Notes under the pieces: model-generated
What the model saw: the letters and a program-made list of their open reading frames with translations, nothing else
The model's database searches: none
Told to the model about the DNA's origin: nothing
Shown: positions 1-64,000 of the stretch, piece after piece
Layout: every line of letters starts with the position of its first letter
Numbering within the stretch: the stretch's first letter is position 1
Program-made: the position numbers and the translations under genes
Assembly (NCBI RefSeq): GCF_001632775.1
Contig: NZ_CP015249.1
Location: forward strand, 4,382,620-4,446,619
Origin: Dokdonella koreensis DS-123
GTDB taxonomy: Bacteria; Pseudomonadota; Gammaproteobacteria; Xanthomonadales; Rhodanobacteraceae
Direction: 5' to 3'
Length of the DNA stretch: 64,000 nucleotides

Positions 1-775
1 CGGCCCCGCTGACGGTCATCCAGCCGACCCGGTAGCCGCAGGCCAGGTGCACCTTGGACAAGCCGCCGTAGCTGATGCAGGGCACGTCGCCGGCCAGCGG
101 CGCCAGCGGCACGAAGCGGGCGTCGTCGTAGAGGACGCTGTCGTAGATCTCGTCGGACAGCAGGATCAGGCCGTGGCGTGCGGCCAGCGCGACGATCGCC
201 TCCAGGATCGGGCGCGGATAGACCGCGCCGGTCGGGTTGTTCGGGTTGATGAGCACGATCGCGCGCGTGCGCGGCGTGATCAGCGCGGCCATCCGCTCCG
301 GATCGGGCAGGTGGTCCGCGGCGGCCGGGCACGGGTAGTGGACCGGCGTGCCGCCGTTGAGGAAGGTCGCGGCCGTCCAGAGCGGATAGTCCGGCGCCGG
401 CACCAGCACCTCGTCACCCGGGTTGACGATCGCGCGGATGCTGAGATCGATCAGCTCGCTGACGCCGTTGCCGAGGAAGACCCGCTCGGCGTCCACCCGC
501 GCGGACCCTTGCGCGCGCTGGACCACGGCGATCGCCTCGCGCGCGGCCAGCAGGCCCTGCTGGTGGCCGTAGGCTTCGCTGGCCGGCAGCGCGTCGGCGA
601 TCGCCTGGCGCAGGTGGGCCGGCACGCGGAAGCCGAACAATCCCGGATTGCCGATGTTGAGCCGGGTGATCGTCTCCCCGGCGGCCTCCAGTTCACGGGC
701 CCGCCGGCTGAGCGGGCCGCGGATGTCGTAGCGGACTTCGTTGAGGCGGGAACTGGTGGCGATCGGACGATCCAT
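1..775 (-). CDS. AlaA-like PLP-dependent aminotransferase, C-terminus cut by window edge
   Basis: Class I/II (fold-type I) aminotransferase that would move an amino group between an amino acid and a 2-oxo acid in the cytoplasm; the closest family I recognise is the alanine/glutamate-pyruvate type (AlaA). The minus-strand frame opens at ATG 775-773 (MDRPIATSSRLNEVRYDIRG) and reads without a stop to the window edge, about 258 codons of an expected 400 or so. Visible family blocks are LNIGNPG near residue 42, a YGHQQGLLAAREAI substrate-loop region, INPNNPTGAVYP, LSDEIYD, and GGLSKVHLACGYRVGWM with the PLP-binding lysine near the truncated end. It is transcribed away from rsgA. The exact substrate cannot be read from sequence alone; a related aspartate or N-succinyldiaminopimelate aminotransferase is possible. 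Confidence 0.85.
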   Translation of the reverse strand, partial: MDRPIATSSRLNEVRYDIRGPLSRRARELEAAGETITRLNIGNPGLFGFRVPAHLRQAIADALPASEAYGHQQGLLAAREAIAVVQRAQGSARVDAERVFLGNGVSELIDLSIRAIVNPGDEVLVPAPDYPLWTAATFLNGGTPVHYPCPAAADHLPDPERMAALITPRTRAIVLINPNNPTGAVYPRPILEAIVALAARHGLILLSDEIYDSVLYDDARFVPLAPLAGDVPCISYGGLSKVHLACGYRVGWMTVSGA

Positions 776-987
776 GAGCCGCACGTAAGGGGATTCGGCG
801 CGCCCGCAGGGCGCAGGAAAGGGCCATGCTAGCCGATACGCGGCGCTGCACAAGAGTCGTCCAGGCGCTGCCCCGATGCCGCCCCGCCGCTGCCCGCGAC
901 GCGCCCCGGATCGCCCGACGCGTGCCGGGAAGCTCCTTGCCGGGGCCGGGGCGCCGACGCGACTCGCCCGCCGTCCTCGACACGCTC

Positions 988-993
988 TAGAAT
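988..993 (+). promoter_or_regulatory. -10-like hexamer TAGAAT before rsgA
   Basis: TAGAAT lies 7 bp before ATG 1001, which would put the transcription start at or next to the start codon. No Shine-Dalgarno sequence is visible before either candidate start. Confidence 0.4.
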
Positions 994-1000
994 GCCGCCG

Positions 1001-2080
1001 ATGCAGCTCTCCGCCGACCTGGAAGACCGCCTGGCCCGTATCGGCTGGCGCACGCTGGCCCTGCCGGACGATGCGCCCGCCGACGCGTTCCCGGCCCGGG
1101 TCAGCGCCCAGCACCGTGCCGGCTACCAGCTGGACGACGGCGCCGCCACCTTCAACGCCCAACCGGCGCCACGCTTCCTCAAGGCCGGCGCCGATCCGCT
1201 GGAGCGGCCCGCGGTCGGCGATTTCGTGCTGGTCGTTCCCGGCACGCCGCCGCAGATCGAGCGCGTGTTGCCGCGGCGCACCGTGCTCAGCCGCGCGGCG
1301 GCCGGTGAGCGCCACCAGCGCCAGATCATCGCCACCAATGTCGACCACGTCTTCGTCGTGACGGGCCTGGACGGGGATTTCAATCCGGCGCGCATCGAGC
1401 GCTACCTGCTGCTGGTCGCCGAGAGCGGGGCGTTGCCGGTGGTCGTGCTGACCAAGGCCGACCAGGCGCACGACGCGGCGGCCGCCATTGCCGAACTGCG
1501 CCGGCGCGTGCCGCCACCGGTCGAGATCCTGGCCGTCAACGCCAAGTCGCCCGACAGCGTCGCGCCGCTGCTGGCCTGGCTGCGACCGGGCGACAGCGCG
1601 GTCCTGGTCGGCTCCTCGGGCGCCGGCAAGTCGACCCTGACCAACAGCCTGCTCGGCCAGTCACGCCAGGCCACCGGCGCGGTGCGCGAGAACGACAGCC
1701 GCGGCCGCCACACCACCACGCATCGTGCGCTGCTGCGCCTGCCGTCCGGCGGCTGCCTGATCGACACGCCGGGCATGCGCGAGATCAAGCTCACCGGCGA
1801 GGAGAGCCTGGACGGCAGCCAGTTCGCCGACATCGAGGAACTGGCCCAGCGCTGCCGGTTCGGCGACTGCGCCCACGCCAGCGAGCCCGGTTGCGCGGTC
1901 CGCGCGGCCCTGGCCGAGGGCCGGCTCGACCCGGCGCGCTGGCAGAACTACCTCAAGCTGCGCGACGAACTGGCCGCCGCCGCCGACAGCCTCGAAGCGC
2001 AGCTGCGGCGCAAGAGCGAGGCGCGCGTGCTGACCAAGGCGCTCGGCCGGCGGCTCAACGAGAAGTACGGACACCGCTGA
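1001..2080 (+). CDS. rsgA: Ribosome small-subunit-dependent GTPase A
   Basis: RsgA (YjeQ) is a circularly permuted GTPase that checks late 30S subunit assembly and releases RbfA. The protein has an N-terminal OB-like part, then G motifs in permuted order: TKAD (G4), a NAKS-like G5, GSSGAGKST (P-loop, G1), a TTTHR G2 loop and DTPGMRE (G3). The C-terminal zinc domain shows C-x5-C-x7-C spacing around RCRFGDCAHASEPGCAV. I place the start at ATG 1001 (MQLSADLEDR). An in-frame ATG at 992 exists, but it overlaps a TAGAAT -10-like hexamer (988-993), so using 1001 would give a nearly leaderless message. With the 992 start the product is 362 residues; with 1001 it is 359, both normal for the family. 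It is convergent with the HAF-repeat gene. Confidence 0.93.
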   Translation: MQLSADLEDRLARIGWRTLALPDDAPADAFPARVSAQHRAGYQLDDGAATFNAQPAPRFLKAGADPLERPAVGDFVLVVPGTPPQIERVLPRRTVLSRAAAGERHQRQIIATNVDHVFVVTGLDGDFNPARIERYLLLVAESGALPVVVLTKADQAHDAAAAIAELRRRVPPPVEILAVNAKSPDSVAPLLAWLRPGDSAVLVGSSGAGKSTLTNSLLGQSRQATGAVRENDSRGRHTTTHRALLRLPSGGCLIDTPGMREIKLTGEESLDGSQFADIEELAQRCRFGDCAHASEPGCAVRAALAEGRLDPARWQNYLKLRDELAAAADSLEAQLRRKSEARVLTKALGRRLNEKYGHR

Positions 2081-2149
2081 AGCGCCACCGCCGGCGATCC
2101 CGCCGCGCGGGCGGCACCGCAGCGGCGGCCGGCGAGCGGTAGGGCGCCG

Positions 2150-3301
2150 TTACGGGGTCGGATCGAAGCCGTCGGCGAAGATCGGATCGGTGACGATCGG
2201 CGTCAGCATGAAGCTGCCGATGCTGTTGTCGGCCAGCCGGCCGGTACCGACGATCACGCCGTGCGCGTTGATGGCCACGGCATTGGAGAAGCGCGTGAAG
2301 CCGGCAGTATCGTCGACGTGCTGGTACAGGTCGTAGGTCGTCCCGTCGATGTGCACCCAGGCGCGCAGGCCGGGGACGATGCCGCTGGCGGTGCCGATGC
2401 CGGCGGTGCCGACGATCACGCCGGCCGCGTTGATCGCGACGGCGCCGCCGTTGGTCTGGTCCAGCGTCGCGCCCGGGAGCTCGGTGAAGGTGCCGTCCTG
2501 CGCGAAGACCACCGGCACCAGCACCGGCTCGGTGACCGACAGGCCCAGGCCCACCGCGATGCCGGCGTCGTTGACCGCGACCGCGATGCTGGCGAAGTCC
2601 TCGGTCATCGGGCTCATCGGGAGCACCTCCGGCACGCCCACCTGGCCGGCCACCGCATGGATCGTGGAGCTGTGCAGGTTCCAGTGGCCGACCAAGCGGC
2701 CGGCATTGTTGAGGGCATTCCAGCGCGCCTGCTGGTCGGGCATCGTCTCGTCCGGCAGGCCGTAGTCGACCAGGCCGTCCTTCGCGGTCCAGACGAACGC
2801 GCGGCTCGGCGCGCCGGTGCCGAAGCCGCCCTTGCCGCCGGCGACGACGCCCTGGTCGTTGATGTCATTGGGCTCGGCCGACTCCCCGACGGCCTGGCTG
2901 ATCACCGTGTACGGACCCGGCGCGGCGGCATCCCACAGGAGCGCCGCGATGCCACTGGAGAAATCGGTGGCGGTACCCACGATCTGGCCGGCATTGTTGA
3001 TCGCCTTGGCGATGCCGTCGACGTCGACGCCGGGCGTCACCGCGAGCGGATGGGCACCGGCGCCGTCCCACAGCACCGGCACCCGCACGAAATCGGCGTT
3101 CTGGTAGTGACCGACCACCTGGCCGGCATCGTTGATGTCGGTGACGGTGACGTTGGCCGCGTCCGGCGCGGTGAGCACGGTCAGGTGGTACTGCGGCGCG
3201 GCACCGGCACCGGCGGCGGCGCAGACCAGCGCCAGCGCGAGGGCACGGCGCAGCGAACGGATCGTGACCGGGGTGATGGGCCGGGGAGAGGTCGCAGTCA
3301 T
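2150..3301 (-). CDS. Secreted HAF-repeat protein with terminal IFADGFD motif
   Basis: Predicted exported protein of 383 residues with a Sec signal peptide (basic start, then LRRALALALVCAAAGAGAA, cleavage likely before APQYHL). The mature part is built of about six repeats of the form IN-x-AG-x-IVG followed by a short beta-strand segment (INDAGQVVGHYQ, INNAGQIVGTATD, LNNAGRLVGHW, VNDAGIAVG, INAAGVIVG, INAHGVIVG). This matches the extracellular HAF repeat family, a likely beta-propeller of unknown biochemical role. The chain ends in DPIFADGFDPTP, a tail shared with other secreted proteins in this window. It lies 160 bp downstream of the winged-helix/TPR regulator on the same strand. The start ATG at 3301 has an AAGG sequence about 10 bp upstream. 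The function is unknown. Confidence 0.8.
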   Translation of the reverse strand: MTATSPRPITPVTIRSLRRALALALVCAAAGAGAAPQYHLTVLTAPDAANVTVTDINDAGQVVGHYQNADFVRVPVLWDGAGAHPLAVTPGVDVDGIAKAINNAGQIVGTATDFSSGIAALLWDAAAPGPYTVISQAVGESAEPNDINDQGVVAGGKGGFGTGAPSRAFVWTAKDGLVDYGLPDETMPDQQARWNALNNAGRLVGHWNLHSSTIHAVAGQVGVPEVLPMSPMTEDFASIAVAVNDAGIAVGLGLSVTEPVLVPVVFAQDGTFTELPGATLDQTNGGAVAINAAGVIVGTAGIGTASGIVPGLRAWVHIDGTTYDLYQHVDDTAGFTRFSNAVAINAHGVIVGTGRLADNSIGSFMLTPIVTDPIFADGFDPTP

Positions 3302-3409
3302 GGGATAGGGCCTTCGAGCGCGGGAGGGAGAAACGCGGAGCCCGCAAGAGCGGTCCGCCGTGATGCCCCGACGATCCCGTCAATCGGACACGTCTGCATG
3401 TAAAAAGCC

Positions 3410-3427
3410 TGTATCGCGGATGTATCG
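3410..3427 (-). promoter_or_regulatory. 11-bp phased direct repeat (possible operator)
   Basis: TGTATCG occurs at 3410-3416 and 3421-3427 (CGATACA read on the coding strand), start to start exactly 11 bp, about 110-125 bp before the HAF-repeat gene. OmpR/PhoB-type winged helices typically bind 11-bp phased direct repeats, and such a protein is encoded just upstream. That it is the operator is inference. Confidence 0.4.
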
Positions 3428-3462
3428 ACGCGATAGATCCGCGGTTCCGGGACCGGCGACGC

Positions 3463-5789
3463 TCACGGCAGGGCAGCCAGCCCGTCAGGCAAGGGCCGTT
3501 CGCCAGCCAGGCGCAGGGCGCGCTCGTGCGCCGCGGCCGCGACCGTGGTCTTGCCGAGCGCCTGGTAGACCTGGGCCTCGCTCCAGGCGGCCCGCAGGTC
3601 GCGGTCGGCCCAGGGCGCGATACGGCCGTTGACCGAGACCGCCTCCTCGACACGGCCCGCCGCCAGCAGCTGGTCGACATACGGCTGCCCGACCGCGACC
3701 AGTTCCTCGGGGATGCCGCGCCGCGCCGCGCGATCCATCGCGTCGGCGAACTGCGGCAGCGCCGCGTCCGGCCGGTTCTCGGCGACGGCCTGGCCGGCCT
3801 CGGCCAGTGCCGCGTAGACCCGGTCGGACTGGTTCGGATCGGCCTCGCTCCAGGCGCGCAGGCGGGCCACCTCGGCTCGCGCCGCATCGACGTCGCCGCC
3901 CCCTGCAGCCCGCGGATGCGCGTCAGCCACACCAGCGCGTAGTCCAGGCGGCTGCGCGTCTGCAGCTCCGGCGTCAGCGCGTCGGCCGCCAGTTCCGCCG
4001 CCCGGGCCGGCCGGCCGCGCGCCAGCGCGATGCGCGCGGAAAGACCGGTCGCCTGCAGCCGCAGCGCCGCATCCTCCACCGCGTCGGAGCCGTCGAAGAT
4101 CCGGGCCACCAGCGTCTCGGACTCGTCGAGCCGGCCGCCGGCGGCCAGCGCGCGCGCCCGCGACAGCGTCAGCTCCCAGCGCTGGCGCTGGTTGCCGCCG
4201 TGCGCCTGGATCGGCCCGAAGCGCTCGCTGATCGCCAGTGCCGCGGCCGGATCGAGCAACTGCAGCTCGACGTCGACCTGGGCCGCCAGGGTCGCCGCCA
4301 GCGCATCCTCGGCGGCGAGCTGCTCGAAACGCTGGCCGGCGCTGCGCAGCAGCGGCAGGGCTGCCGCCGGCTGGCCGCGCTGCATCGCGTTCATGCCGAG
4401 GTTCAGGTCCACCGCCGCCACGCCGAACGCGTCATTGCGCAGTTCGTGCAGCGTGCGCGCACGGCCGTAGCTGATCGCCGCCGCTTCCAGCTGCATCCGC
4501 TGGCTGGCGACGCCGCCGATGCCGATGTAGGCGCGGGCGAGCACCCCCGGCTCGTCGGCGTCCTCGGTCAACGCGATCGACTCGGCGTAGGCGGCCTCCG
4601 CCGCGTCGATGCGCCCGAGCCGGAAGTACGTGGCGCCCAGCGTGTTCAGCGCACGCGCCCGCAGCACCGGCCCATCACCCGCCGGCAGGCGTTCGAGCAA
4701 GGCCTCCACCTGCCGGCGGCAGGCTTCGTACTCGCCGGAGAAGAACTCGATCGACGCGCGGCTGAGCGCGATCTCGGGGCGGTCCTGCAACGCCGACGCG
4801 GCGCCGGCGATCAGGGCCCGCGCGACATCCAGCTGCCCGGCCAGCACGGCGGCGTTGACCCGCCGCTGCAGCGTCTCCTGGGCCAGGGACGCATCGCCGG
4901 ACACGTCCGCCGGCGGCGTGTGGCCGAGCTTTATCAGCAGCTCGTCAGCCGCCTCGCGCGCCGCCTTCACCGCATCGTCCGCGCGGGTCTCGACGAGGAC
5001 CGTGCGCGTGCCGTCGCGCGCCTCGATGCGGACCGTCCAGGCGCCGTTGGCCTGCACCGCCTTCGGGCGGATCAGCCAGCGCGCCAGGTCGTGCCGCGCG
5101 CCGACCGCCGCCTCGCCGCCCTGCGCCTTGATCAGGGCGACGACCGTCTCGCCCGGTGCCGTCGCGAAGTTCCCGCGTTGCAGGTGACTGGAGACCAGGT
5201 CCATCAGGCCCAGCCGCAGCCAGCGCCAATCCTCGGGTGCATCGACCTCCGCCGGCAGCACCAGGGCCGCCAGCGGCGCCGGAGTCGCCGCGACCGGATC
5301 CGCCTTCCGGTGCAGCCACCATCCCCCTGCCGCCAGCATCAGCGCGAGGACCGCGGCCAGGCCGGCGAAGACGGCGCGGCGGCGCCACCGGGAAGCGGGT
5401 GCGGCCGTTCCGCTCGCGCCCGCAGCCGGCGGACCGGCATCGACCGGCGCGGCGCCCGGCTCCGATACCCCTTCGACCGTTCCGTCCATGACCCAGCGAT
5501 AGCCCAGCCGCGGCACGGTGCGGATGATGCGCTGGTCGTTGCCGGTGTCGCCGAGCAGCCGGCGCAGGCGCATGACGGCGTGATTGAGCGAAACCTCGCT
5601 GACGTCGACCCGCCCCCACACCGCCGCCGCCAGCTCGTCGCGGCCGACCGGCCGGTCACGGTGCCGGATCAGGTGGATCAGGCAGTCGATCGTGCTGAGC
5701 GGGAGGCTGATGCGGCGCTCGTCCTCGAACAGCTCGCGCGCCTGCGCATCGAGCCGGAAGCGGCCGAACCGATAGACCGGAATACTCAT
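3463..5789 (-). pseudogene. Winged-helix/TM/TPR regulator with an apparent frameshift
   Basis: One of five paralogous membrane regulators in this window. The N-terminal Trans_reg_C winged helix covers about residues 1-105 (LSTIDCLIHLIRHRDRPVGR, then RTVPRLGYRW), one transmembrane segment follows at about 138-160 (VFAGLAAVLALMLAAGGWW), and a TPR-rich part of about 600 residues would face the periplasm. This is the ToxR/CadC layout. The frame is broken near 3899-3903: coding-strand CAG plus a run of G is one base short, after which the family-like sequence (GGGDVDAARAEVARL to LRLAGERPLPDGLAALP) continues in the -1 frame down to 3463. Read literally, the upstream frame runs on to 2865 inside the HAF gene with no family resemblance. 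Either a real 1-bp deletion in a G5 tract or a sequencing error would explain it. TAACCT lies 6 bp before the ATG. Confidence 0.7.
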
Positions 5790-5795
5790 GCCGAC

Positions 5796-5801
5796 AGGTT
5801 A
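5796..5801 (-). promoter_or_regulatory. -10-like TAACCT, leaderless-type promoter
   Basis: TAACCT on the minus strand, separated by 6 bp from the ATG at 5789 and with no ribosome binding site between. The same geometry recurs before the other four paralogous regulators. Confidence 0.5.
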
Positions 5802-5992
5802 GCAGCCTGCCGGAACCGCCCGTGCCACCTTTTGCCGCGCGACACGCGCCCGGTGCGAGATCACCGGACGCGTCGTCTCGATCGCGAACACCCCGGGCCC
5901 GCGCCCGTCAGGCCGTCGAGAAACCGCCTGCCGGCGCGATCCAGGAAAGGACCGCTCGTTCCCACCAACGTGCCAGCGGCCGGGCGCGCGTT

Positions 5993-7843
5993 CTAGGGTT
6001 CGAAATCGTCGCGGAACAGCACGTCGTCGTTGACGACCGGCTGCAGCTCCAGCGCGCCGATGTCCACGCCCGCGCCGTACTCGCGCAGGTACGCACCACC
6101 GCGCTGATCGGTGGCGAGCCCGGTCGCATTGGTGCCGGCGTCGATCGCAGGGCTCGTCTCGGCCAGCGCATGGCTGAGGGTCGGGCCGCCGTTGTCGGCC
6201 AGCGGCAGCAGCTGCGGGTCGAGCGTGATCGTGTCGGCCGGCATCTGCGCCGGTGCGCCGCCGGCGTTGTCGATCAGGTTGTGCGAGCCGGCGATCGCCT
6301 TCGGGAACAGCCACACCTGGTTGGCCTGGCCATTGGTCGTGTTGGCCGAAACGATCGAACTGGTCAGCTCGACCTGCTCGGTATAGGAGTCGCCGCTGAT
6401 GCCGGCGCCGCGCCGCGTGGCCTGGTTGAACGCGACCGTGCTGTTGCTGAAGCGCACGCGGCCGCCGCTGACCATGACGCCGCCGCCCTCGCGGCCGGCG
6501 TTGCCGGAGATCGTGCTGTTGACGATCATCGAGTCGGCCGGCGCGTACTCCATGTAGAGCAGGGCCAGGCCACCGCCGTCGGCGCCGGCGGTGTTGCCGG
6601 TGATGCTGCTCGCCATCAGGTTGACGGTCGCGCCGAACGAAAGGATGCCGCCACCGCCTTCGTCGGTGCCGCCCTCGTTGCCGGCGCTGTTGCCGATGAC
6701 CCGGGTGCGCTCGAGCGATACCGTGCCTTGCCCCGGGGCGATCATGCCGCCGCCGGCCGAGGCGGCGCGATTGCCGCTGATCGTGCTGTCGAGGATCTCG
6801 ACCGTGGTGCCGGTGCCGGTGAAGCGCAGACCGCCGCCGCCGCCGTAGTGGCCCGGCGAGGTGACGACGTTGTCGAGCACATCGATGCGGCTCAGGCTGC
6901 CGCCGCCGCGCGCCCAGATGCCGCCGCCCTGCGGCGCACAGACGCCGCACTGGCTCTCGGCGGTGTTCTCGGCGATGCGCGTGCCGTCCATGTCCAGCGT
7001 CACCAGCGGCGCGCTGCCGCCGCGCGCACCGGCCGCGATGCCGCCGCCGAACACCTCGTAGCTGTCGGAGAACGCGATGTTGCCGCTGATCGTGCTGTCG
7101 ATCAGCTGGGCGTCGCCGCCGACGCGCAGGCCGCCGCCTTCGGTGATGTTGCCGAACATGTTGCCGCCGCTGACCGTATGGCTGTGCGCGCGGTTGTCGA
7201 CGAACCGGCTGCGCGTGGCGAGCAGCGTGCCGTCCACGGCCAGGCCGCCGCCGCGCACCAGCAGGTTGCCGTCGGCGACGTTGCCGACGAACTCGGCATC
7301 GGTCAGCGTGGCGTTGCCGGCCACCGCCGCGCCGCCGCCGCGGGTGTTCTCCACGCTCGCTTCGGCGGCCCTGCAGTCGCTGACCGCGACGTCGCTCAGC
7401 GTCAGGTTGCCGGCGGTCAGCAGGCAGCCGCCGTCGCCGGCGCTCTTGCCGTGCGTGAGGGTCAGGCCGGTCAACGACAGCGTCCCGGTGCCGCTGTGGT
7501 CGAAGATGCGGTCGCTGTCGCCGCCGCTGATCGCGAGCGCCTTGCGGCCCGGACCGGTCAGGCGCAGATCGGCGGCGGTCACGGGGATGGCGCCGCTGGT
7601 CAGCGTGATCGTGCCGCAGGCCAGACCCGACAGGTCGATCTCGGCACCGCTCGACGCCGCGGCGACCGCCGCACGCAGGCTGCCGGCACCCGCGTCGTCA
7701 CAGTTCTCGACGAGGACCGCGCCGCCGGCCGGTGCGGCGACGGCAGCAGCGGCCGGCGCCAGCAGCGCGGAGGCCAGGCAGAGGGCCAGGGGGTGGGGCC
7801 GCAGCATCTGCCGGGGAGAGGACGGACTACGCGTTGCGCTCAT
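5993..7843 (-). CDS. Secreted beta-helix protein with choice-of-anchor Q end
   Basis: Exported protein of 616 residues. I choose ATG 7843 (MSATRSPSSPRQMLRPHPLAL) over the upstream in-frame start because GGAG sits correctly before it and a signal peptide follows directly (LALCLASALLAPAAAAVAAPA). The mature part starts with a disulphide-type block (NCDDAGAGSLRAAVAAA, CGTITLT), typical of bacterial parallel beta-helix proteins. It continues in many rungs of the type STISGNxAxxxGGG. The end carries the choice-of-anchor Q block (NGGPTLSHALAETSPAIDAG, DQRGGAYLR, VDIGALEL) and stops in DDVLFRDDFEP, a variant of the tail motif found in neighbouring secreted proteins. The regulator gene at 7996 lies 152 bp upstream on the same strand. 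Expected at the cell surface or outside; adhesive or enzymatic role unknown. Confidence 0.8.
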   Translation of the reverse strand: MSATRSPSSPRQMLRPHPLALCLASALLAPAAAAVAAPAGGAVLVENCDDAGAGSLRAAVAAASSGAEIDLSGLACGTITLTSGAIPVTAADLRLTGPGRKALAISGGDSDRIFDHSGTGTLSLTGLTLTHGKSAGDGGCLLTAGNLTLSDVAVSDCRAAEASVENTRGGGAAVAGNATLTDAEFVGNVADGNLLVRGGGLAVDGTLLATRSRFVDNRAHSHTVSGGNMFGNITEGGGLRVGGDAQLIDSTISGNIAFSDSYEVFGGGIAAGARGGSAPLVTLDMDGTRIAENTAESQCGVCAPQGGGIWARGGGSLSRIDVLDNVVTSPGHYGGGGGLRFTGTGTTVEILDSTISGNRAASAGGGMIAPGQGTVSLERTRVIGNSAGNEGGTDEGGGGILSFGATVNLMASSITGNTAGADGGGLALLYMEYAPADSMIVNSTISGNAGREGGGVMVSGGRVRFSNSTVAFNQATRRGAGISGDSYTEQVELTSSIVSANTTNGQANQVWLFPKAIAGSHNLIDNAGGAPAQMPADTITLDPQLLPLADNGGPTLSHALAETSPAIDAGTNATGLATDQRGGAYLREYGAGVDIGALELQPVVNDDVLFRDDFEP

Positions 7844-7942
7844 CGAGAACTCCGAAACGGTCGGGAAAGCCCCGCGCGGCGGACCGCCGGGGGAGACCGA
7901 CCGAGCATGGCCCGGTGCACCGGGCGGCACCATGCCGAGGCT

Positions 7943-7968
7943 GTTCCGGTTCTGTTCGGCGGCCGTTC
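7943..7968 (-). promoter_or_regulatory. Three 11-bp phased repeats (possible operator)
   Basis: GTTC at 7943-7946, 7954-7957 and 7965-7968 (GAAC on the coding strand, in the context CCGAAC, CCGAAC, CCGGAAC), each 11 bp apart, about 100-125 bp before the beta-helix gene and directly behind the regulator gene. The spacing fits tandem binding by an OmpR/PhoB-type winged helix; the assignment is inferred. Confidence 0.45.
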
Positions 7969-7995
7969 GGACGTGATTCGGCGCGGTGGCGGCCG

Positions 7996-10395
7996 TCACG
8001 ACCCGTTGCCGAGCGCCGGCTCGCTGCCGGGCGCGCGCAGCAGCGCTGCCGGGATCGGCCGTTCCCCGGCCAGCCGGCGGGCGGTCGCCAGCGCATCGCG
8101 CCAGGCATCGGCCCGGCCGAGCGCGTGGTACAGCCGGACCTCCAGCAGGGCCGCATCGAAATCGACGTCGGCATAGCGGGCCGCCATCCCGACGACCGTG
8201 CTGGCCTGGGCCAGGTCGCCCTGCGCCAGCAGGAATCCGGCATAGGCCTCCACCACCCGGCCCGCCGTATTGGCGGCACCGCGCTGGCGCGCGAGGTCCA
8301 TCGCCTGCGCATACAGGGTCCGGGCCTCGCCGGACCGGCCTTCGGCGGCCGCTTGCCCGGCCTCTGCCAGCATGGCGTCGAGCCGGACCATCGGATCGCC
8401 GGTGGTGGCCGCCCAGGCGCGGAACGCGCGCACCTCCTCAGCCGCCTCGGGCAGGCGTCCGAGAACCCGCAGCGCCTGGGTGGCGATCCGCCAGCCGGTC
8501 GCGCGCGACCGGTCGAACTCCGGACCCGGCAGGTGCGGCAGCGCCTGCCGCGCCAGCAGCAATGCGGTCTCGGTCTCGCCGAGACGAAGGTCCAGGCCGG
8601 CCAGGCTGACCTGGGCGATCGCCCGCTGCGGCCAGTCGCGGCTGGCGTCGGCCTCGCGGATCATCTCGTCGAGCAGGATGCGCGCCTCGCCGAGCCGGCC
8701 GTTTTCTTCCAGCGCGCCGGCGCGCTGGTGGCGGAACAGGTTGCGCACGTCGCGATCCTGCACGCGCCCCAGGTACGACCAGCCCTGGTCGCTCGCCGCC
8801 AGCGCCGACGCCGGCTGCAGCAGCGCCAGGTGCGCGCCGATCTGGTTGGCCAGCGAGATCATGAGCTCGTCGATCAGGCCAAAGCGCTCGAACTGGCGCG
8901 CCGCCCGCTGCTGGATCGGCAATGCTTCGGCCTGGCGTCCCTGCGCCATCTCCAGCGTGCTCTCGTTGCTGTCCACGCGCGCCAGCAGCAGCGGATCGCC
9001 GGCCAGGCTCAGCGCGATGCGCGCGCGCGCGAAATCGGCCTGGGCCAGCGCATGGCGCTGCATGCGCGCATGGATCACGCCGCGGTCGTTGTAGGTGTGC
9101 CCGAGCAGCGCCGGCTGGTTGCGCGTCTCGAGCAAGGCGATCGCACGGTCGCAGGCGGCCAGCCCCGCATCCATCTGGCCGAGCCGGTTCAGCGCGATGC
9201 ACAGGCCGTCCTGCACGCGCGCATGCAGCACCGGATCGGTCTCGGCGGACACGTCCGCCAGCAGTGCATCCAATGCGGCACGCCCCTCGGCGAAGCGGCC
9301 GGTGCGCAGGTCGACCAGCGCGCCACGCAGGCGCACGGCCGGCAGGTCGCGCAACGCGGGCGCCGCACCCTCGATCAGCGCCCGTGCCCCGGCCGTATCG
9401 TCCGCCAGCCGCGCCGCGTCGATGCGCTGGACCAGCTCCGTCGCCGACAGCTCCATCGCCGCCGCCGGCGTCGGCACCGACCGCCCGAACTGGCCGAGCA
9501 GCCGCTCGACCACGGTGTCGCCGGCCGCGATCGCGCTGTCGGCTTCCGCCTGCAGCGGCCGTCGTGTGCCGTCCGGCTCGATCAGGTCGGCGTGGACCAC
9601 CCAGCCCTTGCCGGTGCGGCGCACCGCCGGAAGCACCAGATGACGCACGTCCAGCGCCACCCGCACCGCAGCGATCGCCGCCTCGCCCTCGACGCCCGGC
9701 CGCACCAGCCGGACGATGCCGTCGCTGGCCAGCACCGGCAGTCCGGCCGTGCGCAGCCGTGTCGCGATCAGGTCCATCAGGCCCAGGCGCAGCCAGGCGT
9801 CATCGTCCGTCGCGAACACTTCGGCCGGCAGCACCGCGATCGCGTCGCCCGGCAGGCCGTCGGCGGCGCGCGCCACCGTCGCGGGCGCTTCCGGCGGCGC
9901 CTCCGGCGGGCGGATGCGCAGCCAGGCCAGCCCCGCCACCACGGCCAGCCCGAGCACCAGCGCAGCCAGCAGCCACCGGCGGGAATCGCTGCGCGACGGC
10001 CGCACCGGTGTCGGGACGTCGGCCGGTGCAGCCAGGTCGATCGCCTCGCCCGCGATCGCCGGCGCCGGCACCGCGTCCTCGACGGTGACCGGGCCTACCC
10101 AGTGATAGCCGAAGCGCGGCACCGTGCGCAGCAGCGCCTGGGTTTCGGCGCTGTCGCCGACCGCGCGGCGCGCCGCCAGGATCGCCTTGCCGAGCATCGT
10201 GTCGCTGACGCTGGCCTTGCCCCAGACCGCCGCGACCAGTTCGTCGCGGCCGACCGCGCGGTCGCGGTGCTCGACCAGGTAGGCGATGCAGTCGAACACG
10301 GTCGGCGGCAGGTCCACCCGTACGCGGTCGCGCCGCAGCTCGCGCGCGGCGATGTCGAGGCTGCACTCGCCGAAATGGTGGACGCGCCGGTTCAT
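7996..10395 (-). CDS. Winged-helix/TM/TPR one-component membrane regulator
   Basis: Protein of 799 residues, paralogous to those at 3463, 15170, 47485 and 60710. The N-terminal DNA-binding domain (about 1-105) shows LPPTVFDCIAYLVEHRDRAV, GRDELVAAVWGKASVS and LLRTVPRFGYHWVG, the last being the wing typical of Trans_reg_C. A proline/acid-rich linker leads to one transmembrane segment at about 141-163 (WLLAALVLGLAVVAGLAWL). The remaining 630 residues begin with a TolB/FlgO-like stretch (IAVLPAEV, WLRLGLMDLIATRL) and continue as helical TPR-like repeats, ending in RRLAGERPIPAALLRAPG. This is a ToxR/CadC-like layout: signal sensed outside, promoter bound inside. It is followed by a secreted beta-helix gene on the same strand. 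TACCCT sits 6 bp before the ATG. Confidence 0.85.
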   Translation of the reverse strand: MNRRVHHFGECSLDIAARELRRDRVRVDLPPTVFDCIAYLVEHRDRAVGRDELVAAVWGKASVSDTMLGKAILAARRAVGDSAETQALLRTVPRFGYHWVGPVTVEDAVPAPAIAGEAIDLAAPADVPTPVRPSRSDSRRWLLAALVLGLAVVAGLAWLRIRPPEAPPEAPATVARAADGLPGDAIAVLPAEVFATDDDAWLRLGLMDLIATRLRTAGLPVLASDGIVRLVRPGVEGEAAIAAVRVALDVRHLVLPAVRRTGKGWVVHADLIEPDGTRRPLQAEADSAIAAGDTVVERLLGQFGRSVPTPAAAMELSATELVQRIDAARLADDTAGARALIEGAAPALRDLPAVRLRGALVDLRTGRFAEGRAALDALLADVSAETDPVLHARVQDGLCIALNRLGQMDAGLAACDRAIALLETRNQPALLGHTYNDRGVIHARMQRHALAQADFARARIALSLAGDPLLLARVDSNESTLEMAQGRQAEALPIQQRAARQFERFGLIDELMISLANQIGAHLALLQPASALAASDQGWSYLGRVQDRDVRNLFRHQRAGALEENGRLGEARILLDEMIREADASRDWPQRAIAQVSLAGLDLRLGETETALLLARQALPHLPGPEFDRSRATGWRIATQALRVLGRLPEAAEEVRAFRAWAATTGDPMVRLDAMLAEAGQAAAEGRSGEARTLYAQAMDLARQRGAANTAGRVVEAYAGFLLAQGDLAQASTVVGMAARYADVDFDAALLEVRLYHALGRADAWRDALATARRLAGERPIPAALLRAPGSEPALGNGS

Positions 10396-10401
10396 GTCGG
10401 C

Positions 10402-10407
10402 AGGGTA
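10402..10407 (-). promoter_or_regulatory. -10-like TACCCT, leaderless-type promoter
   Basis: TACCCT on the minus strand, 6 bp before the ATG of the regulator at 10395; no Shine-Dalgarno sequence fits in the gap. Confidence 0.5.
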
Positions 10408-10567
10408 GCGTCCGCGCCGGGGCGGGAAAAGCGCGGCCGCGCCTTCCGGGCCTCACGGCATCGTCATATCCGCTCCGCACGGCCGGGCGTACCCTAGCGC
10501 GGCGGACCGCCCCGGGCCTTCGACCGGGTCGGCCGCTTCCCCTGACCTGGCCGCAAGGAGACGTCCG

Positions 10568-10939
10568 ATGTCCAGCAATCCCGTCGGTTGGTTCGAGATC
10601 TATGTGCAGGACATGGCCCGCGCCAAGGCGTTCTACGAGGCCGTCTTCGCCGTGACGTTCGAGCGGCTCAACAGTCCCGAGATCGAGATGTGGGCGTTCC
10701 CGATGGACATGGACCGCTACGGCGCCGGCGGCGCCCTGGTTCGCATGCCCGGTGTTCCCTCGGGCGGCAACAGCACCCTGGTCTACTTCAGTTGCGAGGA
10801 TTGCGCCGTCGAAGCCAGCCGTGTCGCCGCGGCCGGCGGACGCATCGCGCGCGACAAGCTCTCGATCGGCGAGTACGGCTTCATCGTGCTGGCGCACGAC
10901 AGCGAGGGCAACCTGATCGGGCTGCACTCGCTGCGCTGA
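10568..10939 (+). CDS. VOC-fold (glyoxalase/bleomycin-resistance superfamily) protein
   Basis: Small cytoplasmic protein of 123 residues with the vicinal-oxygen-chelate fold pattern. The first half has VGWFEIYVQDMARAKAFYEAVF, the typical opening strand and FYE helix; the second has STLVYFSCEDCAVEASRVAAAGG and a closing strand FIVLAHDSEGNLIGLHS with the usual D-x-EGN-x-IGLH end. The substrate cannot be predicted; such stand-alone members are often annotated only as VOC family protein. The start is well supported by AAGGAG 7 bp before the ATG. A TACCCT hexamer near 10490 could be its -10. It sits alone between two regulator modules that run the other way. Confidence 0.85.
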   Translation: MSSNPVGWFEIYVQDMARAKAFYEAVFAVTFERLNSPEIEMWAFPMDMDRYGAGGALVRMPGVPSGGNSTLVYFSCEDCAVEASRVAAAGGRIARDKLSIGEYGFIVLAHDSEGNLIGLHSLR

Positions 10940-11003
10940 TACCGCCGCCGCGTTCCCCCTCGCGCACCGCGCTCCGGCCCTGCCGGCGCGCGGTGCGGAT
11001 GCC

Positions 11004-14000
11004 TCAGGGATCGGCCGCGAACGGCAGGAACGACAGGCCGACCGTCGGTGCGTGGCGCAGCGCCGCGTCGGCGGGAACCGTGTCCAGCGACACGCTGGCC
11101 GAGCGTTGCGCGGCCCAGAGACGCAGGACCGATCCGGCTGCCTCGTCCCGTTCGAGCGCCAGCATGACCGGTGCCGCCGCCGGCAGCCAGTCGCCGGCCT
11201 GTTCGCGATCGGCCTGGATCGTCACCAGCCGCACCAGGTCCGCCGCTCCGACGATGAACCGCTCGATGCGCGCGACCGGCCGGTCACCGGCGAAGACGGT
11301 GGCCACGGTCCGCGCCGTTGCCGCAGCGGGCTCGTCGGCGAGGTCGAACACCACCGCCTCCGCGGCCGGCCAGGCAGTGAGCCGCTCCGCATCGGCGGCC
11401 GCGCCGTCGCCGTAGCGCTCGTAGCCGTCGCGGAACAGCACCATCGTGGTGGTGGCGCTGGCCTGGTCGTTGGCCGGATTGCCGTCGTTGGCCGCCTGCG
11501 CCAGCACCGCGGTGACGAGGGCCTGTTCGGCCACATCCTGGCGCACCGGACTGGTCAGCAGGTAGCTGACGCCGGCACCCGGCGGCAGGCTGAGCGCGCT
11601 GTCGGCCAGGGCCCCCTGGCCCGAGGCGGTGCAGCCGCTGGACACCGGGCCCAGGCAGATCCAGCGTGTCGATGCCGCGTCGAGCGGAGCGGCCAGCTCG
11701 CTGCCGATGACGACCGAGGACGCCGGGTCGGCTCCCTGGTTGTGGACGGTGACCACGTAGTCGAGCAGCTGGCCCGGGCGCACGTGCTCGCGGCCCGCCA
11801 CCAGGTGCACGGCGACGTCGCTGCTGCCGATGCTGTTGGTCAGCGCGAAGGCGACCGGCGCGGCGATGCCGGCGACGCTGGCCTGGACCGCATAGCTGCC
11901 CGTCGTCGCATTGGCGGTCGCGGTGACGGCCGCGTAGCCGTTGCCGTCGGTGGTCGCCGTCGGCGCCGACAGCACCGCGCCGGCACCGCTTGCCGGTGCG
12001 GTGAAGTGGACGGCGGCGCCCGCGACCGGGTTGTTCCAGACGTCGCGCACCTGGACCGCCAGCGGCAGGGCGAACGGCCGGCCGATGGCGGCCGTCTGGC
12101 CGCCGCCGCCGAGCGCCGCCAGCACGCTCGGCGCGCCGGCCGCGCCGGTGCCTGCCAGCGCGATCTCGAAGCTGCCGGCGTTGCTGGACACCGGCACCGT
12201 GGTCGCCGCCGGTCCCAACAGCGTCGGCGTGAATGCAAAGCCGAGCGTGCAGCTGGTCCCCGGCGACAGGTTGAACGGACCGGCCGGGCAGGTGCCGCCA
12301 TTGCGCGCGAACGGCGCCTCGACCGCACCGACCTCGATCGCCTCGACCGTGCCGGTACCCGTGTTGCGGACTTGTGTAGTGGCGGTGCCGCTGGTGCCGA
12401 GCCCGACCGGGCCGAAGGCGAGCGCCAACGGATCGACCAGAAGCTGGCCCTGGCCCGGCTCGACGTGCAGGTGCACCGAGACCGGGACCGGCGTATTGCC
12501 GCCGCCATCGTTGCTGCGCACGCACAGCAACGCGTGGTAGTCGCCCGGCTCCAGGCCGGCCGAGTTGATGCCGATCGCCACGGCAGCCTCGGTACCGGCA
12601 TTGACGTTGCCGCTACCCGGCGTGATCGTCAGCCACGGCAGCGCTGCCGGCGCGTCGCAACCGGTCGGCGGCGACTGCGGGCCGGCCTCGACCGCGCGGA
12701 TCAGCATCGACCGGTACTGCGCGAACGGCGTCTGCACCGGCTGCCACGCGCCGCCGCCCGAGTAGTTCCAGTAGTAGCCGCCGGCATGGCCGACCGGACG
12801 ATCGGCCGATTCGTCGGACAGCACGAAGACGTTCTGCGGATTGGTCGGCTGCCAGCGCAGGCCCACGTAGACGCTGCCGGTCTCGACCGTCGTGTACAGC
12901 GCGGACAGGTCGTAGGCGTGCCAGACCGGCGTCGCCACCGGGTACGGCGGGATGCCGCTGGCGGTGACCGCCAGCGCGCCCAGCTCGGTGCCGGGCGTGC
13001 CGCCCGGGCCGTTGTCGTCGAAGACGACGATCTCGAACGCGAACGTCGAGACGCCGCCGCTGCCGCCGAACGAGAAGCAAGCCGAGCCGATCGAGGCCGG
13101 GTAGCTGGCCGGCGTGAACTTGTCGACGATCATCACGCCGCCGGGCCAGGCGGCGTTGCCGCCGTAGGCCGATTCCGCGCTGCCGTCGTCGTGGACGATC
13201 AGGCCCGATCCGGCCTGGCAGTCCGCCGGCGCACCGCGCCCGGCCGACGGCAGCGCTTCGTGCGCGGTGTCGATCGACCAGGCCAGGATGCCGCCGCCGT
13301 CGTTGGCGATGGCCAGGTTCTGAGTCTGCGTGCCGGTCTGCTGGACATGGAAATCCAGGTTCGGCGGCTCGACGCGGATCATCGGCGGCGCCGGCATGGT
13401 GCAGGTGACCTGCACGCTGCCGATGTCGGTCGCACCGATCGTGCCGCCGCCGTTGGCGACCTGGCAGGCCTGCTCCGGCACCGGCGGCTGGGCGACCGTC
13501 ACCGTATAGCTGTCACCGGTGGCGACGCCGAGCACGAACGCGAAGCGGCCGTCGGCCGCCACCGTCAGCGTTTCGCTGCCGCCGGCGCCGGTGTCCAGTC
13601 GCAGCCGCAGGCCGGTGCCGAGCATGCCCGCCACGGTACCGGCCACCTCGTAGGCCACCGGCCCCTGGTAGTCGGCGAGCGGACCGCCGCCGCGCACCAG
13701 GCGCACGCGCCCGAAGTCCAGGTCCTTGGGCACGCCGAGCTGGTGCCCGAACTCGAAGTTCATCACATAGGCGTTTTCGGTCGCATGCTGGAGCGACGTC
13801 GAGCTCCAGTGCATCTCGACGTCGGGGTTCGGAAACACGCGCGCGTCGAGGATCGGCATCGCGCAGCGACGTTCGCGCAGGCTTTCCAGTTCCTTGAGGT
13901 TGGGCACGCGCCAGTCGCGGAAGCCGAGGTGCCCGGCTGCATTGCGCGCGCGCGCCTCCAGGAACGCCGCCTGCCAGCTGCCGGTCCAGGGCTCGCCCTC

Positions 14001-14975
14001 GCAACGCGACTTCTCGCCGCCGTCGACGAGTTCCTGGCCGAGCGAGCAGCGGTCCCAGACCAGGCCGGTGCGGCGGTCGAGCACGGTCGGGCCGTCGATC
14101 TCGTAGGCGCCGGCGGTGCCGGGCCGGATCTGCGGGTTCTCCATGCCGCCGCAGACCGGCGGCTCGCCCTGGCTTTCGACCAGCGCCCCGCTGACCACGC
14201 GGATCGCCAGCAGCCCGCCCTTGGGATGGCTTTCGACGTGACCGTCGGCGAACGTCAGGCCGTAGGCGAACTCGGGACTCGGCTCATGGGCCGTATCGGC
14301 GGTCCAGCCGCCGTTGTAGCCACGAAACGGACCGCCGTCGGCGAAGTAGACCGGATCCAGCGCGCCGCCCTCGTCCATCGACCGGCCGAAATCGACCAGG
14401 TCGTGCAGCTCGTCCAGGCTCGGCAGCCGCCAGTCGGTGCGGCCGCACAGCGCCTGGGCGTTGACGTAGTCGACGTAGGCCTGCGTGTTGCAGGTCAGCG
14501 TGAAGCCGCAACCGAGCTCGACACCCCCCTCCTCGCCGGCGTTGCCGCCGTCGTGCTCCGGGTCGGGCTGGTACCAGTGGAAACCCCATTCGAAGTGCCG
14601 CGGGCTGGCGGCATTGGCGACCTTGATCTCCCACAGCAGGCCGGTGTGGTTGTCGCGCGTGCAGGCCCAGCTGGTCGGCGGCGTGCCGAGCGTGGCGCTG
14701 GCCGGCAGCGCGCTGCCGTTGTTGGCGATCTTGGTGTAGTCGAAGCCGGCATCGCCGCCGCCGACCTTGACCAGCTGGCCGGCCGCGGCCGCCGCGTCGC
14801 GCCCGTGGTGGCCGTCCTCGCCGCGGTAGCCGGGCAGCCGGCAGGACTGGACCTGACCGGCCGCGTCGTAGCACTGTCCCTGGCCGCTGTCGTTGCGTGC
14901 CTGCAACGGAACGCCCGCCCATGTGGCGGCGGGCAGGAACAAGAGAAGCAGCGACAAACGCGCAAAGCCAGGCAT
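11004..14975 (-). CDS. Large secreted mosaic protein (DUF1566, choice-of-anchor D, Ig-like, DUF11)
   Basis: Exported protein of 1323 residues with signal peptide LSLLLLFLPAATWAG. Two DUF1566 (Lcl) domains lie at about 100-260 and 275-435, each with WRLP/WRVP-x-L-x-EL and, in the second, MHWSSTS and RVRLVRGG. An Ig-like domain with Gly/Ser-rich loops follows, then a region around 530-800 with a gap-filling beta fold. An ASPM/Hydin-type choice-of-anchor D domain (LAFGPVGLGTSGTATTQVRN) and a Big_1-like Ig domain come next (VHFTAPASGAGAVLSAPTAT, close to those of the 2399-residue protein). A DUF11 domain (DVAVHLVAG, LDYVVTVHNQG) ends at MVLFRDGYERYG near residue 1185. About 134 further residues follow that motif, so here it is internal. 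The gene is behind the regulator at 15170 on the same strand. Function unknown, probably surface-exposed. Confidence 0.75.
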   Translation of the reverse strand: MPGFARLSLLLLFLPAATWAGVPLQARNDSGQGQCYDAAGQVQSCRLPGYRGEDGHHGRDAAAAAGQLVKVGGGDAGFDYTKIANNGSALPASATLGTPPTSWACTRDNHTGLLWEIKVANAASPRHFEWGFHWYQPDPEHDGGNAGEEGGVELGCGFTLTCNTQAYVDYVNAQALCGRTDWRLPSLDELHDLVDFGRSMDEGGALDPVYFADGGPFRGYNGGWTADTAHEPSPEFAYGLTFADGHVESHPKGGLLAIRVVSGALVESQGEPPVCGGMENPQIRPGTAGAYEIDGPTVLDRRTGLVWDRCSLGQELVDGGEKSRCEGEPWTGSWQAAFLEARARNAAGHLGFRDWRVPNLKELESLRERRCAMPILDARVFPNPDVEMHWSSTSLQHATENAYVMNFEFGHQLGVPKDLDFGRVRLVRGGGPLADYQGPVAYEVAGTVAGMLGTGLRLRLDTGAGGSETLTVAADGRFAFVLGVATGDSYTVTVAQPPVPEQACQVANGGGTIGATDIGSVQVTCTMPAPPMIRVEPPNLDFHVQQTGTQTQNLAIANDGGGILAWSIDTAHEALPSAGRGAPADCQAGSGLIVHDDGSAESAYGGNAAWPGGVMIVDKFTPASYPASIGSACFSFGGSGGVSTFAFEIVVFDDNGPGGTPGTELGALAVTASGIPPYPVATPVWHAYDLSALYTTVETGSVYVGLRWQPTNPQNVFVLSDESADRPVGHAGGYYWNYSGGGAWQPVQTPFAQYRSMLIRAVEAGPQSPPTGCDAPAALPWLTITPGSGNVNAGTEAAVAIGINSAGLEPGDYHALLCVRSNDGGGNTPVPVSVHLHVEPGQGQLLVDPLALAFGPVGLGTSGTATTQVRNTGTGTVEAIEVGAVEAPFARNGGTCPAGPFNLSPGTSCTLGFAFTPTLLGPAATTVPVSSNAGSFEIALAGTGAAGAPSVLAALGGGGQTAAIGRPFALPLAVQVRDVWNNPVAGAAVHFTAPASGAGAVLSAPTATTDGNGYAAVTATANATTGSYAVQASVAGIAAPVAFALTNSIGSSDVAVHLVAGREHVRPGQLLDYVVTVHNQGADPASSVVIGSELAAPLDAASTRWICLGPVSSGCTASGQGALADSALSLPPGAGVSYLLTSPVRQDVAEQALVTAVLAQAANDGNPANDQASATTTMVLFRDGYERYGDGAAADAERLTAWPAAEAVVFDLADEPAAATARTVATVFAGDRPVARIERFIVGAADLVRLVTIQADREQAGDWLPAAAPVMLALERDEAAGSVLRLWAAQRSASVSLDTVPADAALRHAPTVGLSFLPFAADP

Positions 14976-15047
14976 CGGACCGTCCCACGGCAGTGAAGTA
15001 CACGGCGAGTCTGGCCCAAGGCCGCCGGCCGGCGCATTCGGGATGGA

Positions 15048-15073
15048 TTCAAGAGCGCTTCAGGGGTGCTTCA
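15048..15073 (-). promoter_or_regulatory. Three 11-bp phased repeats (possible operator)
   Basis: TTCA at 15048-15051, 15059-15062 and 15070-15073 (TGAAGC, TGAAGC, TGAATC on the coding strand), each exactly 11 bp apart, 73-98 bp before the DUF1566 protein gene. Same phasing as in the other modules but a different repeat word. Confidence 0.45.
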
Positions 15074-15169
15074 TGGCCCCGCAACGCCGAGGCGATGGCC
15101 GTACCACGGGGGCGGGCCACCGCGCTGCCGGCGCCACGCCGCGTTCCAGCGCCTCATGCCGGTCGGCCG

Positions 15170-17572
15170 CTACCCGCGGTTCGACAGGGCATTCTTCAGC
15201 GGCTCGCTGATCAACGCCTCGGGGACCGGACGCTGGCCCGCCAGGCCGCGCGCGCGTTCCAGCGCGGTACGCCACGGTCCGGCCTGGCCGAGCGACTGGT
15301 GCAGCCGCGCCTCCAGCAGCGCGCAGTCGAAGTCGCGGTCGGACCACGCCGCCACGCGGCCGATCACCGTGGCGGCCCGTTCGAGCCAGCCATCGCTGAT
15401 CAGGGCGTTGCCGTACGAGCCGGCCACCCGCGCGATCTCCAGCGGCACGCCGATGCGATCGGCCGCCTGCAGCGCCGCCTCGTAGAACCGGTAGGCCTGC
15501 TCCGGGTCGTGGTCGGCCCAGTGCTGCTCGGCCTGGATCAGGTCGGCATGCAGGCGCGCCTCCTCGTCGACCTGCGCCGCCCACTGCGTGATCCGCGGCA
15601 GCTGCTGGCGCGCGGTCGCATCATCCCCTTGCGCCCGCAGGCTCGTCAGGTAGCTGCGCCAGACCGCGCCGGCGTCGCCGGGTATCGCCGCCGCATCGCC
15701 GAGCAGCGCCGCCAGTATCGGTGTCGCCTCGGCCGGCCGGCGCAGCTCCAACAGCAACCGTCCCCGCGCATAGCGCACCTGGCGCCATTGGTAGGCCTCG
15801 TCATGGCGGCCCTCCTGCTGCTCGATGCCGTCGAGCACGCGGCCGGCCTCGTCGAGCTGGCCGTCGTCGATCAAGGCCAGCGCGTGCACCGCCGCCGCCA
15901 TCGGATACAGGCGCTGGGACGGCTGGTCGCGCACCTGCAGCCAGACCGCGCGCGAAACGGCCAGGGCCGCCACATGGTCGAGCAGTTCGCGGTGCATCTG
16001 CGCCAGGGCGATGCCCAGGCCGTTGGCTTCCGCCTGCGCACCCAGCCGCTCGAAGCGCGCGATCGCGCGCGCCAGGCGCGGCGCCGCCTCCGCCAGGCGC
16101 CGGCGGTCCGCCGCCATCGTGGCGAAGCCGGCGTCCACCACCGCCACACCGAACGCATCGCCGGTGCCTTCCAGGATCGCCCGCGCCCGGCCCAGCGCCG
16201 CCGTGCTGTCGTCGAACCGGTGCAGGCTGCCCAGGCTGACGCCGAGATAGGCCCAGGCCGTGCCCAGGTGGCCCGGCTGGTTCAGCGGCTCCAACAAGGC
16301 GATCGCCTCGCGGTAGAGCGGCTCGGCCTCGTCGAAGCGCGCACGCGTCCGCGCGATCGAACCCAGCCCGATCAGGCTGCGAGCGCGCAGCAGCGGCTGC
16401 GCCTCCGGCGTCAGTTCCTGCAACAGCGCGCGAAAGCCCTGCCCGGCCTGGTCCAGCCGGCCAGCCCGGTAGTCCAGCTGGATCGCCTGGAACTTCAGCT
16501 CCGGGCGGTCGCGCACGGCCGGCGGCGCGGTGTCGAGCAGCACCGCCGCCGCGTCCAGCCGGTCGGCCAGGAACTCCGACTCGATCCGCTGCACCCATTC
16601 GGCCAGCACCCGGTCCGGATCGGCCTCCACCTGGTCGGGCAACGGCTCGCGCTTGAGCAAGGCCAGCAGGCGGTCGCTGGCCAGGCGCGCCGCGTCGAGC
16701 AGCTCCGGCGCGTCCGCCACCACCGACGCCGGCAGGTCCGCCGCACCGTGCAGCGTGAACCGCACCTGCCAGCGGCCGGCGCTGCGCTCCGCCGCCGGCT
16801 CGACGACGATTCCGGCGCCCGCCTCGCGCGCCAGCCGCGGGATATCGGCGCGCAAGGCTTCTTCTCGCACCAGGGCCACCGCCGTCGCACTGGGCACCAC
16901 CGGCCAGCCGCCGGCGCGAACGCGGTCGGCGACGGCATCCATCAGGCCCAGCGGCACCCAGGCCGTCTCCGCCAGCCGCGGTACCGCCACCGGCAACACG
17001 AGCACCGGCCGCGCGTCCGACGTCGCGATCGCCGGCGAAACCGGCACCGCAGGTGCCGGCGCCTGCCGGGTGAACCACGCCAGCGCCAACACCGCCACCG
17101 TCACGATCGCCAGGCCGAGCAGTGCGCCCTGCCAGCGGCGCGCCGGCCGCGCCATCGGGATCGGCGCCGGCAGATCAGGCGGCGGCGCCGTTTCGACCGG
17201 CGGCGGCGCCAACACCGGTGTTTCCGCCGACTCCGCCTCGGCCGGCGATTCAGCGCCGGTCTGTACCGCCGTGATCCAGCGATAGCCGAAGCGCGGGATC
17301 GTGCGGATCATGCCCTGCTCGCCGCCGCTGTCGCCCACCGCGCGCCGCGCGTGCATGACCGTCTGCGCCAGCAGCGTATCGGTGACCTCGGCCCGTCCCC
17401 ACACCGCCGCGATCAGCTCGTCGCGGCCCACCGCGCGCTCGCGGTGCCGGACCAGGTAGGCCAGGCAATCGAACACCTGCGGCGTCAACGCCAGCAGCTG
17501 TCCCTCGTGCTCCAGCTCGCGCTTGGCCGTGTCGAGGCGGTATGCGCCGAAACGGAAGGACTCATCGTTCAT
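15170..17572 (-). CDS. Winged-helix/TM/TPR one-component membrane regulator
   Basis: Paralogue of 800 residues. The start is taken at ATG 17572 (MNDESFRFGAYRLD); an in-frame TTG at 17590 would add six residues but lines up with no paralogue. The winged helix spans about 1-100 (LTPQVFDCLAYLVRHRERAV, GRDELIAAVWGRAEVT, MIRTIPRFGYRWI). A linker rich in Pro, Ala and Glu leads to a transmembrane segment at about 142-165 (GALLGLAIVTVAVLALAWF). The outer part has the LPVAVPRLAETAWVPLGLMD block and TPR-like helices, ending in LAGQRPVPEALISEPL. Its partner by position is the large DUF1566 mosaic protein 195 bp downstream on the same strand. A TATGCT hexamer lies 8 bp before the ATG. Confidence 0.85.
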   Translation of the reverse strand: MNDESFRFGAYRLDTAKRELEHEGQLLALTPQVFDCLAYLVRHRERAVGRDELIAAVWGRAEVTDTLLAQTVMHARRAVGDSGGEQGMIRTIPRFGYRWITAVQTGAESPAEAESAETPVLAPPPVETAPPPDLPAPIPMARPARRWQGALLGLAIVTVAVLALAWFTRQAPAPAVPVSPAIATSDARPVLVLPVAVPRLAETAWVPLGLMDAVADRVRAGGWPVVPSATAVALVREEALRADIPRLAREAGAGIVVEPAAERSAGRWQVRFTLHGAADLPASVVADAPELLDAARLASDRLLALLKREPLPDQVEADPDRVLAEWVQRIESEFLADRLDAAAVLLDTAPPAVRDRPELKFQAIQLDYRAGRLDQAGQGFRALLQELTPEAQPLLRARSLIGLGSIARTRARFDEAEPLYREAIALLEPLNQPGHLGTAWAYLGVSLGSLHRFDDSTAALGRARAILEGTGDAFGVAVVDAGFATMAADRRRLAEAAPRLARAIARFERLGAQAEANGLGIALAQMHRELLDHVAALAVSRAVWLQVRDQPSQRLYPMAAAVHALALIDDGQLDEAGRVLDGIEQQEGRHDEAYQWRQVRYARGRLLLELRRPAEATPILAALLGDAAAIPGDAGAVWRSYLTSLRAQGDDATARQQLPRITQWAAQVDEEARLHADLIQAEQHWADHDPEQAYRFYEAALQAADRIGVPLEIARVAGSYGNALISDGWLERAATVIGRVAAWSDRDFDCALLEARLHQSLGQAGPWRTALERARGLAGQRPVPEALISEPLKNALSNRG

Positions 17573-17580
17573 CGCCGGGG

Positions 17581-17586
17581 AGCATA
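17581..17586 (-). promoter_or_regulatory. -10-like TATGCT near regulator start
   Basis: TATGCT on the minus strand, 8 bp before ATG 17572. The gap is two bases longer than in the four paralogues, so this is the weakest of the five predicted leaderless promoters. Confidence 0.35.
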
Positions 17587-17680
17587 GCAAGAGGCCCTCG
17601 AACGGACCTTGGCGCGAGGCCGGCGAGCGCCCCGAACGCAGGACGCCGAGAGTACAGGCATCCCTGCCCGTCGCGGACGC

Positions 17681-17902
17681 TCAGCCGTCCAGGGATCGGG
17701 TCAGCTTCTCGAACGACTGGTGCCGGCCCGTCTCGGCGTGGCCGCCCATCACCTCACTGTACGGACCGTCGATCGCGACGACGCGCGTACGACCAGGCCC
17801 TCCGGCATGGAACTCCGTGTGCGTGCTGGTGCGCACCAGCAGGCCCATCGGCGGTTGCGGGGCGAAGGACAGCAACAGCATCAGAAAGAAGAGGCCATCC
17901 AA
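17681..17902 (-). CDS. Small hypothetical protein, hydrophobic N-terminus
   Basis: Open frame of 73 codons from a TTG at 17902. A hydrophobic stretch at residues 4-13 (LFFLMLLLSF) looks like a signal peptide or membrane anchor; the rest is polar (VRTSTHTEFHAGGPGRTRVV, then a short Ser/Glu-rich end). It starts 9 bp behind the 95-residue frame at 17912, so the two could be co-translated. I recognise no family. The non-ATG start and small size keep confidence low. Confidence 0.35.
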   Translation of the reverse strand: MDGLFFLMLLLSFAPQPPMGLLVRTSTHTEFHAGGPGRTRVVAIDGPYSEVMGGHAETGRHQSFEKLTRSLDG

Positions 17903-17911
17903 GGCCAGCCG

Positions 17912-18199
17912 CTATGGCTTCTCACAAACGAGAATGTCTTCACCTGATCTGAACAGCACCACCTTCTCGGCTTTCGAATCGATCACGATGACACCATCGT
18001 GGCGATCTTTTGGACACGAAGGGAGCCTGCCGAATCCGGATCTCGCTCTGCTGAGCACCAGATGCTCTCCCGCTATGAGGCCGCTATTAGCTCCAATTTC
18101 TCTATATTTATCAGCAGCCCACATATACGTGAAGGTCAGGGTCGATACATATGCCGCGACTATGAACGCGGTGACAAGCATTAACTTTACTCTACGCAC
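17912..18199 (-). CDS. Small hypothetical membrane-anchored protein
   Basis: Frame of 95 codons from GTG 18199 (GAGG lies 6 bp upstream) or ATG 18181. One N-terminal transmembrane segment (LMLVTAFIVAAYVSTLTFTYMW), then a polar domain with CPKDRHDGVIVIDSKAEKVVL and an end in DILVCEKP. It sits at the edge of an AT-richer island that also holds an RHS fragment, and could be a lysozyme-inhibitor-like or immunity-type product, but no family is recognised. Confidence 0.5.
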   Translation of the reverse strand: MRRVKLMLVTAFIVAAYVSTLTFTYMWAADKYREIGANSGLIAGEHLVLSRARSGFGRLPSCPKDRHDGVIVIDSKAEKVVLFRSGEDILVCEKP

Positions 18200-18281
18200 G
18201 AGTGCCTCGCGCGATCTTCGACCAAGCCCAGATACTAACTAGCTCGTCGCAACAGCAGTTCATTTCGGTGGAATTGGATCC

Positions 18282-18464
18282 CTAGCTTTTCTCATCTTTC
18301 TCGCCCACAGCTCCCCGCCTTGATTGCGGCGTAATTGCGAGAACGAAGAACGACACGATTATGGATCCAAGCACAACCCTTTCTTTTTTAATTGCGGACG
18401 AAAACGACGAAATACCCCGACGATATTCCTCTGAATACGTCCCTTTCTTAACCTCTCCACCCAC
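18282..18464 (-). CDS. Short frame, possible out-of-frame continuation of 18359-18619
   Basis: Sixty codons from GTG 18464 with one hydrophobic segment (LGSIIVSFFVLAI) and a basic end. It overlaps the 3' part of the 86-codon frame in another phase. Joining the two near 18465 would give a three-helix membrane protein, so this may be the rest of a frameshifted gene rather than a separate gene. Confidence 0.25.
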   Translation of the reverse strand: MGGEVKKGTYSEEYRRGISSFSSAIKKERVVLGSIIVSFFVLAITPQSRRGAVGEKDEKS

Positions 18465-18619
18465 GAGTATTCTCGAATACAGCCCAACGAAAATAACTCA
18501 TACAGTCCAAGAAAAGAAATTGCCATGCAGAACCACAATCTTGCAATTGCTCCTCTTTTTTGCACCACCAAGCAAATAATAAAAACCGCGACCGCCACCA
18601 CAACATAAATAATATCCAT
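18359..18619 (-). CDS. Small hypothetical two-helix membrane protein
   Basis: Eighty-six codons from ATG 18619. Two hydrophobic segments are clear: IIYVVVAVAVFIICLVV at the start and LWFCMAISFLGLYELFSL in the middle. The last third is strongly basic and may be out of frame (see 18282-18464). Codon and base use are AT-rich compared with the chromosome around it, which fits recent transfer. Position in the RHS island suggests an immunity or orphan gene; the function is unknown. Confidence 0.4.
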   Translation of the reverse strand: MDIIYVVVAVAVFIICLVVQKRGAIARLWFCMAISFLGLYELFSLGCIREYSWVERLRKGRIQRNIVGVFRRFRPQLKKKGLCLDP

Positions 18620-18675
18620 AGTCTGCTACCAAATAGCAAAAACCACGCCGCCTTTCTCTTGAACTCTCCACATGC

Positions 18676-19029
18676 TTAGCCAGCGCCTCCCATGGATACC
18701 TCGCGACTATCCAACATGCGAACAAGTTCGGCATCGCAATTGGGCGACTCCCTGATATATCGCCTAACATCCGCTGCCATAATCTGATCAGGATCAAGAA
18801 AACTCAGCTCCGCGAGCTTCCTTAAATCTTCCTTGCTTGGCGAGTGCCTTAACCACCAATGAAACGCCCCGTTTCTATCATGCTCCGGCGACTCTTCGTG
18901 CTCTCTCTTGTACCCGTTCTTATGTATTTCCCAAAGCGCGTCGGGAAACATTTCAATCCATTCTTTCGGAAAACCGAATCTGTTTAAATACTCATCTTTA
19001 TTCAAGGCCCGAATCCCCAGTGGCCTCAT
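18676..19029 (-). CDS. Small hypothetical protein, translationally coupled to 19029-19541
   Basis: Soluble 117-residue protein with many charged and aromatic residues (KDEYLNRFGFPKEWIEMFPD, GAFHWWLRHSPSKEDLRKLA, DPDQIMAADVRRYI). Its ATG at 19029 overlaps the stop of the upstream gene as TAATG, so translation is probably coupled. Being one of the genes directly behind an RHS C-terminal tip, it is a reasonable immunity-protein candidate, but I recognise no family. It is AT-rich relative to its surroundings. Confidence 0.6.
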   Translation of the reverse strand: MRPLGIRALNKDEYLNRFGFPKEWIEMFPDALWEIHKNGYKREHEESPEHDRNGAFHWWLRHSPSKEDLRKLAELSFLDPDQIMAADVRRYIRESPNCDAELVRMLDSREVSMGGAG

Positions 19030-19535
19030 TAGTTTTTGAATTCAACAGAAGGGAACTCTCGACATATCTTCGGCAGCGTCCAATCCTTACCTCTCCACCT
19101 CAGGTAAAGCTCCAGTTCCCGCTTCCGTACCTGCGAATTTTCTCTCAACGCAAATGAAGCCTCCAAGCCTTTGGAGCATATTGTCCAGTTGAGCCACCCA
19201 TTACGCCAGACAGGAGGTTTCAAAACATGCCATTTTTGGCTTGTCGCTCTTTGTTTATAGAAATCAAATACGGAGTCGAAATTTTCTTCCGTAAGGAATG
19301 AATTGTGAACACTAATGGTGGAGACCCTGTTTTGGACCTCAGGCTCAAATGAACTGTCAATTTCTGGGTAATCGAAGAGAGCGAAGAACTCCTCTCTCAT
19401 ATATTCGAGAGTCGGTTTATCTCTGTAGGACGCAACCGAAAAGAGAAGCATGGTAAGTGCCCCGATAATCACTGCCCCCCCGGCCAGCAACTTGAATACT
19501 ACGCTTGTCGGATCAAGAAACCTCACCATCCGCCC
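19029..19535 (-). CDS. Hypothetical membrane-anchored protein behind RHS tip
   Basis: About 169 residues. Two starts are possible: ATG at 19541, or the in-frame ATG four codons later, which overlaps the RHS stop codon (ATGGTGA) and follows a G-rich stretch; I use the latter. One transmembrane segment near the N-terminus (KLLAGGAVIIGALTMLLFSVA) is followed by a polar domain containing PEIDSSFEPEVQNRVSTISV, WHVLKPPVWRNGWLNWTICS and a basic end. Direct overlap with the RHS fragment makes it the strongest candidate for the immunity protein of that tip; a membrane anchor would suit protection on the periplasmic side. No family recognised. Confidence 0.6.
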   Translation of the reverse strand, partial: GRMVRFLDPTSVVFKLLAGGAVIIGALTMLLFSVASYRDKPTLEYMREEFFALFDYPEIDSSFEPEVQNRVSTISVHNSFLTEENFDSVFDFYKQRATSQKWHVLKPPVWRNGWLNWTICSKGLEASFALRENSQVRKRELELYLRWRGKDWTLPKICREFPSVEFKN

Positions 19536-20395
19536 CCCCATTCGTAGTCTCTTATGGATTGCTCACCAGGCGTGACAGAGTAACCAACACCCACCCCTAG
19601 GATCGTTGCCGTTTCCCCCGTGGTCGGGGACCACCCCATACCACCGCCGACCCCGTAGTATCCTCCGGCAAATCCCTGACTGAACCCGCTCAAATAGTTA
19701 TCCACCTGCTGACCTGTGGGCGTCTTGCATTGATTCAGCCACCCCATGGATACACTCATAGAGAATCTAAGTGGATTACCCCAATTTTTGGATATGCCGC
19801 CCGCAAAAAAACTCGCTCCACTGCGACTAAAACTACGACTTAAACTAAAAACATAATAATTTATCGACACTTGGGCAAAATCAGGTCCACGAGCGACGGG
19901 CTGCCCATAATTGTCTCGCATTTCTCCTGGAGGAAAAGTCCACGGCCCAACTGACTCCAACCCTGAGGGATCAATCACATTTGAAGGGCTGTTCCGAGCG
20001 TAGGCATACGTATTCAACCCTCCGGCAAGCCCGATCGGATCAGACTGAATATAACGCCCAGTATTCGAGTCATAGTCTCTGAATCCGTTGTGCCAAAGGC
20101 CGGTCTCGCTGTCGTACATTTGACCCGGGAAGCCCAGGTTAAGTCCGCCTATCGAGTCCTGCGTCACTACGCGATCGAAGGCATAATTCGCCGCTCTCCA
20201 AACCGTGTTGCGGCCGGCATTCGTCACTGCTTCTGGGCGGCCTAGGTGATCGGTGTGGATCGCGTAGTAGTCCCTCTTGCGTACCAGCGCGATCGGCTCT
20301 CCATACAAACGAATGATCCAGCGCCAATCCTCGAGCGGCGTCTGTTCGTAGTCGAGCAACAGGTTGCCATCCGGCTGATAGACATAAAGCCCCAA
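19523..20395 (-). CDS. RHS repeat protein, 3' fragment with variable C-terminal tip
   Basis: Only the last part of an RHS/YD-repeat polymorphic toxin is present. Residues 1-160 hold RHS material (LYVYQPDGNLLLDYEQTP, YYAIHTDHLGRPEAVTNAG) and the RHS core signature (GLWHNGFRDYDSNTGRYIQS, DPIGLAGGLNTYAYARNSPS, then DPSGL). The following 130 residues are a glycine/serine/aromatic-rich tip with NYYVFSLSRSFSRSGASFF and GGGMGWSPTT. It reminds me of beta-rich polymorphic-toxin tips, possibly the type 22 class, but I am not sure. The frame begins with TTG 20395 and lacks the thousand or so residues of a full RHS protein, so it is a displaced 3' end (orphan tip), perhaps untranslated. Base composition is AT-rich. 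Confidence 0.7.
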   Translation of the reverse strand: MGLYVYQPDGNLLLDYEQTPLEDWRWIIRLYGEPIALVRKRDYYAIHTDHLGRPEAVTNAGRNTVWRAANYAFDRVVTQDSIGGLNLGFPGQMYDSETGLWHNGFRDYDSNTGRYIQSDPIGLAGGLNTYAYARNSPSNVIDPSGLESVGPWTFPPGEMRDNYGQPVARGPDFAQVSINYYVFSLSRSFSRSGASFFAGGISKNWGNPLRFSMSVSMGWLNQCKTPTGQQVDNYLSGFSQGFAGGYYGVGGGMGWSPTTGETATILGVGVGYSVTPGEQSIRDYEWGGGW

Positions 20396-20421
20396 GACAC
20401 CATTGCTGCTGTTCTTAGCCG

Positions 20422-20444
20422 GGCCGGGTCGCCTCGACCCGGCC
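20422..20444 (-). terminator. GC hairpin behind the beta-helix gene
   Basis: Perfect 10-bp inverted repeat (20422-20431 with 20435-20444, 3-base loop), 13 bp behind the stop of the beta-helix gene. There is no U tract, so it is only a possible terminator. The RHS fragment begins directly beyond it. Confidence 0.4.
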
Positions 20445-20456
20445 TGCGATGCCGTC

Positions 20457-22595
20457 CTACTCGGCCGGAATGCCCTTGGCGCGGACCATGAACGCGCCCG
20501 GCAGCACGACGAACTGCGTGTTGTCGTTGCGCGTGCCGAACGGCGCGGAGGCGAGGTCGTCGATCACGTCGGCGATCTCCGGCGCGTAGAAGAACCAGGA
20601 CTTGTCGCCGGAGGCATCCCGGTCGACGCGGGCGGGCTTGTCCTGGCCGCCGTCCAGCTTGGCGCTGGCGCCGACGAAGAATGCGCCGCTGACGCGCGTC
20701 GGCGGGATCTTGACCGTGAAGAAGTTGTCGTTGAACACGTCAGGCGTGGCCTGCACCGAGGTCAGCGCGGTGGCGTTGCGCGGGTCGAGGTCGGCGTCGG
20801 GATCGTCCAGCAGCCAGAACGTGACCGGCCCGTTGGCCAGCGACGGGAACGTGGGCCCGAACGCGATGGAGATCTCCGTGATGACCTCGGCACCGGCTTC
20901 GGTCAAATAGTAGTTGCCCCAGAGCATGTCCGGATCGAACGTGGACGGCGGACCCTGGTTGGTATCGCCGTCGCCGTCGTCGTAGAGGTAGGTGACGCTG
21001 GTGACCGGGGCCTCGAAACCGTCGCGGAAGATCAGGTCGCCGGCCGGAACCTCGAACGCGCCGATGTCGGAGGCGGCACCGACGACGCGTGGATGGCCCT
21101 CGCCGCGCTGGTCGTAGGGATAGGCATTGGGATTGGCACCGGCGTCGATCGCCGGGCTGCCCTCGCCGAGCGCATGGGTCTGCGTGGGACCGCCGTTGGC
21201 GGCGAGCGGCTGCAGCAGCGGATCACTGCCCACGGTGTCGCCTGGCAGCGTGAGCGTGCCGGCGTCACCGATCAGGTTGTGCGCGCCGGCGACGGTGAGC
21301 CCGCCTTCGGTGGCGGCAAGATCGGCGGAAAGGCCGCCGCTGGGTGCGGTGTTGCCGAAAACGATCGAGCTGTCGAACGTGAAGGTGACCGCCGCGATGT
21401 CGTCGGCACGGAATACCAGGCCGCCGCCGCCGACACTCGCCGCATTGGCGGTCAGCGTGCTGTTGGCCACGATCAGCTCGCGCTCGCTGAGCACGCCGGC
21501 ACCACGGGCGCCGCGATTGCCGGAGACCGTGCTGTTGGCGATCGTCAGGCGCGTGCCGCCCGGCGGGTCGCCGTAGTTGCTGAACTTGGCCTTGAACACG
21601 CCGCCACCGTCGCCGTCGGCCTCGTTGCCGGACACCGTGCTGCTGTCGAACACGCTGGTATCGCGCAGGAACACGCCGCCGGCGATGCCGGCCTGATTGG
21701 TGCCGCTGGCGGTCACGGTGTTGCCGCTGATCGTGCTGCGCGTGAGGGTCAGGCTGCCGCGTACGTAGAGGCCGCCGCCGCCGGTGATGTAGAAGCCGTC
21801 GCCGCCGCTGACGGCGGTGATGCTATTGCCGCTGATCGTGCTGTCGACCAGCACCGCATCGCCGGCCACGTAGGCGCCGCCGCCGGAAGCGACCGCGTTG
21901 CCGCCGGCGGTGCTGCTGGAGTCGCTGATCGTGCTGGACTGCATCGTCAGCGTGCCGGAGACGCTGAGCGCGCCGCCGAAGGTCATCGGCGAGCCGCCGC
22001 TGGCGTGGCAGTCGGTGATCGTGACGTTGGTCAGCGTGATGTTGCCGGACGAGTCGATGCAGCTGGCGAGCCCGTGCGTGTAGTTGCCGTTGCGGATGGT
22101 CAGGTCGCTGATCGCCAGCGTACCCAGGCCGACCTGGAAATCGCCGTGCAGGAAGACGCGGTCGCCGTTGCCGTCGATCGTCAGCGCGTCGCGGCCGGGG
22201 CCGAGGACCGTCAGGTCGTTGATCTGATGATCGCCGAGCACGCCGATGTCCAGCGGCCCGCCGGTCAGCGTGATGGTGCTGCAGGTCAACGCGGTCAGGT
22301 CGATCGTGTCGGTTTCCCCGGCCGCTTCGAGCGCGGCGCGCAGGGTGCCGGCGGAGCCATCGTCGGCGCAGCTGGTCACCGCCCAGGTGGCCGCCGGCCG
22401 GTGCGGTACGGTGCGCGGCGCGGGCGCGGGCGTCCGGCCCTGCGTGCGGTCCTGACGCAGGTCCATCCGCAGCCGGTAGCGGTCGGCGGCAGTGGGCGCG
22501 TCGGCCTGCGCCGGTATGGATCCGGCAAAGGCGGCGACGGCGATCGCGGCGGCCAGGGGAGCCACACGCGGGAATGTACGGCGAATCGATTTCAT
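20457..22595 (-). CDS. Secreted beta-helix protein with internal IFRDGFE motif and extra C-terminal domain
   Basis: Exported protein of 712 residues with a signal peptide (LAAAIAVAAFAGSIPAQA). The N-terminal SCADDGSAGTLRAALEAAGE block and CSTITLTGG match the start of the beta-helix protein at 5993. Many rungs of the STISGNxxTA type follow, then a choice-of-anchor Q-type end (NGGPTQTHALGEGSPAIDAG, DQRGEGHPR, DIGAFEV) and the motif DLIFRDGFEAP near residue 525. Unlike its relatives the chain continues for about 180 residues as a separate beta-rich domain (GNYYLTEAGAEVITEISIAF, FWLLDDPDADLDPRNATAL), perhaps added by fusion. AGAGGA precedes the ATG. No regulator gene of the winged-helix/TPR type is adjacent. 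Function unknown, expected outside the cell. Confidence 0.75.
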   Translation of the reverse strand: MKSIRRTFPRVAPLAAAIAVAAFAGSIPAQADAPTAADRYRLRMDLRQDRTQGRTPAPAPRTVPHRPAATWAVTSCADDGSAGTLRAALEAAGETDTIDLTALTCSTITLTGGPLDIGVLGDHQINDLTVLGPGRDALTIDGNGDRVFLHGDFQVGLGTLAISDLTIRNGNYTHGLASCIDSSGNITLTNVTITDCHASGGSPMTFGGALSVSGTLTMQSSTISDSSSTAGGNAVASGGGAYVAGDAVLVDSTISGNSITAVSGGDGFYITGGGGLYVRGSLTLTRSTISGNTVTASGTNQAGIAGGVFLRDTSVFDSSTVSGNEADGDGGGVFKAKFSNYGDPPGGTRLTIANSTVSGNRGARGAGVLSERELIVANSTLTANAASVGGGGLVFRADDIAAVTFTFDSSIVFGNTAPSGGLSADLAATEGGLTVAGAHNLIGDAGTLTLPGDTVGSDPLLQPLAANGGPTQTHALGEGSPAIDAGANPNAYPYDQRGEGHPRVVGAASDIGAFEVPAGDLIFRDGFEAPVTSVTYLYDDGDGDTNQGPPSTFDPDMLWGNYYLTEAGAEVITEISIAFGPTFPSLANGPVTFWLLDDPDADLDPRNATALTSVQATPDVFNDNFFTVKIPPTRVSGAFFVGASAKLDGGQDKPARVDRDASGDKSWFFYAPEIADVIDDLASAPFGTRNDNTQFVVLPGAFMVRAKGIPAE

Positions 22596-22976
22596 CGTGG
22601 AAAGTCCTCTCGAGCGAATGCGAGCGTTGCGACGGACCGGTGCGGGAGGCCGTGCCGGTCCTCGAGCATCAATAGCGCAGTCGCCTGCCGGGGAAAAGGG
22701 ACTTCCGGCCTACGCTCCACGCAACGCGCAGCGTACGGGCACGACGCGCTGCACCATTCCCGCGTGCGTCGCCGGCCCGCCCTCGGGCTCTGCGCGGCGG
22801 CGCAGTGCGATAGGATCGGCGCGATCCGGCGATGAACGACGATATGCTTCGTCGTGACGGGTGTTCACCGAAGGAAAGCGATGCATCCTGCGAACCTCAC
22901 GCCGTGCAGCACACCGCACCGGCCGGCACGGGACCGGCCATACGCGCTACCACCGTCGTCGCGGAGCGCCGGATAG
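22596..22976. other. Intergenic region between divergent genes, no gene seen
   Basis: Holds the start regions of the beta-helix gene (minus) and the DUF1704 gene (plus). A frame from ATG 22832 has no family features and overlaps the DUF1704 start. I see no phased repeats like those behind the regulators and no RNA structure. Confidence 0.5.
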
Positions 22977-24239
22977 ATGGACGCCTCTACCGACAGCCTG
23001 GCCCGTCATGCCGACCTTGATCGACGCCTGGTGGCGGCGGTCAAGGGCATACGCGTGCTGGCGATGCTGAGCTGGCCGGCGACTGTCCAGCGTGCGTTCC
23101 TCGACGGCTGGCAACGCGGCAATGCGCGCCTGCCGCAGGTCGACTACCCGCGGCCGGACCACGGCGCGGCGCGCGAGGCCCTGACGGCGATCGCCGCGGA
23201 GGCCGATGCGCAGCACCCGGTGGGCGACTACATCCGGCGCAGCGCCGATTCCTGGCGGGTCGCGACCGACCTGCTCGACGCAGCCGGCAGCGCTGCGATC
23301 GTGGAACCTTCGGTGCGCCTCTACGGCCGCCCGGGCTACCGGATCCCGGGGGGCGAGGTGACCAACCTCGACGCCGCCCGGCACTTCGTCACGCTGGCCG
23401 ACGAACTGGACCCGAACCTGGTCGCGGGTGACGCGGAGGACGGCATCGCCGCCGAGACGCTGCAGGCGGACCTGCAACGCGAGCTGGACGCCTTCTTCGG
23501 CCCGGCGACGATCCGGGTGGAGGTCGATCCGGACCTGATCGCCAAGGCGGCGGCCGGCGCGACGCGCATCCGGCTCCACTCGGCCACCTGCTTCAGCGAG
23601 TCGGACCGCAACCAGCTGCTGCAGCACGAGGCTTTCGTGCATTCGTTGACGGCGCTCAACGGGCGCAACCAGCCGCACCTCAAGTCGCTGGGCCTCAACT
23701 CGCCGCGGATCACCGCGACACAGGAAGGGCTGGCGGTGTTCGCCGAGCTGATGACCGGGGCAATGGACATCGTGCGGATGAAGCGGATCAGCCTGCGCAT
23801 CATCGCGATCGACATGGCGCTGCGCGGCGCGGATTTCATCGAGGTGTTCCGGTTCTTCCTGGACGCCGGCCAGACCGAACCGGAGAGCTTCTCCTCGGCG
23901 CAGCGCGTGTTCCGCGGCGCCCCCACCACCGGCGGCGCGGCGTTCACGAAGGACACGGTCTACCTGCACGGTCTGCTCTCGGTGCACACGTTCTTCCGCT
24001 GGGCGCTGCGCAACCGCCGGCTGGACCTGGGCCGCAACCTCTTCGCCGGCAAGCTCAGCCTGCACGACGTGCTGGCGCTGGAGCCGTACTTCACGTCCGG
24101 CTTCGTCGCGGCACCGGCACGGCTGCCGCCGTGGCTGCAGCACGCCAACGGCCTGGCGGCGATGCTGGCGTTCTCGCTGTTCGCCAACCGCATCCGGCTC
24201 GATCACGTGGAAGCCGAGGACCTGGTGCTGGCGCTGTAG
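22977..24239 (+). CDS. DUF1704 (QEGLA-motif / MATCAP-like) metallopeptidase-type protein
   Basis: Protein of 420 residues of the family named after the QEGLA motif (annotated as flavohemoglobin expression-modulating, DUF1704). The family also contains the eukaryotic tubulin detyrosinase MATCAP. The zinc-peptidase elements are visible: HEAFVH (HExxxH, about residue 219) and, 36 residues later, TQEGLAVFAELM, whose glutamates fit the catalytic or third-ligand role. R-rich helices (MDIVRMKRISLRIIAIDMAL) and a VYLHGLLSVHTFFRWAL block follow. No signal peptide, so cytoplasmic. The start is fixed closely because an in-frame TAG abuts ATG 22977; GGAG lies 10 bp upstream. The bacterial substrate is not known to me. 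Convergent with the histidine kinase gene, 14 bp apart. Confidence 0.85.
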   Translation: MDASTDSLARHADLDRRLVAAVKGIRVLAMLSWPATVQRAFLDGWQRGNARLPQVDYPRPDHGAAREALTAIAAEADAQHPVGDYIRRSADSWRVATDLLDAAGSAAIVEPSVRLYGRPGYRIPGGEVTNLDAARHFVTLADELDPNLVAGDAEDGIAAETLQADLQRELDAFFGPATIRVEVDPDLIAKAAAGATRIRLHSATCFSESDRNQLLQHEAFVHSLTALNGRNQPHLKSLGLNSPRITATQEGLAVFAELMTGAMDIVRMKRISLRIIAIDMALRGADFIEVFRFFLDAGQTEPESFSSAQRVFRGAPTTGGAAFTKDTVYLHGLLSVHTFFRWALRNRRLDLGRNLFAGKLSLHDVLALEPYFTSGFVAAPARLPPWLQHANGLAAMLAFSLFANRIRLDHVEAEDLVLAL

Positions 24240-24253
24240 CGCCCCGGACGGGT

Positions 24254-27200
24254 TCAGGCGGTGGCGGCGGGGTGCGGCAGGCGCCGTCCCAGGTGCGCGA
24301 TCACCGCCCGCAAGGCGGCCGGCTTGACCGGCTTGCGCAGCAGCACGTAGCCGAGCTGGCGCGCCTGCGCCGACAGTTCGGCGCTGTTGTCGGCGGTGAT
24401 CAGCGCCCCGGGCGGCGGCGGGTCGCAGAGCGCGCGCAGGCGCGTCAGGGCGTCCAGACCGTTCTCGTCGGCGTCGAGGTGGTAGTCGGCCAGGATCAGG
24501 TCGGGCCGGCGCGCCGCGGTGGCCCGCATCGCCTCGGCGGTGGTGGCCGCCAGGTCGCAGCTGATGCCCCATTGCGTCAGCAATGTGGCCATGCCGTCCA
24601 GGATCGTCGCGTCGTTGTCCAGGCACAGCACGTGCAGCCCGCTGGCGATGCCGATGGCCTGCGGCCGGTTCTCCTCGCGCGGCGGCGGTGCGGCCGGTGC
24701 CGGTGCGCGCGGCAGGTCCACCGAGAAGACGCTGCCGTGGCCGACCCGGGAGCGCACGCCGAGCCGGTGGCCGAGCAGGCGCGCCATGCGATCGCAGATC
24801 GCCAGCCCCAGCCCGAGGCCCTTCTCGCCCCACGGCGAAGCCTGGTTGCCGCGGTGGAACTCGTTGAAGATGACGCGCTGCTGGTCCGCCGTGATGCCGG
24901 GGCCGGAGTCGCGCACCTCGATGCGCAGCAGGTCGCCGTGCCGCCGCACGCCGAGCAGCACGCTGCCCTGGCGCGTGTAGCGCAGCGCGTTCGAAAGGAA
25001 GTTCTGCAGGATGCGGCGCAGCAGCTGCGGGTCGGTGCGGACCCAGGCGCGGGAATCGAAGAACTGCAGGCGGATGCCGCGCGCGCCGGCCTGCACGCCG
25101 AACTGGTGCTTGAGCGGCTCGATCACCTCGTCGACCGACACCACGCCGATTTCGGCGCGGTACTTGCCGGCGTCCAGGCGCGAGGCCTCGAGCAAGGCGT
25201 CGAGCAGGTCCTCGGCGGTCTTGAAGGCGGTGTCGATGCGCTCGGCCAGGCGCTCGGACTCGGTGTCGAGCTGCGGCTGGTGGCGCAGGGCCGAGGTGAA
25301 CAGCCGCGCCGCATTGAGCGGCTGCAGCAGGTCGTGGCTGGCGGCGGCGAGGAAGCGCGTCTTGGACTGGTTGGCGGCCTCGGCCTGCCGCTTGGCCTGC
25401 TCCTGCGCGGCGAGCGCCTCGGACAGCTGGTGCGTGCGCTGCTCCACGCGCTGCTCGAGCGTCTCGTTGACCTCGATCAGCGCCTGCTCGGCGCGCTTGT
25501 ACGCAGTGACGTCGGTGAAGGTGGTGAGGTAGCCGCCGCCCGGCAGCGGGTCGCCACGCGTCTCGATCACGCGGCCGTCGGCGCGCGTGCGCAGGAACAC
25601 GTGCGGCCGCGCGCTGCGCAGATGGCCCAGGCGGCGCCAGACCTGCTCCTCGCTGTCACCGGCGCCCAGCAGGCCGCTGGTCGCGTTGTGGCGGATCAGG
25701 TCGGCGACCGGCCGGCCGACGTAGACGAAACCTTCCGGGTAGTCGAAGAAGTCCAGGTAGCGCCGGTTCCAGGCGACGATGCGCAGGTCCGCGTCGACCA
25801 CGCTGATGCCCTGCATCATGTTCTCGAACGTGACCGCGAGCAGCTCGCGGTTGAAGCGCAGCTCCTGCGAGGCCTCGTCGAGCATCGCGACCGCTTCGGA
25901 CAGGTCCAGGCCGGTGCCGCGCAGGGCCGTGGTCAGCATGCGGCGTGCCGAGGCGGCGCCGACCGCACCGGCCAGCAGGCGCTCGGTGTACTGCAGCAGG
26001 GCGCGGTCGGCATAGGCGTCGGGCGCCAGCGGCTTGCCGCCGCTGTGCGCGTACTCGGCGAATGCGCGCGTGGTGTTGTCCTCGCCGACGATGCGCTCGG
26101 CGATCGTGCGCAGGTCGGCGACCGTCACGCGTCCGCGCCAATCGGCCACCGGCGGCGGGCGCACCACCGCCGGCTCCAGGAACGCGGCGGCACGCAGCCG
26201 TTCGTCGACGCTGGGATGGAAGCGCAGCGAGACGAACACCAGGCAGCCGATGTTGAACAGCAGCGACCAGAACGCGCCGTGCGTGAGCGGGTCCCAGCCG
26301 CTCAGCTGGAACAGCGCATGCGGACGCAGCCAGCCGATCGCGAATGGGCCGTCCACGACCCAGCCGGTCGGCAGCCAGCCGGCGCCGGCCAGCGTCGGCA
26401 GCAGCAGCGTGTACGCCCAGACCGTGAAGCCGGCCACCAGGCCGGCGATCACGCCGATGCGGCTGGCGCTGCGCCAGTAGAGGCCGCCGATCAGGGCGGG
26501 TGCGAACTGCGCCACCGCCGCGAACGAGAGCAGGCCGATCGAGGCGAGGTTCTGCGTGTGGCTGGCCGAACGGTAGTAGGCGAACGCCATCAGGCCGAGC
26601 GCGATGATCGTGACGCGGCGCACCGCCAGCACGATGCTGGACAGGTCCGCACGCTGCTCCAGGCGCAGTGCGCGGATCCGCAGCAGCGCTGGCATCACCA
26701 GGTCGTTGCTGACCATCGTCGCCAGCGCGACCGAGGCGACGATGACCATGCCGGTGGCCGCCGAGAAGCCGCCGAGGTAGGCGAAGACCGCCAGCAGCCG
26801 CTCGCCGTGCGCCAGCGGCAGCCAGAGCACGTAGGCGTCCGCGGAGACCGCCTGGCCGCGCGCGGCCTCGGCGCCGGCGTGGACGATCGGCAGCACCAGC
26901 ACGGTGATGATCGCCAGGTACAACGGGAACATCCAGCGCGCGCGCGCCAGGTCCGCGGTGTTCTCGCATTCGACCACGCCGACCTGGAACTGCCGCGGCA
27001 GGCAGAAGATCGCCGCGAACGCGAGCACCGTCTGCGCGACGAAGCCGGTCGGCAGGCCCTGGTCCACCACGGTCGCGACCGGCCGGGCCAGCACCTCCAG
27101 GCCGTCGGTGGCCGTCAACGCGTAGATGCCGACGGCGACGAAGGCCAGCAGCTTGACCAGCGACTCCACGGCGATCGCCAGCATCATGCCGTGATGGTGC

Positions 27201-27763
27201 TCGGTCGCGTTGATGCCGCGCGTGCCGAACAGGATCGCGAATACCGCCAGCAGCAGCGCGATATAGAGCGCCGTGTCGGTCAGCACCGGGGTGTGCTCGA
27301 GCGGGCCGCTGCCGACCATGACGTCGAAGCTCATCGTCACCGCCTTGAGCTGCAGCGCCAGGTAGGGCACCACGGCTGTCACCGCGATCACCGTGACCAG
27401 TGCGCCGAGCACGTGCGACTTGCCGAACCGCGAGCCGATGAAGTCGGCGATCGAGGTGATGTTGCGTTCCTTGGCGACGACGACGAGGCGGCGGAACAGC
27501 CCGAAGCCGAACACGAACAGCAGGATCGGCCCCAGGTAGATCGGCAGGTACGACAAGCCGTCGCGCGCGGCGGTGCCCACGGCGCCGTAGAACGTCCAGG
27601 ACGAGCAGTAGACGGCCAGCGCGAGGCTGTAGACGATCGGGCGCAGCCAGCTGCGGTGCGGATAGAGCGGCCGCCGGTCGCCGTAGTAGGCCAGCGCGAA
27701 CAGGCCGCCCACGTAGAGGACCGAAACCAGCAGCAGGATCCAGCCTGCGATCATCGCGCGCAC
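24254..27763 (-). CDS. Symporter-domain hybrid sensor histidine kinase/response regulator
   Basis: Inner-membrane protein of about 1169 residues. Residues 1-520 form a sodium/solute symporter-like (SLC5) domain with about 13 transmembrane segments (YSLALAVYCSSWTFYGAVGT, GGFSAATGMVIVASVALATM). A PAS-type sensor region follows near 650-760 (VTFENMMQGISVVDADLRIV), then a coiled linker. The kinase core has phospho-acceptor His near 809 (LAAASHDLLQPLNAARLF), N box (LLRRILQNFLSNALRYTRQG) and G box (GEKGLGLGLAICDRMARLLG). A receiver domain ends the protein, with Asp near 1093 (DLILADYHLDADENGLDALT). The layout is that of CbrA/NahK-like kinases that couple substrate uptake or membrane state to carbon-use control. 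The start could be GTG 27763 or ATG 27754. No cognate separate response regulator is adjacent. The signal is unknown. Confidence 0.9.
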   Translation of the reverse strand: MRAMIAGWILLLVSVLYVGGLFALAYYGDRRPLYPHRSWLRPIVYSLALAVYCSSWTFYGAVGTAARDGLSYLPIYLGPILLFVFGFGLFRRLVVVAKERNITSIADFIGSRFGKSHVLGALVTVIAVTAVVPYLALQLKAVTMSFDVMVGSGPLEHTPVLTDTALYIALLLAVFAILFGTRGINATEHHHGMMLAIAVESLVKLLAFVAVGIYALTATDGLEVLARPVATVVDQGLPTGFVAQTVLAFAAIFCLPRQFQVGVVECENTADLARARWMFPLYLAIITVLVLPIVHAGAEAARGQAVSADAYVLWLPLAHGERLLAVFAYLGGFSAATGMVIVASVALATMVSNDLVMPALLRIRALRLEQRADLSSIVLAVRRVTIIALGLMAFAYYRSASHTQNLASIGLLSFAAVAQFAPALIGGLYWRSASRIGVIAGLVAGFTVWAYTLLLPTLAGAGWLPTGWVVDGPFAIGWLRPHALFQLSGWDPLTHGAFWSLLFNIGCLVFVSLRFHPSVDERLRAAAFLEPAVVRPPPVADWRGRVTVADLRTIAERIVGEDNTTRAFAEYAHSGGKPLAPDAYADRALLQYTERLLAGAVGAASARRMLTTALRGTGLDLSEAVAMLDEASQELRFNRELLAVTFENMMQGISVVDADLRIVAWNRRYLDFFDYPEGFVYVGRPVADLIRHNATSGLLGAGDSEEQVWRRLGHLRSARPHVFLRTRADGRVIETRGDPLPGGGYLTTFTDVTAYKRAEQALIEVNETLEQRVEQRTHQLSEALAAQEQAKRQAEAANQSKTRFLAAASHDLLQPLNAARLFTSALRHQPQLDTESERLAERIDTAFKTAEDLLDALLEASRLDAGKYRAEIGVVSVDEVIEPLKHQFGVQAGARGIRLQFFDSRAWVRTDPQLLRRILQNFLSNALRYTRQGSVLLGVRRHGDLLRIEVRDSGPGITADQQRVIFNEFHRGNQASPWGEKGLGLGLAICDRMARLLGHRLGVRSRVGHGSVFSVDLPRAPAPAAPPPREENRPQAIGIASGLHVLCLDNDATILDGMATLLTQWGISCDLAATTAEAMRATAARRPDLILADYHLDADENGLDALTRLRALCDPPPPGALITADNSAELSAQARQLGYVLLRKPVKPAALRAVIAHLGRRLPHPAATA

Positions 27764-27868
27764 GCCCGGGGCATCAGAACGGCCATTCTAGGTCAGGCGG
27801 CCGCGGGCGCGGCGTCCCGGGCGCGGCGTCCCCTTGACACCCCGGCGCCGGCCGCCAAGCATCGGCGC

Positions 27869-28615
27869 ATGTCCGACCTGCCGCTTTCCGCCGGCGGCGC
27901 CCGCAGCGCGCCGCCCCCGCTCGCCGACGACGAGATCCACCTGTGGCAGCTGCGCGCCGATGCCGGGCTCGGACCGCGCGGCGTATCGGCGCTGGCGCAC
28001 CTGCACCTGGGACGGCTGTTGAGCGCCTACAGCGGCGGCGGCCGGCCGCTGGCGATCGCGCGCGGGCCGCACGGCAAGCCCTACGCGCCGGAGGCGGGGG
28101 GCATCGAGTTCAATGTCAGCCACAGCGGCCACTACGTGCTGATCGCGTTCGCGCGTGGACAGCCGCTGGGCGTCGACCTGGAGTCGGTGGCCGGGCGTCG
28201 CCGCGCGATCCTGACGATCGCCGAGCGGTTCTTCGCGCCGGACGAGGCGGCGGCGCTCGCCCGGCTCGACGGCGACCGGCAGCACCTGGCGTTCCTGCGG
28301 TTGTGGACCTGCAAGGAGGCGGTGCTCAAGGCGATGGGTAGCGGACTGCACTTCGGGCTGGACCGGCTGCGGTTCTCGCTCGACGCCGACGGCCAGCCGC
28401 GCGCGGTCGCGCAGATCGTCGGCGATGCCGGCGACCCGGCCCACTGGCACCTGCACCGGCAGGAGGCCGCCGCCGAGACGGTTGCGGCGCTGGCCTGGAA
28501 CGGCCCGGAGCGGCGCGTACGGTCCCTGACGATCGGCACCGCGGCTGAATCGCCGGGGGGCGAGGCCGGGCCGCCTGCGACGGATCGGCCCCTGCCGACG
28601 TCTACGTCTGCGTGA
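27869..28615 (+). CDS. 4'-Phosphopantetheinyl transferase superfamily protein
   Basis: Cytoplasmic enzyme of 248 residues that would transfer 4'-phosphopantetheine from CoA to a serine of a carrier protein (Sfp/AcpT type, activating fatty-acid, polyketide or peptide carrier domains). Key motifs are FNVSHSGHYVLIAFA, the metal-binding GVDLESV, and LRLWTCKEAVLKAMGSGL (W-x-x-KEA). The length fits the Sfp-like group rather than the 120-residue AcpS type. Start at ATG 27869 (MSDLPLSAGG). Its TGA overlaps the ATG of the sigma factor gene (TGATG), indicating translational coupling. No carrier-protein or NRPS gene lies in the window, so the target is unknown. Confidence 0.88.
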   Translation: MSDLPLSAGGARSAPPPLADDEIHLWQLRADAGLGPRGVSALAHLHLGRLLSAYSGGGRPLAIARGPHGKPYAPEAGGIEFNVSHSGHYVLIAFARGQPLGVDLESVAGRRRAILTIAERFFAPDEAAALARLDGDRQHLAFLRLWTCKEAVLKAMGSGLHFGLDRLRFSLDADGQPRAVAQIVGDAGDPAHWHLHRQEAAAETVAALAWNGPERRVRSLTIGTAAESPGGEAGPPATDRPLPTSTSA

Positions 28616-29217
28616 TGGCCGATGGCAACCGACAACACGTGAGTCAGGGCTTCGGACAGGCGCTGGATCCGTTTACGCTCGAACGCGCGCGTCGCGGCGA
28701 CATGCGCGCGTTCGAGGTCATCTACGGCGTCTACGGCAAGGCCTGCTACAACCTGGCGTTGCGCATCCTGGGCGAGCCGGCGGCCGCCGAGGACATCGTC
28801 CAGGACGTGTTCCTCAAGCTCATGGACACGATCGGCAGCTACCGCGGCGACGCGCCGTTCGGTGCCTGGCTCAAGCGCATGGCCGCCAATGCCACGATCG
28901 ACCGGCTGCGGCTGGACCGGCGGCAGGGCGTGGACGATCCGGACGCGCTGTTCGCCAGCATGGGTGCCGCCGATCCGCCGGCCGATGCGATGGTCGACGC
29001 CTGGACGCTGCTGCAGCGCCTGCCGGCGCGCGCGCGCGCGGTGATCGTGCTGCACCAGATGGAAGGCTATACCCATCGCGAGCTGGCCGAGCTGTTCGGC
29101 CAGACCGAGAGCTACTCCAAGTCCGTGCTGTCGCGCGCCCTGCAGCGACTGCACGCCACCCTCGACGAGGCCCCCTCGCAGGCCGGCGTCGGTACCCCGG
29201 TGATTCCCCATGTCTGA
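28615..29217 (+). CDS. ECF-type RNA polymerase sigma factor
   Basis: Sigma-70 family protein of 200 residues. Region 2 runs over about 20-90 (ARRGDMRAFEVIYGVYGKAC, DIVQDVFLKLMDTIGSYRGD, FGAWLKRMAANATIDRLR). Region 4 covers about 130-185 (LLQRLPARARAVIVLHQMEG, YTHRELAELFGQTESYSKSV). Regions 1 and 3 are missing, as in the ECF group. The start is ATG 28615, overlapping the stop of the transferase gene; the adjoining GTG at 28612 is less likely. The downstream gene overlaps by 8 bp and encodes a one-helix membrane protein, so this is probably a sigma/anti-sigma pair, although the partner lacks a zinc anti-sigma motif. Target promoters are not evident. Confidence 0.88.
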   Translation: MADGNRQHVSQGFGQALDPFTLERARRGDMRAFEVIYGVYGKACYNLALRILGEPAAAEDIVQDVFLKLMDTIGSYRGDAPFGAWLKRMAANATIDRLRLDRRQGVDDPDALFASMGAADPPADAMVDAWTLLQRLPARARAVIVLHQMEGYTHRELAELFGQTESYSKSVLSRALQRLHATLDEAPSQAGVGTPVIPHV

Positions 29218-29689
29218 CCTGCGCTTCGCCACCGATCGCCTGTTTCCGCCCGTGCTCGACGGCCTGCCGGAGTTCACTCCGGATGCCGCGCTGTGGTCGC
29301 GGATCGAGTCCGCCCGCCGACAGCAGCTGGGCCGCCGCCGCTGGACGCGCGCCGGCGGCTCGCTGGCCGCCGCGGCCGTGTTCGCCGCCGCGCTCGTGGT
29401 GCTGCCGCGACCGACGCCAGCGCCTGTCGCTTCCGACGCGCTCGCCGGCCGGCTGCAGCAGTCGCAGGCGTTGGAACAGGAATGGTCCCGCCTCGACCCG
29501 CAACCGGCGCTCGCCGCCGGGATGCCGCCGGGTTCGGTATCGCTGCGCCGCATCGACGCCGCATTGCAGGCCGCCTACGATCGCGGCGCCGGCGACGAGG
29601 AGCTGGCACCGTTGTGGGAGGCGCGCAACCAGGCGTTGCGCGTGCTGATCGAGAACCGTCGCGATGCCGTGGTCACGGTCCGGATCTAG
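29210..29689 (+). CDS. Putative membrane partner (anti-sigma-like) of the ECF sigma factor
   Basis: Protein of 159 residues whose ATG at 29210 lies inside the sigma gene (8-bp overlap). The cytoplasmic N-terminus is about 48 residues (LPEFTPDAALWSRIESARRQ), a transmembrane segment follows at about 49-66 (GGSLAAAAVFAAALVVLP), and the outer part of about 90 residues is helical (GRLQQSQALEQEWSRLDPQ, ENRRDAVVTVRI). The layout and overlap are those of an anti-sigma factor, but there is no cysteine anywhere and therefore no ZAS motif. The role is inferred from position only. Confidence 0.7.
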   Translation: MSDLRFATDRLFPPVLDGLPEFTPDAALWSRIESARRQQLGRRRWTRAGGSLAAAAVFAAALVVLPRPTPAPVASDALAGRLQQSQALEQEWSRLDPQPALAAGMPPGSVSLRRIDAALQAAYDRGAGDEELAPLWEARNQALRVLIENRRDAVVTVRI

Positions 29690-29703
29690 TGCGAGACCTG
29701 AAG

Positions 29704-30669
29704 ATGAAGAGCCTGCGTAGCCAATCCCGTTTCCTCCGTCCCCTGGTGCTGGCCGTGCTGGCGCTGACTGCCGGGTCGGCCCTCGCGCAGCCGCAGACCG
29801 GTGCCTCGGCACCCGCGATCGGCGGCGGGTCGCCGGGCGAGGAGCGCCTGCGGCAGGAGCTGCGTGCGCTGATGCTCGACCTGGCGGCCTCCGGCGCACT
29901 CGCGCGCACCGGCGACGTCGCGCTGGAGATCGACGAACCGGCGCGCCGCGTCAACGACCTCGGCTTGCTGGTCGACAGCAGCAGCGCCGACCGCGCGCGC
30001 GACGGCTTGCGTGTGCTGGCGGTCACGCCGGGGGGAACTGCCGAGCGCCTCGGGGTGCGCGGCGGCGACCTGCTGGTTTCGGTCAACGCGCAGTCCCTGG
30101 CCAGCCTGGGTGCCGATGCATCGGGTCAGGCCCAGGCGGCGCGCGTGCTGCGCGACAACGTCTCGGCCGTGCCGGACGGCGATGCGCTGAAACTCGGCGT
30201 GCGCCGGAACGACCGGACGTTCGCGGTTTCCGGCCCGGTGGCCAGCGTCCACGTTCCGGCGGTGCGCCTGACGGTCGGTGCCGCGGCGAACGCCGGCGGC
30301 GGTACCTCATCGGCTTGCGGCCGCATCAGCGTCTTCGGCGACGCGCCGCGCAGCCAGGACCTGCATGCCGCCAAGCTGATCACCGTCGATGGCCGGCTCC
30401 CGGGCCCCACCGACGCCGCGGCGTTCCGCCTCGATCCGGGCGAGCACACGCTGACCGTCAGCGAGGGCATCGAATCGCGCTACCTGTCGTTCAACGAACG
30501 GCTGCGCAACGCGCAGTCCAACCGCTACAAGACGCTGACCGTACGCGTCGAGCCCGGTACCACGTACTTCCTCGCCGCCCGCCTCAACAAGGACAAGGTG
30601 TCCGAGTGGAAGGACGGCGCGTACTGGGATCCGGTGATCTGGAAGGAAGTCGCCGAAAGCTGTCGCTGA
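29704..30669 (+). CDS. Secreted PDZ-domain protein
   Basis: Exported protein of 321 residues. ATG 29704 is followed by a signal peptide (FLRPLVLAVLALTAGSALAQ); a GTG at 29690 touching the previous stop is an alternative start. A PDZ domain sits at about 95-175 (LRVLAVTPGGTAERLGVRGG, DLLVSVNAQSLASLG). The C-terminal 100 residues are beta-rich with RISVFGDAPRSQDLHAAKLI, LDPGEHTLTVSEGI and a KTLTVRVEPGTTYFLAARL strand pair, similar to uncharacterised envelope proteins. No protease catalytic residues are seen, so it is not a DegP/S-type protease. As the last gene of the sigma/anti-sigma set it may take part in sensing envelope state; this is inference. Confidence 0.78.
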   Translation: MKSLRSQSRFLRPLVLAVLALTAGSALAQPQTGASAPAIGGGSPGEERLRQELRALMLDLAASGALARTGDVALEIDEPARRVNDLGLLVDSSSADRARDGLRVLAVTPGGTAERLGVRGGDLLVSVNAQSLASLGADASGQAQAARVLRDNVSAVPDGDALKLGVRRNDRTFAVSGPVASVHVPAVRLTVGAAANAGGGTSSACGRISVFGDAPRSQDLHAAKLITVDGRLPGPTDAAAFRLDPGEHTLTVSEGIESRYLSFNERLRNAQSNRYKTLTVRVEPGTTYFLAARLNKDKVSEWKDGAYWDPVIWKEVAESCR

Positions 30670-30867
30670 GGTCTCGCGGCACGGCCTGCGGCCGCGGTGC
30701 GGCCCGCCCGGCTCGGCTTCACGAACACGCGCGGCCCTGCCAAGCTATGCGCCGGACATGCCGGCGCGCGGCGCTTCCGGTATCGCATGCCGTCGCGGAC
30801 ACCGCGGCCGGCGCAACGACGACCGGGTCTCGCGGCCGTCTCGACGAAACGCCGCCCAAGAGCAGCC

Positions 30868-31614
30868 ATGACCCTTCTCAGCGTCAACGTCAACAAGGTC
30901 GCCGTGCTGCGCAACTCGCGCGGCGGCTTCGATCCGGATCCGGTGCACGCGGCGCAGGTGGCGATCGCCAGCGGCTGCCACGGCATCACGGTGCATCCGC
31001 GACCGGACCAGCGGCATATCCGCGTCGAGGACGTCGCGCGCATCGGCGCGGTGCTGGACGGCGTGGAGTACAACCTCGAAGGCAATCCGTTCGCGCCGGC
31101 ACGCGGCAGCTACCCGGGATTCGTCGAGCTGGTGCGCTCGGTCCGGCCGGCCCAGGCCACCCTCGTGCCCGACGGCGACGGCCAGATCACGTCCGACCAC
31201 GGCTTCGACCTGCACCGCGATGCCGATCGGCTGCGACCGCTGATTGCCGAGCTCAAGGCCCTCGGATGCCGCGTGAGCCTGTTCATGGACGCCGGGACCG
31301 CCGGCATCGAGCGGGCCGCCGACATCGGCGCCGACCGGATCGAGCTCTACACCGGTCCGTTCGCGCAGGCCTTCGCCGCCGGTGACGCCGCGCGCGAGCT
31401 GGCCGCCTGCGTGGCGTCGGCCGGGCAGGCGCGCGCCGCCGGGCTCGGCGTCAATGCCGGTCACGATCTCAACCAGCACAACCTCGGTGCGCTGGTGCGG
31501 GCCATCCCGTTCCTGGACGAGGTCTCCATCGGGCACGCCCTGTTCGGCGAAGCCCTCTACGAGGGGCTCGCCGCAACCGTCGGCAACTACCTGGCGATCC
31601 TCAAGGGCGACTAG
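30868..31614 (+). CDS. pdxJ: Pyridoxine 5'-phosphate synthase
   Basis: PdxJ condenses 1-deoxy-D-xylulose 5-phosphate with 3-amino-2-oxopropyl phosphate to form pyridoxine 5'-phosphate in the DXP-dependent vitamin B6 pathway. The 248-residue TIM barrel shows [15 protein letters not shown] at the start, [16 protein letters not shown], the catalytic [10 protein letters not shown] region, [51 protein letters not shown] and the closing [13 protein letters not shown]. The start is ATG 30868, with AAGAG upstream. It faces the Ton gene group, with 39 bp between it and the last exbD. The same convergent arrangement is what I remember from Xanthomonas-type chromosomes. Confidence 0.95.
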
Positions 31615-31653
31615 CCCGGACGGAGCGCTGTCCCGACGTAGGGCCGTGCGCGT

Positions 31654-32061
31654 CTACGGGACGGCCGGTGCCATGCGCAGATGGGTCATGCCGCTGGAGC
31701 GGGCGATCGCCAGCGCGTTGGCGACGTCGTCGTAGGCGGCTGCGGCCTGCGCACGCACTTCGAGCACCGGAGCCTCCGCTGCGGCCTGCACGGTTCGCTG
31801 CAGGCGCTCGGCCAGGCTCGCGCGGCTCACGGCGATACCGTCCAGGTACCACTCGCCGGTATCCATGATCGACAGCTTCAGCACGGCGGGGTCGGTCTGC
31901 GCGGGCGTATCCGAACCGGCCAGCGGCAGCGTGATCTGCCGGGTCACCACCGGTGCCGCGATCATGAAGATCACCAGCAGGGCCAGCATCACGTCGATCA
32001 ACGGGGTGATGTTGATCTCGGCCTGGGGGTCGACACGCTGAAACGAGATTGCACGCGCCAT
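31654..32061 (-). CDS. ExbD/TolR family protein (second exbD copy)
   Basis: Protein of 135 residues with one N-terminal transmembrane helix, INITPLIDVMLALLVIFMIA, whose Asp is the proton-pathway residue of ExbD/TolR. The periplasmic domain follows (ITLPLAGSDTPA, WYLDGIAVSRASLAERLQR). Start at ATG 32061 with GAGGAG 8 bp upstream. It stands 161 bp behind the first exbD, and a strong terminator-like hairpin lies between, so it may be expressed separately or at lower level. Two ExbD-like proteins next to tonB-exbB are known from Xanthomonas, where the second has been linked to host-related functions rather than iron uptake. Whether that holds here is unknown. Confidence 0.9.
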   Translation of the reverse strand: MARAISFQRVDPQAEINITPLIDVMLALLVIFMIAAPVVTRQITLPLAGSDTPAQTDPAVLKLSIMDTGEWYLDGIAVSRASLAERLQRTVQAAAEAPVLEVRAQAAAAYDDVANALAIARSSGMTHLRMAPAVP

Positions 32062-32153
32062 GGCGCATCTCCTCACGGGGGCGACGAGAGGCATCGTACG
32101 CCGGCCGCGGGCAATCGGCCACACGGGTGCCGGCCGGGCATGGGCCGTGGAAC

Positions 32154-32187
32154 GCAAAACGGCGCCGGAGGACGTCCGGCGCCGTTC
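32154..32187 (-). terminator. Rho-independent terminator between the two exbD genes
   Basis: Stem CGGCGCCGGA (32160-32169) pairs with TCCGGCGCCG (32175-32184), extended by two A-T pairs, with a 5-base loop. On the minus strand it is followed by TTTT. It lies 37 bp behind exbD, the classic form for intrinsic termination. Confidence 0.8.
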
Positions 32188-32222
32188 GATGCTCGCCCGC
32201 CCGGAGGACGGGTACCGCGCGA

Positions 32223-32639
32223 TCAGTCGGTCGCGGCGGTGATGAAGCCGATCTTGACCATGCCCGCGGTCTTGGCGTTGGCCATGACCGTGGCGATCAG
32301 CTGGTACTGCGTGGTCTTGTCCGCGCGGATCTGCAGTTCCGGCTGCGGCTGCTTCTGGGCAGCCACGCGCAGCTGGGCCTGCAGCATCGCCTCGGTGATC
32401 GGCTCGTCGTTCCAGTACAGATCACCGGTTTCCTTGACGGCCAGATCGATCGGTTCCGGCGGATTCTCGGTCTGGACGTTGGGATTGGCCTGCGGCAGGT
32501 CGATGCGGATCTTGTGCGACATCAACGGCGCCGTGATCATGAAGATGATCAGGAGCACCAGCATCACGTCGACGAGCGGCGTGACGTTGATTTCCGACAT
32601 CGGGGCGCCACTGCCCCCCGAACCCGAACTGAATGCCAT
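32223..32639 (-). CDS. exbD: Biopolymer transport protein ExbD
   Basis: ExbD, 138 residues, the stator partner of ExbB that uses the proton gradient to energise TonB. The single transmembrane helix carries INVTPLVDVMLVLLIIFMI with the essential Asp, followed by a periplasmic domain (IRIDLPQANPNVQTENPPEP, ELQIRADKTTQYQLIATVM) and a short Gly/Ser-rich cytoplasmic start. The ATG has AGGAAG 7 bp upstream. It follows exbB by 3 bp, so the two are certainly one transcription unit. Confidence 0.94.
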   Translation of the reverse strand: MAFSSGSGGSGAPMSEINVTPLVDVMLVLLIIFMITAPLMSHKIRIDLPQANPNVQTENPPEPIDLAVKETGDLYWNDEPITEAMLQAQLRVAAQKQPQPELQIRADKTTQYQLIATVMANAKTAGMVKIGFITAATD

Positions 32640-32642
32640 GAC

Positions 32643-33425
32643 TTACTTCCTCGCGGTTTGGACCGACGCGACCGCACCGCTCTCGATGCGCGAACCGGTT
32701 GCAAAGAAATCGTGCAGGTCGTGGGCGAATTCGTCGAAGCGGGCGTAGGTCAGGCGGTTGGAGCGCACGTAGAAGTTGTACGCGAGCACCGCCGGAATCG
32801 CGACGAACAGACCGAACGCCGTCATGATCAGCGCCTCGCCGACCGGGCCGGCGACCGCTTCCATCGAGGCGTTGCCCGATGCGGCGATCTTGATCAGCGC
32901 GTGGTAGATGCCCCACACGGTACCGAGCAGGCCGACGAACGGGGCCGACGAACCGACCGTGGCGAGCACGGTGAGGCCGGTCTCCAGACGCATGCTCTCA
33001 CGCGAGACGGCCTGGCGCAGCGCGCGATCGATGAACTCCGAGCGGCTGAGCGCGTCGACCAGACGGCTGCCTTCGCTGCGCTGGTGGTGCGCGGCGGCGG
33101 ATGCACAGTCGAGCGCGATCTTCGAGAACGGCTCGGCCTTGGGCTGCTCTTCCATGAAACGAACGGCGTCCTGCGTCGAGGGCGTGTCCCAGAACGTGCT
33201 GATGACGCGCTCCATGCGAGCACGAATCATCGTGTTACGCAGGAAGTTGGCGACGATGTAGAACCACGACATCAGCGACATCAGGACCAGCGTGACGAAC
33301 ACGATCCAACCAAGCGGGTCGAAATTCTGGATCAGATGGTCGAAACCCATCTGGTTCAGGGCTTCGGCGTTGGATCCACCCGGGGCCGATCCACCGGCCG
33401 GAGTCTGCGAGGCATCTTGCAACAT
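32643..33425 (-). CDS. exbB: Biopolymer transport protein ExbB
   Basis: ExbB, 260 residues, the pentameric inner-membrane channel of the TonB motor (MotA/TolQ/ExbB family). The first transmembrane segment is at about 40-62 (IVFVTLVLMSLMSWFYIVA). The cytoplasmic loop contains MRLETGLTVLATVGSSAPFV, which leads into GLLGTVWGIYHALIKIA, and the last segment is GEALIMTAFGLFVAIPAVLA, the hallmark of the family. It sits between tonB and exbD with gaps of 17 and 3 bp. AAGGG precedes the ATG. Confidence 0.95.
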   Translation of the reverse strand: MLQDASQTPAGGSAPGGSNAEALNQMGFDHLIQNFDPLGWIVFVTLVLMSLMSWFYIVANFLRNTMIRARMERVISTFWDTPSTQDAVRFMEEQPKAEPFSKIALDCASAAAHHQRSEGSRLVDALSRSEFIDRALRQAVSRESMRLETGLTVLATVGSSAPFVGLLGTVWGIYHALIKIAASGNASMEAVAGPVGEALIMTAFGLFVAIPAVLAYNFYVRSNRLTYARFDEFAHDLHDFFATGSRIESGAVASVQTARK

Positions 33426-33442
33426 GACGTTTTACCCTTTGA

Positions 33443-34108
33443 TCACTGTTCGGAAAGATCAAACTTGATTGGCACCAGCACATACCCACGGGTGGGCTTG
33501 CCGTCCTTTACGCCCGGGTTGAACACCCAGGTTTTCACGGCGGCAATCGCGGCCTGATCGAGCAGACGCGAACCGCTGGATTTCTCGACCGTGACATCTT
33601 CCGGCTCGCCGGTCGGACCCACCAGCACCTTCAGCATGGTCGTGCCCTGCTGGTGCTGGCGAATCGCCTGCGGCGGATAGCGCGGCGGACGCATGCGACG
33701 GTAGCTGACATTCTCGCTGGGCGCGATGTCGGAGGGCGGCGCCGGGGGGGCCGGAGGTGCCGGCGGCGGCGCGGGCACCGCCATCGGCGAGGCCTCTTCG
33801 ACGACCACGACCGGCGGCGGCTCCGGTGGCGGAGTCGGCGGCGGCTTGATCTTCTCGATCACCTTCGGCGGCGGCCGCTTGGGCGGCTCCGGCGGCGGCG
33901 GTGGTGGTGGTGGCGGCGGCGGCGGCGGCTCGATGAACTCGACGACGACCTTGTTGTCCTTGGGCTTCTCTTTCGGCGGCGGCGGTGCCGCCGGCGTCAG
34001 CAGAAGCGCGAACGCGAAGGTGTGCAGAGCGAACGCCGTGGACAGCGCCGTGACGCGCCGCCAGCTCCAGGTGGCCGGGCTGTTTCCGATTTGATTGGTG
34101 TCTGACAT
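33443..34108 (-). CDS. tonB: Energy transducer TonB
   Basis: TonB, 221 residues. The N-terminal anchor (ALSTAFALHTFAFALLL) includes the His expected for coupling to ExbB/ExbD. The periplasm-spanning linker is extremely Pro-rich, with one uninterrupted run of 13 prolines and several Pro/Lys and Pro/Glu blocks. The C-terminal domain (about 140-221) has RYPPQAIRQHQQGTTMLKVL, PTGEPEDVTVEKSSGSRLLD and VKTWVFNPGVKDGKP, the usual TonB fold that contacts outer-membrane receptors. It is first in the tonB-exbB-exbD unit. I see no clear Fur box in the 172 bp upstream. Confidence 0.93.
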   Translation of the reverse strand: MSDTNQIGNSPATWSWRRVTALSTAFALHTFAFALLLTPAAPPPPKEKPKDNKVVVEFIEPPPPPPPPPPPPPEPPKRPPPKVIEKIKPPPTPPPEPPPVVVVEEASPMAVPAPPPAPPAPPAPPSDIAPSENVSYRRMRPPRYPPQAIRQHQQGTTMLKVLVGPTGEPEDVTVEKSSGSRLLDQAAIAAVKTWVFNPGVKDGKPTRGYVLVPIKFDLSEQ

Positions 34109-34280
34109 CAGCTATGGACCAGCGATATTGATGTGCCGACCGTCCGTGTCGTATTGCTCATGCGCAGTTCAGTCAGTAATCGGAACAGCGAGCCCTGCAC
34201 GGTACAACAGCGGGGCTGCGTCACACAAGAGTTGATCCCGTTACGAAAATTCATAGTCGTCCAGTGCCCGAAGCCCTTGC

Positions 34281-35570
34281 TTACTTCTTCGCGGGGCGGG
34301 CCAGCTTCTGGCCGCTGCGCACGATCTTGAGGCGCTGGTCGGCCATCTGCTTGCTCGACGGGAACTGGGTCGCCTTCTCCCAGTCGGCGATCGCCGCGGC
34401 GCTCTGCCCGCTGGCGTCGCTGGCGTCGCCACGCAGGATGTAGGCCTCGCCTTCCTGCCGCAGGCCGCCCTTCTGGATCGCCGCGTCGAGCGCCTGCTTG
34501 GCCTCGGCGTAGCGCTCCTGGTAGAAAAGGGCATAGCCGCGCTGGAAGTCCACGTAGCCGTCCTTCGCGAACGGTGAGGCCTTGGCGTAGGCGTCGATCG
34601 CGCAGGTCTCGTCGTCGGCCTGCGAGCAGACGTCGCCGAGCAGGCGCCAGGGCTCGTAGCCGGACTCGATGATGCCCTTGTCGAGGCCTTCCTTCAGGAC
34701 CACGGCGGCTTCCTTGTGCTTGTCGCCGGAAGCATAGAGCTTGGCGAGCTGCAGGTAGTCCTCGCCGGTGCTCACCAAGCCTTCGTTCTTGGCCTTGGCC
34801 ATCACGGCGATCGCCTGATCGGGCTTGTCGGCGTTGATGTAGACGGTCGCGAGCTGGTTGATGAGCCGCTTGTTCTTCGGGTCCTTGGCCAGCTGCTGCT
34901 GCAGCACCTGGGCGGCCTGGTCGTACTGGTCGAGCTCGAAGTAGCTCGCGATCAGGATCTGGAACCAGCTCTCCTTCGGCTCGGGCGTCATGCCGATGGC
35001 CTTGGTCATCTCGGCAGCCGCTTCGGGGAACTTGTCCATGCGGTAGTAGATGTTGGCCTTGATCGCCTGGGCGTCGGCGGTGTTCTTGCCGCCTTCGCGC
35101 GCCCAGCGATCGAGCGTGGCCAGCGACTCGGGGTACTTCTCTTCCTGCAGCTGCAGCTGGGCGACCTGATACATCGCATCGAAGTGGTTGGCGTTGGGCA
35201 ACGCGTCCATCTCGATGGCCTGGTTCAACTCGGTGATGGCGCCGTTGCCGTCGTCCTTGCCCCACAGGATCTGGCCCTTGAGCAGGTGCGCGAACGCGAT
35301 CGCGTACGGCTTGGCGCGCTTGTCGTCGAGCACCTTCTGGATCAGCTCGACCGCTTCGTCGTCCTTGCTGTCGGAGAGCAGATCGTTCGCCTTGTTGAGG
35401 TCGCGCTGGCTCTTCTCCGACATGTCGGGCTTGGGCTCTTTGCGCGTCGCGTTCGGATAGGCGACTTCTTCCTTGTCCTTGCCGGACTTCTTCTGCGCCA
35501 TCGCGCCGTCGGTGACGAACATCAGCATCAGCGCGCACAAGGCGACGCGGATCAGGCTCTGCAACTTCAT
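34281..35570 (-). CDS. Exported tetratricopeptide-repeat protein next to tonB
   Basis: Protein of 429 residues with a signal peptide (LIRVALCALMLMFVTDGAMA, cleaved before QKKSG). The mature part is about ten TPR units (AYAIAFAHLLKGQILWG-type helices; PESLATLDRWA, ESWFQILIASYFELDQYDQA, GYALFYQERYAEAKQALDAA) with a Lys/Glu-rich start and a basic end (GQKLARPAKK). Position between gyrB and tonB-exbBD on the same strand suggests a periplasmic scaffold linked to the Ton system, which is inference. A GGTGAGG ribosome binding site lies 6 bp before the ATG. Confidence 0.85.
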   Translation of the reverse strand: MKLQSLIRVALCALMLMFVTDGAMAQKKSGKDKEEVAYPNATRKEPKPDMSEKSQRDLNKANDLLSDSKDDEAVELIQKVLDDKRAKPYAIAFAHLLKGQILWGKDDGNGAITELNQAIEMDALPNANHFDAMYQVAQLQLQEEKYPESLATLDRWAREGGKNTADAQAIKANIYYRMDKFPEAAAEMTKAIGMTPEPKESWFQILIASYFELDQYDQAAQVLQQQLAKDPKNKRLINQLATVYINADKPDQAIAVMAKAKNEGLVSTGEDYLQLAKLYASGDKHKEAAVVLKEGLDKGIIESGYEPWRLLGDVCSQADDETCAIDAYAKASPFAKDGYVDFQRGYALFYQERYAEAKQALDAAIQKGGLRQEGEAYILRGDASDASGQSAAAIADWEKATQFPSSKQMADQRLKIVRSGQKLARPAKK

Positions 35571-36138
35571 GGAAACCTCACCTGAGATAAAGCGGTGAAT
35601 GAAAGATGAAAATACGCACGTGAAAAGAGCGTACCCCCACCATTACGACCGGCACAAGCGCAGCGGCAGGCACCTGCGTGCTGCATTGCAACGGTTCCAC
35701 GGCGTACGGATGCAACGTCGTACAGAGCTGGCCGGGGTTCCGGCTGGCGATGAATCCGACAATCTACGATGACTGTCGTATGTTTTCCAGTCGCGTCAAC
35801 GACGTACCGGCCGCAGCCGCGCCATGGGGCGGTGTCGCTTCCGCGATCGCCGCGCACACGGTCGGCAAGCTGCGCTGCCGCATCGTGCCGTTCCTTCGCG
35901 CCGCCGGCCGCACCGGTACCGCCGGCGCAGAGCCTTCCTCTCGCTCGCACAGCCCCTCCCCGGGCCGCTGCGACACCCACACGTCGTTGAGCCAAGGGCT
36001 GTCCTGCCCGTGCTCGACGCCCACGTCGCGGCAATGCCGCGCCACCGGTTCCGCAGATCAACGGCTGGCGCCGGCGACCCGCGAGCGATCCGTCCCTGGA
36101 TCGCGCCGGCAGGCTGTTTCTCGACAACCTGCCGGATG
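35571..36138. other. Intergenic region behind gyrB, no convincing gene
   Basis: About 570 bp. Short frames on both strands show no family features. The first 60 bp before the TPR gene are AT-richer and probably hold its promoter. A hairpin lies at the gyrB end (36106-36135). Confidence 0.5.
36106..36135 (-). terminator. Weak hairpin behind gyrB
   Basis: CCGGCAGG (36106-36113) pairs with CCTGCCGG (36128-36135) around a 14-base loop, starting 3 bp behind the gyrB stop. No U run follows, so termination is uncertain. Confidence 0.3.
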
Positions 36139-38658
<2,520 letters not shown>

Positions 38659-38666
38659 TCAGGCGA

Positions 38667-39740
38667 TTATAGCAGTCGCTCGACCCTGCCCTGTTCCACG
38701 TGGAACATCGCCGCCGCGCGACCGGCGGGCACGGCCAGCGCGGCGGTACCGGTCAGCAGGATCTGTGCATCGGTACCGGCCAGGAACCCGAGTACGGCCT
38801 GCTGGTGCGCGACATCGAGCTCCGACGCCAGGTCATCCAGGCAGATGATCGGCCAATGGCCGGCCTGGGCATGAAACAGGCGCGCCTGTGCCAGGATGCA
38901 GACCAGCGCGCAGAGCTTCTCCTGGCCGCGCGAGAAGTACTCGCGTCGCTCGGCCCGCTCGAAACGCAGTGCCAGATCCGCACGATGCGGCCCTCCCCGC
39001 GTATGGCCGCGCTCGCGATCACGCAGCCGGCCCGCCGCGAGGCTGTCGGCCAGGGACAGGTCCGCCGCCCAACCCGCATGGAAATCCAGGCTGACCTGGC
39101 CCAGTTCACCGAGGAAGGCGGCGGCGACCACCTCCAGATGGGGGCGCAAACGGTCCAGATAAACGCCGCGCAGCTGGGTTATCGCCGCTCCGGATGCGGC
39201 CATCTCCTGTTCCCAGGCCGCAAGCTCATCGTCACGTGCCCCCAGGCGCAGCGATGCATTGCGCTGCCGCAGCGCGCGCTGGTAGCGCCGCCACTGCGCC
39301 AGGAACATGTGTTCCACGTGGAACACACCCCAATCCAGGTACGCACGCCGGTACTCTGCGCCGCCGGCAATCAGCGCGTGCGAACCCGGTTCGAAGCACA
39401 CGACCGCGGCATGCTCGACCAGATCACCTAGCGTCGTCGCCGATCCGTCCAGCCGCGCTTCGAGCCTGCCTGCGGTTCGTGCCAGTCCCACGCGCGATGA
39501 GCGGCCGTCCCGTTGCACCGTCACGCCGAAGACCGAGAAGCCCGCCGCCCCTTGCCGGACCAGACCATCGCGCCCGCCCGAGCGGAAGGTCCGCCCGTGC
39601 GAAAGCAGGTAGGCCGCTTCGAGCACCGTGGTCTTGCCTGCCCCGTTGCCCCCGACGAACTGGTTCCAGCCGGGGTCCAGCGGCAGGTCCAGGCGCTCGA
39701 AGCGGCGCAGGTCCACCAGTCTCAGTTCTTCAAGGTGCAT
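38667..39740 (-). CDS. recF: DNA replication and repair protein RecF
   Basis: RecF, 357 residues, an ABC/SMC-like ATPase that helps load RecA at single-strand gaps. It has the P-loop GGNGAGKTTVLEAAYLLSHG near the N-terminus, a signature region with YFSRGQEKLCALVCILAQ and the Walker B ICLDDLASELD. The start is ATG 39740 (MHLEELRLVDLRRFERL); a TTG three codons upstream also reads in frame but is unlikely. Length is normal. It is separated from dnaN by an intrinsic terminator, so it probably has some transcription of its own. Confidence 0.95.
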   Translation of the reverse strand: MHLEELRLVDLRRFERLDLPLDPGWNQFVGGNGAGKTTVLEAAYLLSHGRTFRSGGRDGLVRQGAAGFSVFGVTVQRDGRSSRVGLARTAGRLEARLDGSATTLGDLVEHAAVVCFEPGSHALIAGGAEYRRAYLDWGVFHVEHMFLAQWRRYQRALRQRNASLRLGARDDELAAWEQEMAASGAAITQLRGVYLDRLRPHLEVVAAAFLGELGQVSLDFHAGWAADLSLADSLAAGRLRDRERGHTRGGPHRADLALRFERAERREYFSRGQEKLCALVCILAQARLFHAQAGHWPIICLDDLASELDVAHQQAVLGFLAGTDAQILLTGTAALAVPAGRAAAMFHVEQGRVERLL

Positions 39741-39774
39741 CGGTCTCAACGGACGTCATGGTCGGGCCGGCGCC

Positions 39775-39810
39775 AAACAAAAGGCCCGCAGCGCATGGCA
39801 TGCGGGCCTT
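39775..39810 (-). terminator. Intrinsic terminator between dnaN and recF
   Basis: AAGGCCCGCA (39781-39790) pairs with TGCGGGCCTT (39801-39810), 10-base loop, and the minus strand continues with TTGTTT. It lies 24 bp behind the dnaN stop. Confidence 0.75.
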
Positions 39811-39834
39811 CGAAACACCAGGCGAAGAAACCGA

Positions 39835-40935
39835 TCAGAGCCGCAACGGCATGATCACGTGACGGGTGTCTTCGGTATCGGGCTTGCGCAGCAAACAGCT
39901 GGACTGCGCATCGCGCAGGCACAGCAGCACCTCGTCACTGTCCAACGCGCCCAATGCGTCCTGCAGGTAGTTGACGTTGAAGCCGACCGAAAGCTCGGAG
40001 ACACCGGTCCGCGCTTCGAGCTCTTCCACCGCCTCTTCCTGCTCCGGGTTGTGCGCGACGATGCGCAGGCGGTTCGGGCCGACCTCAAGCTTCACGCCGC
40101 GGTACTTCTCGTTCGAGAGGATCGCCGCACGCTGCAAGGCCGCGCGCAGCTCCTCGCGCACGACGTGAACCTCCTTGTCGACACCGATCGGCACGACCGC
40201 CTCGTAGTCCGGGAACCGCCCGTCGATCAGCTTCGACGTGAAAACCACGCCACCGCGGCGCACGCGTAGATGATTGCGCCCGAACTCCAGGTCGACGTTG
40301 CCCTCACCGCTCTCGAACAAGCCCTGCAATTCCAGCACGCCCTTGCGCGGGATGATGATCTGGCGCCGCGAACTGATCGTGGCTTCCAGGCGCGTTTCGG
40401 CGAGCGCCAAGCGGTGGCCGTCGGTCGCGACGCAACGCAAGGCGTGCTCACGCAGGTCCAGCAACATGCCGTTGAGGTAGTAACGCACGTCCTGGTGCGC
40501 CATCGCGAAGGCCGTCCGGTCCATCAGCGACTTCAGGGCTGCCTCCGGCAACGTGACGCGCTCGACCAGGTCGATGCTGTCGATCACCGGAAATTCGGTT
40601 GCCGGCAGCGTCGCCAGCGTAAAACGGCTGCGGCCTGCACTCAGCGTCACCCGTTCGCCGTTCTGCTCGATCTTGATCTTGCTGCCGTCCGGCAGGGCCC
40701 GGCTGATGTCGAAGAGCTTGCGCGCCGGGATTGTCACTTCGCCAGGATCGAGCGATTCGGCTTCGGTCCGGGCGATCATCTCGACCTCCAGATCCGTACC
40801 GGTGAACGAAACGCCGTCCGCGCTGACCTGCACCAACAGGTTGGCCAGCACCGGCAGCGTCTGTCGGCGCTCCACCACGCCGGTCACCTGCTGCAACGGC
40901 TTCAATAAAGCTTCGCGTTGGATGCTGAATCGCAT
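39835..40935 (-). CDS. dnaN: DNA polymerase III beta clamp
   Basis: Sliding clamp, 366 residues, the homodimeric ring that tethers polymerase III. All three clamp domains are present: LLKPLQQVTGVVERRQTLPV and ISFTGTDLEVEM-type start, a middle with FAMAHQDVRYYLNGMLLDLR and VATDGHRLALAETRLE, and an end with VGFNVNYLQDALGAL and the closing DTRHVIMPLRL peptide. It lies across the oriC region from dnaA on the same strand. Confidence 0.97.
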   Translation of the reverse strand: MRFSIQREALLKPLQQVTGVVERRQTLPVLANLLVQVSADGVSFTGTDLEVEMIARTEAESLDPGEVTIPARKLFDISRALPDGSKIKIEQNGERVTLSAGRSRFTLATLPATEFPVIDSIDLVERVTLPEAALKSLMDRTAFAMAHQDVRYYLNGMLLDLREHALRCVATDGHRLALAETRLEATISSRRQIIIPRKGVLELQGLFESGEGNVDLEFGRNHLRVRRGGVVFTSKLIDGRFPDYEAVVPIGVDKEVHVVREELRAALQRAAILSNEKYRGVKLEVGPNRLRIVAHNPEQEEAVEELEARTGVSELSVGFNVNYLQDALGALDSDEVLLCLRDAQSSCLLRKPDTEDTRHVIMPLRL

Positions 40936-41142
40936 GGGCCTCGTCCGTCTCGTCCTGTTATTGGTTTTTGGGGATTAGTTTGTGGTTGTAGGGCCTGGGG
41001 ACAACCCGAAAACAGCAAATTTTACCTTTATCATCAACCGGTTATCGCTGTTTCTCGTGGTGTACTACCGCCCCGCTTCGGTGTGCATGGGTTGTGGATA
41101 ACAGCAGCGCCGAAAAAAGTCCACGTATTATCCACAGCCTGT
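40936..41142. other. Probable oriC: dnaA-dnaN intergenic region
   Basis: Holds two DnaA boxes in opposite orientation: TTGTGGATAA at 41092-41101 and TTATCCACA at 41128-41136 (both match the consensus). A weaker match, TTATCGCTG, starts near 41042. An AT-rich stretch at about 41008-41036 could be the unwinding element. I recall that the Xanthomonas origin lies in the same gap; functional proof is not available from sequence. Confidence 0.7.
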
Positions 41143-42468
41143 TCACCCCGTCAGCGCGCGGACCAGCTTTTCCCAGTCCTGGCGCAGCCGGCCGTCGGTC
41201 TCGCGAAAATCGGCGATCGTCCGGCAGGCATGCAGCACCGTCGTATGGTCGCGGCCGCCAAAGGCGTCGCCGATCTCCGGCAAGCTGTGTTCGGTCAGCT
41301 CCTTGGCCAGGGCCATGGCCATCTGGCGGGGCCGTGCGATCGAGCGGCTGCGGTTCTTCGAAAGGAAGTCGGCGAGCCGCAGCTGGTAGTAGTCCGCCAC
41401 GGTGCGCTGGATGTTGGGAATGGTGATCGCCTGCGCGTGCACGGTCAGCAGATCACGCAGCGTTTCCTGGGCGAATTCGGCGGTGATCAGGCGGCCTTCG
41501 AAGTTCGAGCGCGCCACCAGCGTGTTGAGCGCGCCTTCGAGGTCGCGGACGTTGGAACGCATGCGCTTGGCGATCAGCACCGCCACCTCTTCGGGCAGCT
41601 CCACGCCCTTGCTCTGGGCCTTGCTGAGCAGGATCGCGGCGCGGGTCTCGAAATCCGGCGGCTCGACGATCACCGACAAACCCCAGCCCAGCCGCGACTT
41701 CAATCGCGGTTCGAGGTTCTCCACTTCCTTCGGATAGCGGTCGCAGGTCAGGATGATCTGCTGCTTGCCTTCGAACAGCGCGTTGAAGGTGTGGAAGAAC
41801 TCTTCCTGCGTGGTGTTCTTCCCGGCGAAGAACTGGATGTCGTCGATCAGCAGGGCGTCGACCGAACGGAAACGGCGCTTGAAGTCGTCCATGTTCTTCT
41901 GCGCCAGCGCCTTGACCATGCCGCTGACGAACTGCTCCGAGCGCAGGTACAGCAGCTTGACCTCGGGGTTGTTACGGCGCATGAGGTTGCCGGCGGCGTG
42001 CATCAGGTGGGTCTTGCCCAGGCCGGTGCCGCCGTAGAGCAGCAGCGGGTTGTAGGCCCGCCCGGGGTTCATCGCCACCTGCAGGGCCGCTGCCTTGCCG
42101 AGCTGGTTGGACTTGCCCTCGACGAACGTCTCGAACGTGTAGTGGGGATCGAGGTTGGAATCCTCGCGGCTTTCGCGCCGGACCGGCCGCGCGGCGGTGC
42201 CCGTGCCGGTCTCCCTCGCCCGGCTCGCGTTGAGCGAGCCGACGTCGACGCGCACGTTGACCGGATAGCCGGCCAGGTGTTCCAGCACGGTCGCGATGCG
42301 CGGCAGGAACCGCTCGCGGATCGCATCGACCGTATAGGCGTTTGGCGCAAACAGCCGCAGCCCGGCATCGCTCTCGCTGGCCTGCAGCGGCGCCAGGTAG
42401 GTATGCACATCCTCGGCGGCGGATTCGGATTCAAGCCGCGCCAGGCAGCGCTGCCACAATTCACTCAC
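41143..42468 (-). CDS. dnaA: Chromosomal replication initiator DnaA
   Basis: DnaA, 441 residues, binds DnaA boxes and opens the origin in an ATP-controlled way. Domain I is at the N-terminus ([20 protein letters not shown]), followed by a short variable domain II. The AAA+ domain has Walker [18 protein letters not shown] and Walker [15 protein letters not shown], and the initiator-specific region is intact. The C-terminal helix-turn-helix carries the signature [17 protein letters not shown]. The start is GTG 42468 with GAAGG 8 bp upstream. It is divergent from rpmH. Confidence 0.97.
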
Positions 42469-42658
42469 GGGTCGGAACCTTCGAAACGGAACATCGGAAA
42501 CACGCAGGAAGGCCGATCAGGGGCCGTCCGCGGTCAGGGGAAGCGCGTACCGCAAGGCGGCAGGCCAACGGATGAGTCTACTCCATGCGCCCGGCGTGGG
42601 CGGGCCGGGAGCGGTGACACGAGCGCCCGCAGTCCACCGCGGCGAACACGGCTTTTCC

Positions 42659-42687
42659 TTGACAGGATCGGCAGGTATGCCTACTAT
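42659..42687 (+). promoter_or_regulatory. Sigma-70 promoter of rpmH-rnpA
   Basis: TTGACA (42659-42664), a 17-bp spacer, then TACTAT (42682-42687), 35 bp before the rpmH ATG. This is the best textbook promoter in the window and fits a highly expressed ribosomal protein gene. Confidence 0.85.
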
Positions 42688-42722
42688 CCGCGGCCTTTTT
42701 CCGTTCCTGATCCGGTCCCGCC

Positions 42723-42863
42723 ATGGCCACGAAACGCACCTATCAGCCCAGCAATCTCAAGCGCGCCCGTGATCATGGGTTTCGCGCGCGCATGAAGACC
42801 CGTGGCGGCCGCAAGGTCATCAACGCCCGTCGCGCGCGCGGCCGCAAGCGCCTCTGCGTGTAA
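42723..42863 (+). CDS. rpmH: 50S ribosomal protein L34
   Basis: L34, 46 residues and strongly basic, part of the large ribosomal subunit. The sequence [20 protein letters not shown] followed by [20 protein letters not shown] is typical, and the length is exactly that of the family. It starts the rpmH-rnpA-yidC-mnmE series and is divergent from dnaA. Confidence 0.97.
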
Positions 42864-42879
42864 CGCTCCGGGCGGTCGC

Positions 42880-43332
42880 ATGGGTTGCGCAAGCTTCCCG
42901 CGCGCCGCTCGATTGCTGCGGCCCGGCGACTTCGCCGCGCTGCGCCGTGCCAGCCGCCGCGTAGGCGTCGATCATTTCCATGTCGAGACAGCCTCGCGGC
43001 CGATCGGCCCGCGGCTGGGCATGGCCGTCTCCAAGCGTGTCTCCAAGCGCGCCGTCGAGCGCAACCGCATCAAGCGGCAGATCCGCGAGAGCTACCGGCA
43101 CGTCCTCGGCAGCCTGCCCGCACTCGACATCCTCGTCGTCGCCCGTACCAGCGCCTCCACCTGCGACAACGCCGTGCTGCGCGCCGACCTGGCGCGCCTG
43201 TGGGGCAAGCTCCAGCGCCTGGTCGCCGAATCCCCGGAGGGCGTTTCCGTTGAAGCGTCACCGCGCCGGCGGCACAATGGCAAGGCCGCCGACCCGCGGC
43301 CCGATTCTCCACCCTCCCCGTCATGCGACTGA
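42880..43332 (+). CDS. rnpA: Ribonuclease P protein component
   Basis: RnpA, 150 residues, the basic protein that helps RNase P RNA mature tRNA 5' ends. The start is ATG 42880 (MGCASFPRAARLLRPGDFAA), 16 bp behind rpmH. The RNR signature region reads SKRVSKRAVERNRIKRQIRE, then SLPALDILVVARTSA. The C-terminal 25 residues are a Pro/Arg-rich extension beyond the usual 120-130 residues. A yidD gene, often found between rnpA and yidC, is absent: only 70 bp separate the two. Confidence 0.94.
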   Translation: MGCASFPRAARLLRPGDFAALRRASRRVGVDHFHVETASRPIGPRLGMAVSKRVSKRAVERNRIKRQIRESYRHVLGSLPALDILVVARTSASTCDNAVLRADLARLWGKLQRLVAESPEGVSVEASPRRRHNGKAADPRPDSPPSPSCD

Positions 43333-43402
43333 CGTCCGGCTCGTGCGCGCCGCGTCGGTGCGCAGCGCAGCGCATCGCGCGACCTGAAATCACGACTCCA
43401 CG

Positions 43403-45169
43403 ATGACCAGCCCTCGCCCGTTTCTTCTGCTCGCCCTCCTGCTGCTCGGCTACCTGCTGTGGGAGCAATGGCGCACCGACTACGGCCAGCCGTCGCCGCC
43501 GCCAGCGCCCGCCGTTGCCGTCGAGGACACCGTGCCGGCCGCGACCGTGCCCGGCGATACGCCGGTCGCCGCCACGGCGCCGGGCGACGTACCGGTCACC
43601 GCGCAGCCGGAACCGGCGGCCGCGGGCCAGCGCATCGTCGTGACGACCGACGTCCTGCGCGTGGAGATCGATACGCGCGGCGGCAGCGTCGTCGTCGCCG
43701 ATCTGCTGGCCTATCCCAAGCAGCCCAAGCAGCCCGAGCCCGTGCGCCTGCTGGACGACAGCACCACCGGCTACTTCGTGGCCAACAGCGGCCTGGTCAG
43801 CGCACAGGGCGCGCCGGCCGCACCCGACCACAACGCGGTGTTCTCGGCCGCGGCGACCGACTATGCGTTCGCCGCCGGGCAGGAACGCATCGAGGTGCCG
43901 CTGACCTGGCAGGGCGAGTCCGGCCTCACGGTGAGCAAGGTCTACACCTTCGAGCGCGGCAGCTACGTGATCGGGCAGCGCCAGGAGATCCGCAACGCCG
44001 GCGCCGCGCCGTGGACCGGAAACGCCTACCGCGAGCTGCGGCGCGTGCCGCTGGTCGTGGACACGCGTGGCCTGAAGGGCTACACCAACCCGGAGCAGTA
44101 CAGTTTCACCGGCGCCGCCTGGTACAGCCCTCAGCACAAGTTCCAGAAGTTCGCGTTCGACAAGTTCAAGAACGACCCGGTGAACATCGGCGTGGTCCCA
44201 TTACCCGAAGGGGAGCGTTGGGCCTGGCGCGACTGGTGGCTCAAGCGCGTCAAGGTTCCGGCTGACGCTGGCTGGATCGCTCAGGTTCAACACTACTTTT
44301 TCGCCGCCTGGATCCCGTCGGGCAACGAAGCCAGCGAGTTCTCGCGTGCGGAGCTTCCCAACCCCGCCGGCACGCGCTACCTGATCCGGGCGGTCGCGCC
44401 CTCGACCACGGTCGCGCCGGGCGAGACACGCGTGCTCGATGCTCGCCTTTACGTCGGCCCGAAGCTCCAGAGCACGCTCGACGACATCGCCCCCGGCCTG
44501 TCGCTGACGGCCAACTACGGCATCTTCACCTTCATCTCCGCGCCGCTGCACTGGGTGCTCGACAAGCTGCACGCGCTGACCGGCAACTGGGGCTTCGCGA
44601 TCATCCTGCTGGTGCTGCTGATCAAGGCCGGGTTCTACAAGCTCAGCGAGGCCCAGTACCGCTCGATGGCGCGCATGCGCAAGGTGGCCCCGCGCATGCA
44701 GGCGCTCAAGGAGCGCTACGGCGACGACCGGCAGAAGCTCAACCAGGCCATGCTGGAGATGTACCAGAAGGAGAAGATCAACCCGCTCGGCGGCTGCCTG
44801 CCGATGCTGATCCAGATCCCGGTGTTCTTCGCGCTGTACTGGGTGCTGATCGAGAGTGTGGAGCTGCGCCAGGCGCCGTTCATCGGCTGGATCCAGAACC
44901 TGTCCGCGCCGGACCCGTACTTCGTGCTGCCGATCCTCAATGCCGCGGCGATGCTGCTGACCCAGCACCTGACGCCGATGACCGGCATGGACCCGACGCA
45001 GGCCAAGATCATGAAGTTCATGCCGGTCGCGTTCTCGGTGCTGTTCGCGTTCTTCCCGGCCGGCCTGGTGCTGTACTGGGCGACCAACGCCATCCTGTCG
45101 CTGATCCAGCAGTACATCATCACCAAGCGCGTGGAAGCCGGCGAAACGGCCAAGCCCGCCAAGGGATGA
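43403..45169 (+). CDS. yidC: Membrane protein insertase YidC
   Basis: YidC, 588 residues, inserts and folds inner-membrane proteins alone or with SecYEG. The first transmembrane helix (FLLLALLLLGYLLWEQW) is followed by a linker rich in Pro, Ala and Val and the large periplasmic domain (about 80-360). The conserved C-terminal part starts at GNWGFAIILLVLLIKAGFYK and has the coiled cytoplasmic loop RMRKVAPRMQALKERYGDDR, then NPLGGCLPMLIQIPVFFALY. The end helices reach QQYIITKRVEAGE. The weak ribosome binding site is unusual for a gene of this importance. Confidence 0.97.
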   Translation: MTSPRPFLLLALLLLGYLLWEQWRTDYGQPSPPPAPAVAVEDTVPAATVPGDTPVAATAPGDVPVTAQPEPAAAGQRIVVTTDVLRVEIDTRGGSVVVADLLAYPKQPKQPEPVRLLDDSTTGYFVANSGLVSAQGAPAAPDHNAVFSAAATDYAFAAGQERIEVPLTWQGESGLTVSKVYTFERGSYVIGQRQEIRNAGAAPWTGNAYRELRRVPLVVDTRGLKGYTNPEQYSFTGAAWYSPQHKFQKFAFDKFKNDPVNIGVVPLPEGERWAWRDWWLKRVKVPADAGWIAQVQHYFFAAWIPSGNEASEFSRAELPNPAGTRYLIRAVAPSTTVAPGETRVLDARLYVGPKLQSTLDDIAPGLSLTANYGIFTFISAPLHWVLDKLHALTGNWGFAIILLVLLIKAGFYKLSEAQYRSMARMRKVAPRMQALKERYGDDRQKLNQAMLEMYQKEKINPLGGCLPMLIQIPVFFALYWVLIESVELRQAPFIGWIQNLSAPDPYFVLPILNAAAMLLTQHLTPMTGMDPTQAKIMKFMPVAFSVLFAFFPAGLVLYWATNAILSLIQQYIITKRVEAGETAKPAKG

Positions 45170-45230
45170 CGGCAGGCGGCGGCATCGCCGCCGCCGGTCC
45201 TGCGTCCGCGGAGGGAGTCGAGGTACCCGC

Positions 45231-46574
45231 GTGTCCTCTACCGACACCATCGCCGCGATCGCCACGCCGCCCGGCAACGGTGGCATCGGTATCGTGCGCG
45301 TCTCCGGCCCGCAGGTTCCGCGCCTCGCCCAAGTCCTGCTCGGCCGCCGCCCGCGTGCGCGCCATGCGCACCTGTGCCGGTTCGCCGATGCCGCCGGCGA
45401 GCCGATCGATCACGGCCTGCTGATCCATTTTCCGGCGCCGCACTCGTTCACCGGCGAGCACGTGGTCGAGCTGCAGGCCCACGGCAGCCCGGTCGCCCTG
45501 CGACGCCTGCTGGCACGCGTGGTCGAGCTCGGCGCGCGCCATGCGCGACCCGGCGAGTTTTCCGAGCGTGCCTTCCTCAACGGCCGCCTCGACCTCGCTC
45601 AGGCCGAGGCGATCGCCGACCTGATCGCCGCCGGCTCCGAAGCGAGCGCACGCGCGGCGATGCGCAGCCTCGACGGCGTCTTTTCGCAGCAGGTGCATGC
45701 GCTGACCGAAGCGACGATCCGCCTGCGCGTATGGATCGAGGCGGCAATCGACTTCCCCGAGGAGGAAATCGATTTCCTCGCCGCGCCGGCACTCGCCGGC
45801 GGCTTCGCCCAGCTGCGCCAGCAGCTCGCCTCCCTGCTCGCCGATACCCGGCGCGGCGTTCGCCTCAATGACGGGCTGCACGTGGTCATCGTCGGACGCC
45901 CCAACGCCGGCAAGTCCAGTCTGCTGAACGCGCTGGCGGCGACCGAGCGCGCGATCGTGACCGACATCCCGGGCACCACGCGCGACGTGCTGCGTGAAAC
46001 GATCGACATCGACGGCATTGCCTTGACCCTGGTCGATACCGCTGGTCTGCGCGAGGCCGAGGACCGGGTCGAGCAGGAAGGCATCCGCCGCGCCCGCCTG
46101 GAACTGCAGCGCGCCGACGTCGCCATCCTGGTCAGCGACGATGACGACACGGACGCCGACCGCGTTCTGCTCACCGGCCTGCCGGCGACAGCCACGCGAC
46201 TCCTCGTGCACAACAAGATCGATCGCACCGCCGCCGCACCGGACCGTCAGGTCCGCGCCGACGGTACCCACCTGTGGCTCTCTGCCCGGACCGGTGCGGG
46301 CCTGGCGCTGCTGGTCGCCGAACTCACGCGGCTGGCCGGCCAGGGTGAAGCGCCCGCGGGCAGCTTCAGCGCCCGCGCCCGCCACGTGGCCGCGCTCGAG
46401 CGCGCGGCGCTCGCCCTGGAGGCCGCCGAGCATGCGCTCACCGACGCCCGCGCCGGCGAACTGGCCGCTGAGGAACTGCGCCAGATGCAGCATGCGCTCG
46501 GCGAGATCACCGGCGAATTCACCAGCGAGGACCTGCTCGGGCGGATCTTCGCGGATTTCTGCATCGGGAAGTAG
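45231..46574 (+). CDS. mnmE: tRNA uridine-5-carboxymethylaminomethyl GTPase
   Basis: MnmE (TrmE), 447 residues. With MnmG it modifies U34 of certain tRNAs, using 5,10-methylene-THF. The N-terminal folate-binding part is ATPPGNGGIGIVRVSG and the C-terminal end is FADFCIGK with the catalytic Cys. The inserted G domain has GRPNAGKSSLLNALAATERA, TDIPGTTRDVLRE, DTAGLREAEDRVEQEGI and NKID. The start is GTG 45231 with a GAGG upstream. It follows yidC by 61 bp on the same strand. Confidence 0.96.
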   Translation: MSSTDTIAAIATPPGNGGIGIVRVSGPQVPRLAQVLLGRRPRARHAHLCRFADAAGEPIDHGLLIHFPAPHSFTGEHVVELQAHGSPVALRRLLARVVELGARHARPGEFSERAFLNGRLDLAQAEAIADLIAAGSEASARAAMRSLDGVFSQQVHALTEATIRLRVWIEAAIDFPEEEIDFLAAPALAGGFAQLRQQLASLLADTRRGVRLNDGLHVVIVGRPNAGKSSLLNALAATERAIVTDIPGTTRDVLRETIDIDGIALTLVDTAGLREAEDRVEQEGIRRARLELQRADVAILVSDDDDTDADRVLLTGLPATATRLLVHNKIDRTAAAPDRQVRADGTHLWLSARTGAGLALLVAELTRLAGQGEAPAGSFSARARHVAALERAALALEAAEHALTDARAGELAAEELRQMQHALGEITGEFTSEDLLGRIFADFCIGK

Positions 46575-46583
46575 AGCCTCCCG

Positions 46584-47168
46584 TCACTGCGGATTCTTCG
46601 CCGGGGGTGCCAGCACGCTGCGCCGTATCAGCGAACGGGCCCCGCTCTTCCAGGCGTCGTCCGAGCCGGTATAGAACGCCGACGATTGGTTGATCACCTC
46701 GCCCGTCGCGGTATCGGTGACGCGGATGGAGACATAGTATTCCGTCTGCGCAACGCGTCTCACGACGCCGACGAGGGATTGCTCGGCACCCAGCTTCAGC
46801 GCGATACGCGCGTCACAGCCGTCGCAGTTCCGCAGCGATCGCTTCCTAACCGGCTCGTCGTCGACGCCACCGGCGTCCACGAGGCGGTAGCGTCCCGACT
46901 GTTCCAACACCCGGCGCGCTTCGCCGGTGACGGCCTGCATCTTTTCCAGGTCGCCGGCCGTTTCGCCGTTCCACAGGGCGCCCGCCGCACTGACGTCCTC
47001 CAGCTCGAACTCGAACACGGCGATCTTCACGGGTGTGGTTTGCGCGCGCAGCGAAGAGGACGGCATGGCGACGGTCAACACGACCACGATGCCCAGGGAT
47101 CCGATCGTTGCGAAAACGCGGTTGCCGAAGCGCCTCATCGTTCCTTTCGCGTCGGTGGATACGTGCAT
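46584..47168 (-). CDS. Secreted DUF2380-like protein
   Basis: Exported protein of 194 residues. Start at ATG 47168 (MHVSTDAKGTMRRFG), chosen because GGGAGGG lies 6 bp upstream; the signal peptide is IGSLGIVVVLTVAMPSSSLR, cleaved near AQTTP. The mature part begins PVKIAVFEFELEDVSAAGAL, typical of a family of small exported proteins (DUF2380) of unknown function, and includes YRLVDAGG and a CDGCDARIALKLGAEQSLVG block with two Cys. It is convergent with mnmE (9 bp apart). The function is unknown. Confidence 0.8.
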   Translation of the reverse strand: MHVSTDAKGTMRRFGNRVFATIGSLGIVVVLTVAMPSSSLRAQTTPVKIAVFEFELEDVSAAGALWNGETAGDLEKMQAVTGEARRVLEQSGRYRLVDAGGVDDEPVRKRSLRNCDGCDARIALKLGAEQSLVGVVRRVAQTEYYVSIRVTDTATGEVINQSSAFYTGSDDAWKSGARSLIRRSVLAPPAKNPQ

Positions 47169-47484
47169 GGCGGCCCTCCCGATGGGAATGGACATGGGGC
47201 ATGGAATCCCGGCGCATTGCGACTCGAGCCGGAGGCAGCGACCGAAAAGGTCCCCATCGCGCGGTGGTGCCGAAGCGCCTCGCGACATCGTACGCCGCCG
47301 GCCGCCGGGGCGCCGTGCTTTCCGGGCGTCCCGGTCGACCTCGCCGGACGGACCGCCATCGGCCGGCGACTTCGACGAGCCGACACACGCGGCAGACGCC
47401 GCGGCCCGGCAGTTTTCCGACCTTCCCCGAGCCGGTTCGACCGAGCCCGGCATCCGGACCGCTACGCGCCACTACAATAGCCCG
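47169..47484. other. Divergent intergenic region
   Basis: Between the DUF2380-like gene and the regulator at 47485. No gene is seen. The right end carries the TACAAT element of the regulator; the left end carries the GGGAGGG ribosome binding site of the other gene. Confidence 0.6.
47473..47478 (+). promoter_or_regulatory. -10-like TACAAT, leaderless-type promoter
   Basis: TACAAT lies 6 bp before ATG 47485 in the context CACTACAATAGCC, the same string as before the paralogue at 60710. No Shine-Dalgarno sequence. Confidence 0.6.
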
Positions 47485-49917
47485 ATGACCCGGCGCAGCT
47501 ACCGATTCGGCGACAGCATCCTCGACGTGGATGCCCGCCAGCTGTTGCATGCAGGCCAGCCTGTGCAGGTTCCGGCGAAGGTCTTCGACTGCCTGGTCTA
47601 TCTCGTCCAGCACAACGGACGGGCGATCGGCCATGACGAGCTGGTCGCTGCCGTCTGGGGCAAGACCGAGATCAGCGAGTCGCTGCTGCGGCAGACCATA
47701 CGCCGGGTCAGGAGCGTGCTCGGCGAGGACGGCAGTCAGAAGAACATGCTTCGAACCGTCCCCGGCTTCGGCTACCAGTTCACGGCCGAGGTCAGGGTCG
47801 AAGACCGAAAGGACGGCGGTCCCGGCCCGGAGGCCGAATCCCGCATCGACGATGCATCCGCAGTGGAAGACGACGGGTCCGTCGTGCCGACGGCCGGTCC
47901 TGACGCTCCGGTCGAGCGGTCGGCCCTGCCGCCATCGGCGGGCTCGCGCGGCTGGCGAGCCGTGCTCGGGGTGGGCGTACTCGTGGCCGTCGTGGCCGCC
48001 GGAGCGGTCTGGTTCCGGTTCGGAACCGAAGCTCCCCGACCCGCCGCTGCTGGGCCGCCGGCGATCGAGGTCGCTGCCGTCCTTCCGGTGACGGTCAGCA
48101 CGGCCGATCCGGCCTGGTCCTGGGTACGGTTGGGGCTGATGGATCTGCTGGCGACGCGCCTGCGCAGCGGCGGGCAACTGGTCGTGCCCAGCGAGAGCGC
48201 AGCCGCGCTTGCGCTCGCCAGCACGCCGAATCAGGTCGCCGATGCCGTGCGCACCGGTACCGGCGCCCGTTACCTGGTCGTTCCGACAGCTCGGCGCACG
48301 GACACGGGTTGGGTGGTTCGCCTGGAACTGCAGCCGCGTGATGGAGGCTATCGCGAAGTCGAAGCGCACGACGCCGATCTCGTCGTTGCCGGTCGTCGTG
48401 CCGCCGATCAGCTGCTGGTCATGCTCGGAAAGCCCGTGCCGGTCGATCGCGCCGGCTCGGCGGACGTCCAAGCCGACGAGCTGCTGGCGCAGATCAAGAG
48501 TGCGCTGTTGCGCGATGACGTGAAGCTGGCCCGTAGCCTGATGGATGCAGCACCGCGCGAACTCCAGCAGGTGGCCGAGTTCCGGTTCCAGCGGGCCGAC
48601 GTGGACACGCGTACCGGACAATTCGAGGAGGCGCGCCAGCGGTTCGAGAGCCTGCTGAGCGAAACAGGGCCTGAGAACGATCCCGTGATGCGTTCTCGCA
48701 TATTGAACAGCTTGGGTCTGGTCGCCATCCGCAGGGAACAGTCCGATCGCGCCATTCCCATTCTCGGCGAAGCCATCGCGGTGATCGGAACCCGCAATGA
48801 GCCGGTAGCGCTCGGCAATGCCTACAACACCCGCGGCATGGCCTACTCGCGCCTGCGCCAGGACGATCTTGCCAGCGCCGATTTCGCGCGATCACGTCTC
48901 GCCTCGGAAATCTCCGGCAACATGCAGCTTCTTGCGTTGGTCGATACCAATGAAGGGGTCCTGGCGTTGGGACGCAATCAACTGGTCATTGCATTGCCGC
49001 TGTTCGAGCGGGCAGCCGCTCTCAATGAGCGTCTCGGCAACCCCACCGGACTCGCTCTCGCATCCGGCTACAGGATGTGGATTCATTCGGCACTTCTCGA
49101 GCCCGGCCGGGCATTGGCCATCTATGAGCAGGTCGCCCCCAAGCTCGATGGATTGGAGAATCCCATCGGTGTGCTGAGTTTCGAGTTCTCGGCTGCCAGC
49201 GTGTTGCAAGGCAATGGCCGACACGGGGAGGCGCGTGCCAAGCTCCGGCAGCTGGCCGAGTCGCCTCATTCGGAAATGATCATGGGCGTCGTGCGCGCCC
49301 AGCAGGCCTTGCTCGAGTTCGAGATGGAGCAGCTGCAACCGGCATCGGCATTTGCGCAGCAGGCGGTGGACCTTCTCGTCCAACCGGACGACGCATACAC
49401 GCGTGCGCAGGCATGGCTCATCGTCGTGCGTGCCTTGCGCGGACTGGACCAACCAGCGGTCGCGGATGCCGAGCAGCAGCGGTTTTCCGCCTGGGCCGCC
49501 GGCATCGACAATGCGGCGACGCACGCATTGGCACGCCTCGCTCGAGCGGAACACGCGTGGAGCAGGAATCGACACGAAGAGGCGATCGGCGACTACGAGG
49601 ACGCCCTGCGCATCGCCGTCGGCGAGAGCATTCCGGGGGACATCGCGACGATCGTCACCTCCTATGGTACGGCGCTGATCGAAGCCGGTCGGCTCGATCG
49701 TGCCAGCGCCGTGATCGGGCGGGTGGCGCGCTGGAGCGAGCAGGACTTTGCCTGCGCGGTGATCCAGGCGCGCTTGTATCGCGCCCTGGGGCAGCGCGAA
49801 GCCTGGCGGCTCGCGATCGACCGTGCGCGGCGGCTGGCCGGGGAGCGCCCCCTTCCCGCAGGGGTCGCCACGTTCCCCCCCGAGCTGTCGATCGGCACGC
49901 CGGACAGCGGGCACTGA
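47485..49917 (+). CDS. Winged-helix/TM/TPR one-component membrane regulator
   Basis: Regulator of 810 residues, nearest relative of the one at 60710. The winged helix covers about 1-105 (VPAKVFDCLVYLVQHNGRAI, GHDELVAAVWGKTEISESLL, MLRTVPGFGYQFT). An acidic linker leads to one transmembrane segment at about 158-178 (AVLGVGVLVAVVAAGAVWF). The periplasmic part starts with AAVLPVTVSTADPAWSWVRL and continues as TPR-like helices, ending in RRLAGERPLPAGVATFPPEL. The start ATG 47485 aligns with the paralogue. Downstream on the same strand come a subtilisin-like protease and a 2399-residue mosaic protein, its likely targets. Confidence 0.88.
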   Translation: MTRRSYRFGDSILDVDARQLLHAGQPVQVPAKVFDCLVYLVQHNGRAIGHDELVAAVWGKTEISESLLRQTIRRVRSVLGEDGSQKNMLRTVPGFGYQFTAEVRVEDRKDGGPGPEAESRIDDASAVEDDGSVVPTAGPDAPVERSALPPSAGSRGWRAVLGVGVLVAVVAAGAVWFRFGTEAPRPAAAGPPAIEVAAVLPVTVSTADPAWSWVRLGLMDLLATRLRSGGQLVVPSESAAALALASTPNQVADAVRTGTGARYLVVPTARRTDTGWVVRLELQPRDGGYREVEAHDADLVVAGRRAADQLLVMLGKPVPVDRAGSADVQADELLAQIKSALLRDDVKLARSLMDAAPRELQQVAEFRFQRADVDTRTGQFEEARQRFESLLSETGPENDPVMRSRILNSLGLVAIRREQSDRAIPILGEAIAVIGTRNEPVALGNAYNTRGMAYSRLRQDDLASADFARSRLASEISGNMQLLALVDTNEGVLALGRNQLVIALPLFERAAALNERLGNPTGLALASGYRMWIHSALLEPGRALAIYEQVAPKLDGLENPIGVLSFEFSAASVLQGNGRHGEARAKLRQLAESPHSEMIMGVVRAQQALLEFEMEQLQPASAFAQQAVDLLVQPDDAYTRAQAWLIVVRALRGLDQPAVADAEQQRFSAWAAGIDNAATHALARLARAEHAWSRNRHEEAIGDYEDALRIAVGESIPGDIATIVTSYGTALIEAGRLDRASAVIGRVARWSEQDFACAVIQARLYRALGQREAWRLAIDRARRLAGERPLPAGVATFPPELSIGTPDSGH

Positions 49918-50230
49918 GGTTCGCCGGGCCGGTCGCCCCCGGTGACCGAACGCCGGCATCCGCCGATTCCCGCAGGCGGACGCTGCTACCGCCCCCCACG
50001 CCGCCCGACTGCTGGGTCCCGGTCCGCGCCGAGACGGCGCTCTTGCAGTGGCATGACAACGGCCCTGGCGGGCGCAAAGTCACGCGCTTTACCGCGCTTT
50101 TCACGCAAAACGCATGGGTATGACTGCGGCCGTCGACGCTGCCGGCGTATATCTGTCGGACCGACACCGGGGGTAGGCTAGGCGCAGTGGCGTCGCGCCC
50201 CCCCGGAACCTCCCAGGGTGGAATCCGCAG
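49918..50230. other. Intergenic region with phased repeats before the protease gene
   Basis: Contains the repeat pair at 50080-50106 and a TATATC -10-like hexamer at 50148-50153. The last 190 bp are clearly homologous to 63210-63398 in the second module, so they are conserved by descent and probably regulatory. Confidence 0.6.
50080..50106 (+). promoter_or_regulatory. TCACGC direct repeat, 21-bp phase (possible operator)
   Basis: TCACGC at 50080-50085 and 50101-50106, two helical turns apart, with a degenerate copy (TACCGC) in the middle. The identical word and spacing recur at 63249-63275. The distance to the TATATC hexamer (41 bp) is also the same in both copies. Confidence 0.5.
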
Positions 50231-53209
50231 ATGCCAGTTTCATCGCCTACGATGTTCCGTGCGATCGCATCGTCCGTACCGGTGCGAAGGGTCAGAGCCT
50301 TCTTCTTCATCGCGCTGGCGCTGGTGGTCGTCACCATTCCGGCCCGGCCGGCGGATGCACAGACGCAGCCCACGGACGTGCAGGCCGCCCCGGCCGCGCC
50401 CGCCGCCTCGAGCGTGGCCGGACCCGTCGTTGATCAGGGCATCGGGAGCCTGCTGGCCAAGGGCCAGCGCCCCGATGTGATCGTCAGGTTCCGCGGCCGT
50501 GCGGACCTGGGCAGCGCCCGGGCGATGGCCTATGGCGCGCGCGGCCGGTCGGTGTATCAGGCGCTCAAGGCACAGGCCGAGCAGTCCCAGTCGGCGGTCC
50601 GCCAGCAGCTCGAACGCCGGCATCGTCGCAGCCCGTCCAGTCGCGGCTATACCGTGCTGTGGATCGACAACAGCCTGCTGATCCCGGAGGCGGATGAGGC
50701 GGTTCTCGACACGCTGCGGCAGGCGGCCGACGTGGAATCGATCCGCCTGGACCGGGCCATCCCCCCGCCGTTCGAGCCGCTGGCCGAAGCGCCGCCGACC
50801 CTGCGCGCCGCCGGCAGCAACATCGCCCATGTCCGGGCGCCGGAGGTCTGGGCGCGCGGCTATCGCGGCGAGGGCATCGTCGTCGCCAACATCGACAGCG
50901 GCGTGCGCTACACGCACCAGACGCTGTTCCGGAGCTACCGTGGCTTTACCGGTACGGCCTTCGACCACGACTACGCGTGGTACGACCCGTACGAGCACAC
51001 CGCCGAACCGCGCCGCAACGGCGGCCACGGCACGCACACGATGGGCACCATCGTCGGCGACGACGGCAGCGGCAACCAGATCGGTGTCGCGCCGGGTGCG
51101 CGATGGATCGCCTGTGTCGGCAGCGCGCTGGATGGAAGTCTCTATTTCTCCGGCCTGATCGAATGCGGCCAGTTCATGCTGGCGCCGACCGACACCGACG
51201 GCAACAACCCCGACCCGGATCGTCGTCCGGCCGTCGTCAACAACTCCTGGGGCGGCTGCGGATCGGTTTACGAGGACTTCTACGAGGGCGTGATCGACGC
51301 CTGGATCGCCGCCGGCATCGTGCCGGTGTTCTCCAACGGCAACAACACCAACTGCGGCTACCCGGCGCCGCCAGGCCTGAACACCGTCGGCAGTCCGGGT
51401 CGTTCCGGCAAGGTGCTCGGCATCGGCTCGACCGGCACCAGCGACGGCCTGTACGCCGCGCATTCCAACCAGGGTCCGACCGACGACTTCAGCCCGGGCT
51501 ATCCCACCTACCCCGACCATCGCGGTTTTCCCGACCTCAAGCCGAACGTATCGGCGCCGGGCGTGAACATCCGTTCGGCCGGCGACGCGAGCGACGGCGG
51601 CTACGCCGGTGGCACCGGCACCTCGATGTCGGCACCGCACGTAACCGGTCTGGTCGCGCTGATGTGGCAGGCGGCACCGTGTCTGGTCGGCGACACCGCG
51701 ACGACCGGCGCGCTGATCATGGAAACCGCGAATCCGATCGCGTACGCCAGCGGCAGTTCGAGCGACGGTCCCGGCAACGTCCCCAACCAGGCCACCGGCT
51801 GGGGCGAGATCGACGCATTGACGGCGATCGACACCGCGATCGTCGCCTGCGGTCCGCACGGTGCGCTGGCCGGCACGGTGGTCGCCGGCGACACCGGCCA
51901 GCCGGTCGCCGGCGCCCGCCTGGTCTTCCACGGTCCACGGCCGTACGCGCTCCTCGGCGACCCAAGCGGCGCCTTCGCGCGTGAGCTGGCCGCCGGCGAC
52001 TACAGCGTCGACATCGCCGCCTTCGGCTATGCGCCGACGACGCGGACGGTGACGGTGTCGGCCGGCCAGCCGACGACGCTGGCCGTCGAACTGGCGCCGA
52101 CGCCGCGCAATACCCTCAGCGGCATCGTGACCGACGGCACCACCGGCTGGCCGCTGCATGCACGCATCCACATCGCCCAGCCGGGCGGCAGCACGCAGAC
52201 CTGGAGCGACCCGCAGACCGGCGCCTACGCGATCGCCTTGCCGGCCGGCCACGACTACACGCTGACCGCCAGCCCGACCGTGTCCGGCTACTGGCCGGGC
52301 AGTGCTGCCGTAACCGGCCTGAGTGCGGACATGAGCCTGCCGTTCGGCCTCACCGCCGACACGATCGCCTGTACTGCGCCGGGATACGCCGGTGGCGGCG
52401 GCATGTACGAGGACTTCGAGGCCGGCGCGTTGCCGCCGGGCTGGACCCGCAGCACGGATCGTCCCGGATGGGCGGGCTGGGAATTCGGCGAGGACCTCGG
52501 CAGCGGCCACTTCGTGATTCCGCCGCACGGGCACTACGCAGCCTCGAACGACGACGCGCGGCCGCTCACCAGCATTGCGCGCCGCGAGCGGCTGATCACG
52601 CCGCCGCTGACGATCGAGGCGAACGGCCAGCTGCGCTACGCCAGCGCCTACAGCGGCGGCTTCGGCCTGCTCGCTTCGATCGAGGCCAGCACCGACGGCG
52701 GTGCCACCTGGACCGCCGTCGCCTCCCCGATCGCCACCGGCAGCGTCGATGCACCGCAGTGGCGCCGCGAGACGGTGGATCTGTCCGGCTACGCCGGCCA
52801 GACGATCCGGCTGGCGTTCCGCACGGACGACGGCGGCGGTTGGGCCAGCGGCTGGGCGATCGACGACGTGCACGTCAGCCCGCCCTGCGGACCGCCGGGC
52901 CCCGGTGCATTGGTGCTCGGTCGCGTCATCGACAGTGCCCTGGGCAGCGGCGGTCTGGACGGCGCAACCGTCGCCGTTGCGGGAGGCGCTGCCCCGGCAA
53001 CGACGGCCAGCAGTGCCGACGCGGCGCTCGGCGCGGGCTGGTACACGCTGCACGCATCGGCCGGCACGCGCATGCTCAGGGTGCGCCTGCCGCCTTACGC
53101 CGACCTCGAACGCAGCGTCGACGTACCCGTCAGCGGCGTCGTGCGCATCGATTTCGATTTCGCGGCCCCCGGCGTCGCCGACCGCATCTTCCTTCAGGGA
53201 TTCGAGTAA
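50231..53209 (+). CDS. Secreted subtilisin-like serine protease with C-terminal domains
   Basis: Exported S8 protease of 992 residues. Signal peptide RAFFFIALALVVVTIPARPADA, then a propeptide-like region to about 200. The catalytic triad is intact: Asp in VVANIDSGVRYTHQ, His in GGHGTHTMGTIVG, Ser in GTGTSMSAPHVTGLVALMWQ; the oxyanion Asn lies in VVNNSWGGC or VFSNGNNTN. The catalytic domain ends near 540. Two carboxypeptidase-regulatory-like Ig folds follow (GTVVAGDTGQPVAGARLVF, GIVTDGTTGWPLHARIHI), then a MAM/choice-of-anchor J-like domain (YEDFEAGALPPGWTRSTDRP to GWAIDDVHVSP) and a last Ig-like part ending in VADRIFLQGFE. It sits 313 bp behind the regulator at 47485. Confidence 0.9.
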   Translation: MPVSSPTMFRAIASSVPVRRVRAFFFIALALVVVTIPARPADAQTQPTDVQAAPAAPAASSVAGPVVDQGIGSLLAKGQRPDVIVRFRGRADLGSARAMAYGARGRSVYQALKAQAEQSQSAVRQQLERRHRRSPSSRGYTVLWIDNSLLIPEADEAVLDTLRQAADVESIRLDRAIPPPFEPLAEAPPTLRAAGSNIAHVRAPEVWARGYRGEGIVVANIDSGVRYTHQTLFRSYRGFTGTAFDHDYAWYDPYEHTAEPRRNGGHGTHTMGTIVGDDGSGNQIGVAPGARWIACVGSALDGSLYFSGLIECGQFMLAPTDTDGNNPDPDRRPAVVNNSWGGCGSVYEDFYEGVIDAWIAAGIVPVFSNGNNTNCGYPAPPGLNTVGSPGRSGKVLGIGSTGTSDGLYAAHSNQGPTDDFSPGYPTYPDHRGFPDLKPNVSAPGVNIRSAGDASDGGYAGGTGTSMSAPHVTGLVALMWQAAPCLVGDTATTGALIMETANPIAYASGSSSDGPGNVPNQATGWGEIDALTAIDTAIVACGPHGALAGTVVAGDTGQPVAGARLVFHGPRPYALLGDPSGAFARELAAGDYSVDIAAFGYAPTTRTVTVSAGQPTTLAVELAPTPRNTLSGIVTDGTTGWPLHARIHIAQPGGSTQTWSDPQTGAYAIALPAGHDYTLTASPTVSGYWPGSAAVTGLSADMSLPFGLTADTIACTAPGYAGGGGMYEDFEAGALPPGWTRSTDRPGWAGWEFGEDLGSGHFVIPPHGHYAASNDDARPLTSIARRERLITPPLTIEANGQLRYASAYSGGFGLLASIEASTDGGATWTAVASPIATGSVDAPQWRRETVDLSGYAGQTIRLAFRTDDGGGWASGWAIDDVHVSPPCGPPGPGALVLGRVIDSALGSGGLDGATVAVAGGAAPATTASSADAALGAGWYTLHASAGTRMLRVRLPPYADLERSVDVPVSGVVRIDFDFAAPGVADRIFLQGFE

Positions 53210-53269
53210 CCCGCTTTGCGCGACGGCAACCGAAGCCCGCGCGATGTCACCGACGTGAGGAAATCCACC

Positions 53270-56200
53270 ATGTTGAGGTCAACACTCCGCCATTGGATGC
53301 GGGTTGCGTCACTGGCATTGATGCTGGGGCAGGCGGCACCGGTCGCTGCGCAAACCGCCTACGACGGCTTCAATCCACCCGCGATGAACGGGTTTCCGAC
53401 GGCCCTGGCCGTGCGGGCGGATGGCAAGATCCTGATCAGCGGCCACTTCTCGCTTGGAAACAGCGGCATCGCCCGGCTGTTCCCCGACGGTTCGCATGAT
53501 CCGACCTTCGTGGCCGGCGGCTTTTCGTCCGATACGCTCCTGGGCATGACCGTGCGAGCGAACGGCGACGTGCTGCTGGTCGGGGAATCCACGGCCGGAA
53601 ACGGGGGCGGTGCCGTCGCGCTGGTGACGCACGACGGGTCGACCGTGTTCCATCGCTTCGCCATCGCCAATGGCGCCGTGCACAGCGCCGTCGAGCAGGC
53701 AGCCGGCAAGATCCTGATCGCCGGAGCGTTCACCGAGGTCATGGGCCAGGCCCGTCCGCGTATCGCGCGGCTGAACGCCGACGGCTCGCTCGATGCCGCC
53801 TATGTTCCGCCCGCCGGCGCGAATGGCACGATCACCCGCCTGGTGAGCCAGCCCGATGGGAAAGTGCTGGCGATCGGTGACTTCACGACCTTCGGCGGCC
53901 GGCCGCGCGTCCGCATCGCGCGCTTGAATGCCGACGGCTCGCTCGACGCGGGCTTCGACCTGCCGACCGGCGCGAACGGCTCGATCAACAGCCTCGCCGT
54001 GCAGCCCGACGGCAAGATCCTGATCGGCGGCGCGTTCACGGCGGCCGGTCATGCCGCGCGCAACTATGTCGCACGAATGAATGCGGATGGCTCGCTGGAC
54101 GCCGGCTTTCCATCGGGCGCCGGTCCCAATGGCCCGGTCAACGACATCGTGTTCCAAACGGACGGCCGTATCCTGATCGTCGGACACTTCCTCGCAGTCG
54201 ACGGCCGGCCGCGCACGCGCGTCGCCCGCCTGCACCACGACGGCGCGCTGGACGAGCGCTATCCACCGAACGACACCCTCGCCACGGGCACACTGCGGGC
54301 GGCGGCGGGCGTCAACGCGCCGGTCACCGCAGCGGCGCTGCAGCGGGACGGAAAAGTCGTGGTCATCGGACCGTTCACCGAAGCGGACGGCAAGCCACGA
54401 TCCGGCGTCGCCCGTCTCAACACGGATGGATCGCTCGACGCGAACCTGGAAATCGGACCCTACGCGCCGATCCTGGGCTGGCAGAACGGGGGCACCGCCA
54501 GCGTTTTCAACGCGACCACGATCCAGCCGGACGGAAAGTTCCTGATCGGCGGGCAGTTCGACCAAAGCCATGGGGTGCCTCGCAAAGGTATCGTTCGATT
54601 CAATGCGGATGGATCGCTCGACCTCGGCTTCGATCCCGGTGCCGGCGCCAGTTTCCCGTTCGGCAACGGGGATGCATTCAGTGTCGCGAGCATCGTGCTG
54701 CAGTCGGATGAAAAAATCCTGGTGGGCGGCACGTTCACGTCGTTCGACGACGTGCCCAGCCCCGGGCTGGTACGGCTCCATCGCGACGGCAGCCGTGACG
54801 CGACCTTCTCGCTGCCGGCCCTGTATCCGTCGGACAATTCGATCCCGGCTGTCTCCCACATCGCGGTACAGCCCGATCACGCCGTGCTCGTCGCCGGCTA
54901 CATCCAGACGCAGGAAGGCGGGGGCTATCGGAAGATCCTTCGGTTTCTCCCCGACGGCTCGCTCGATCCGAGTTTCCGGCCCTACGATTTCGCGGCCACC
55001 AATCCGTGGACGAACTACGTCATCGGACTGCAGGTGCAGAACGACGGCCGGATACTGCTCAACATCGTAGCGGGCGATACTCAGGCCATCCATCTTCGCT
55101 ACATGATCCGCCTGTACCCGGACGGTTCGCTCGATCCCAGCTTCCATCTGAATCTGGATCTGACCGCGAACGGTCAGAACGGCGGCATCGATGACGTCGT
55201 AGTCCAGCCCGATGGGAAGATCTTGATCTTCGGCGGCTTCAAGGTCATCCGTGGTCAGCCGAGGACCGCGATCACCCGACTCAACGCCGAAGACGGATCG
55301 CTCGATCCCAGCTTCGTCGCCAACGTCGATCCCAGCACCTCGCCGCGGATTGCCAGCGTAGCCCTGCAGCCGGACGGCTCGATGCTGATCACCAGCGACC
55401 TCAACTACCTGATCGATGGTGCGCGAACCGGAAAAGTCGCTCGCTTGCTGAGTGACGGCAGGCTGGACCGCCGTTTCGATTTCACGCCCCCTGTGGGGCC
55501 GTACTCCGCCGGGTTCGCATCGCGTCTTGCCGTCGATGCCAGCGGAAAAACGCTGATGGCCGGCCAGTTCAACTGGCAATATCCGGGAACGCAGTGCTGC
55601 GACAGCGTCGCGCGGATTTCACCGCCCGAGCCGGCGCGGCAGGCGCTGGTGCTCGACACGGCGCAAACCCATGCCGAATGGCTGCGCGCAAGCAACGGAC
55701 CGGAGTTCAACCGGACGACGTTCGAATGGTCGGTCGACGGCCAGACCTGGGCGCTGGCGGGCGCCGGCCGCCTGATTCCGGCCGGCGTCGGTAGCGTTGC
55801 CGCGCCTTGGGTGCTGGCAGTGCAGGCGTTCGACGTGCAGGCCGGCCAGGTCGACACGGCTCGGCAACCGGGGCCGTACCTCGCCTCCCCGATGGGCCAG
55901 GTGGCCCGGCTCATGCACATCGCGAGCCTGGCCGGAGCACGGACCGACGCAGCGCCCGGGCGGACGGCAGACGCGGCGGGTGCGGCAGCGGGCGATACCG
56001 AACACGCCACCGGCGGTGGCCGCGGTGGCGCGTTGAAGATCACCGCGACCGGCGGCACGCCGCAAAACACGGTGGTCGGCCTGCCGCTGGTCAATGGCCT
56101 GGGCGTTCGGGTGACGGACGTCGACAACCTGCCCGTCGCCGATGTGCCGGTCACGTTCAGTGCGCCTGCCAGCGGTGCCGGTGCCGTGCTGTCGTCGACC

Positions 56201-59200
56201 ACGGTCACGACCAACGTATCGGGCAATGCGGTGGTCGACGCGGTCGCCAACGGTATCGCCGGTGGCTACGTCGTGACCGCCAGCATCGCGTCATCGTCGA
56301 ACGGCGATGCCACCTTCCGGCTGGCCAATCTGGTGTCGAGCGACCTGACGGTCACCGCCATCGGTGCGACCACCCAAAGCACGCCGGTCGGCCACGCGTT
56401 CGCCGACCCGATAGCGATCCGCCTTGCCTATGCGAACGGCGCCCCGGCTGCCGGCGTAACGATGATCTTCGCGACCGACAACAGTCCGTCGCAGGCGATG
56501 GCGACGCTGACCTCGACGGACGGCGAGTGCTGGAACGATCCGGTGCTCTACGTCGGAACCCGGTGCGAGATCACGACCGACGCGAACGGCGAAGCCCAGG
56601 TCAGGGCTACCGCGAACGGCCACGTCGGAACCTACACCTACTACGCGTACATCGAGACGCCCGCATTCGTCTATGCGGACTTCCAGCTGACCAATACCGA
56701 GGCGACCGGTGAGCCCAAGGTCGTCATCAGCCAGCTCTACCGGTCGAGCACGGCCACGGCGCCGTACAGCAACGACTTCATCGAACTGTTCAATGCCGGA
56801 GACGCGCCGGCGGACCTGACTGGATGGTCGGTACAGTACGCGACCGGCTCGTCGACGGCCTGGACGCCGATCGACCTGACCGACGTCCTGCTGCAGCCGG
56901 GCCACTACTACCTGATCCAGGGGGCGGTCGGGTCCGCCGGCACGCCCGCGCTTCCGGCGCCGGACGCGACGACGGACCTTCGCCTCAACAACCTGACCGG
57001 TCGGGTGGCGCTGGTGCGCACGGGAACGCTGCTGGACGGCGCGGGGTGTCCGACGAACACGGGCGATCTGGTCGACTTCCTTCGCTATTCGGCGGCGTCG
57101 GTCGATGCCTGTGGCTGGGGAACCGGGGCGCCCACGCCCACCTCGGCGCTGGCACTCAAGCGCCTGGGCGAGGGCTGTTCCGCCAGCCACGACAACAGCC
57201 GGGATTTCTCGCGGCAGACGCCGACACCGCGCACGACGGCGAGTCCCGCGCATGCCTGCGTGCAGCTGAACATCGAAGCCATCGGCGGCACGCCGCAATC
57301 GACCGATCCGAACACGGCATTCGCCGTGCCGCTGACCGTACGGGTGACCGACGAAGGCGGTGCGCCGGCGGACAACGTCACCGTGAGTTTCGCCGCGCCG
57401 GGCAGCGGCGCCAGTGCCGCGCTGTCGGCGGCGACGGCGACGACGAACGCGGCCGGCGAAGCCAGCATCACCGCGACCGCCAACGCGATCACCGGCCACT
57501 ATCAGGTGACGGCGACCATCGACGGCGCCAGCGTCGGTTTCGAGCTGACCAACGCCCTGTCCAACGTCACGGCGACGGCGATCGGCGGCACACCGCAATC
57601 GGCGCGCGTCAATCAGCCGTTCGCGGCGCCGCTGACCGTGCGGCTGACCGCCCAGAACGGCCAGCCGGTCGTGAACGTCGCGGTGACGTTCGCGGCGCCG
57701 GGCGGCGCCGCGGCCAGCGCCGCGCTGTCGGCGACCACGGTGACCACGGACAGCAACGGCGAGGCCCGCGTCGACGCCACCGCCAACGGCCGGGCGGGCC
57801 GCTACACCGTGTCCGCAACCATTGCCGATGCCCGCGCGGACTTCGTCCTGACCAACACCAACACGGTGGTGATCAGCCAGTTCCAGGCCGGTGACGACGG
57901 GTTCGTCGAGCTGTTCAACGCCGGCATCCAACCGCAGGATCTTTCCGGCTGGTCGGTCCAGACGGCGGCCGCCCCGTCTTCGAGCGTCTGGAGCCTGACG
58001 CCGCTCACCGGCGTCGTCCTGCAACCGGGCCAGTACTACCTGATTCAAGCGGGACAAGGCGCGGGCTGGCCGGCGTTGCCGGCGCCCGACGTGACCGGTG
58101 CCGCATTGGGATTGAGTACCTTCTGGGGCCGCGCTGCCCTGGTGGATACGACCGGTCCGCTGACCGGCACGTGCCCAGCCGATGCACGCATCGTCGATTT
58201 CGTCGGCTACGGATCGGGCATGACCTGCTTCTGGGGATCGCCGGCGCCGGCACACAGCGACGTATCGTCCGAGTTGCGCCGCGATCACGGCTGCGCCACC
58301 ACCGGCGACAACGGTGCTGATTTCGAGGTGGTCTTTCAGCCGGTCCGGCGCAGCACCGCCTCGCCGGTCTACCGGTGCGACCAGATCGACCTGGCGATCT
58401 CGGCGATCGGCGGCACGCCCCAGAGCGCACCCGTCCAGCACGGCTTCGCAACCCCGCTGGCGGTACGGGTCGTCAACGGTACCGGCCAGCCCGTCAGCGG
58501 CGTCGAAGTCGCGTTCGCCGCGCCGGCAGCCGGTGCCGCCGCGATCCTGTCGTCGACCACGGCGATCACCGACGGCAACGGCGAGGCAAGCATCACGGCG
58601 AGCGCCAACCAATGGGCTGGCCGCTATCCGGTCACTGCCCGCCTGGCGACCGACGCGGCCGCGCAGTTCGACCTGACCAATACCGGCACCTTGAGCGGGC
58701 CGCGGGTGGTGATCAGCCAGATCTATCCCGGCAGCGTCTCCGGCAGCGGCAGCTACTTCCGCAACTTCGTGGAGCTGTTCAATGCCGGGGACCAGCCGGC
58801 ATCGCTCTACGGGTGGTCGCTGCAGATCGGAGGCGCCGTGACGGCCCTGCCGGGCATGGCGCTGCAGCCCGGCCAGCGCTTCCTGATCGCGCTGGACGGC
58901 TACGGCGGCACCTTGCCGCCGGCCGACGCGAACGGTAGCGGCAATGCCGGAGCACCCTGGCTTGCGCTGGTGGCGGGTACGCAGCCGCTGACCGGCAGCT
59001 GCCCGGCCGGCGATGCGTCGATCATCGATTTCGTCGGCCATGGCACCGGCACCTGCGCCTGGGGCACGGTCGCGCCGGCCCCGTCCGGGTCGCGGGCATT
59101 GATACGCAACCAGAACGGCTGCGCCCATTCGGCCGACAACGCTGCGGATTTCAGCATCGCCGATCCGGTGCCGCGCAACAGCGCCAGCCCGTTCGAGCCG

Positions 59201-60469
59201 TGCGGCGGCAGCGCACCGGCAGCGCTCGCGGTGACCGTCCTCGACGGTGCCGGCCAGACCGCGGGATTGAACAAGCGTTTCACCCGTCCGCTGAAGGTCC
59301 GCGTCACGACCACCGGTGGTGTTGCGGCGCCGGGCCGCACCGTGAACTTCCTGGTGCAGGCCGAGGGTGCAACGGCAGCCTTGTCGTCCGTGGCGGTCGA
59401 GACTGACGGCAACGGCGAGGCCAGCGTGATCGCCACCGCCAATGCCGTCACCGGCCCCTACGCGGTGCGCGCCGTCGTCGGTACGGCACGCGCCGACATC
59501 GGCTTGAGCAATATCGGCGAACTGGATGCTCTCTCGACACCCGGCCAGCAGGCGTACGTCAATGCGCCGTTCCGCGAACTGCGCGTGCGTGTGATCAAGG
59601 AGCCGAGGCCCAACGGCAACGCCGAGGGACTCCCGAACGTCCCGGTGCAGTTCACCGCACCAGCCAGCGGAGCGTCGGCCCTGCTCTCGGCGACGACCGT
59701 CGTCACCGATGCCAACGGCGAGGCGCGGGTCGGTGCGGTCGCCAATGGCTTGGCCGGCAGTTACGCGGTCACCGCCCGCATCGCGGGAACCGCTGCGCCG
59801 GTGAATCTTGCATTGACGAACCTGACGCCCGATGGCTTCGCGCAACCGTGGGACGGCTGGTCGGTCGACGGCCTGAACCTGCCGCGCAACCGCAATGTCT
59901 GGGTCCGTGCGCGCGGCTTCACCGCGGACGGCTCGATCCATGAATCGGTGAAGCTGTTCTACCCGACCGGCGGCCATACCGCGACGCCGGTAGCCGGCGC
60001 GCACGGACGCATCGAGCCGGCGATCGCACAAGGCGGGGCCGCCGGCACGGTGCTCAGCTTCACGATCGTGCCGGACGCCGGCCATGGGATCTCCAGCGTC
60101 ACCGGCTGCGGCGGTTCGCTCAACGGGTCGACCTACCTGACGGCGCCGCTGGCGGCCGATTGCGAGGTGGTGGCGAGCTTCAGCGGCGGCGTGGCGACGC
60201 ATACGGTGATCGCGAGCGCCGGCGCGGGCGGAACGATCGCGCCGGCCGGCGCACAGACCGTGAACGAAGGCGAGACGATGAGCTTCCTGCTGATCCCGGG
60301 CGCCGGCCAGCAAGTGGCCACGGTTGCCGGAACCTGCGGTGGCGTCCTGACCGATGAGGTGTTCACGACCGCACCGGTGACGGGTGATTGCACGGTACAG
60401 GCGACGTTCCGGCCGGCCTCGACCGGCGACCGGATCTTCGTGGACGGCTTCGACGGTCCTTCGCCGTAG
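53270..60469 (+). CDS. Giant secreted mosaic protein: delta-60 repeats, Ig-like and lamin-tail domains
   Basis: Exported protein of 2399 residues; ATG 53270 is preceded by GAGGAAA, and the signal peptide is VASLALMLGQAAPVAAQ. Residues about 30-780 are roughly 14 delta-60 repeats (VQPDGKILIGGAFTAAG, RLNADGSLDAGF), a likely beta-propeller. About seven Big_1-like Ig domains follow (FAAPGSGASAALSAATATT, AGEASITATAN). Interspersed are three lamin-tail-like domains (VVISQLYRSS near 1150, VVISQFQAGDDGFVELFNAG near 1530, VVISQIYPGS near 1810). Two InlB-type B repeats (HTVIASAGAGGTIAPAG) come last before DRIFVDGFDGPSP. It lies 60 bp behind the protease, so they are probably co-transcribed. The role is likely at the cell surface (adhesion or matrix); there is no enzymatic motif. 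Confidence 0.85.
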   Translation: MLRSTLRHWMRVASLALMLGQAAPVAAQTAYDGFNPPAMNGFPTALAVRADGKILISGHFSLGNSGIARLFPDGSHDPTFVAGGFSSDTLLGMTVRANGDVLLVGESTAGNGGGAVALVTHDGSTVFHRFAIANGAVHSAVEQAAGKILIAGAFTEVMGQARPRIARLNADGSLDAAYVPPAGANGTITRLVSQPDGKVLAIGDFTTFGGRPRVRIARLNADGSLDAGFDLPTGANGSINSLAVQPDGKILIGGAFTAAGHAARNYVARMNADGSLDAGFPSGAGPNGPVNDIVFQTDGRILIVGHFLAVDGRPRTRVARLHHDGALDERYPPNDTLATGTLRAAAGVNAPVTAAALQRDGKVVVIGPFTEADGKPRSGVARLNTDGSLDANLEIGPYAPILGWQNGGTASVFNATTIQPDGKFLIGGQFDQSHGVPRKGIVRFNADGSLDLGFDPGAGASFPFGNGDAFSVASIVLQSDEKILVGGTFTSFDDVPSPGLVRLHRDGSRDATFSLPALYPSDNSIPAVSHIAVQPDHAVLVAGYIQTQEGGGYRKILRFLPDGSLDPSFRPYDFAATNPWTNYVIGLQVQNDGRILLNIVAGDTQAIHLRYMIRLYPDGSLDPSFHLNLDLTANGQNGGIDDVVVQPDGKILIFGGFKVIRGQPRTAITRLNAEDGSLDPSFVANVDPSTSPRIASVALQPDGSMLITSDLNYLIDGARTGKVARLLSDGRLDRRFDFTPPVGPYSAGFASRLAVDASGKTLMAGQFNWQYPGTQCCDSVARISPPEPARQALVLDTAQTHAEWLRASNGPEFNRTTFEWSVDGQTWALAGAGRLIPAGVGSVAAPWVLAVQAFDVQAGQVDTARQPGPYLASPMGQVARLMHIASLAGARTDAAPGRTADAAGAAAGDTEHATGGGRGGALKITATGGTPQNTVVGLPLVNGLGVRVTDVDNLPVADVPVTFSAPASGAGAVLSSTTVTTNVSGNAVVDAVANGIAGGYVVTASIASSSNGDATFRLANLVSSDLTVTAIGATTQSTPVGHAFADPIAIRLAYANGAPAAGVTMIFATDNSPSQAMATLTSTDGECWNDPVLYVGTRCEITTDANGEAQVRATANGHVGTYTYYAYIETPAFVYADFQLTNTEATGEPKVVISQLYRSSTATAPYSNDFIELFNAGDAPADLTGWSVQYATGSSTAWTPIDLTDVLLQPGHYYLIQGAVGSAGTPALPAPDATTDLRLNNLTGRVALVRTGTLLDGAGCPTNTGDLVDFLRYSAASVDACGWGTGAPTPTSALALKRLGEGCSASHDNSRDFSRQTPTPRTTASPAHACVQLNIEAIGGTPQSTDPNTAFAVPLTVRVTDEGGAPADNVTVSFAAPGSGASAALSAATATTNAAGEASITATANAITGHYQVTATIDGASVGFELTNALSNVTATAIGGTPQSARVNQPFAAPLTVRLTAQNGQPVVNVAVTFAAPGGAAASAALSATTVTTDSNGEARVDATANGRAGRYTVSATIADARADFVLTNTNTVVISQFQAGDDGFVELFNAGIQPQDLSGWSVQTAAAPSSSVWSLTPLTGVVLQPGQYYLIQAGQGAGWPALPAPDVTGAALGLSTFWGRAALVDTTGPLTGTCPADARIVDFVGYGSGMTCFWGSPAPAHSDVSSELRRDHGCATTGDNGADFEVVFQPVRRSTASPVYRCDQIDLAISAIGGTPQSAPVQHGFATPLAVRVVNGTGQPVSGVEVAFAAPAAGAAAILSSTTAITDGNGEASITASANQWAGRYPVTARLATDAAAQFDLTNTGTLSGPRVVISQIYPGSVSGSGSYFRNFVELFNAGDQPASLYGWSLQIGGAVTALPGMALQPGQRFLIALDGYGGTLPPADANGSGNAGAPWLALVAGTQPLTGSCPAGDASIIDFVGHGTGTCAWGTVAPAPSGSRALIRNQNGCAHSADNAADFSIADPVPRNSASPFEPCGGSAPAALAVTVLDGAGQTAGLNKRFTRPLKVRVTTTGGVAAPGRTVNFLVQAEGATAALSSVAVETDGNGEASVIATANAVTGPYAVRAVVGTARADIGLSNIGELDALSTPGQQAYVNAPFRELRVRVIKEPRPNGNAEGLPNVPVQFTAPASGASALLSATTVVTDANGEARVGAVANGLAGSYAVTARIAGTAAPVNLALTNLTPDGFAQPWDGWSVDGLNLPRNRNVWVRARGFTADGSIHESVKLFYPTGGHTATPVAGAHGRIEPAIAQGGAAGTVLSFTIVPDAGHGISSVTGCGGSLNGSTYLTAPLAADCEVVASFSGGVATHTVIASAGAGGTIAPAGAQTVNEGETMSFLLIPGAGQQVATVAGTCGGVLTDEVFTTAPVTGDCTVQATFRPASTGDRIFVDGFDGPSP

Positions 60470-60475
60470 CGGATG

Positions 60476-60509
60476 GTGCACTGCCGGCCGGTGCCGGCCG
60501 GCAGTGCAC
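60476..60509 (+). terminator. 34-bp perfect inverted repeat behind the giant gene
   Basis: 16-bp arms (60476-60491 and 60494-60509) are perfectly complementary around 2 bases, 7 bp behind the stop. It is very stable but has no U tract. Probable terminator or mRNA 3' end structure closing the first module. Confidence 0.6.
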
Positions 60510-60697
60510 GGCAAGTGCCCCTCCGTGCCAGAAGAGCGGCGCCTTTACCGACAGGCACGGTGTGACGGGAATGACGGGCATGGGGCCTGAGGGTCTCCGG
60601 CGCCAGCCGGGACGGTCCGGTTCTCACCGGCCCCCGCGCCAGACGCCTGCCGGGTCGGCTCACCACGGACCCGGGCATTCAGGCGGGGGCGCACCAC

Positions 60698-60703
60698 TAC
60701 AAT
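60698..60703 (+). promoter_or_regulatory. -10-like TACAAT, leaderless-type promoter
   Basis: TACAAT lies 6 bp before ATG 60710, with CACTACAATAGCC identical to the element at 47473. Confidence 0.6.
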
Positions 60704-60709
60704 AGCCGG

Positions 60710-63112
60710 ATGACCCGGCGCAGCTACCGATTCGGCGACAACATCCTCGATGTGGACGCACGTCGGCTGCTGTCCGCCGGCCGGCCCGTGCAGGTCCCGG
60801 CCAAGGTGTTCGACTGCCTGGTCTACCTCGTGCAGCACAGGGGCCGGGCGATCGGCCATGACGAACTCGTCGCGGCCGTCTGGGGCAAGACCGAGATCAG
60901 CGAGTCGCTGTTGCGCCAGACCATTCGCCGGGTGCGGAGCGTGCTCGACGAGGATGGCAGCCAGCAGAGCGTGCTTCGGACCGTTCCCGGCTTCGGCTAC
61001 CAGTTCGCGGCCGAGGTCGCGGTCGAGGACCGGCAGGACGGCCGGCCCGGCCTCGACGGTGCCGATCCGCGCAGCGCGCGCGCAGCGCCGCCGGCGGGCG
61101 ATGGGTCTGTCGTGGGCGATACGCCCGCGCGATCGCCGATCCGGCGGCGCGGCTGGCGCACCGCGATCGGCGTCATCGTGCTTGCCGCTGCCGTCACCGC
61201 CGTCGGGTTCGGATTCGACCGCTGGACGGCCCGCACGCCGGCTGCCGGGACGCCGTCGCTGGAAGCCGCCGCCGTCCTGCCGGTGGCGGTCAACACCGCC
61301 GACCCGACCTGGTCCTGGGTGCGTCTTGGCCTGATGGACTTGCTGGCGACGCGCCTGCGCAGCGGCGGCCAGCTGGTCGTACCGAGTGAAAGCGTGGTCG
61401 CGCTCGCGCGCGGCGACGCCGCGAACGACGGCAGCGACGCGATACGGACCGGCACCGGCGCCCGCTACCTGGTCGTTCCGTCCGCACGCCGGACCGACAA
61501 GGATTGGGTCGTCCGCCTCGAACTGCGCGAGGCGGACGGCGCCACCCGTGACGTCGAAGCGCGCAACGCCGATCTCGTCATCGCCGGCCGCCGCGCGGCC
61601 GATCAGCTGCTGGCCTTGCTCGGGAAAGCTCTGCCGGTCGATCAGGCCGGCACCGCGGACGCGCAAGCCGACGAACTGCTGGCGCGAATCAAGAGCGCCT
61701 TGTTGCGCGATGACGTCGACTCGGCGCGCGCGCTGATCGACGGCGCGCCGGCGCAGCTCCAGCGCTCGCCGGAACTGCGCTTCCTGCACGCCGACATGGA
61801 TGTCCGCAGCGGCCGATTCGACGAGGCGCAACGGCGCCTCGAAAGCCTGCTGGCCGAGGCGGGCGCCGAGGAAGCCCCGGTATTGCGCGCGCGCGTGCTG
61901 AACGGCCTCGGCCTGATCGCGGTCCGCAAGGAGCAGCCCGCACACGCGATCGCCCCGCTCGACGAGGCGATCGCGCTGCTCGGAGAGCGCAACGAGCCGG
62001 AGGTGCTCGGCAATGCCTACAACACGCGCGGCATGGCGCACTCGCGCCTGAGCCAGTACGACCTCGCCAGCGCCGATTTCGCGCGGTCGCGCCTCGCGTC
62101 GGAAATCGCCGGCAACATGCGGCTGCTCACGCTGATCGACAGCAACGAAGGCTTGCTGGCGATAAGCCGCAACCAGCCGGCCGCCGCGCTGCCGTTGTTC
62201 GAGCAGGCCGCCGAGCGCAGCGAGCGGCTCGGTATCCTCAACAGCTTCGCGCTGGCATCCGCCTACACGATCTGGATCCATCTGGCCCTCCTCGAGCCGG
62301 AGCGCGCACTGGCGCTCTACGAGGCGGTCTCACCGAAGCTCGATGGGCTGCGGAACCCGACCGGCGTGTTCACCATCGCGTTCTCCGGCGCCATCGCGCT
62401 GCAAGGCAACGGCCGTCTTTCCGAGGCGCGCGCGCAGCTGGACCGGCTCGCCGAGAATGCACAGGACACGGTCACCAAGGGCGTCGTGCGCGGCCAGCAG
62501 GCGCAGGTCGAGTTCGAACGGCGGCAGCTGCAGCCGGCGCTGACGTTCGCGCAGGAGGCCGTCGATCTGCTCGTCATGCCGGATGACGCAGGCACGCGCG
62601 CGCAGGCCTGGCTGGTGGTCGTGCGCGCGCTGCGCGGGCTGGAACGGTCCAGCGATGAGGCTGCAGCGCTGACGCGGTTCGCCGCCTGGGCCGAGGGTGT
62701 CGACAGCGCGCCGGTCCGCATGTCGGCCCGCATCGCCCAGGCCGAGCAGGCCTGGAGCGACCGGCGGTACGACGAGGCGATCGGCGACTACGAGGATGCC
62801 TTGCGCACTGCCATTGGCGAAGCCGTCCCGGCGGAGATCGCACTCGTCGTGACCTCGTACGGCGCGGCGCTGATCGAAAATGACCGGCTCGACCGTGCCA
62901 GCGCGGTGATCGGGCAGGTCGCGCGCTGGAGCGAGCACGATTTCGCCTGCGCGGTGGCTCAGGCGCGGCTGTACCGCGCCCTCAGGCAGCGTGAAGCGTG
63001 GCAGCTCGCGATCGATCGCGCGCGGCGGCTGGCCGGGGAACGGTCCCTGCCTGCTGGTGTCGCCACCTTCCCTCCTGAACCGACGATCGGTACCCCGGGC
63101 GCCGACCACTGA
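60710..63112 (+). CDS. Winged-helix/TM/TPR one-component membrane regulator (tandem paralogue)
   Basis: Regulator of 800 residues, highly similar over its whole length to the one at 47485: the winged helix is nearly identical (VPAKVFDCLVYLVQHRGRAI, GHDELVAAVWGKTEISESLL, VLRTVPGFGYQF). The linker differs and the transmembrane segment is at about 150-172. The periplasmic part shares NAYNTRGMAHSRLSQYDLAS and the end LAGERSLPAGVATFPPEP. The recognition region is conserved between the two, and both intergenic regions carry the same TCACGC pair, so the two regulators may bind the same sites. Downstream follow a decayed protease gene and a second delta-60 protein. Confidence 0.88.
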   Translation: MTRRSYRFGDNILDVDARRLLSAGRPVQVPAKVFDCLVYLVQHRGRAIGHDELVAAVWGKTEISESLLRQTIRRVRSVLDEDGSQQSVLRTVPGFGYQFAAEVAVEDRQDGRPGLDGADPRSARAAPPAGDGSVVGDTPARSPIRRRGWRTAIGVIVLAAAVTAVGFGFDRWTARTPAAGTPSLEAAAVLPVAVNTADPTWSWVRLGLMDLLATRLRSGGQLVVPSESVVALARGDAANDGSDAIRTGTGARYLVVPSARRTDKDWVVRLELREADGATRDVEARNADLVIAGRRAADQLLALLGKALPVDQAGTADAQADELLARIKSALLRDDVDSARALIDGAPAQLQRSPELRFLHADMDVRSGRFDEAQRRLESLLAEAGAEEAPVLRARVLNGLGLIAVRKEQPAHAIAPLDEAIALLGERNEPEVLGNAYNTRGMAHSRLSQYDLASADFARSRLASEIAGNMRLLTLIDSNEGLLAISRNQPAAALPLFEQAAERSERLGILNSFALASAYTIWIHLALLEPERALALYEAVSPKLDGLRNPTGVFTIAFSGAIALQGNGRLSEARAQLDRLAENAQDTVTKGVVRGQQAQVEFERRQLQPALTFAQEAVDLLVMPDDAGTRAQAWLVVVRALRGLERSSDEAAALTRFAAWAEGVDSAPVRMSARIAQAEQAWSDRRYDEAIGDYEDALRTAIGEAVPAEIALVVTSYGAALIENDRLDRASAVIGQVARWSEHDFACAVAQARLYRALRQREAWQLAIDRARRLAGERSLPAGVATFPPEPTIGTPGADH

Positions 63113-63248
63113 CGTTCGCTTGGCCGGCTGCCCCCTGAGGAGCCCAGGCCAGCACCCGCCGATCCTCCGTGGACAGGCCGACCTGGCAGGTGGGCCGGAT
63201 ACGACGCGCCATTGCAGTCGCGTGACAACGGCTCCTCCCAGGCGTGAA

Positions 63249-63275
63249 TCACGCGTTTTATCGGTTTTTTCACGC
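63249..63275 (+). promoter_or_regulatory. TCACGC direct repeat, 21-bp phase (possible operator)
   Basis: TCACGC at 63249-63254 and 63270-63275, start to start 21 bp, as at 50080-50106. A TATATC hexamer at 63317-63322 keeps the same 41-bp distance. Confidence 0.5.
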
Positions 63276-63398
63276 GAAATACATAGTCGTGACTGCGGTC
63301 GTTGCGGGTGGCGACGTATATCTGCGGGACTCAAACGGGGGTGGTCAGGTGCTGCGGCGCCGCATCGGCCTCCGGAACCTCCCAGAGGGGATCCACAG

Positions 63399-63656
63399 AT
63401 GCCAGCTCCACTTCGTGCGGTCGCATCGTCCGTACCGGAACGCACGGTCAGGACCTTCCTCGTCGCACCGGCGCCGGCGGCCAGCCTGGTTTCGATCCTG
63501 TTAGCGGCGTCGCATGCGCCCGAGGCGGATGCGCGCGCCATCGACGCCCCCGGCAGCGGCGTGCTGCGGGTCGACTTCGCCTTCGCCGACCCCGGCATCA
63601 CCGATCGCATCTTTCGCAGCGGCTCCGAACCGGCCGCCCTGCGCGAGTGGAACTGA
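63399..63656 (+). pseudogene. Remnant of the protease gene (both ends kept, middle lost)
   Basis: An 85-codon frame whose start region is homologous to the protease at 50231: a shared RAIASSVP/RAVASSVP stretch and an equally homologous upstream region. Its end (PGSGVLRVDFAFADPGITDR, then IFRSGSEP) matches the protease C-terminus (VSGVVRIDFDFAAPGVADRI). About 900 codons between, including the whole catalytic domain, are missing in frame. The tail motif is degenerate (IFRSGSEP for IFLQGFE) and extended by REWN-like residues. It may still be translated as a small secreted peptide, but it looks like a decayed paralogue. Confidence 0.7.
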
Positions 63657-63692
63657 ACACCGCATCGCGTCATCGACCCGAGGAAATCGAAC

Positions 63693-64000
63693 ATGTCGTA
63701 CACGTCAGTATTCCGGTACCTGCTGCCGATCGCGCTGCTCGCCATCGCGCTTGGAAAGGGTCCACCCGCCGCGGCGCAAAGCGCCTACGACGGCTTCAAT
63801 CCGCCGTCGTTGAACAACGGCTTCCCGACCAAGGTGGCCGTGCAGGCGGATGGCAAGGTTCTGATCGCCGGCTATTTCCAGCTCGACAACGACAGCATCG
63901 CGCGCCTGTTTCCGGACGGATCGCACGATCCGAGCTTCAGTATCCAGTCGTTCTCGACCACCCAGGTGCTGGATCTGGCGGTGCGCAGCGACGGCTCCGT
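63693..64000 (+). CDS. Second delta-60 repeat secreted protein, 3' part outside window
   Basis: Only the first 102 codons are visible. ATG 63693 has GAGGAAA 6 bp upstream; the signal peptide is YLLPIALLAIALGKGPPAAA. The mature start SAYDGFNPPSLNNGFPTKVA is followed by delta-60 repeats (VQADGKVLIAGYFQL, RLFPDGSHDPSF). It is clearly paralogous to the N-terminus of the protein at 53270 (AYDGFNPPAMNGFPTALAVR). By analogy a very long protein is expected to the right of the window. Confidence 0.85.
   Translation, partial: MSYTSVFRYLLPIALLAIALGKGPPAAAQSAYDGFNPPSLNNGFPTKVAVQADGKVLIAGYFQLDNDSIARLFPDGSHDPSFSIQSFSTTQVLDLAVRSDGS

What the first reader, a model, noticed from the sequence alone, without database searches (positions are those of the whole stretch)
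2150..63656. Five-fold repeated unit: membrane winged-helix/TPR regulator plus secreted protein
Regulators at 3463-5789, 7996-10395, 15170-17572, 47485-49917 and 60710-63112 are paralogues with one layout (winged helix, single TM, TolB/TPR-like outer part, LAGxRPxP end). Each is followed on the same strand by large secreted proteins of unrelated folds: HAF repeats, beta-helix, DUF1566 mosaic, protease plus delta-60 mosaic, and a decayed protease plus delta-60 mosaic. The regulator family is fixed while the cargo varies, which suggests a general locally controlled surface-protein system. I know of no named system of this kind. The pairing is seen; the function is inferred.
Basis: partly seen in the sequence, partly recalled or inferred. 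Interest (0 to 1): 0.88.

Follow-up and report, generated by a model that had tools for sequence, protein, structure and literature searches.

The report
Private switches for many surface proteins
This bacterial genome carries 47 related genes for predicted membrane-spanning regulators, most of them beside a gene for a predicted secreted protein whose start region often holds its own 11-base repeated DNA site, so the cell can likely switch each surface protein separately.

Summary
The five regulators belong to a 47-member family spread over this 4.45-Mb genome (51 long winged-helix frames, 4 set aside). The next gene is same-strand with a predicted signal peptide for 30 of 45 regulators, against 100 of 431 other genes; in loci of named records, nearly all Lysobacterales, 48 of 80 against 206 of 959. 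The new result is a likely operator: tandem direct repeats with a period of exactly 11 bp between regulator and cargo, in 23 of 39 own and 27 of 53 named gaps, against 3 of 123 and 10 of 233 control gaps; periods 10 and 12 give 2-4. In named loci the arrays go with both adjacency and a secreted product (29 of 72, against 1 of 53, 11 of 152, 10 of 325, and 3 of 57 regulator promoters). Units differ between loci. Eleven bp is the tandem-site spacing of an OmpR/PhoB-type winged helix (PMC4832192, passages). Many cargoes also end in a short F-x-D-G-F-E/D tag, which is widespread without the regulator. Binding, direction of control and signal are inferred. A new variant of transmembrane one-component regulation.

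The parts
3463..5789 (-). Regulator R1 (winged helix, TM, TPR); frame break near 3870-3930
3396..3428 (-). 11-bp tandem array between R1 and its HAF cargo (TCGATACATCC GCGATACAGGC TTTTTACATGC), z 4.4
   Evidence: coordinates worked out by hand from the gap printed
2150..3301 (-). Cargo C1: HAF-repeat protein, predicted signal peptide, ends IFADGFDPTP
7996..10395 (-). Regulator R2; structure model mean pLDDT 91.3
7930..7984 (-). 11-bp array R2-C2 (GCGCCGAATCA CGTCCGAACGG CCGCCGAACAG AACCGGAACAG CCTCGGCATGG), z 6.1
5993..7807 (-). Cargo C2: beta-helix plus choice-of-anchor Q domain at 530-589 of 604, ends VLFRDDFEP
15170..17572 (-). Regulator R3
15036..15079 (-). 11-bp array R3-C3 (GGGCCATGAAG CACCCCTGAAG CGCTCTTGAAT CCATCCCGAAT), z 6.1
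11004..14975 (-). Cargo C3: Lcl_C/Ig-like mosaic; tag-like LFRDGYERYG 143 residues before the end
47485..49917 (+). Regulator R4; no clear array in its gap (z -0.3)
50282..53209 (+). Cargo C4: subtilase with choice-of-anchor J domain, ends RIFLQGFE
53321..60469 (+). Second cargo of R4: delta-60/Ig-like/LTD mosaic of about 2380 aa, ends RIFVDGFDGPSP
60710..63112 (+). Regulator R5 (69% identical to R4)
63220..63274 (+). Weak 11-bp array in the R5 gap, z 2.6 (below threshold)
62991..63656 (+). Remnant of a protease cargo: start and end resemble C4, catalytic middle absent
   Evidence: by eye
63693..64000 (+). Start of an open delta-60 cargo that appears to continue across the contig end (L001:2-5356, 1784 codons, ends FVNGFDGSSP)

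Best explanation
Each unit is likely a self-contained membrane switch: a regulator with a DNA-binding winged helix, predicted to be anchored in the inner membrane by one helix, likely binds a private array of 11-bp direct repeats at the promoter of its neighbouring secreted-protein gene and would turn that gene on when its predicted periplasmic TPR coil binds a ligand. Shown: the family, the neighbouring genes, the sequence arrays, their exact period, their dependence on adjacency to a regulator and on a (predicted) secreted product. Predicted: topology, signal peptides, TPR solenoid. Inferred: that this regulator binds this array, that the effect is activation, that the ligand is a peptide or protein met in the periplasm. 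The genome holds 47 copies of the regulator with differing operator units and cargoes, so each surface protein could have its own switch.
Against: About half of the pairs show no array at this sensitivity, including R4 (z -0.3) and, below threshold, R5 (2.6). An array in L050 (z 4.8) lies before a TrmB-like, non-secreted gene, and the 300 bases before the RsgA-like gene at 992 score z 5.6 without being a regulator-cargo gap. Operator similarity tracks the recognition helix only weakly once overall relatedness is removed (partial r 0.085, 50 of 1000 permutations as high; rest of the domain 0.079, 87 of 1000; 46 of 50 arrays used) and tracks the periplasmic part better (0.33), so helix-operator matching is not proven. 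Paralogues with related cargo are not more alike in their regulators (periplasmic 0.320 vs 0.312, p 0.19; DNA-binding 0.507 vs 0.500, p 0.29), which gives no sign that the TPR part recognises the cargo. The signal-peptide score is a home-made rule with a background of about 22%. No expression or binding data exist here.
Confidence: 0.72

Rival explanations
1. The units spread as passengers: regulator and secreted gene were duplicated together and the regulators control dispersed regulons, so adjacency is history and not function.
For: Some whole units look duplicated: L026 and L038 both carry an FG-GAP cargo and then a second cargo ending in the same way; R4 and R5 are 69% identical with the same two cargo types, the protease of R5 being a remnant.
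Against: In named loci arrays are frequent only at adjacent secreted genes and not at adjacent non-secreted genes or the regulators' own promoters. Related cargoes do not go with related regulators, so most pairs are not simple recent co-duplications. Pseudoxanthomonas and Lysobacter loci with untagged cargo keep pair and array (L152, L158, L159).
Confidence: 0.12
2. The 11-bp arrays are operators of some other OmpR/PhoB-type regulator or a DNA-bending protein that acts on surface-protein genes; the neighbouring membrane regulator acts differently.
For: The genome has other PF00486 proteins: 16 of the 67 hits lie in shorter frames and four more long ones are outside the family.
Against: Units differ from locus to locus, which does not suit one shared regulator, and secreted genes far from a regulator rarely have arrays (11/152; tagged genes without one 4/43).
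Confidence: 0.1
3. The regulator is a repressor or an envelope-load sensor: it binds the same array but shuts the cargo gene down when exported cargo piles up in the periplasm.
For: A large peptide-binding type of solenoid on the predicted periplasmic side and a neighbour whose product is predicted to pass through the periplasm.
Against: CadC, a well studied relative, is an activator (PMC5430869, start of abstract and passages). Array position (38 of the 50 arrays with z>3 end 50-140 bp before the predicted start) suits an activator as well as a repressor.
Confidence: 0.2

Closest known systems
ToxR/CadC-class transmembrane transcription regulators (survey PMC10269533: abstract and part 1 of the Results read; CadC DNA-binding domain PMC5430869: passages)
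   Same: N-terminal OmpR-type winged helix, one TM helix, C-terminal outer part, no receiver domain. The survey reports on average 5 such regulators per bacterial genome, up to 158 in one species.
   Different: Outer part is an alpha/beta domain plus a 12-TPR solenoid (model); 47 paralogues of one family in one genome; mostly beside a secreted gene; tandem 11-bp arrays, whereas the CadC paper describes two sites in head-to-head arrangement.
OmpR/PhoB response regulators such as PhoP (PMC4832192, passages)
   Same: Winged helix and direct repeats with 11-bp period; binding of three and four repeats is described.
   Different: No phospho-receiver; membrane-anchored; repeat unit differs from copy to copy.
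RRNPP peptide receptors (Rap, NprR)
   Different: RRNPP receptors act in the cytoplasm (recalled); here the solenoid is predicted to be periplasmic, the DNA-binding part is a winged helix, and the neighbour is a secreted protein, often large.
Co-component systems VtrA/VtrC, ToxR/ToxS (PMC9214523, start of abstract in search listings only)
   Same: Membrane winged-helix regulator working with a neighbour gene's product.
   Different: Their partner is a periplasmic co-receptor; here the neighbour is a varied surface-type protein and looks like the regulated product.
C-terminal sorting signals of the PEP-CTERM kind (recalled)
   Same: A short conserved C-terminal motif on exported proteins of unrelated folds; in two of eight proteins scanned it stands directly after a choice-of-anchor Q domain.
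   Different: F-x-D-G-F-E/D lies mostly 6-22 residues from the end with no following TM helix and no basic tail.

Membership tests
Transmembrane transcription regulator (ToxR/CadC class) | N-terminal OmpR-type winged helix | tested here: met
   PF00486 in 5 of 5 window regulators, 40.9-57.9 bits against a cut-off of 26.2; solved relative CadC 5ju7, E 5e-18 with the family alignment
Transmembrane transcription regulator (ToxR/CadC class) | At least one TM helix after the DNA-binding part | tested here: met
   hydrophobic segment starting at residue 121-176 in 43 of 46 family members; none found in L004 and L037, at 247 in L046; helix 139-160 in the model. Topology itself not measured
Transmembrane transcription regulator (ToxR/CadC class) | No phospho-receiver domain (one-component) | tested here: met
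   no Response_reg match at E<=0.001 in 5 of 5
Transmembrane transcription regulator (ToxR/CadC class) | Controls transcription from the membrane | not testable with these tools
   operator-like arrays are circumstantial
CadC equivalog (NF007540) | Curated full-length score of 400 bits | tested here: not met
   best 57.4 bits, N-terminal part only
HilA/EilA (NF009037) | Curated full-length score of 589 bits | tested here: not met
   best 49.7 bits
RRNPP peptide receptors (Rap/NprR) | TPR solenoid of this shape | tested here: met
RRNPP peptide receptors (Rap/NprR) | Soluble cytoplasmic protein | tested here: not met
   hydrophobic helix between winged helix and solenoid
PEP-CTERM-like sorting signals | Motif followed by TM helix and basic tail | tested here: not met
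   tag mostly lies 6-22 residues from the stop; the printed C-termini show no hydrophobic segment behind it
PEP-CTERM-like sorting signals | Motif confined to exported proteins | tested here: inconclusive
   55 of 239 signal-peptide genes tagged vs 17 of 353 others in the own-genome stretches, which were partly chosen by the tag; wrong starts may explain some of the 17

The most novel reading that the evidence does not exclude
An inside-out RRNPP system: the TPR solenoid in the periplasm reads the exported neighbour itself, for instance its C-terminal F-x-D-G-F-E/D end, so that each membrane regulator senses whether its own surface protein has been exported and sets its gene by feedback through a private 11-bp array. 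The tag would be at once a new sorting mark and the signal.
Probability: 0.1. Interest if true: 0.93.

Novelty: new variant of a known kind. Interest (0 to 1): 0.74.

Why it matters
If true, this is a modular way to run a large surface proteome: 47 look-alike one-component switches in one genome, many with their own operator and one or two exported proteins. It gives a natural set of matched winged-helix/operator pairs for reading the recognition code of the OmpR/PhoB fold, it offers a membrane regulator class whose target can be predicted from sequence alone, and it points to an unnamed C-terminal tag on many exported proteins of this order. It makes direct tests possible of how membrane-bound transcription factors find their sites.

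Tried and rejected
A single-protein scan of genome contigs with R5 found no relative; the 46-row alignment was too diverse for pattern scanning (error), so a 10-row subset was used. Idea that the regulator reads the cargo fold: related cargoes do not go with related regulators (in one search the DNA-binding-domain value was NaN because of one partial gene call, L005, and is void). Idea that the FxDGFE tag belongs to the regulator system: rejected, because the tag pattern is frequent in genomes where few or no regulators were found (e.g. 97, 91 and 83 hits in G026, G031, G034 with no regulator at E<=1e-30 among the candidates scored) and most tagged genes without a regulator lack arrays. In the class-level sample the pattern stays low in the 112 genomes from other orders (0-35 hits, controls 0-25). 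Auto-regulation through the same array: not seen in named loci (regulator promoters 3/57); in the own genome the mean profile upstream of 15 regulators is only slightly raised at 11 (12.0). Helix-operator code by Mantel test: only weak. In one search the group 'convergent control secreted' gave 17/106 with z>3; it is contaminated, since a cargo is itself the convergent neighbour of the gene behind it; one search repeats the test with neighbours of regulators taken out. In one search divergent secreted neighbours of regulators gave 2/5, divergent non-secreted 1/17, divergent controls 8/85 and 6/173. Searches for a published description listed no paper that I could recognise as describing this family, pairing or tag; subscription papers are not in that library.

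Rows dropped before counts: of 51 long winged-helix frames, four (L015, L031, L032, L051) were set aside as not of the family; next-gene counts leave out regulators without a callable next gene and genes whose next gene is a regulator; array counts use same-strand gaps of 100-620 bp only; of 79 named loci, four gave no next gene and two no gene call at the regulator, while some loci hold more than one regulator, hence n = 80; 40 of 42 further tag regions were fetched. Two pairs of named loci are over 90% identical (L100/L126, L129/L134) and five loci of the third sample are identical to named ones. The regulator search over relatives scored at most 25 or 6 candidates per genome, so copy numbers there are lower bounds.
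Full report
WHAT IS THERE. The window is the last 64 kb of a single-contig genome of 4,446,619 bases. Its five regulators are real and paralogous. A scan of the genome with PF00486 gives 67 hits, 51 of them in open frames of 740 codons or more. After gene calling on fetched loci, 47 of these 51 belong to one family: about 800 residues, winged helix, one hydrophobic segment near residue 140 (43 of 46), TPR region and an LAGER-x-x-P-like end in most; 46 of them (all but the frame-broken R1) align with 39% mean column identity. The closest named hits in public data are Dokdonella proteins called 'winged helix-turn-helix domain-containing protein', and the best loci in the genome collection are from Dokdonella, with further ones from Tahibacter, Lysobacter, Luteimonas, Dyella, Pseudoxanthomonas, Rhodanobacter and Chiayiivirga. 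That the window is Dokdonella is an inference. In 150 genomes of the order, 36 have a member at E<=1e-60 (22 of 64 genera), so the family is patchy.

PAIRING. I wrote a simple codon-based gene caller and a rule-based signal-peptide score and counted the next gene. Own genome: same strand and signal peptide in 30 of 45 regulators vs 100 of 431 other genes; strict C-terminal tag in 22 of 45 vs 12 of 431. Named records: 48 of 80 vs 206 of 959; tag 26 of 80 vs 15 of 959. The upstream same-strand neighbour carries the tag in only 2 of 45 and 3 of 79. In Luteimonas and Lysobacter loci several neighbours are large signal-peptide proteins without the tag (L100, L113, L124). Own-genome cargoes include Kelch, FG-GAP, LVIVD, HAF and delta-60 repeats, beta-helices, subtilases and proteins without a Pfam match at 1e-6; one next gene, in L050, is instead a TrmB-like regulator.

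OPERATORS. Looking at the gaps showed tandem repeats, for example CATGC/CTTGC every 11 bases in L018 and TTGGAGCCGGA repeated in L030. The mean best self-match in regulator-to-next gaps peaks at shifts of 11 and 22 and nowhere else between 5 and 30, in the own genome (13.9 at 11, 12.7 at 22, 10.8-11.7 elsewhere) and in named loci (13.3, 12.3, 10.4-11.5), while control gaps are flat. With a tandem-array score against dinucleotide shuffles, z>3 occurs in 23 of 39 own and 27 of 53 named gaps; controls 3 of 123 and 10 of 233; period 10 gives 2 of 39 and 4 of 53, period 12 gives 2 of 39 and 3 of 53. A third sample gives 6 of 12 vs 0 of 12, or 5 of 10 without duplicates. The arrays depend on the regulator, not on the tag. 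The cleanest table is on named loci: promoters of genes that are next to a regulator and secreted 29 of 72; next to a regulator but not secreted 1 of 53; secreted but far 11 of 152; neither 10 of 325; regulators themselves 3 of 57 (one further regulator, scored as secreted, was negative). Own regulators that are not collinear with a secreted gene have an array at a convergent or divergent secreted neighbour in L037, L043, L042 and L008; L019, L041, L035 and L005 have tagged genes nearby without an array. In the window the arrays are clear for R1, R2 and R3, sub-threshold for R5 (2.6) and absent by this score for R4 (-0.3). The score also fires once in the window where no regulator-cargo gap is, before the RsgA-like gene at 992 (z 5.6).

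WHY THIS POINTS TO THE REGULATOR. The published rule for OmpR/PhoB winged helices is binding to direct repeats; PhoP needs 7-bp motifs with a 4-bp spacer, that is 11 bp, and binds three and four repeats more strongly (PMC4832192, passages). Units differ between loci but agree between apparent orthologues: L030 and L153, L088 and L089, R2 with Tahibacter L096 and Dokdonella L099. A general helix-to-operator correlation is weak once relatedness is removed, so this step stays inferred.

THE TAG. F-x-D-G-F-E/D as a DNA pattern occurs 91 times in the genome vs 3 for the reversed control. Among genes found away from regulators, 35 of 42 motif-bearing calls have it within 22 residues of the end; the other 7 run off the fetched stretch with the motif 200 or more residues before their end. 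Behind regulators it is mostly 6-11 residues from the end, with some copies 140-220 residues inside. In two of eight proteins scanned with NCBIfam it follows a choice-of-anchor Q domain directly; that such domains stand before sorting signals is recalled. It is high in all ten genomes of the genus searched (62-91) and in several other families of the order, low in most of the own family and low in other orders. Its role is unknown; a sorting or anchoring mark is my guess.

VERDICT. A real, genome-wide module of membrane one-component regulator, often a private 11-bp array, and secreted protein; a new variant of the ToxR/CadC class. Direct binding, sign of control and ligand remain to be tested.

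Noticed in passing
genome-wide; window 2163-2179 (-), 53189-53205 (+), 60437-60453 (+): Unnamed C-terminal tag F-x-D-G-F-E/D on many exported proteins, frequent in some families of the order and rare in most of the own family; possible new sorting signal.
   Followed up: partly
window 20457-22565 (-) and 11004-14975 (-); L011, L022, L026, L034, L047: In some cargoes the tag-like motif stands 140-220 residues before the end and is followed by a further C-terminal part.
   Followed up: no
L026, L038 (second cargo), L109, L111, L083, L009: A second recurring C-terminus, roughly YAYDxxGxPIxIP, on secreted proteins behind or beside these regulators.
   Followed up: no
window 2865-5789 (-): Frame break near the 3' end of regulator R1; sequencing error or decay cannot be told apart here.
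   Followed up: no
L058, L138, L207, L219, L220: Distant family members are convergent with a recurrent neighbour (ends like ...RDVMMQTITESGRIGK or ...PITSGWRDSG), a possible separate pairing.
   Followed up: no
L170 (promoter of the tagged gene at genome position 1406857): An 11-bp array (z 5.6) at a tagged gene with no regulator next to it in the fetched stretch.
   Followed up: no
L047, L050, L049, L039, L026, L044 gaps: The repeat copy nearest the cargo, or the DNA just after the array, often contains GAATG, perhaps part of the promoter.
   Followed up: no
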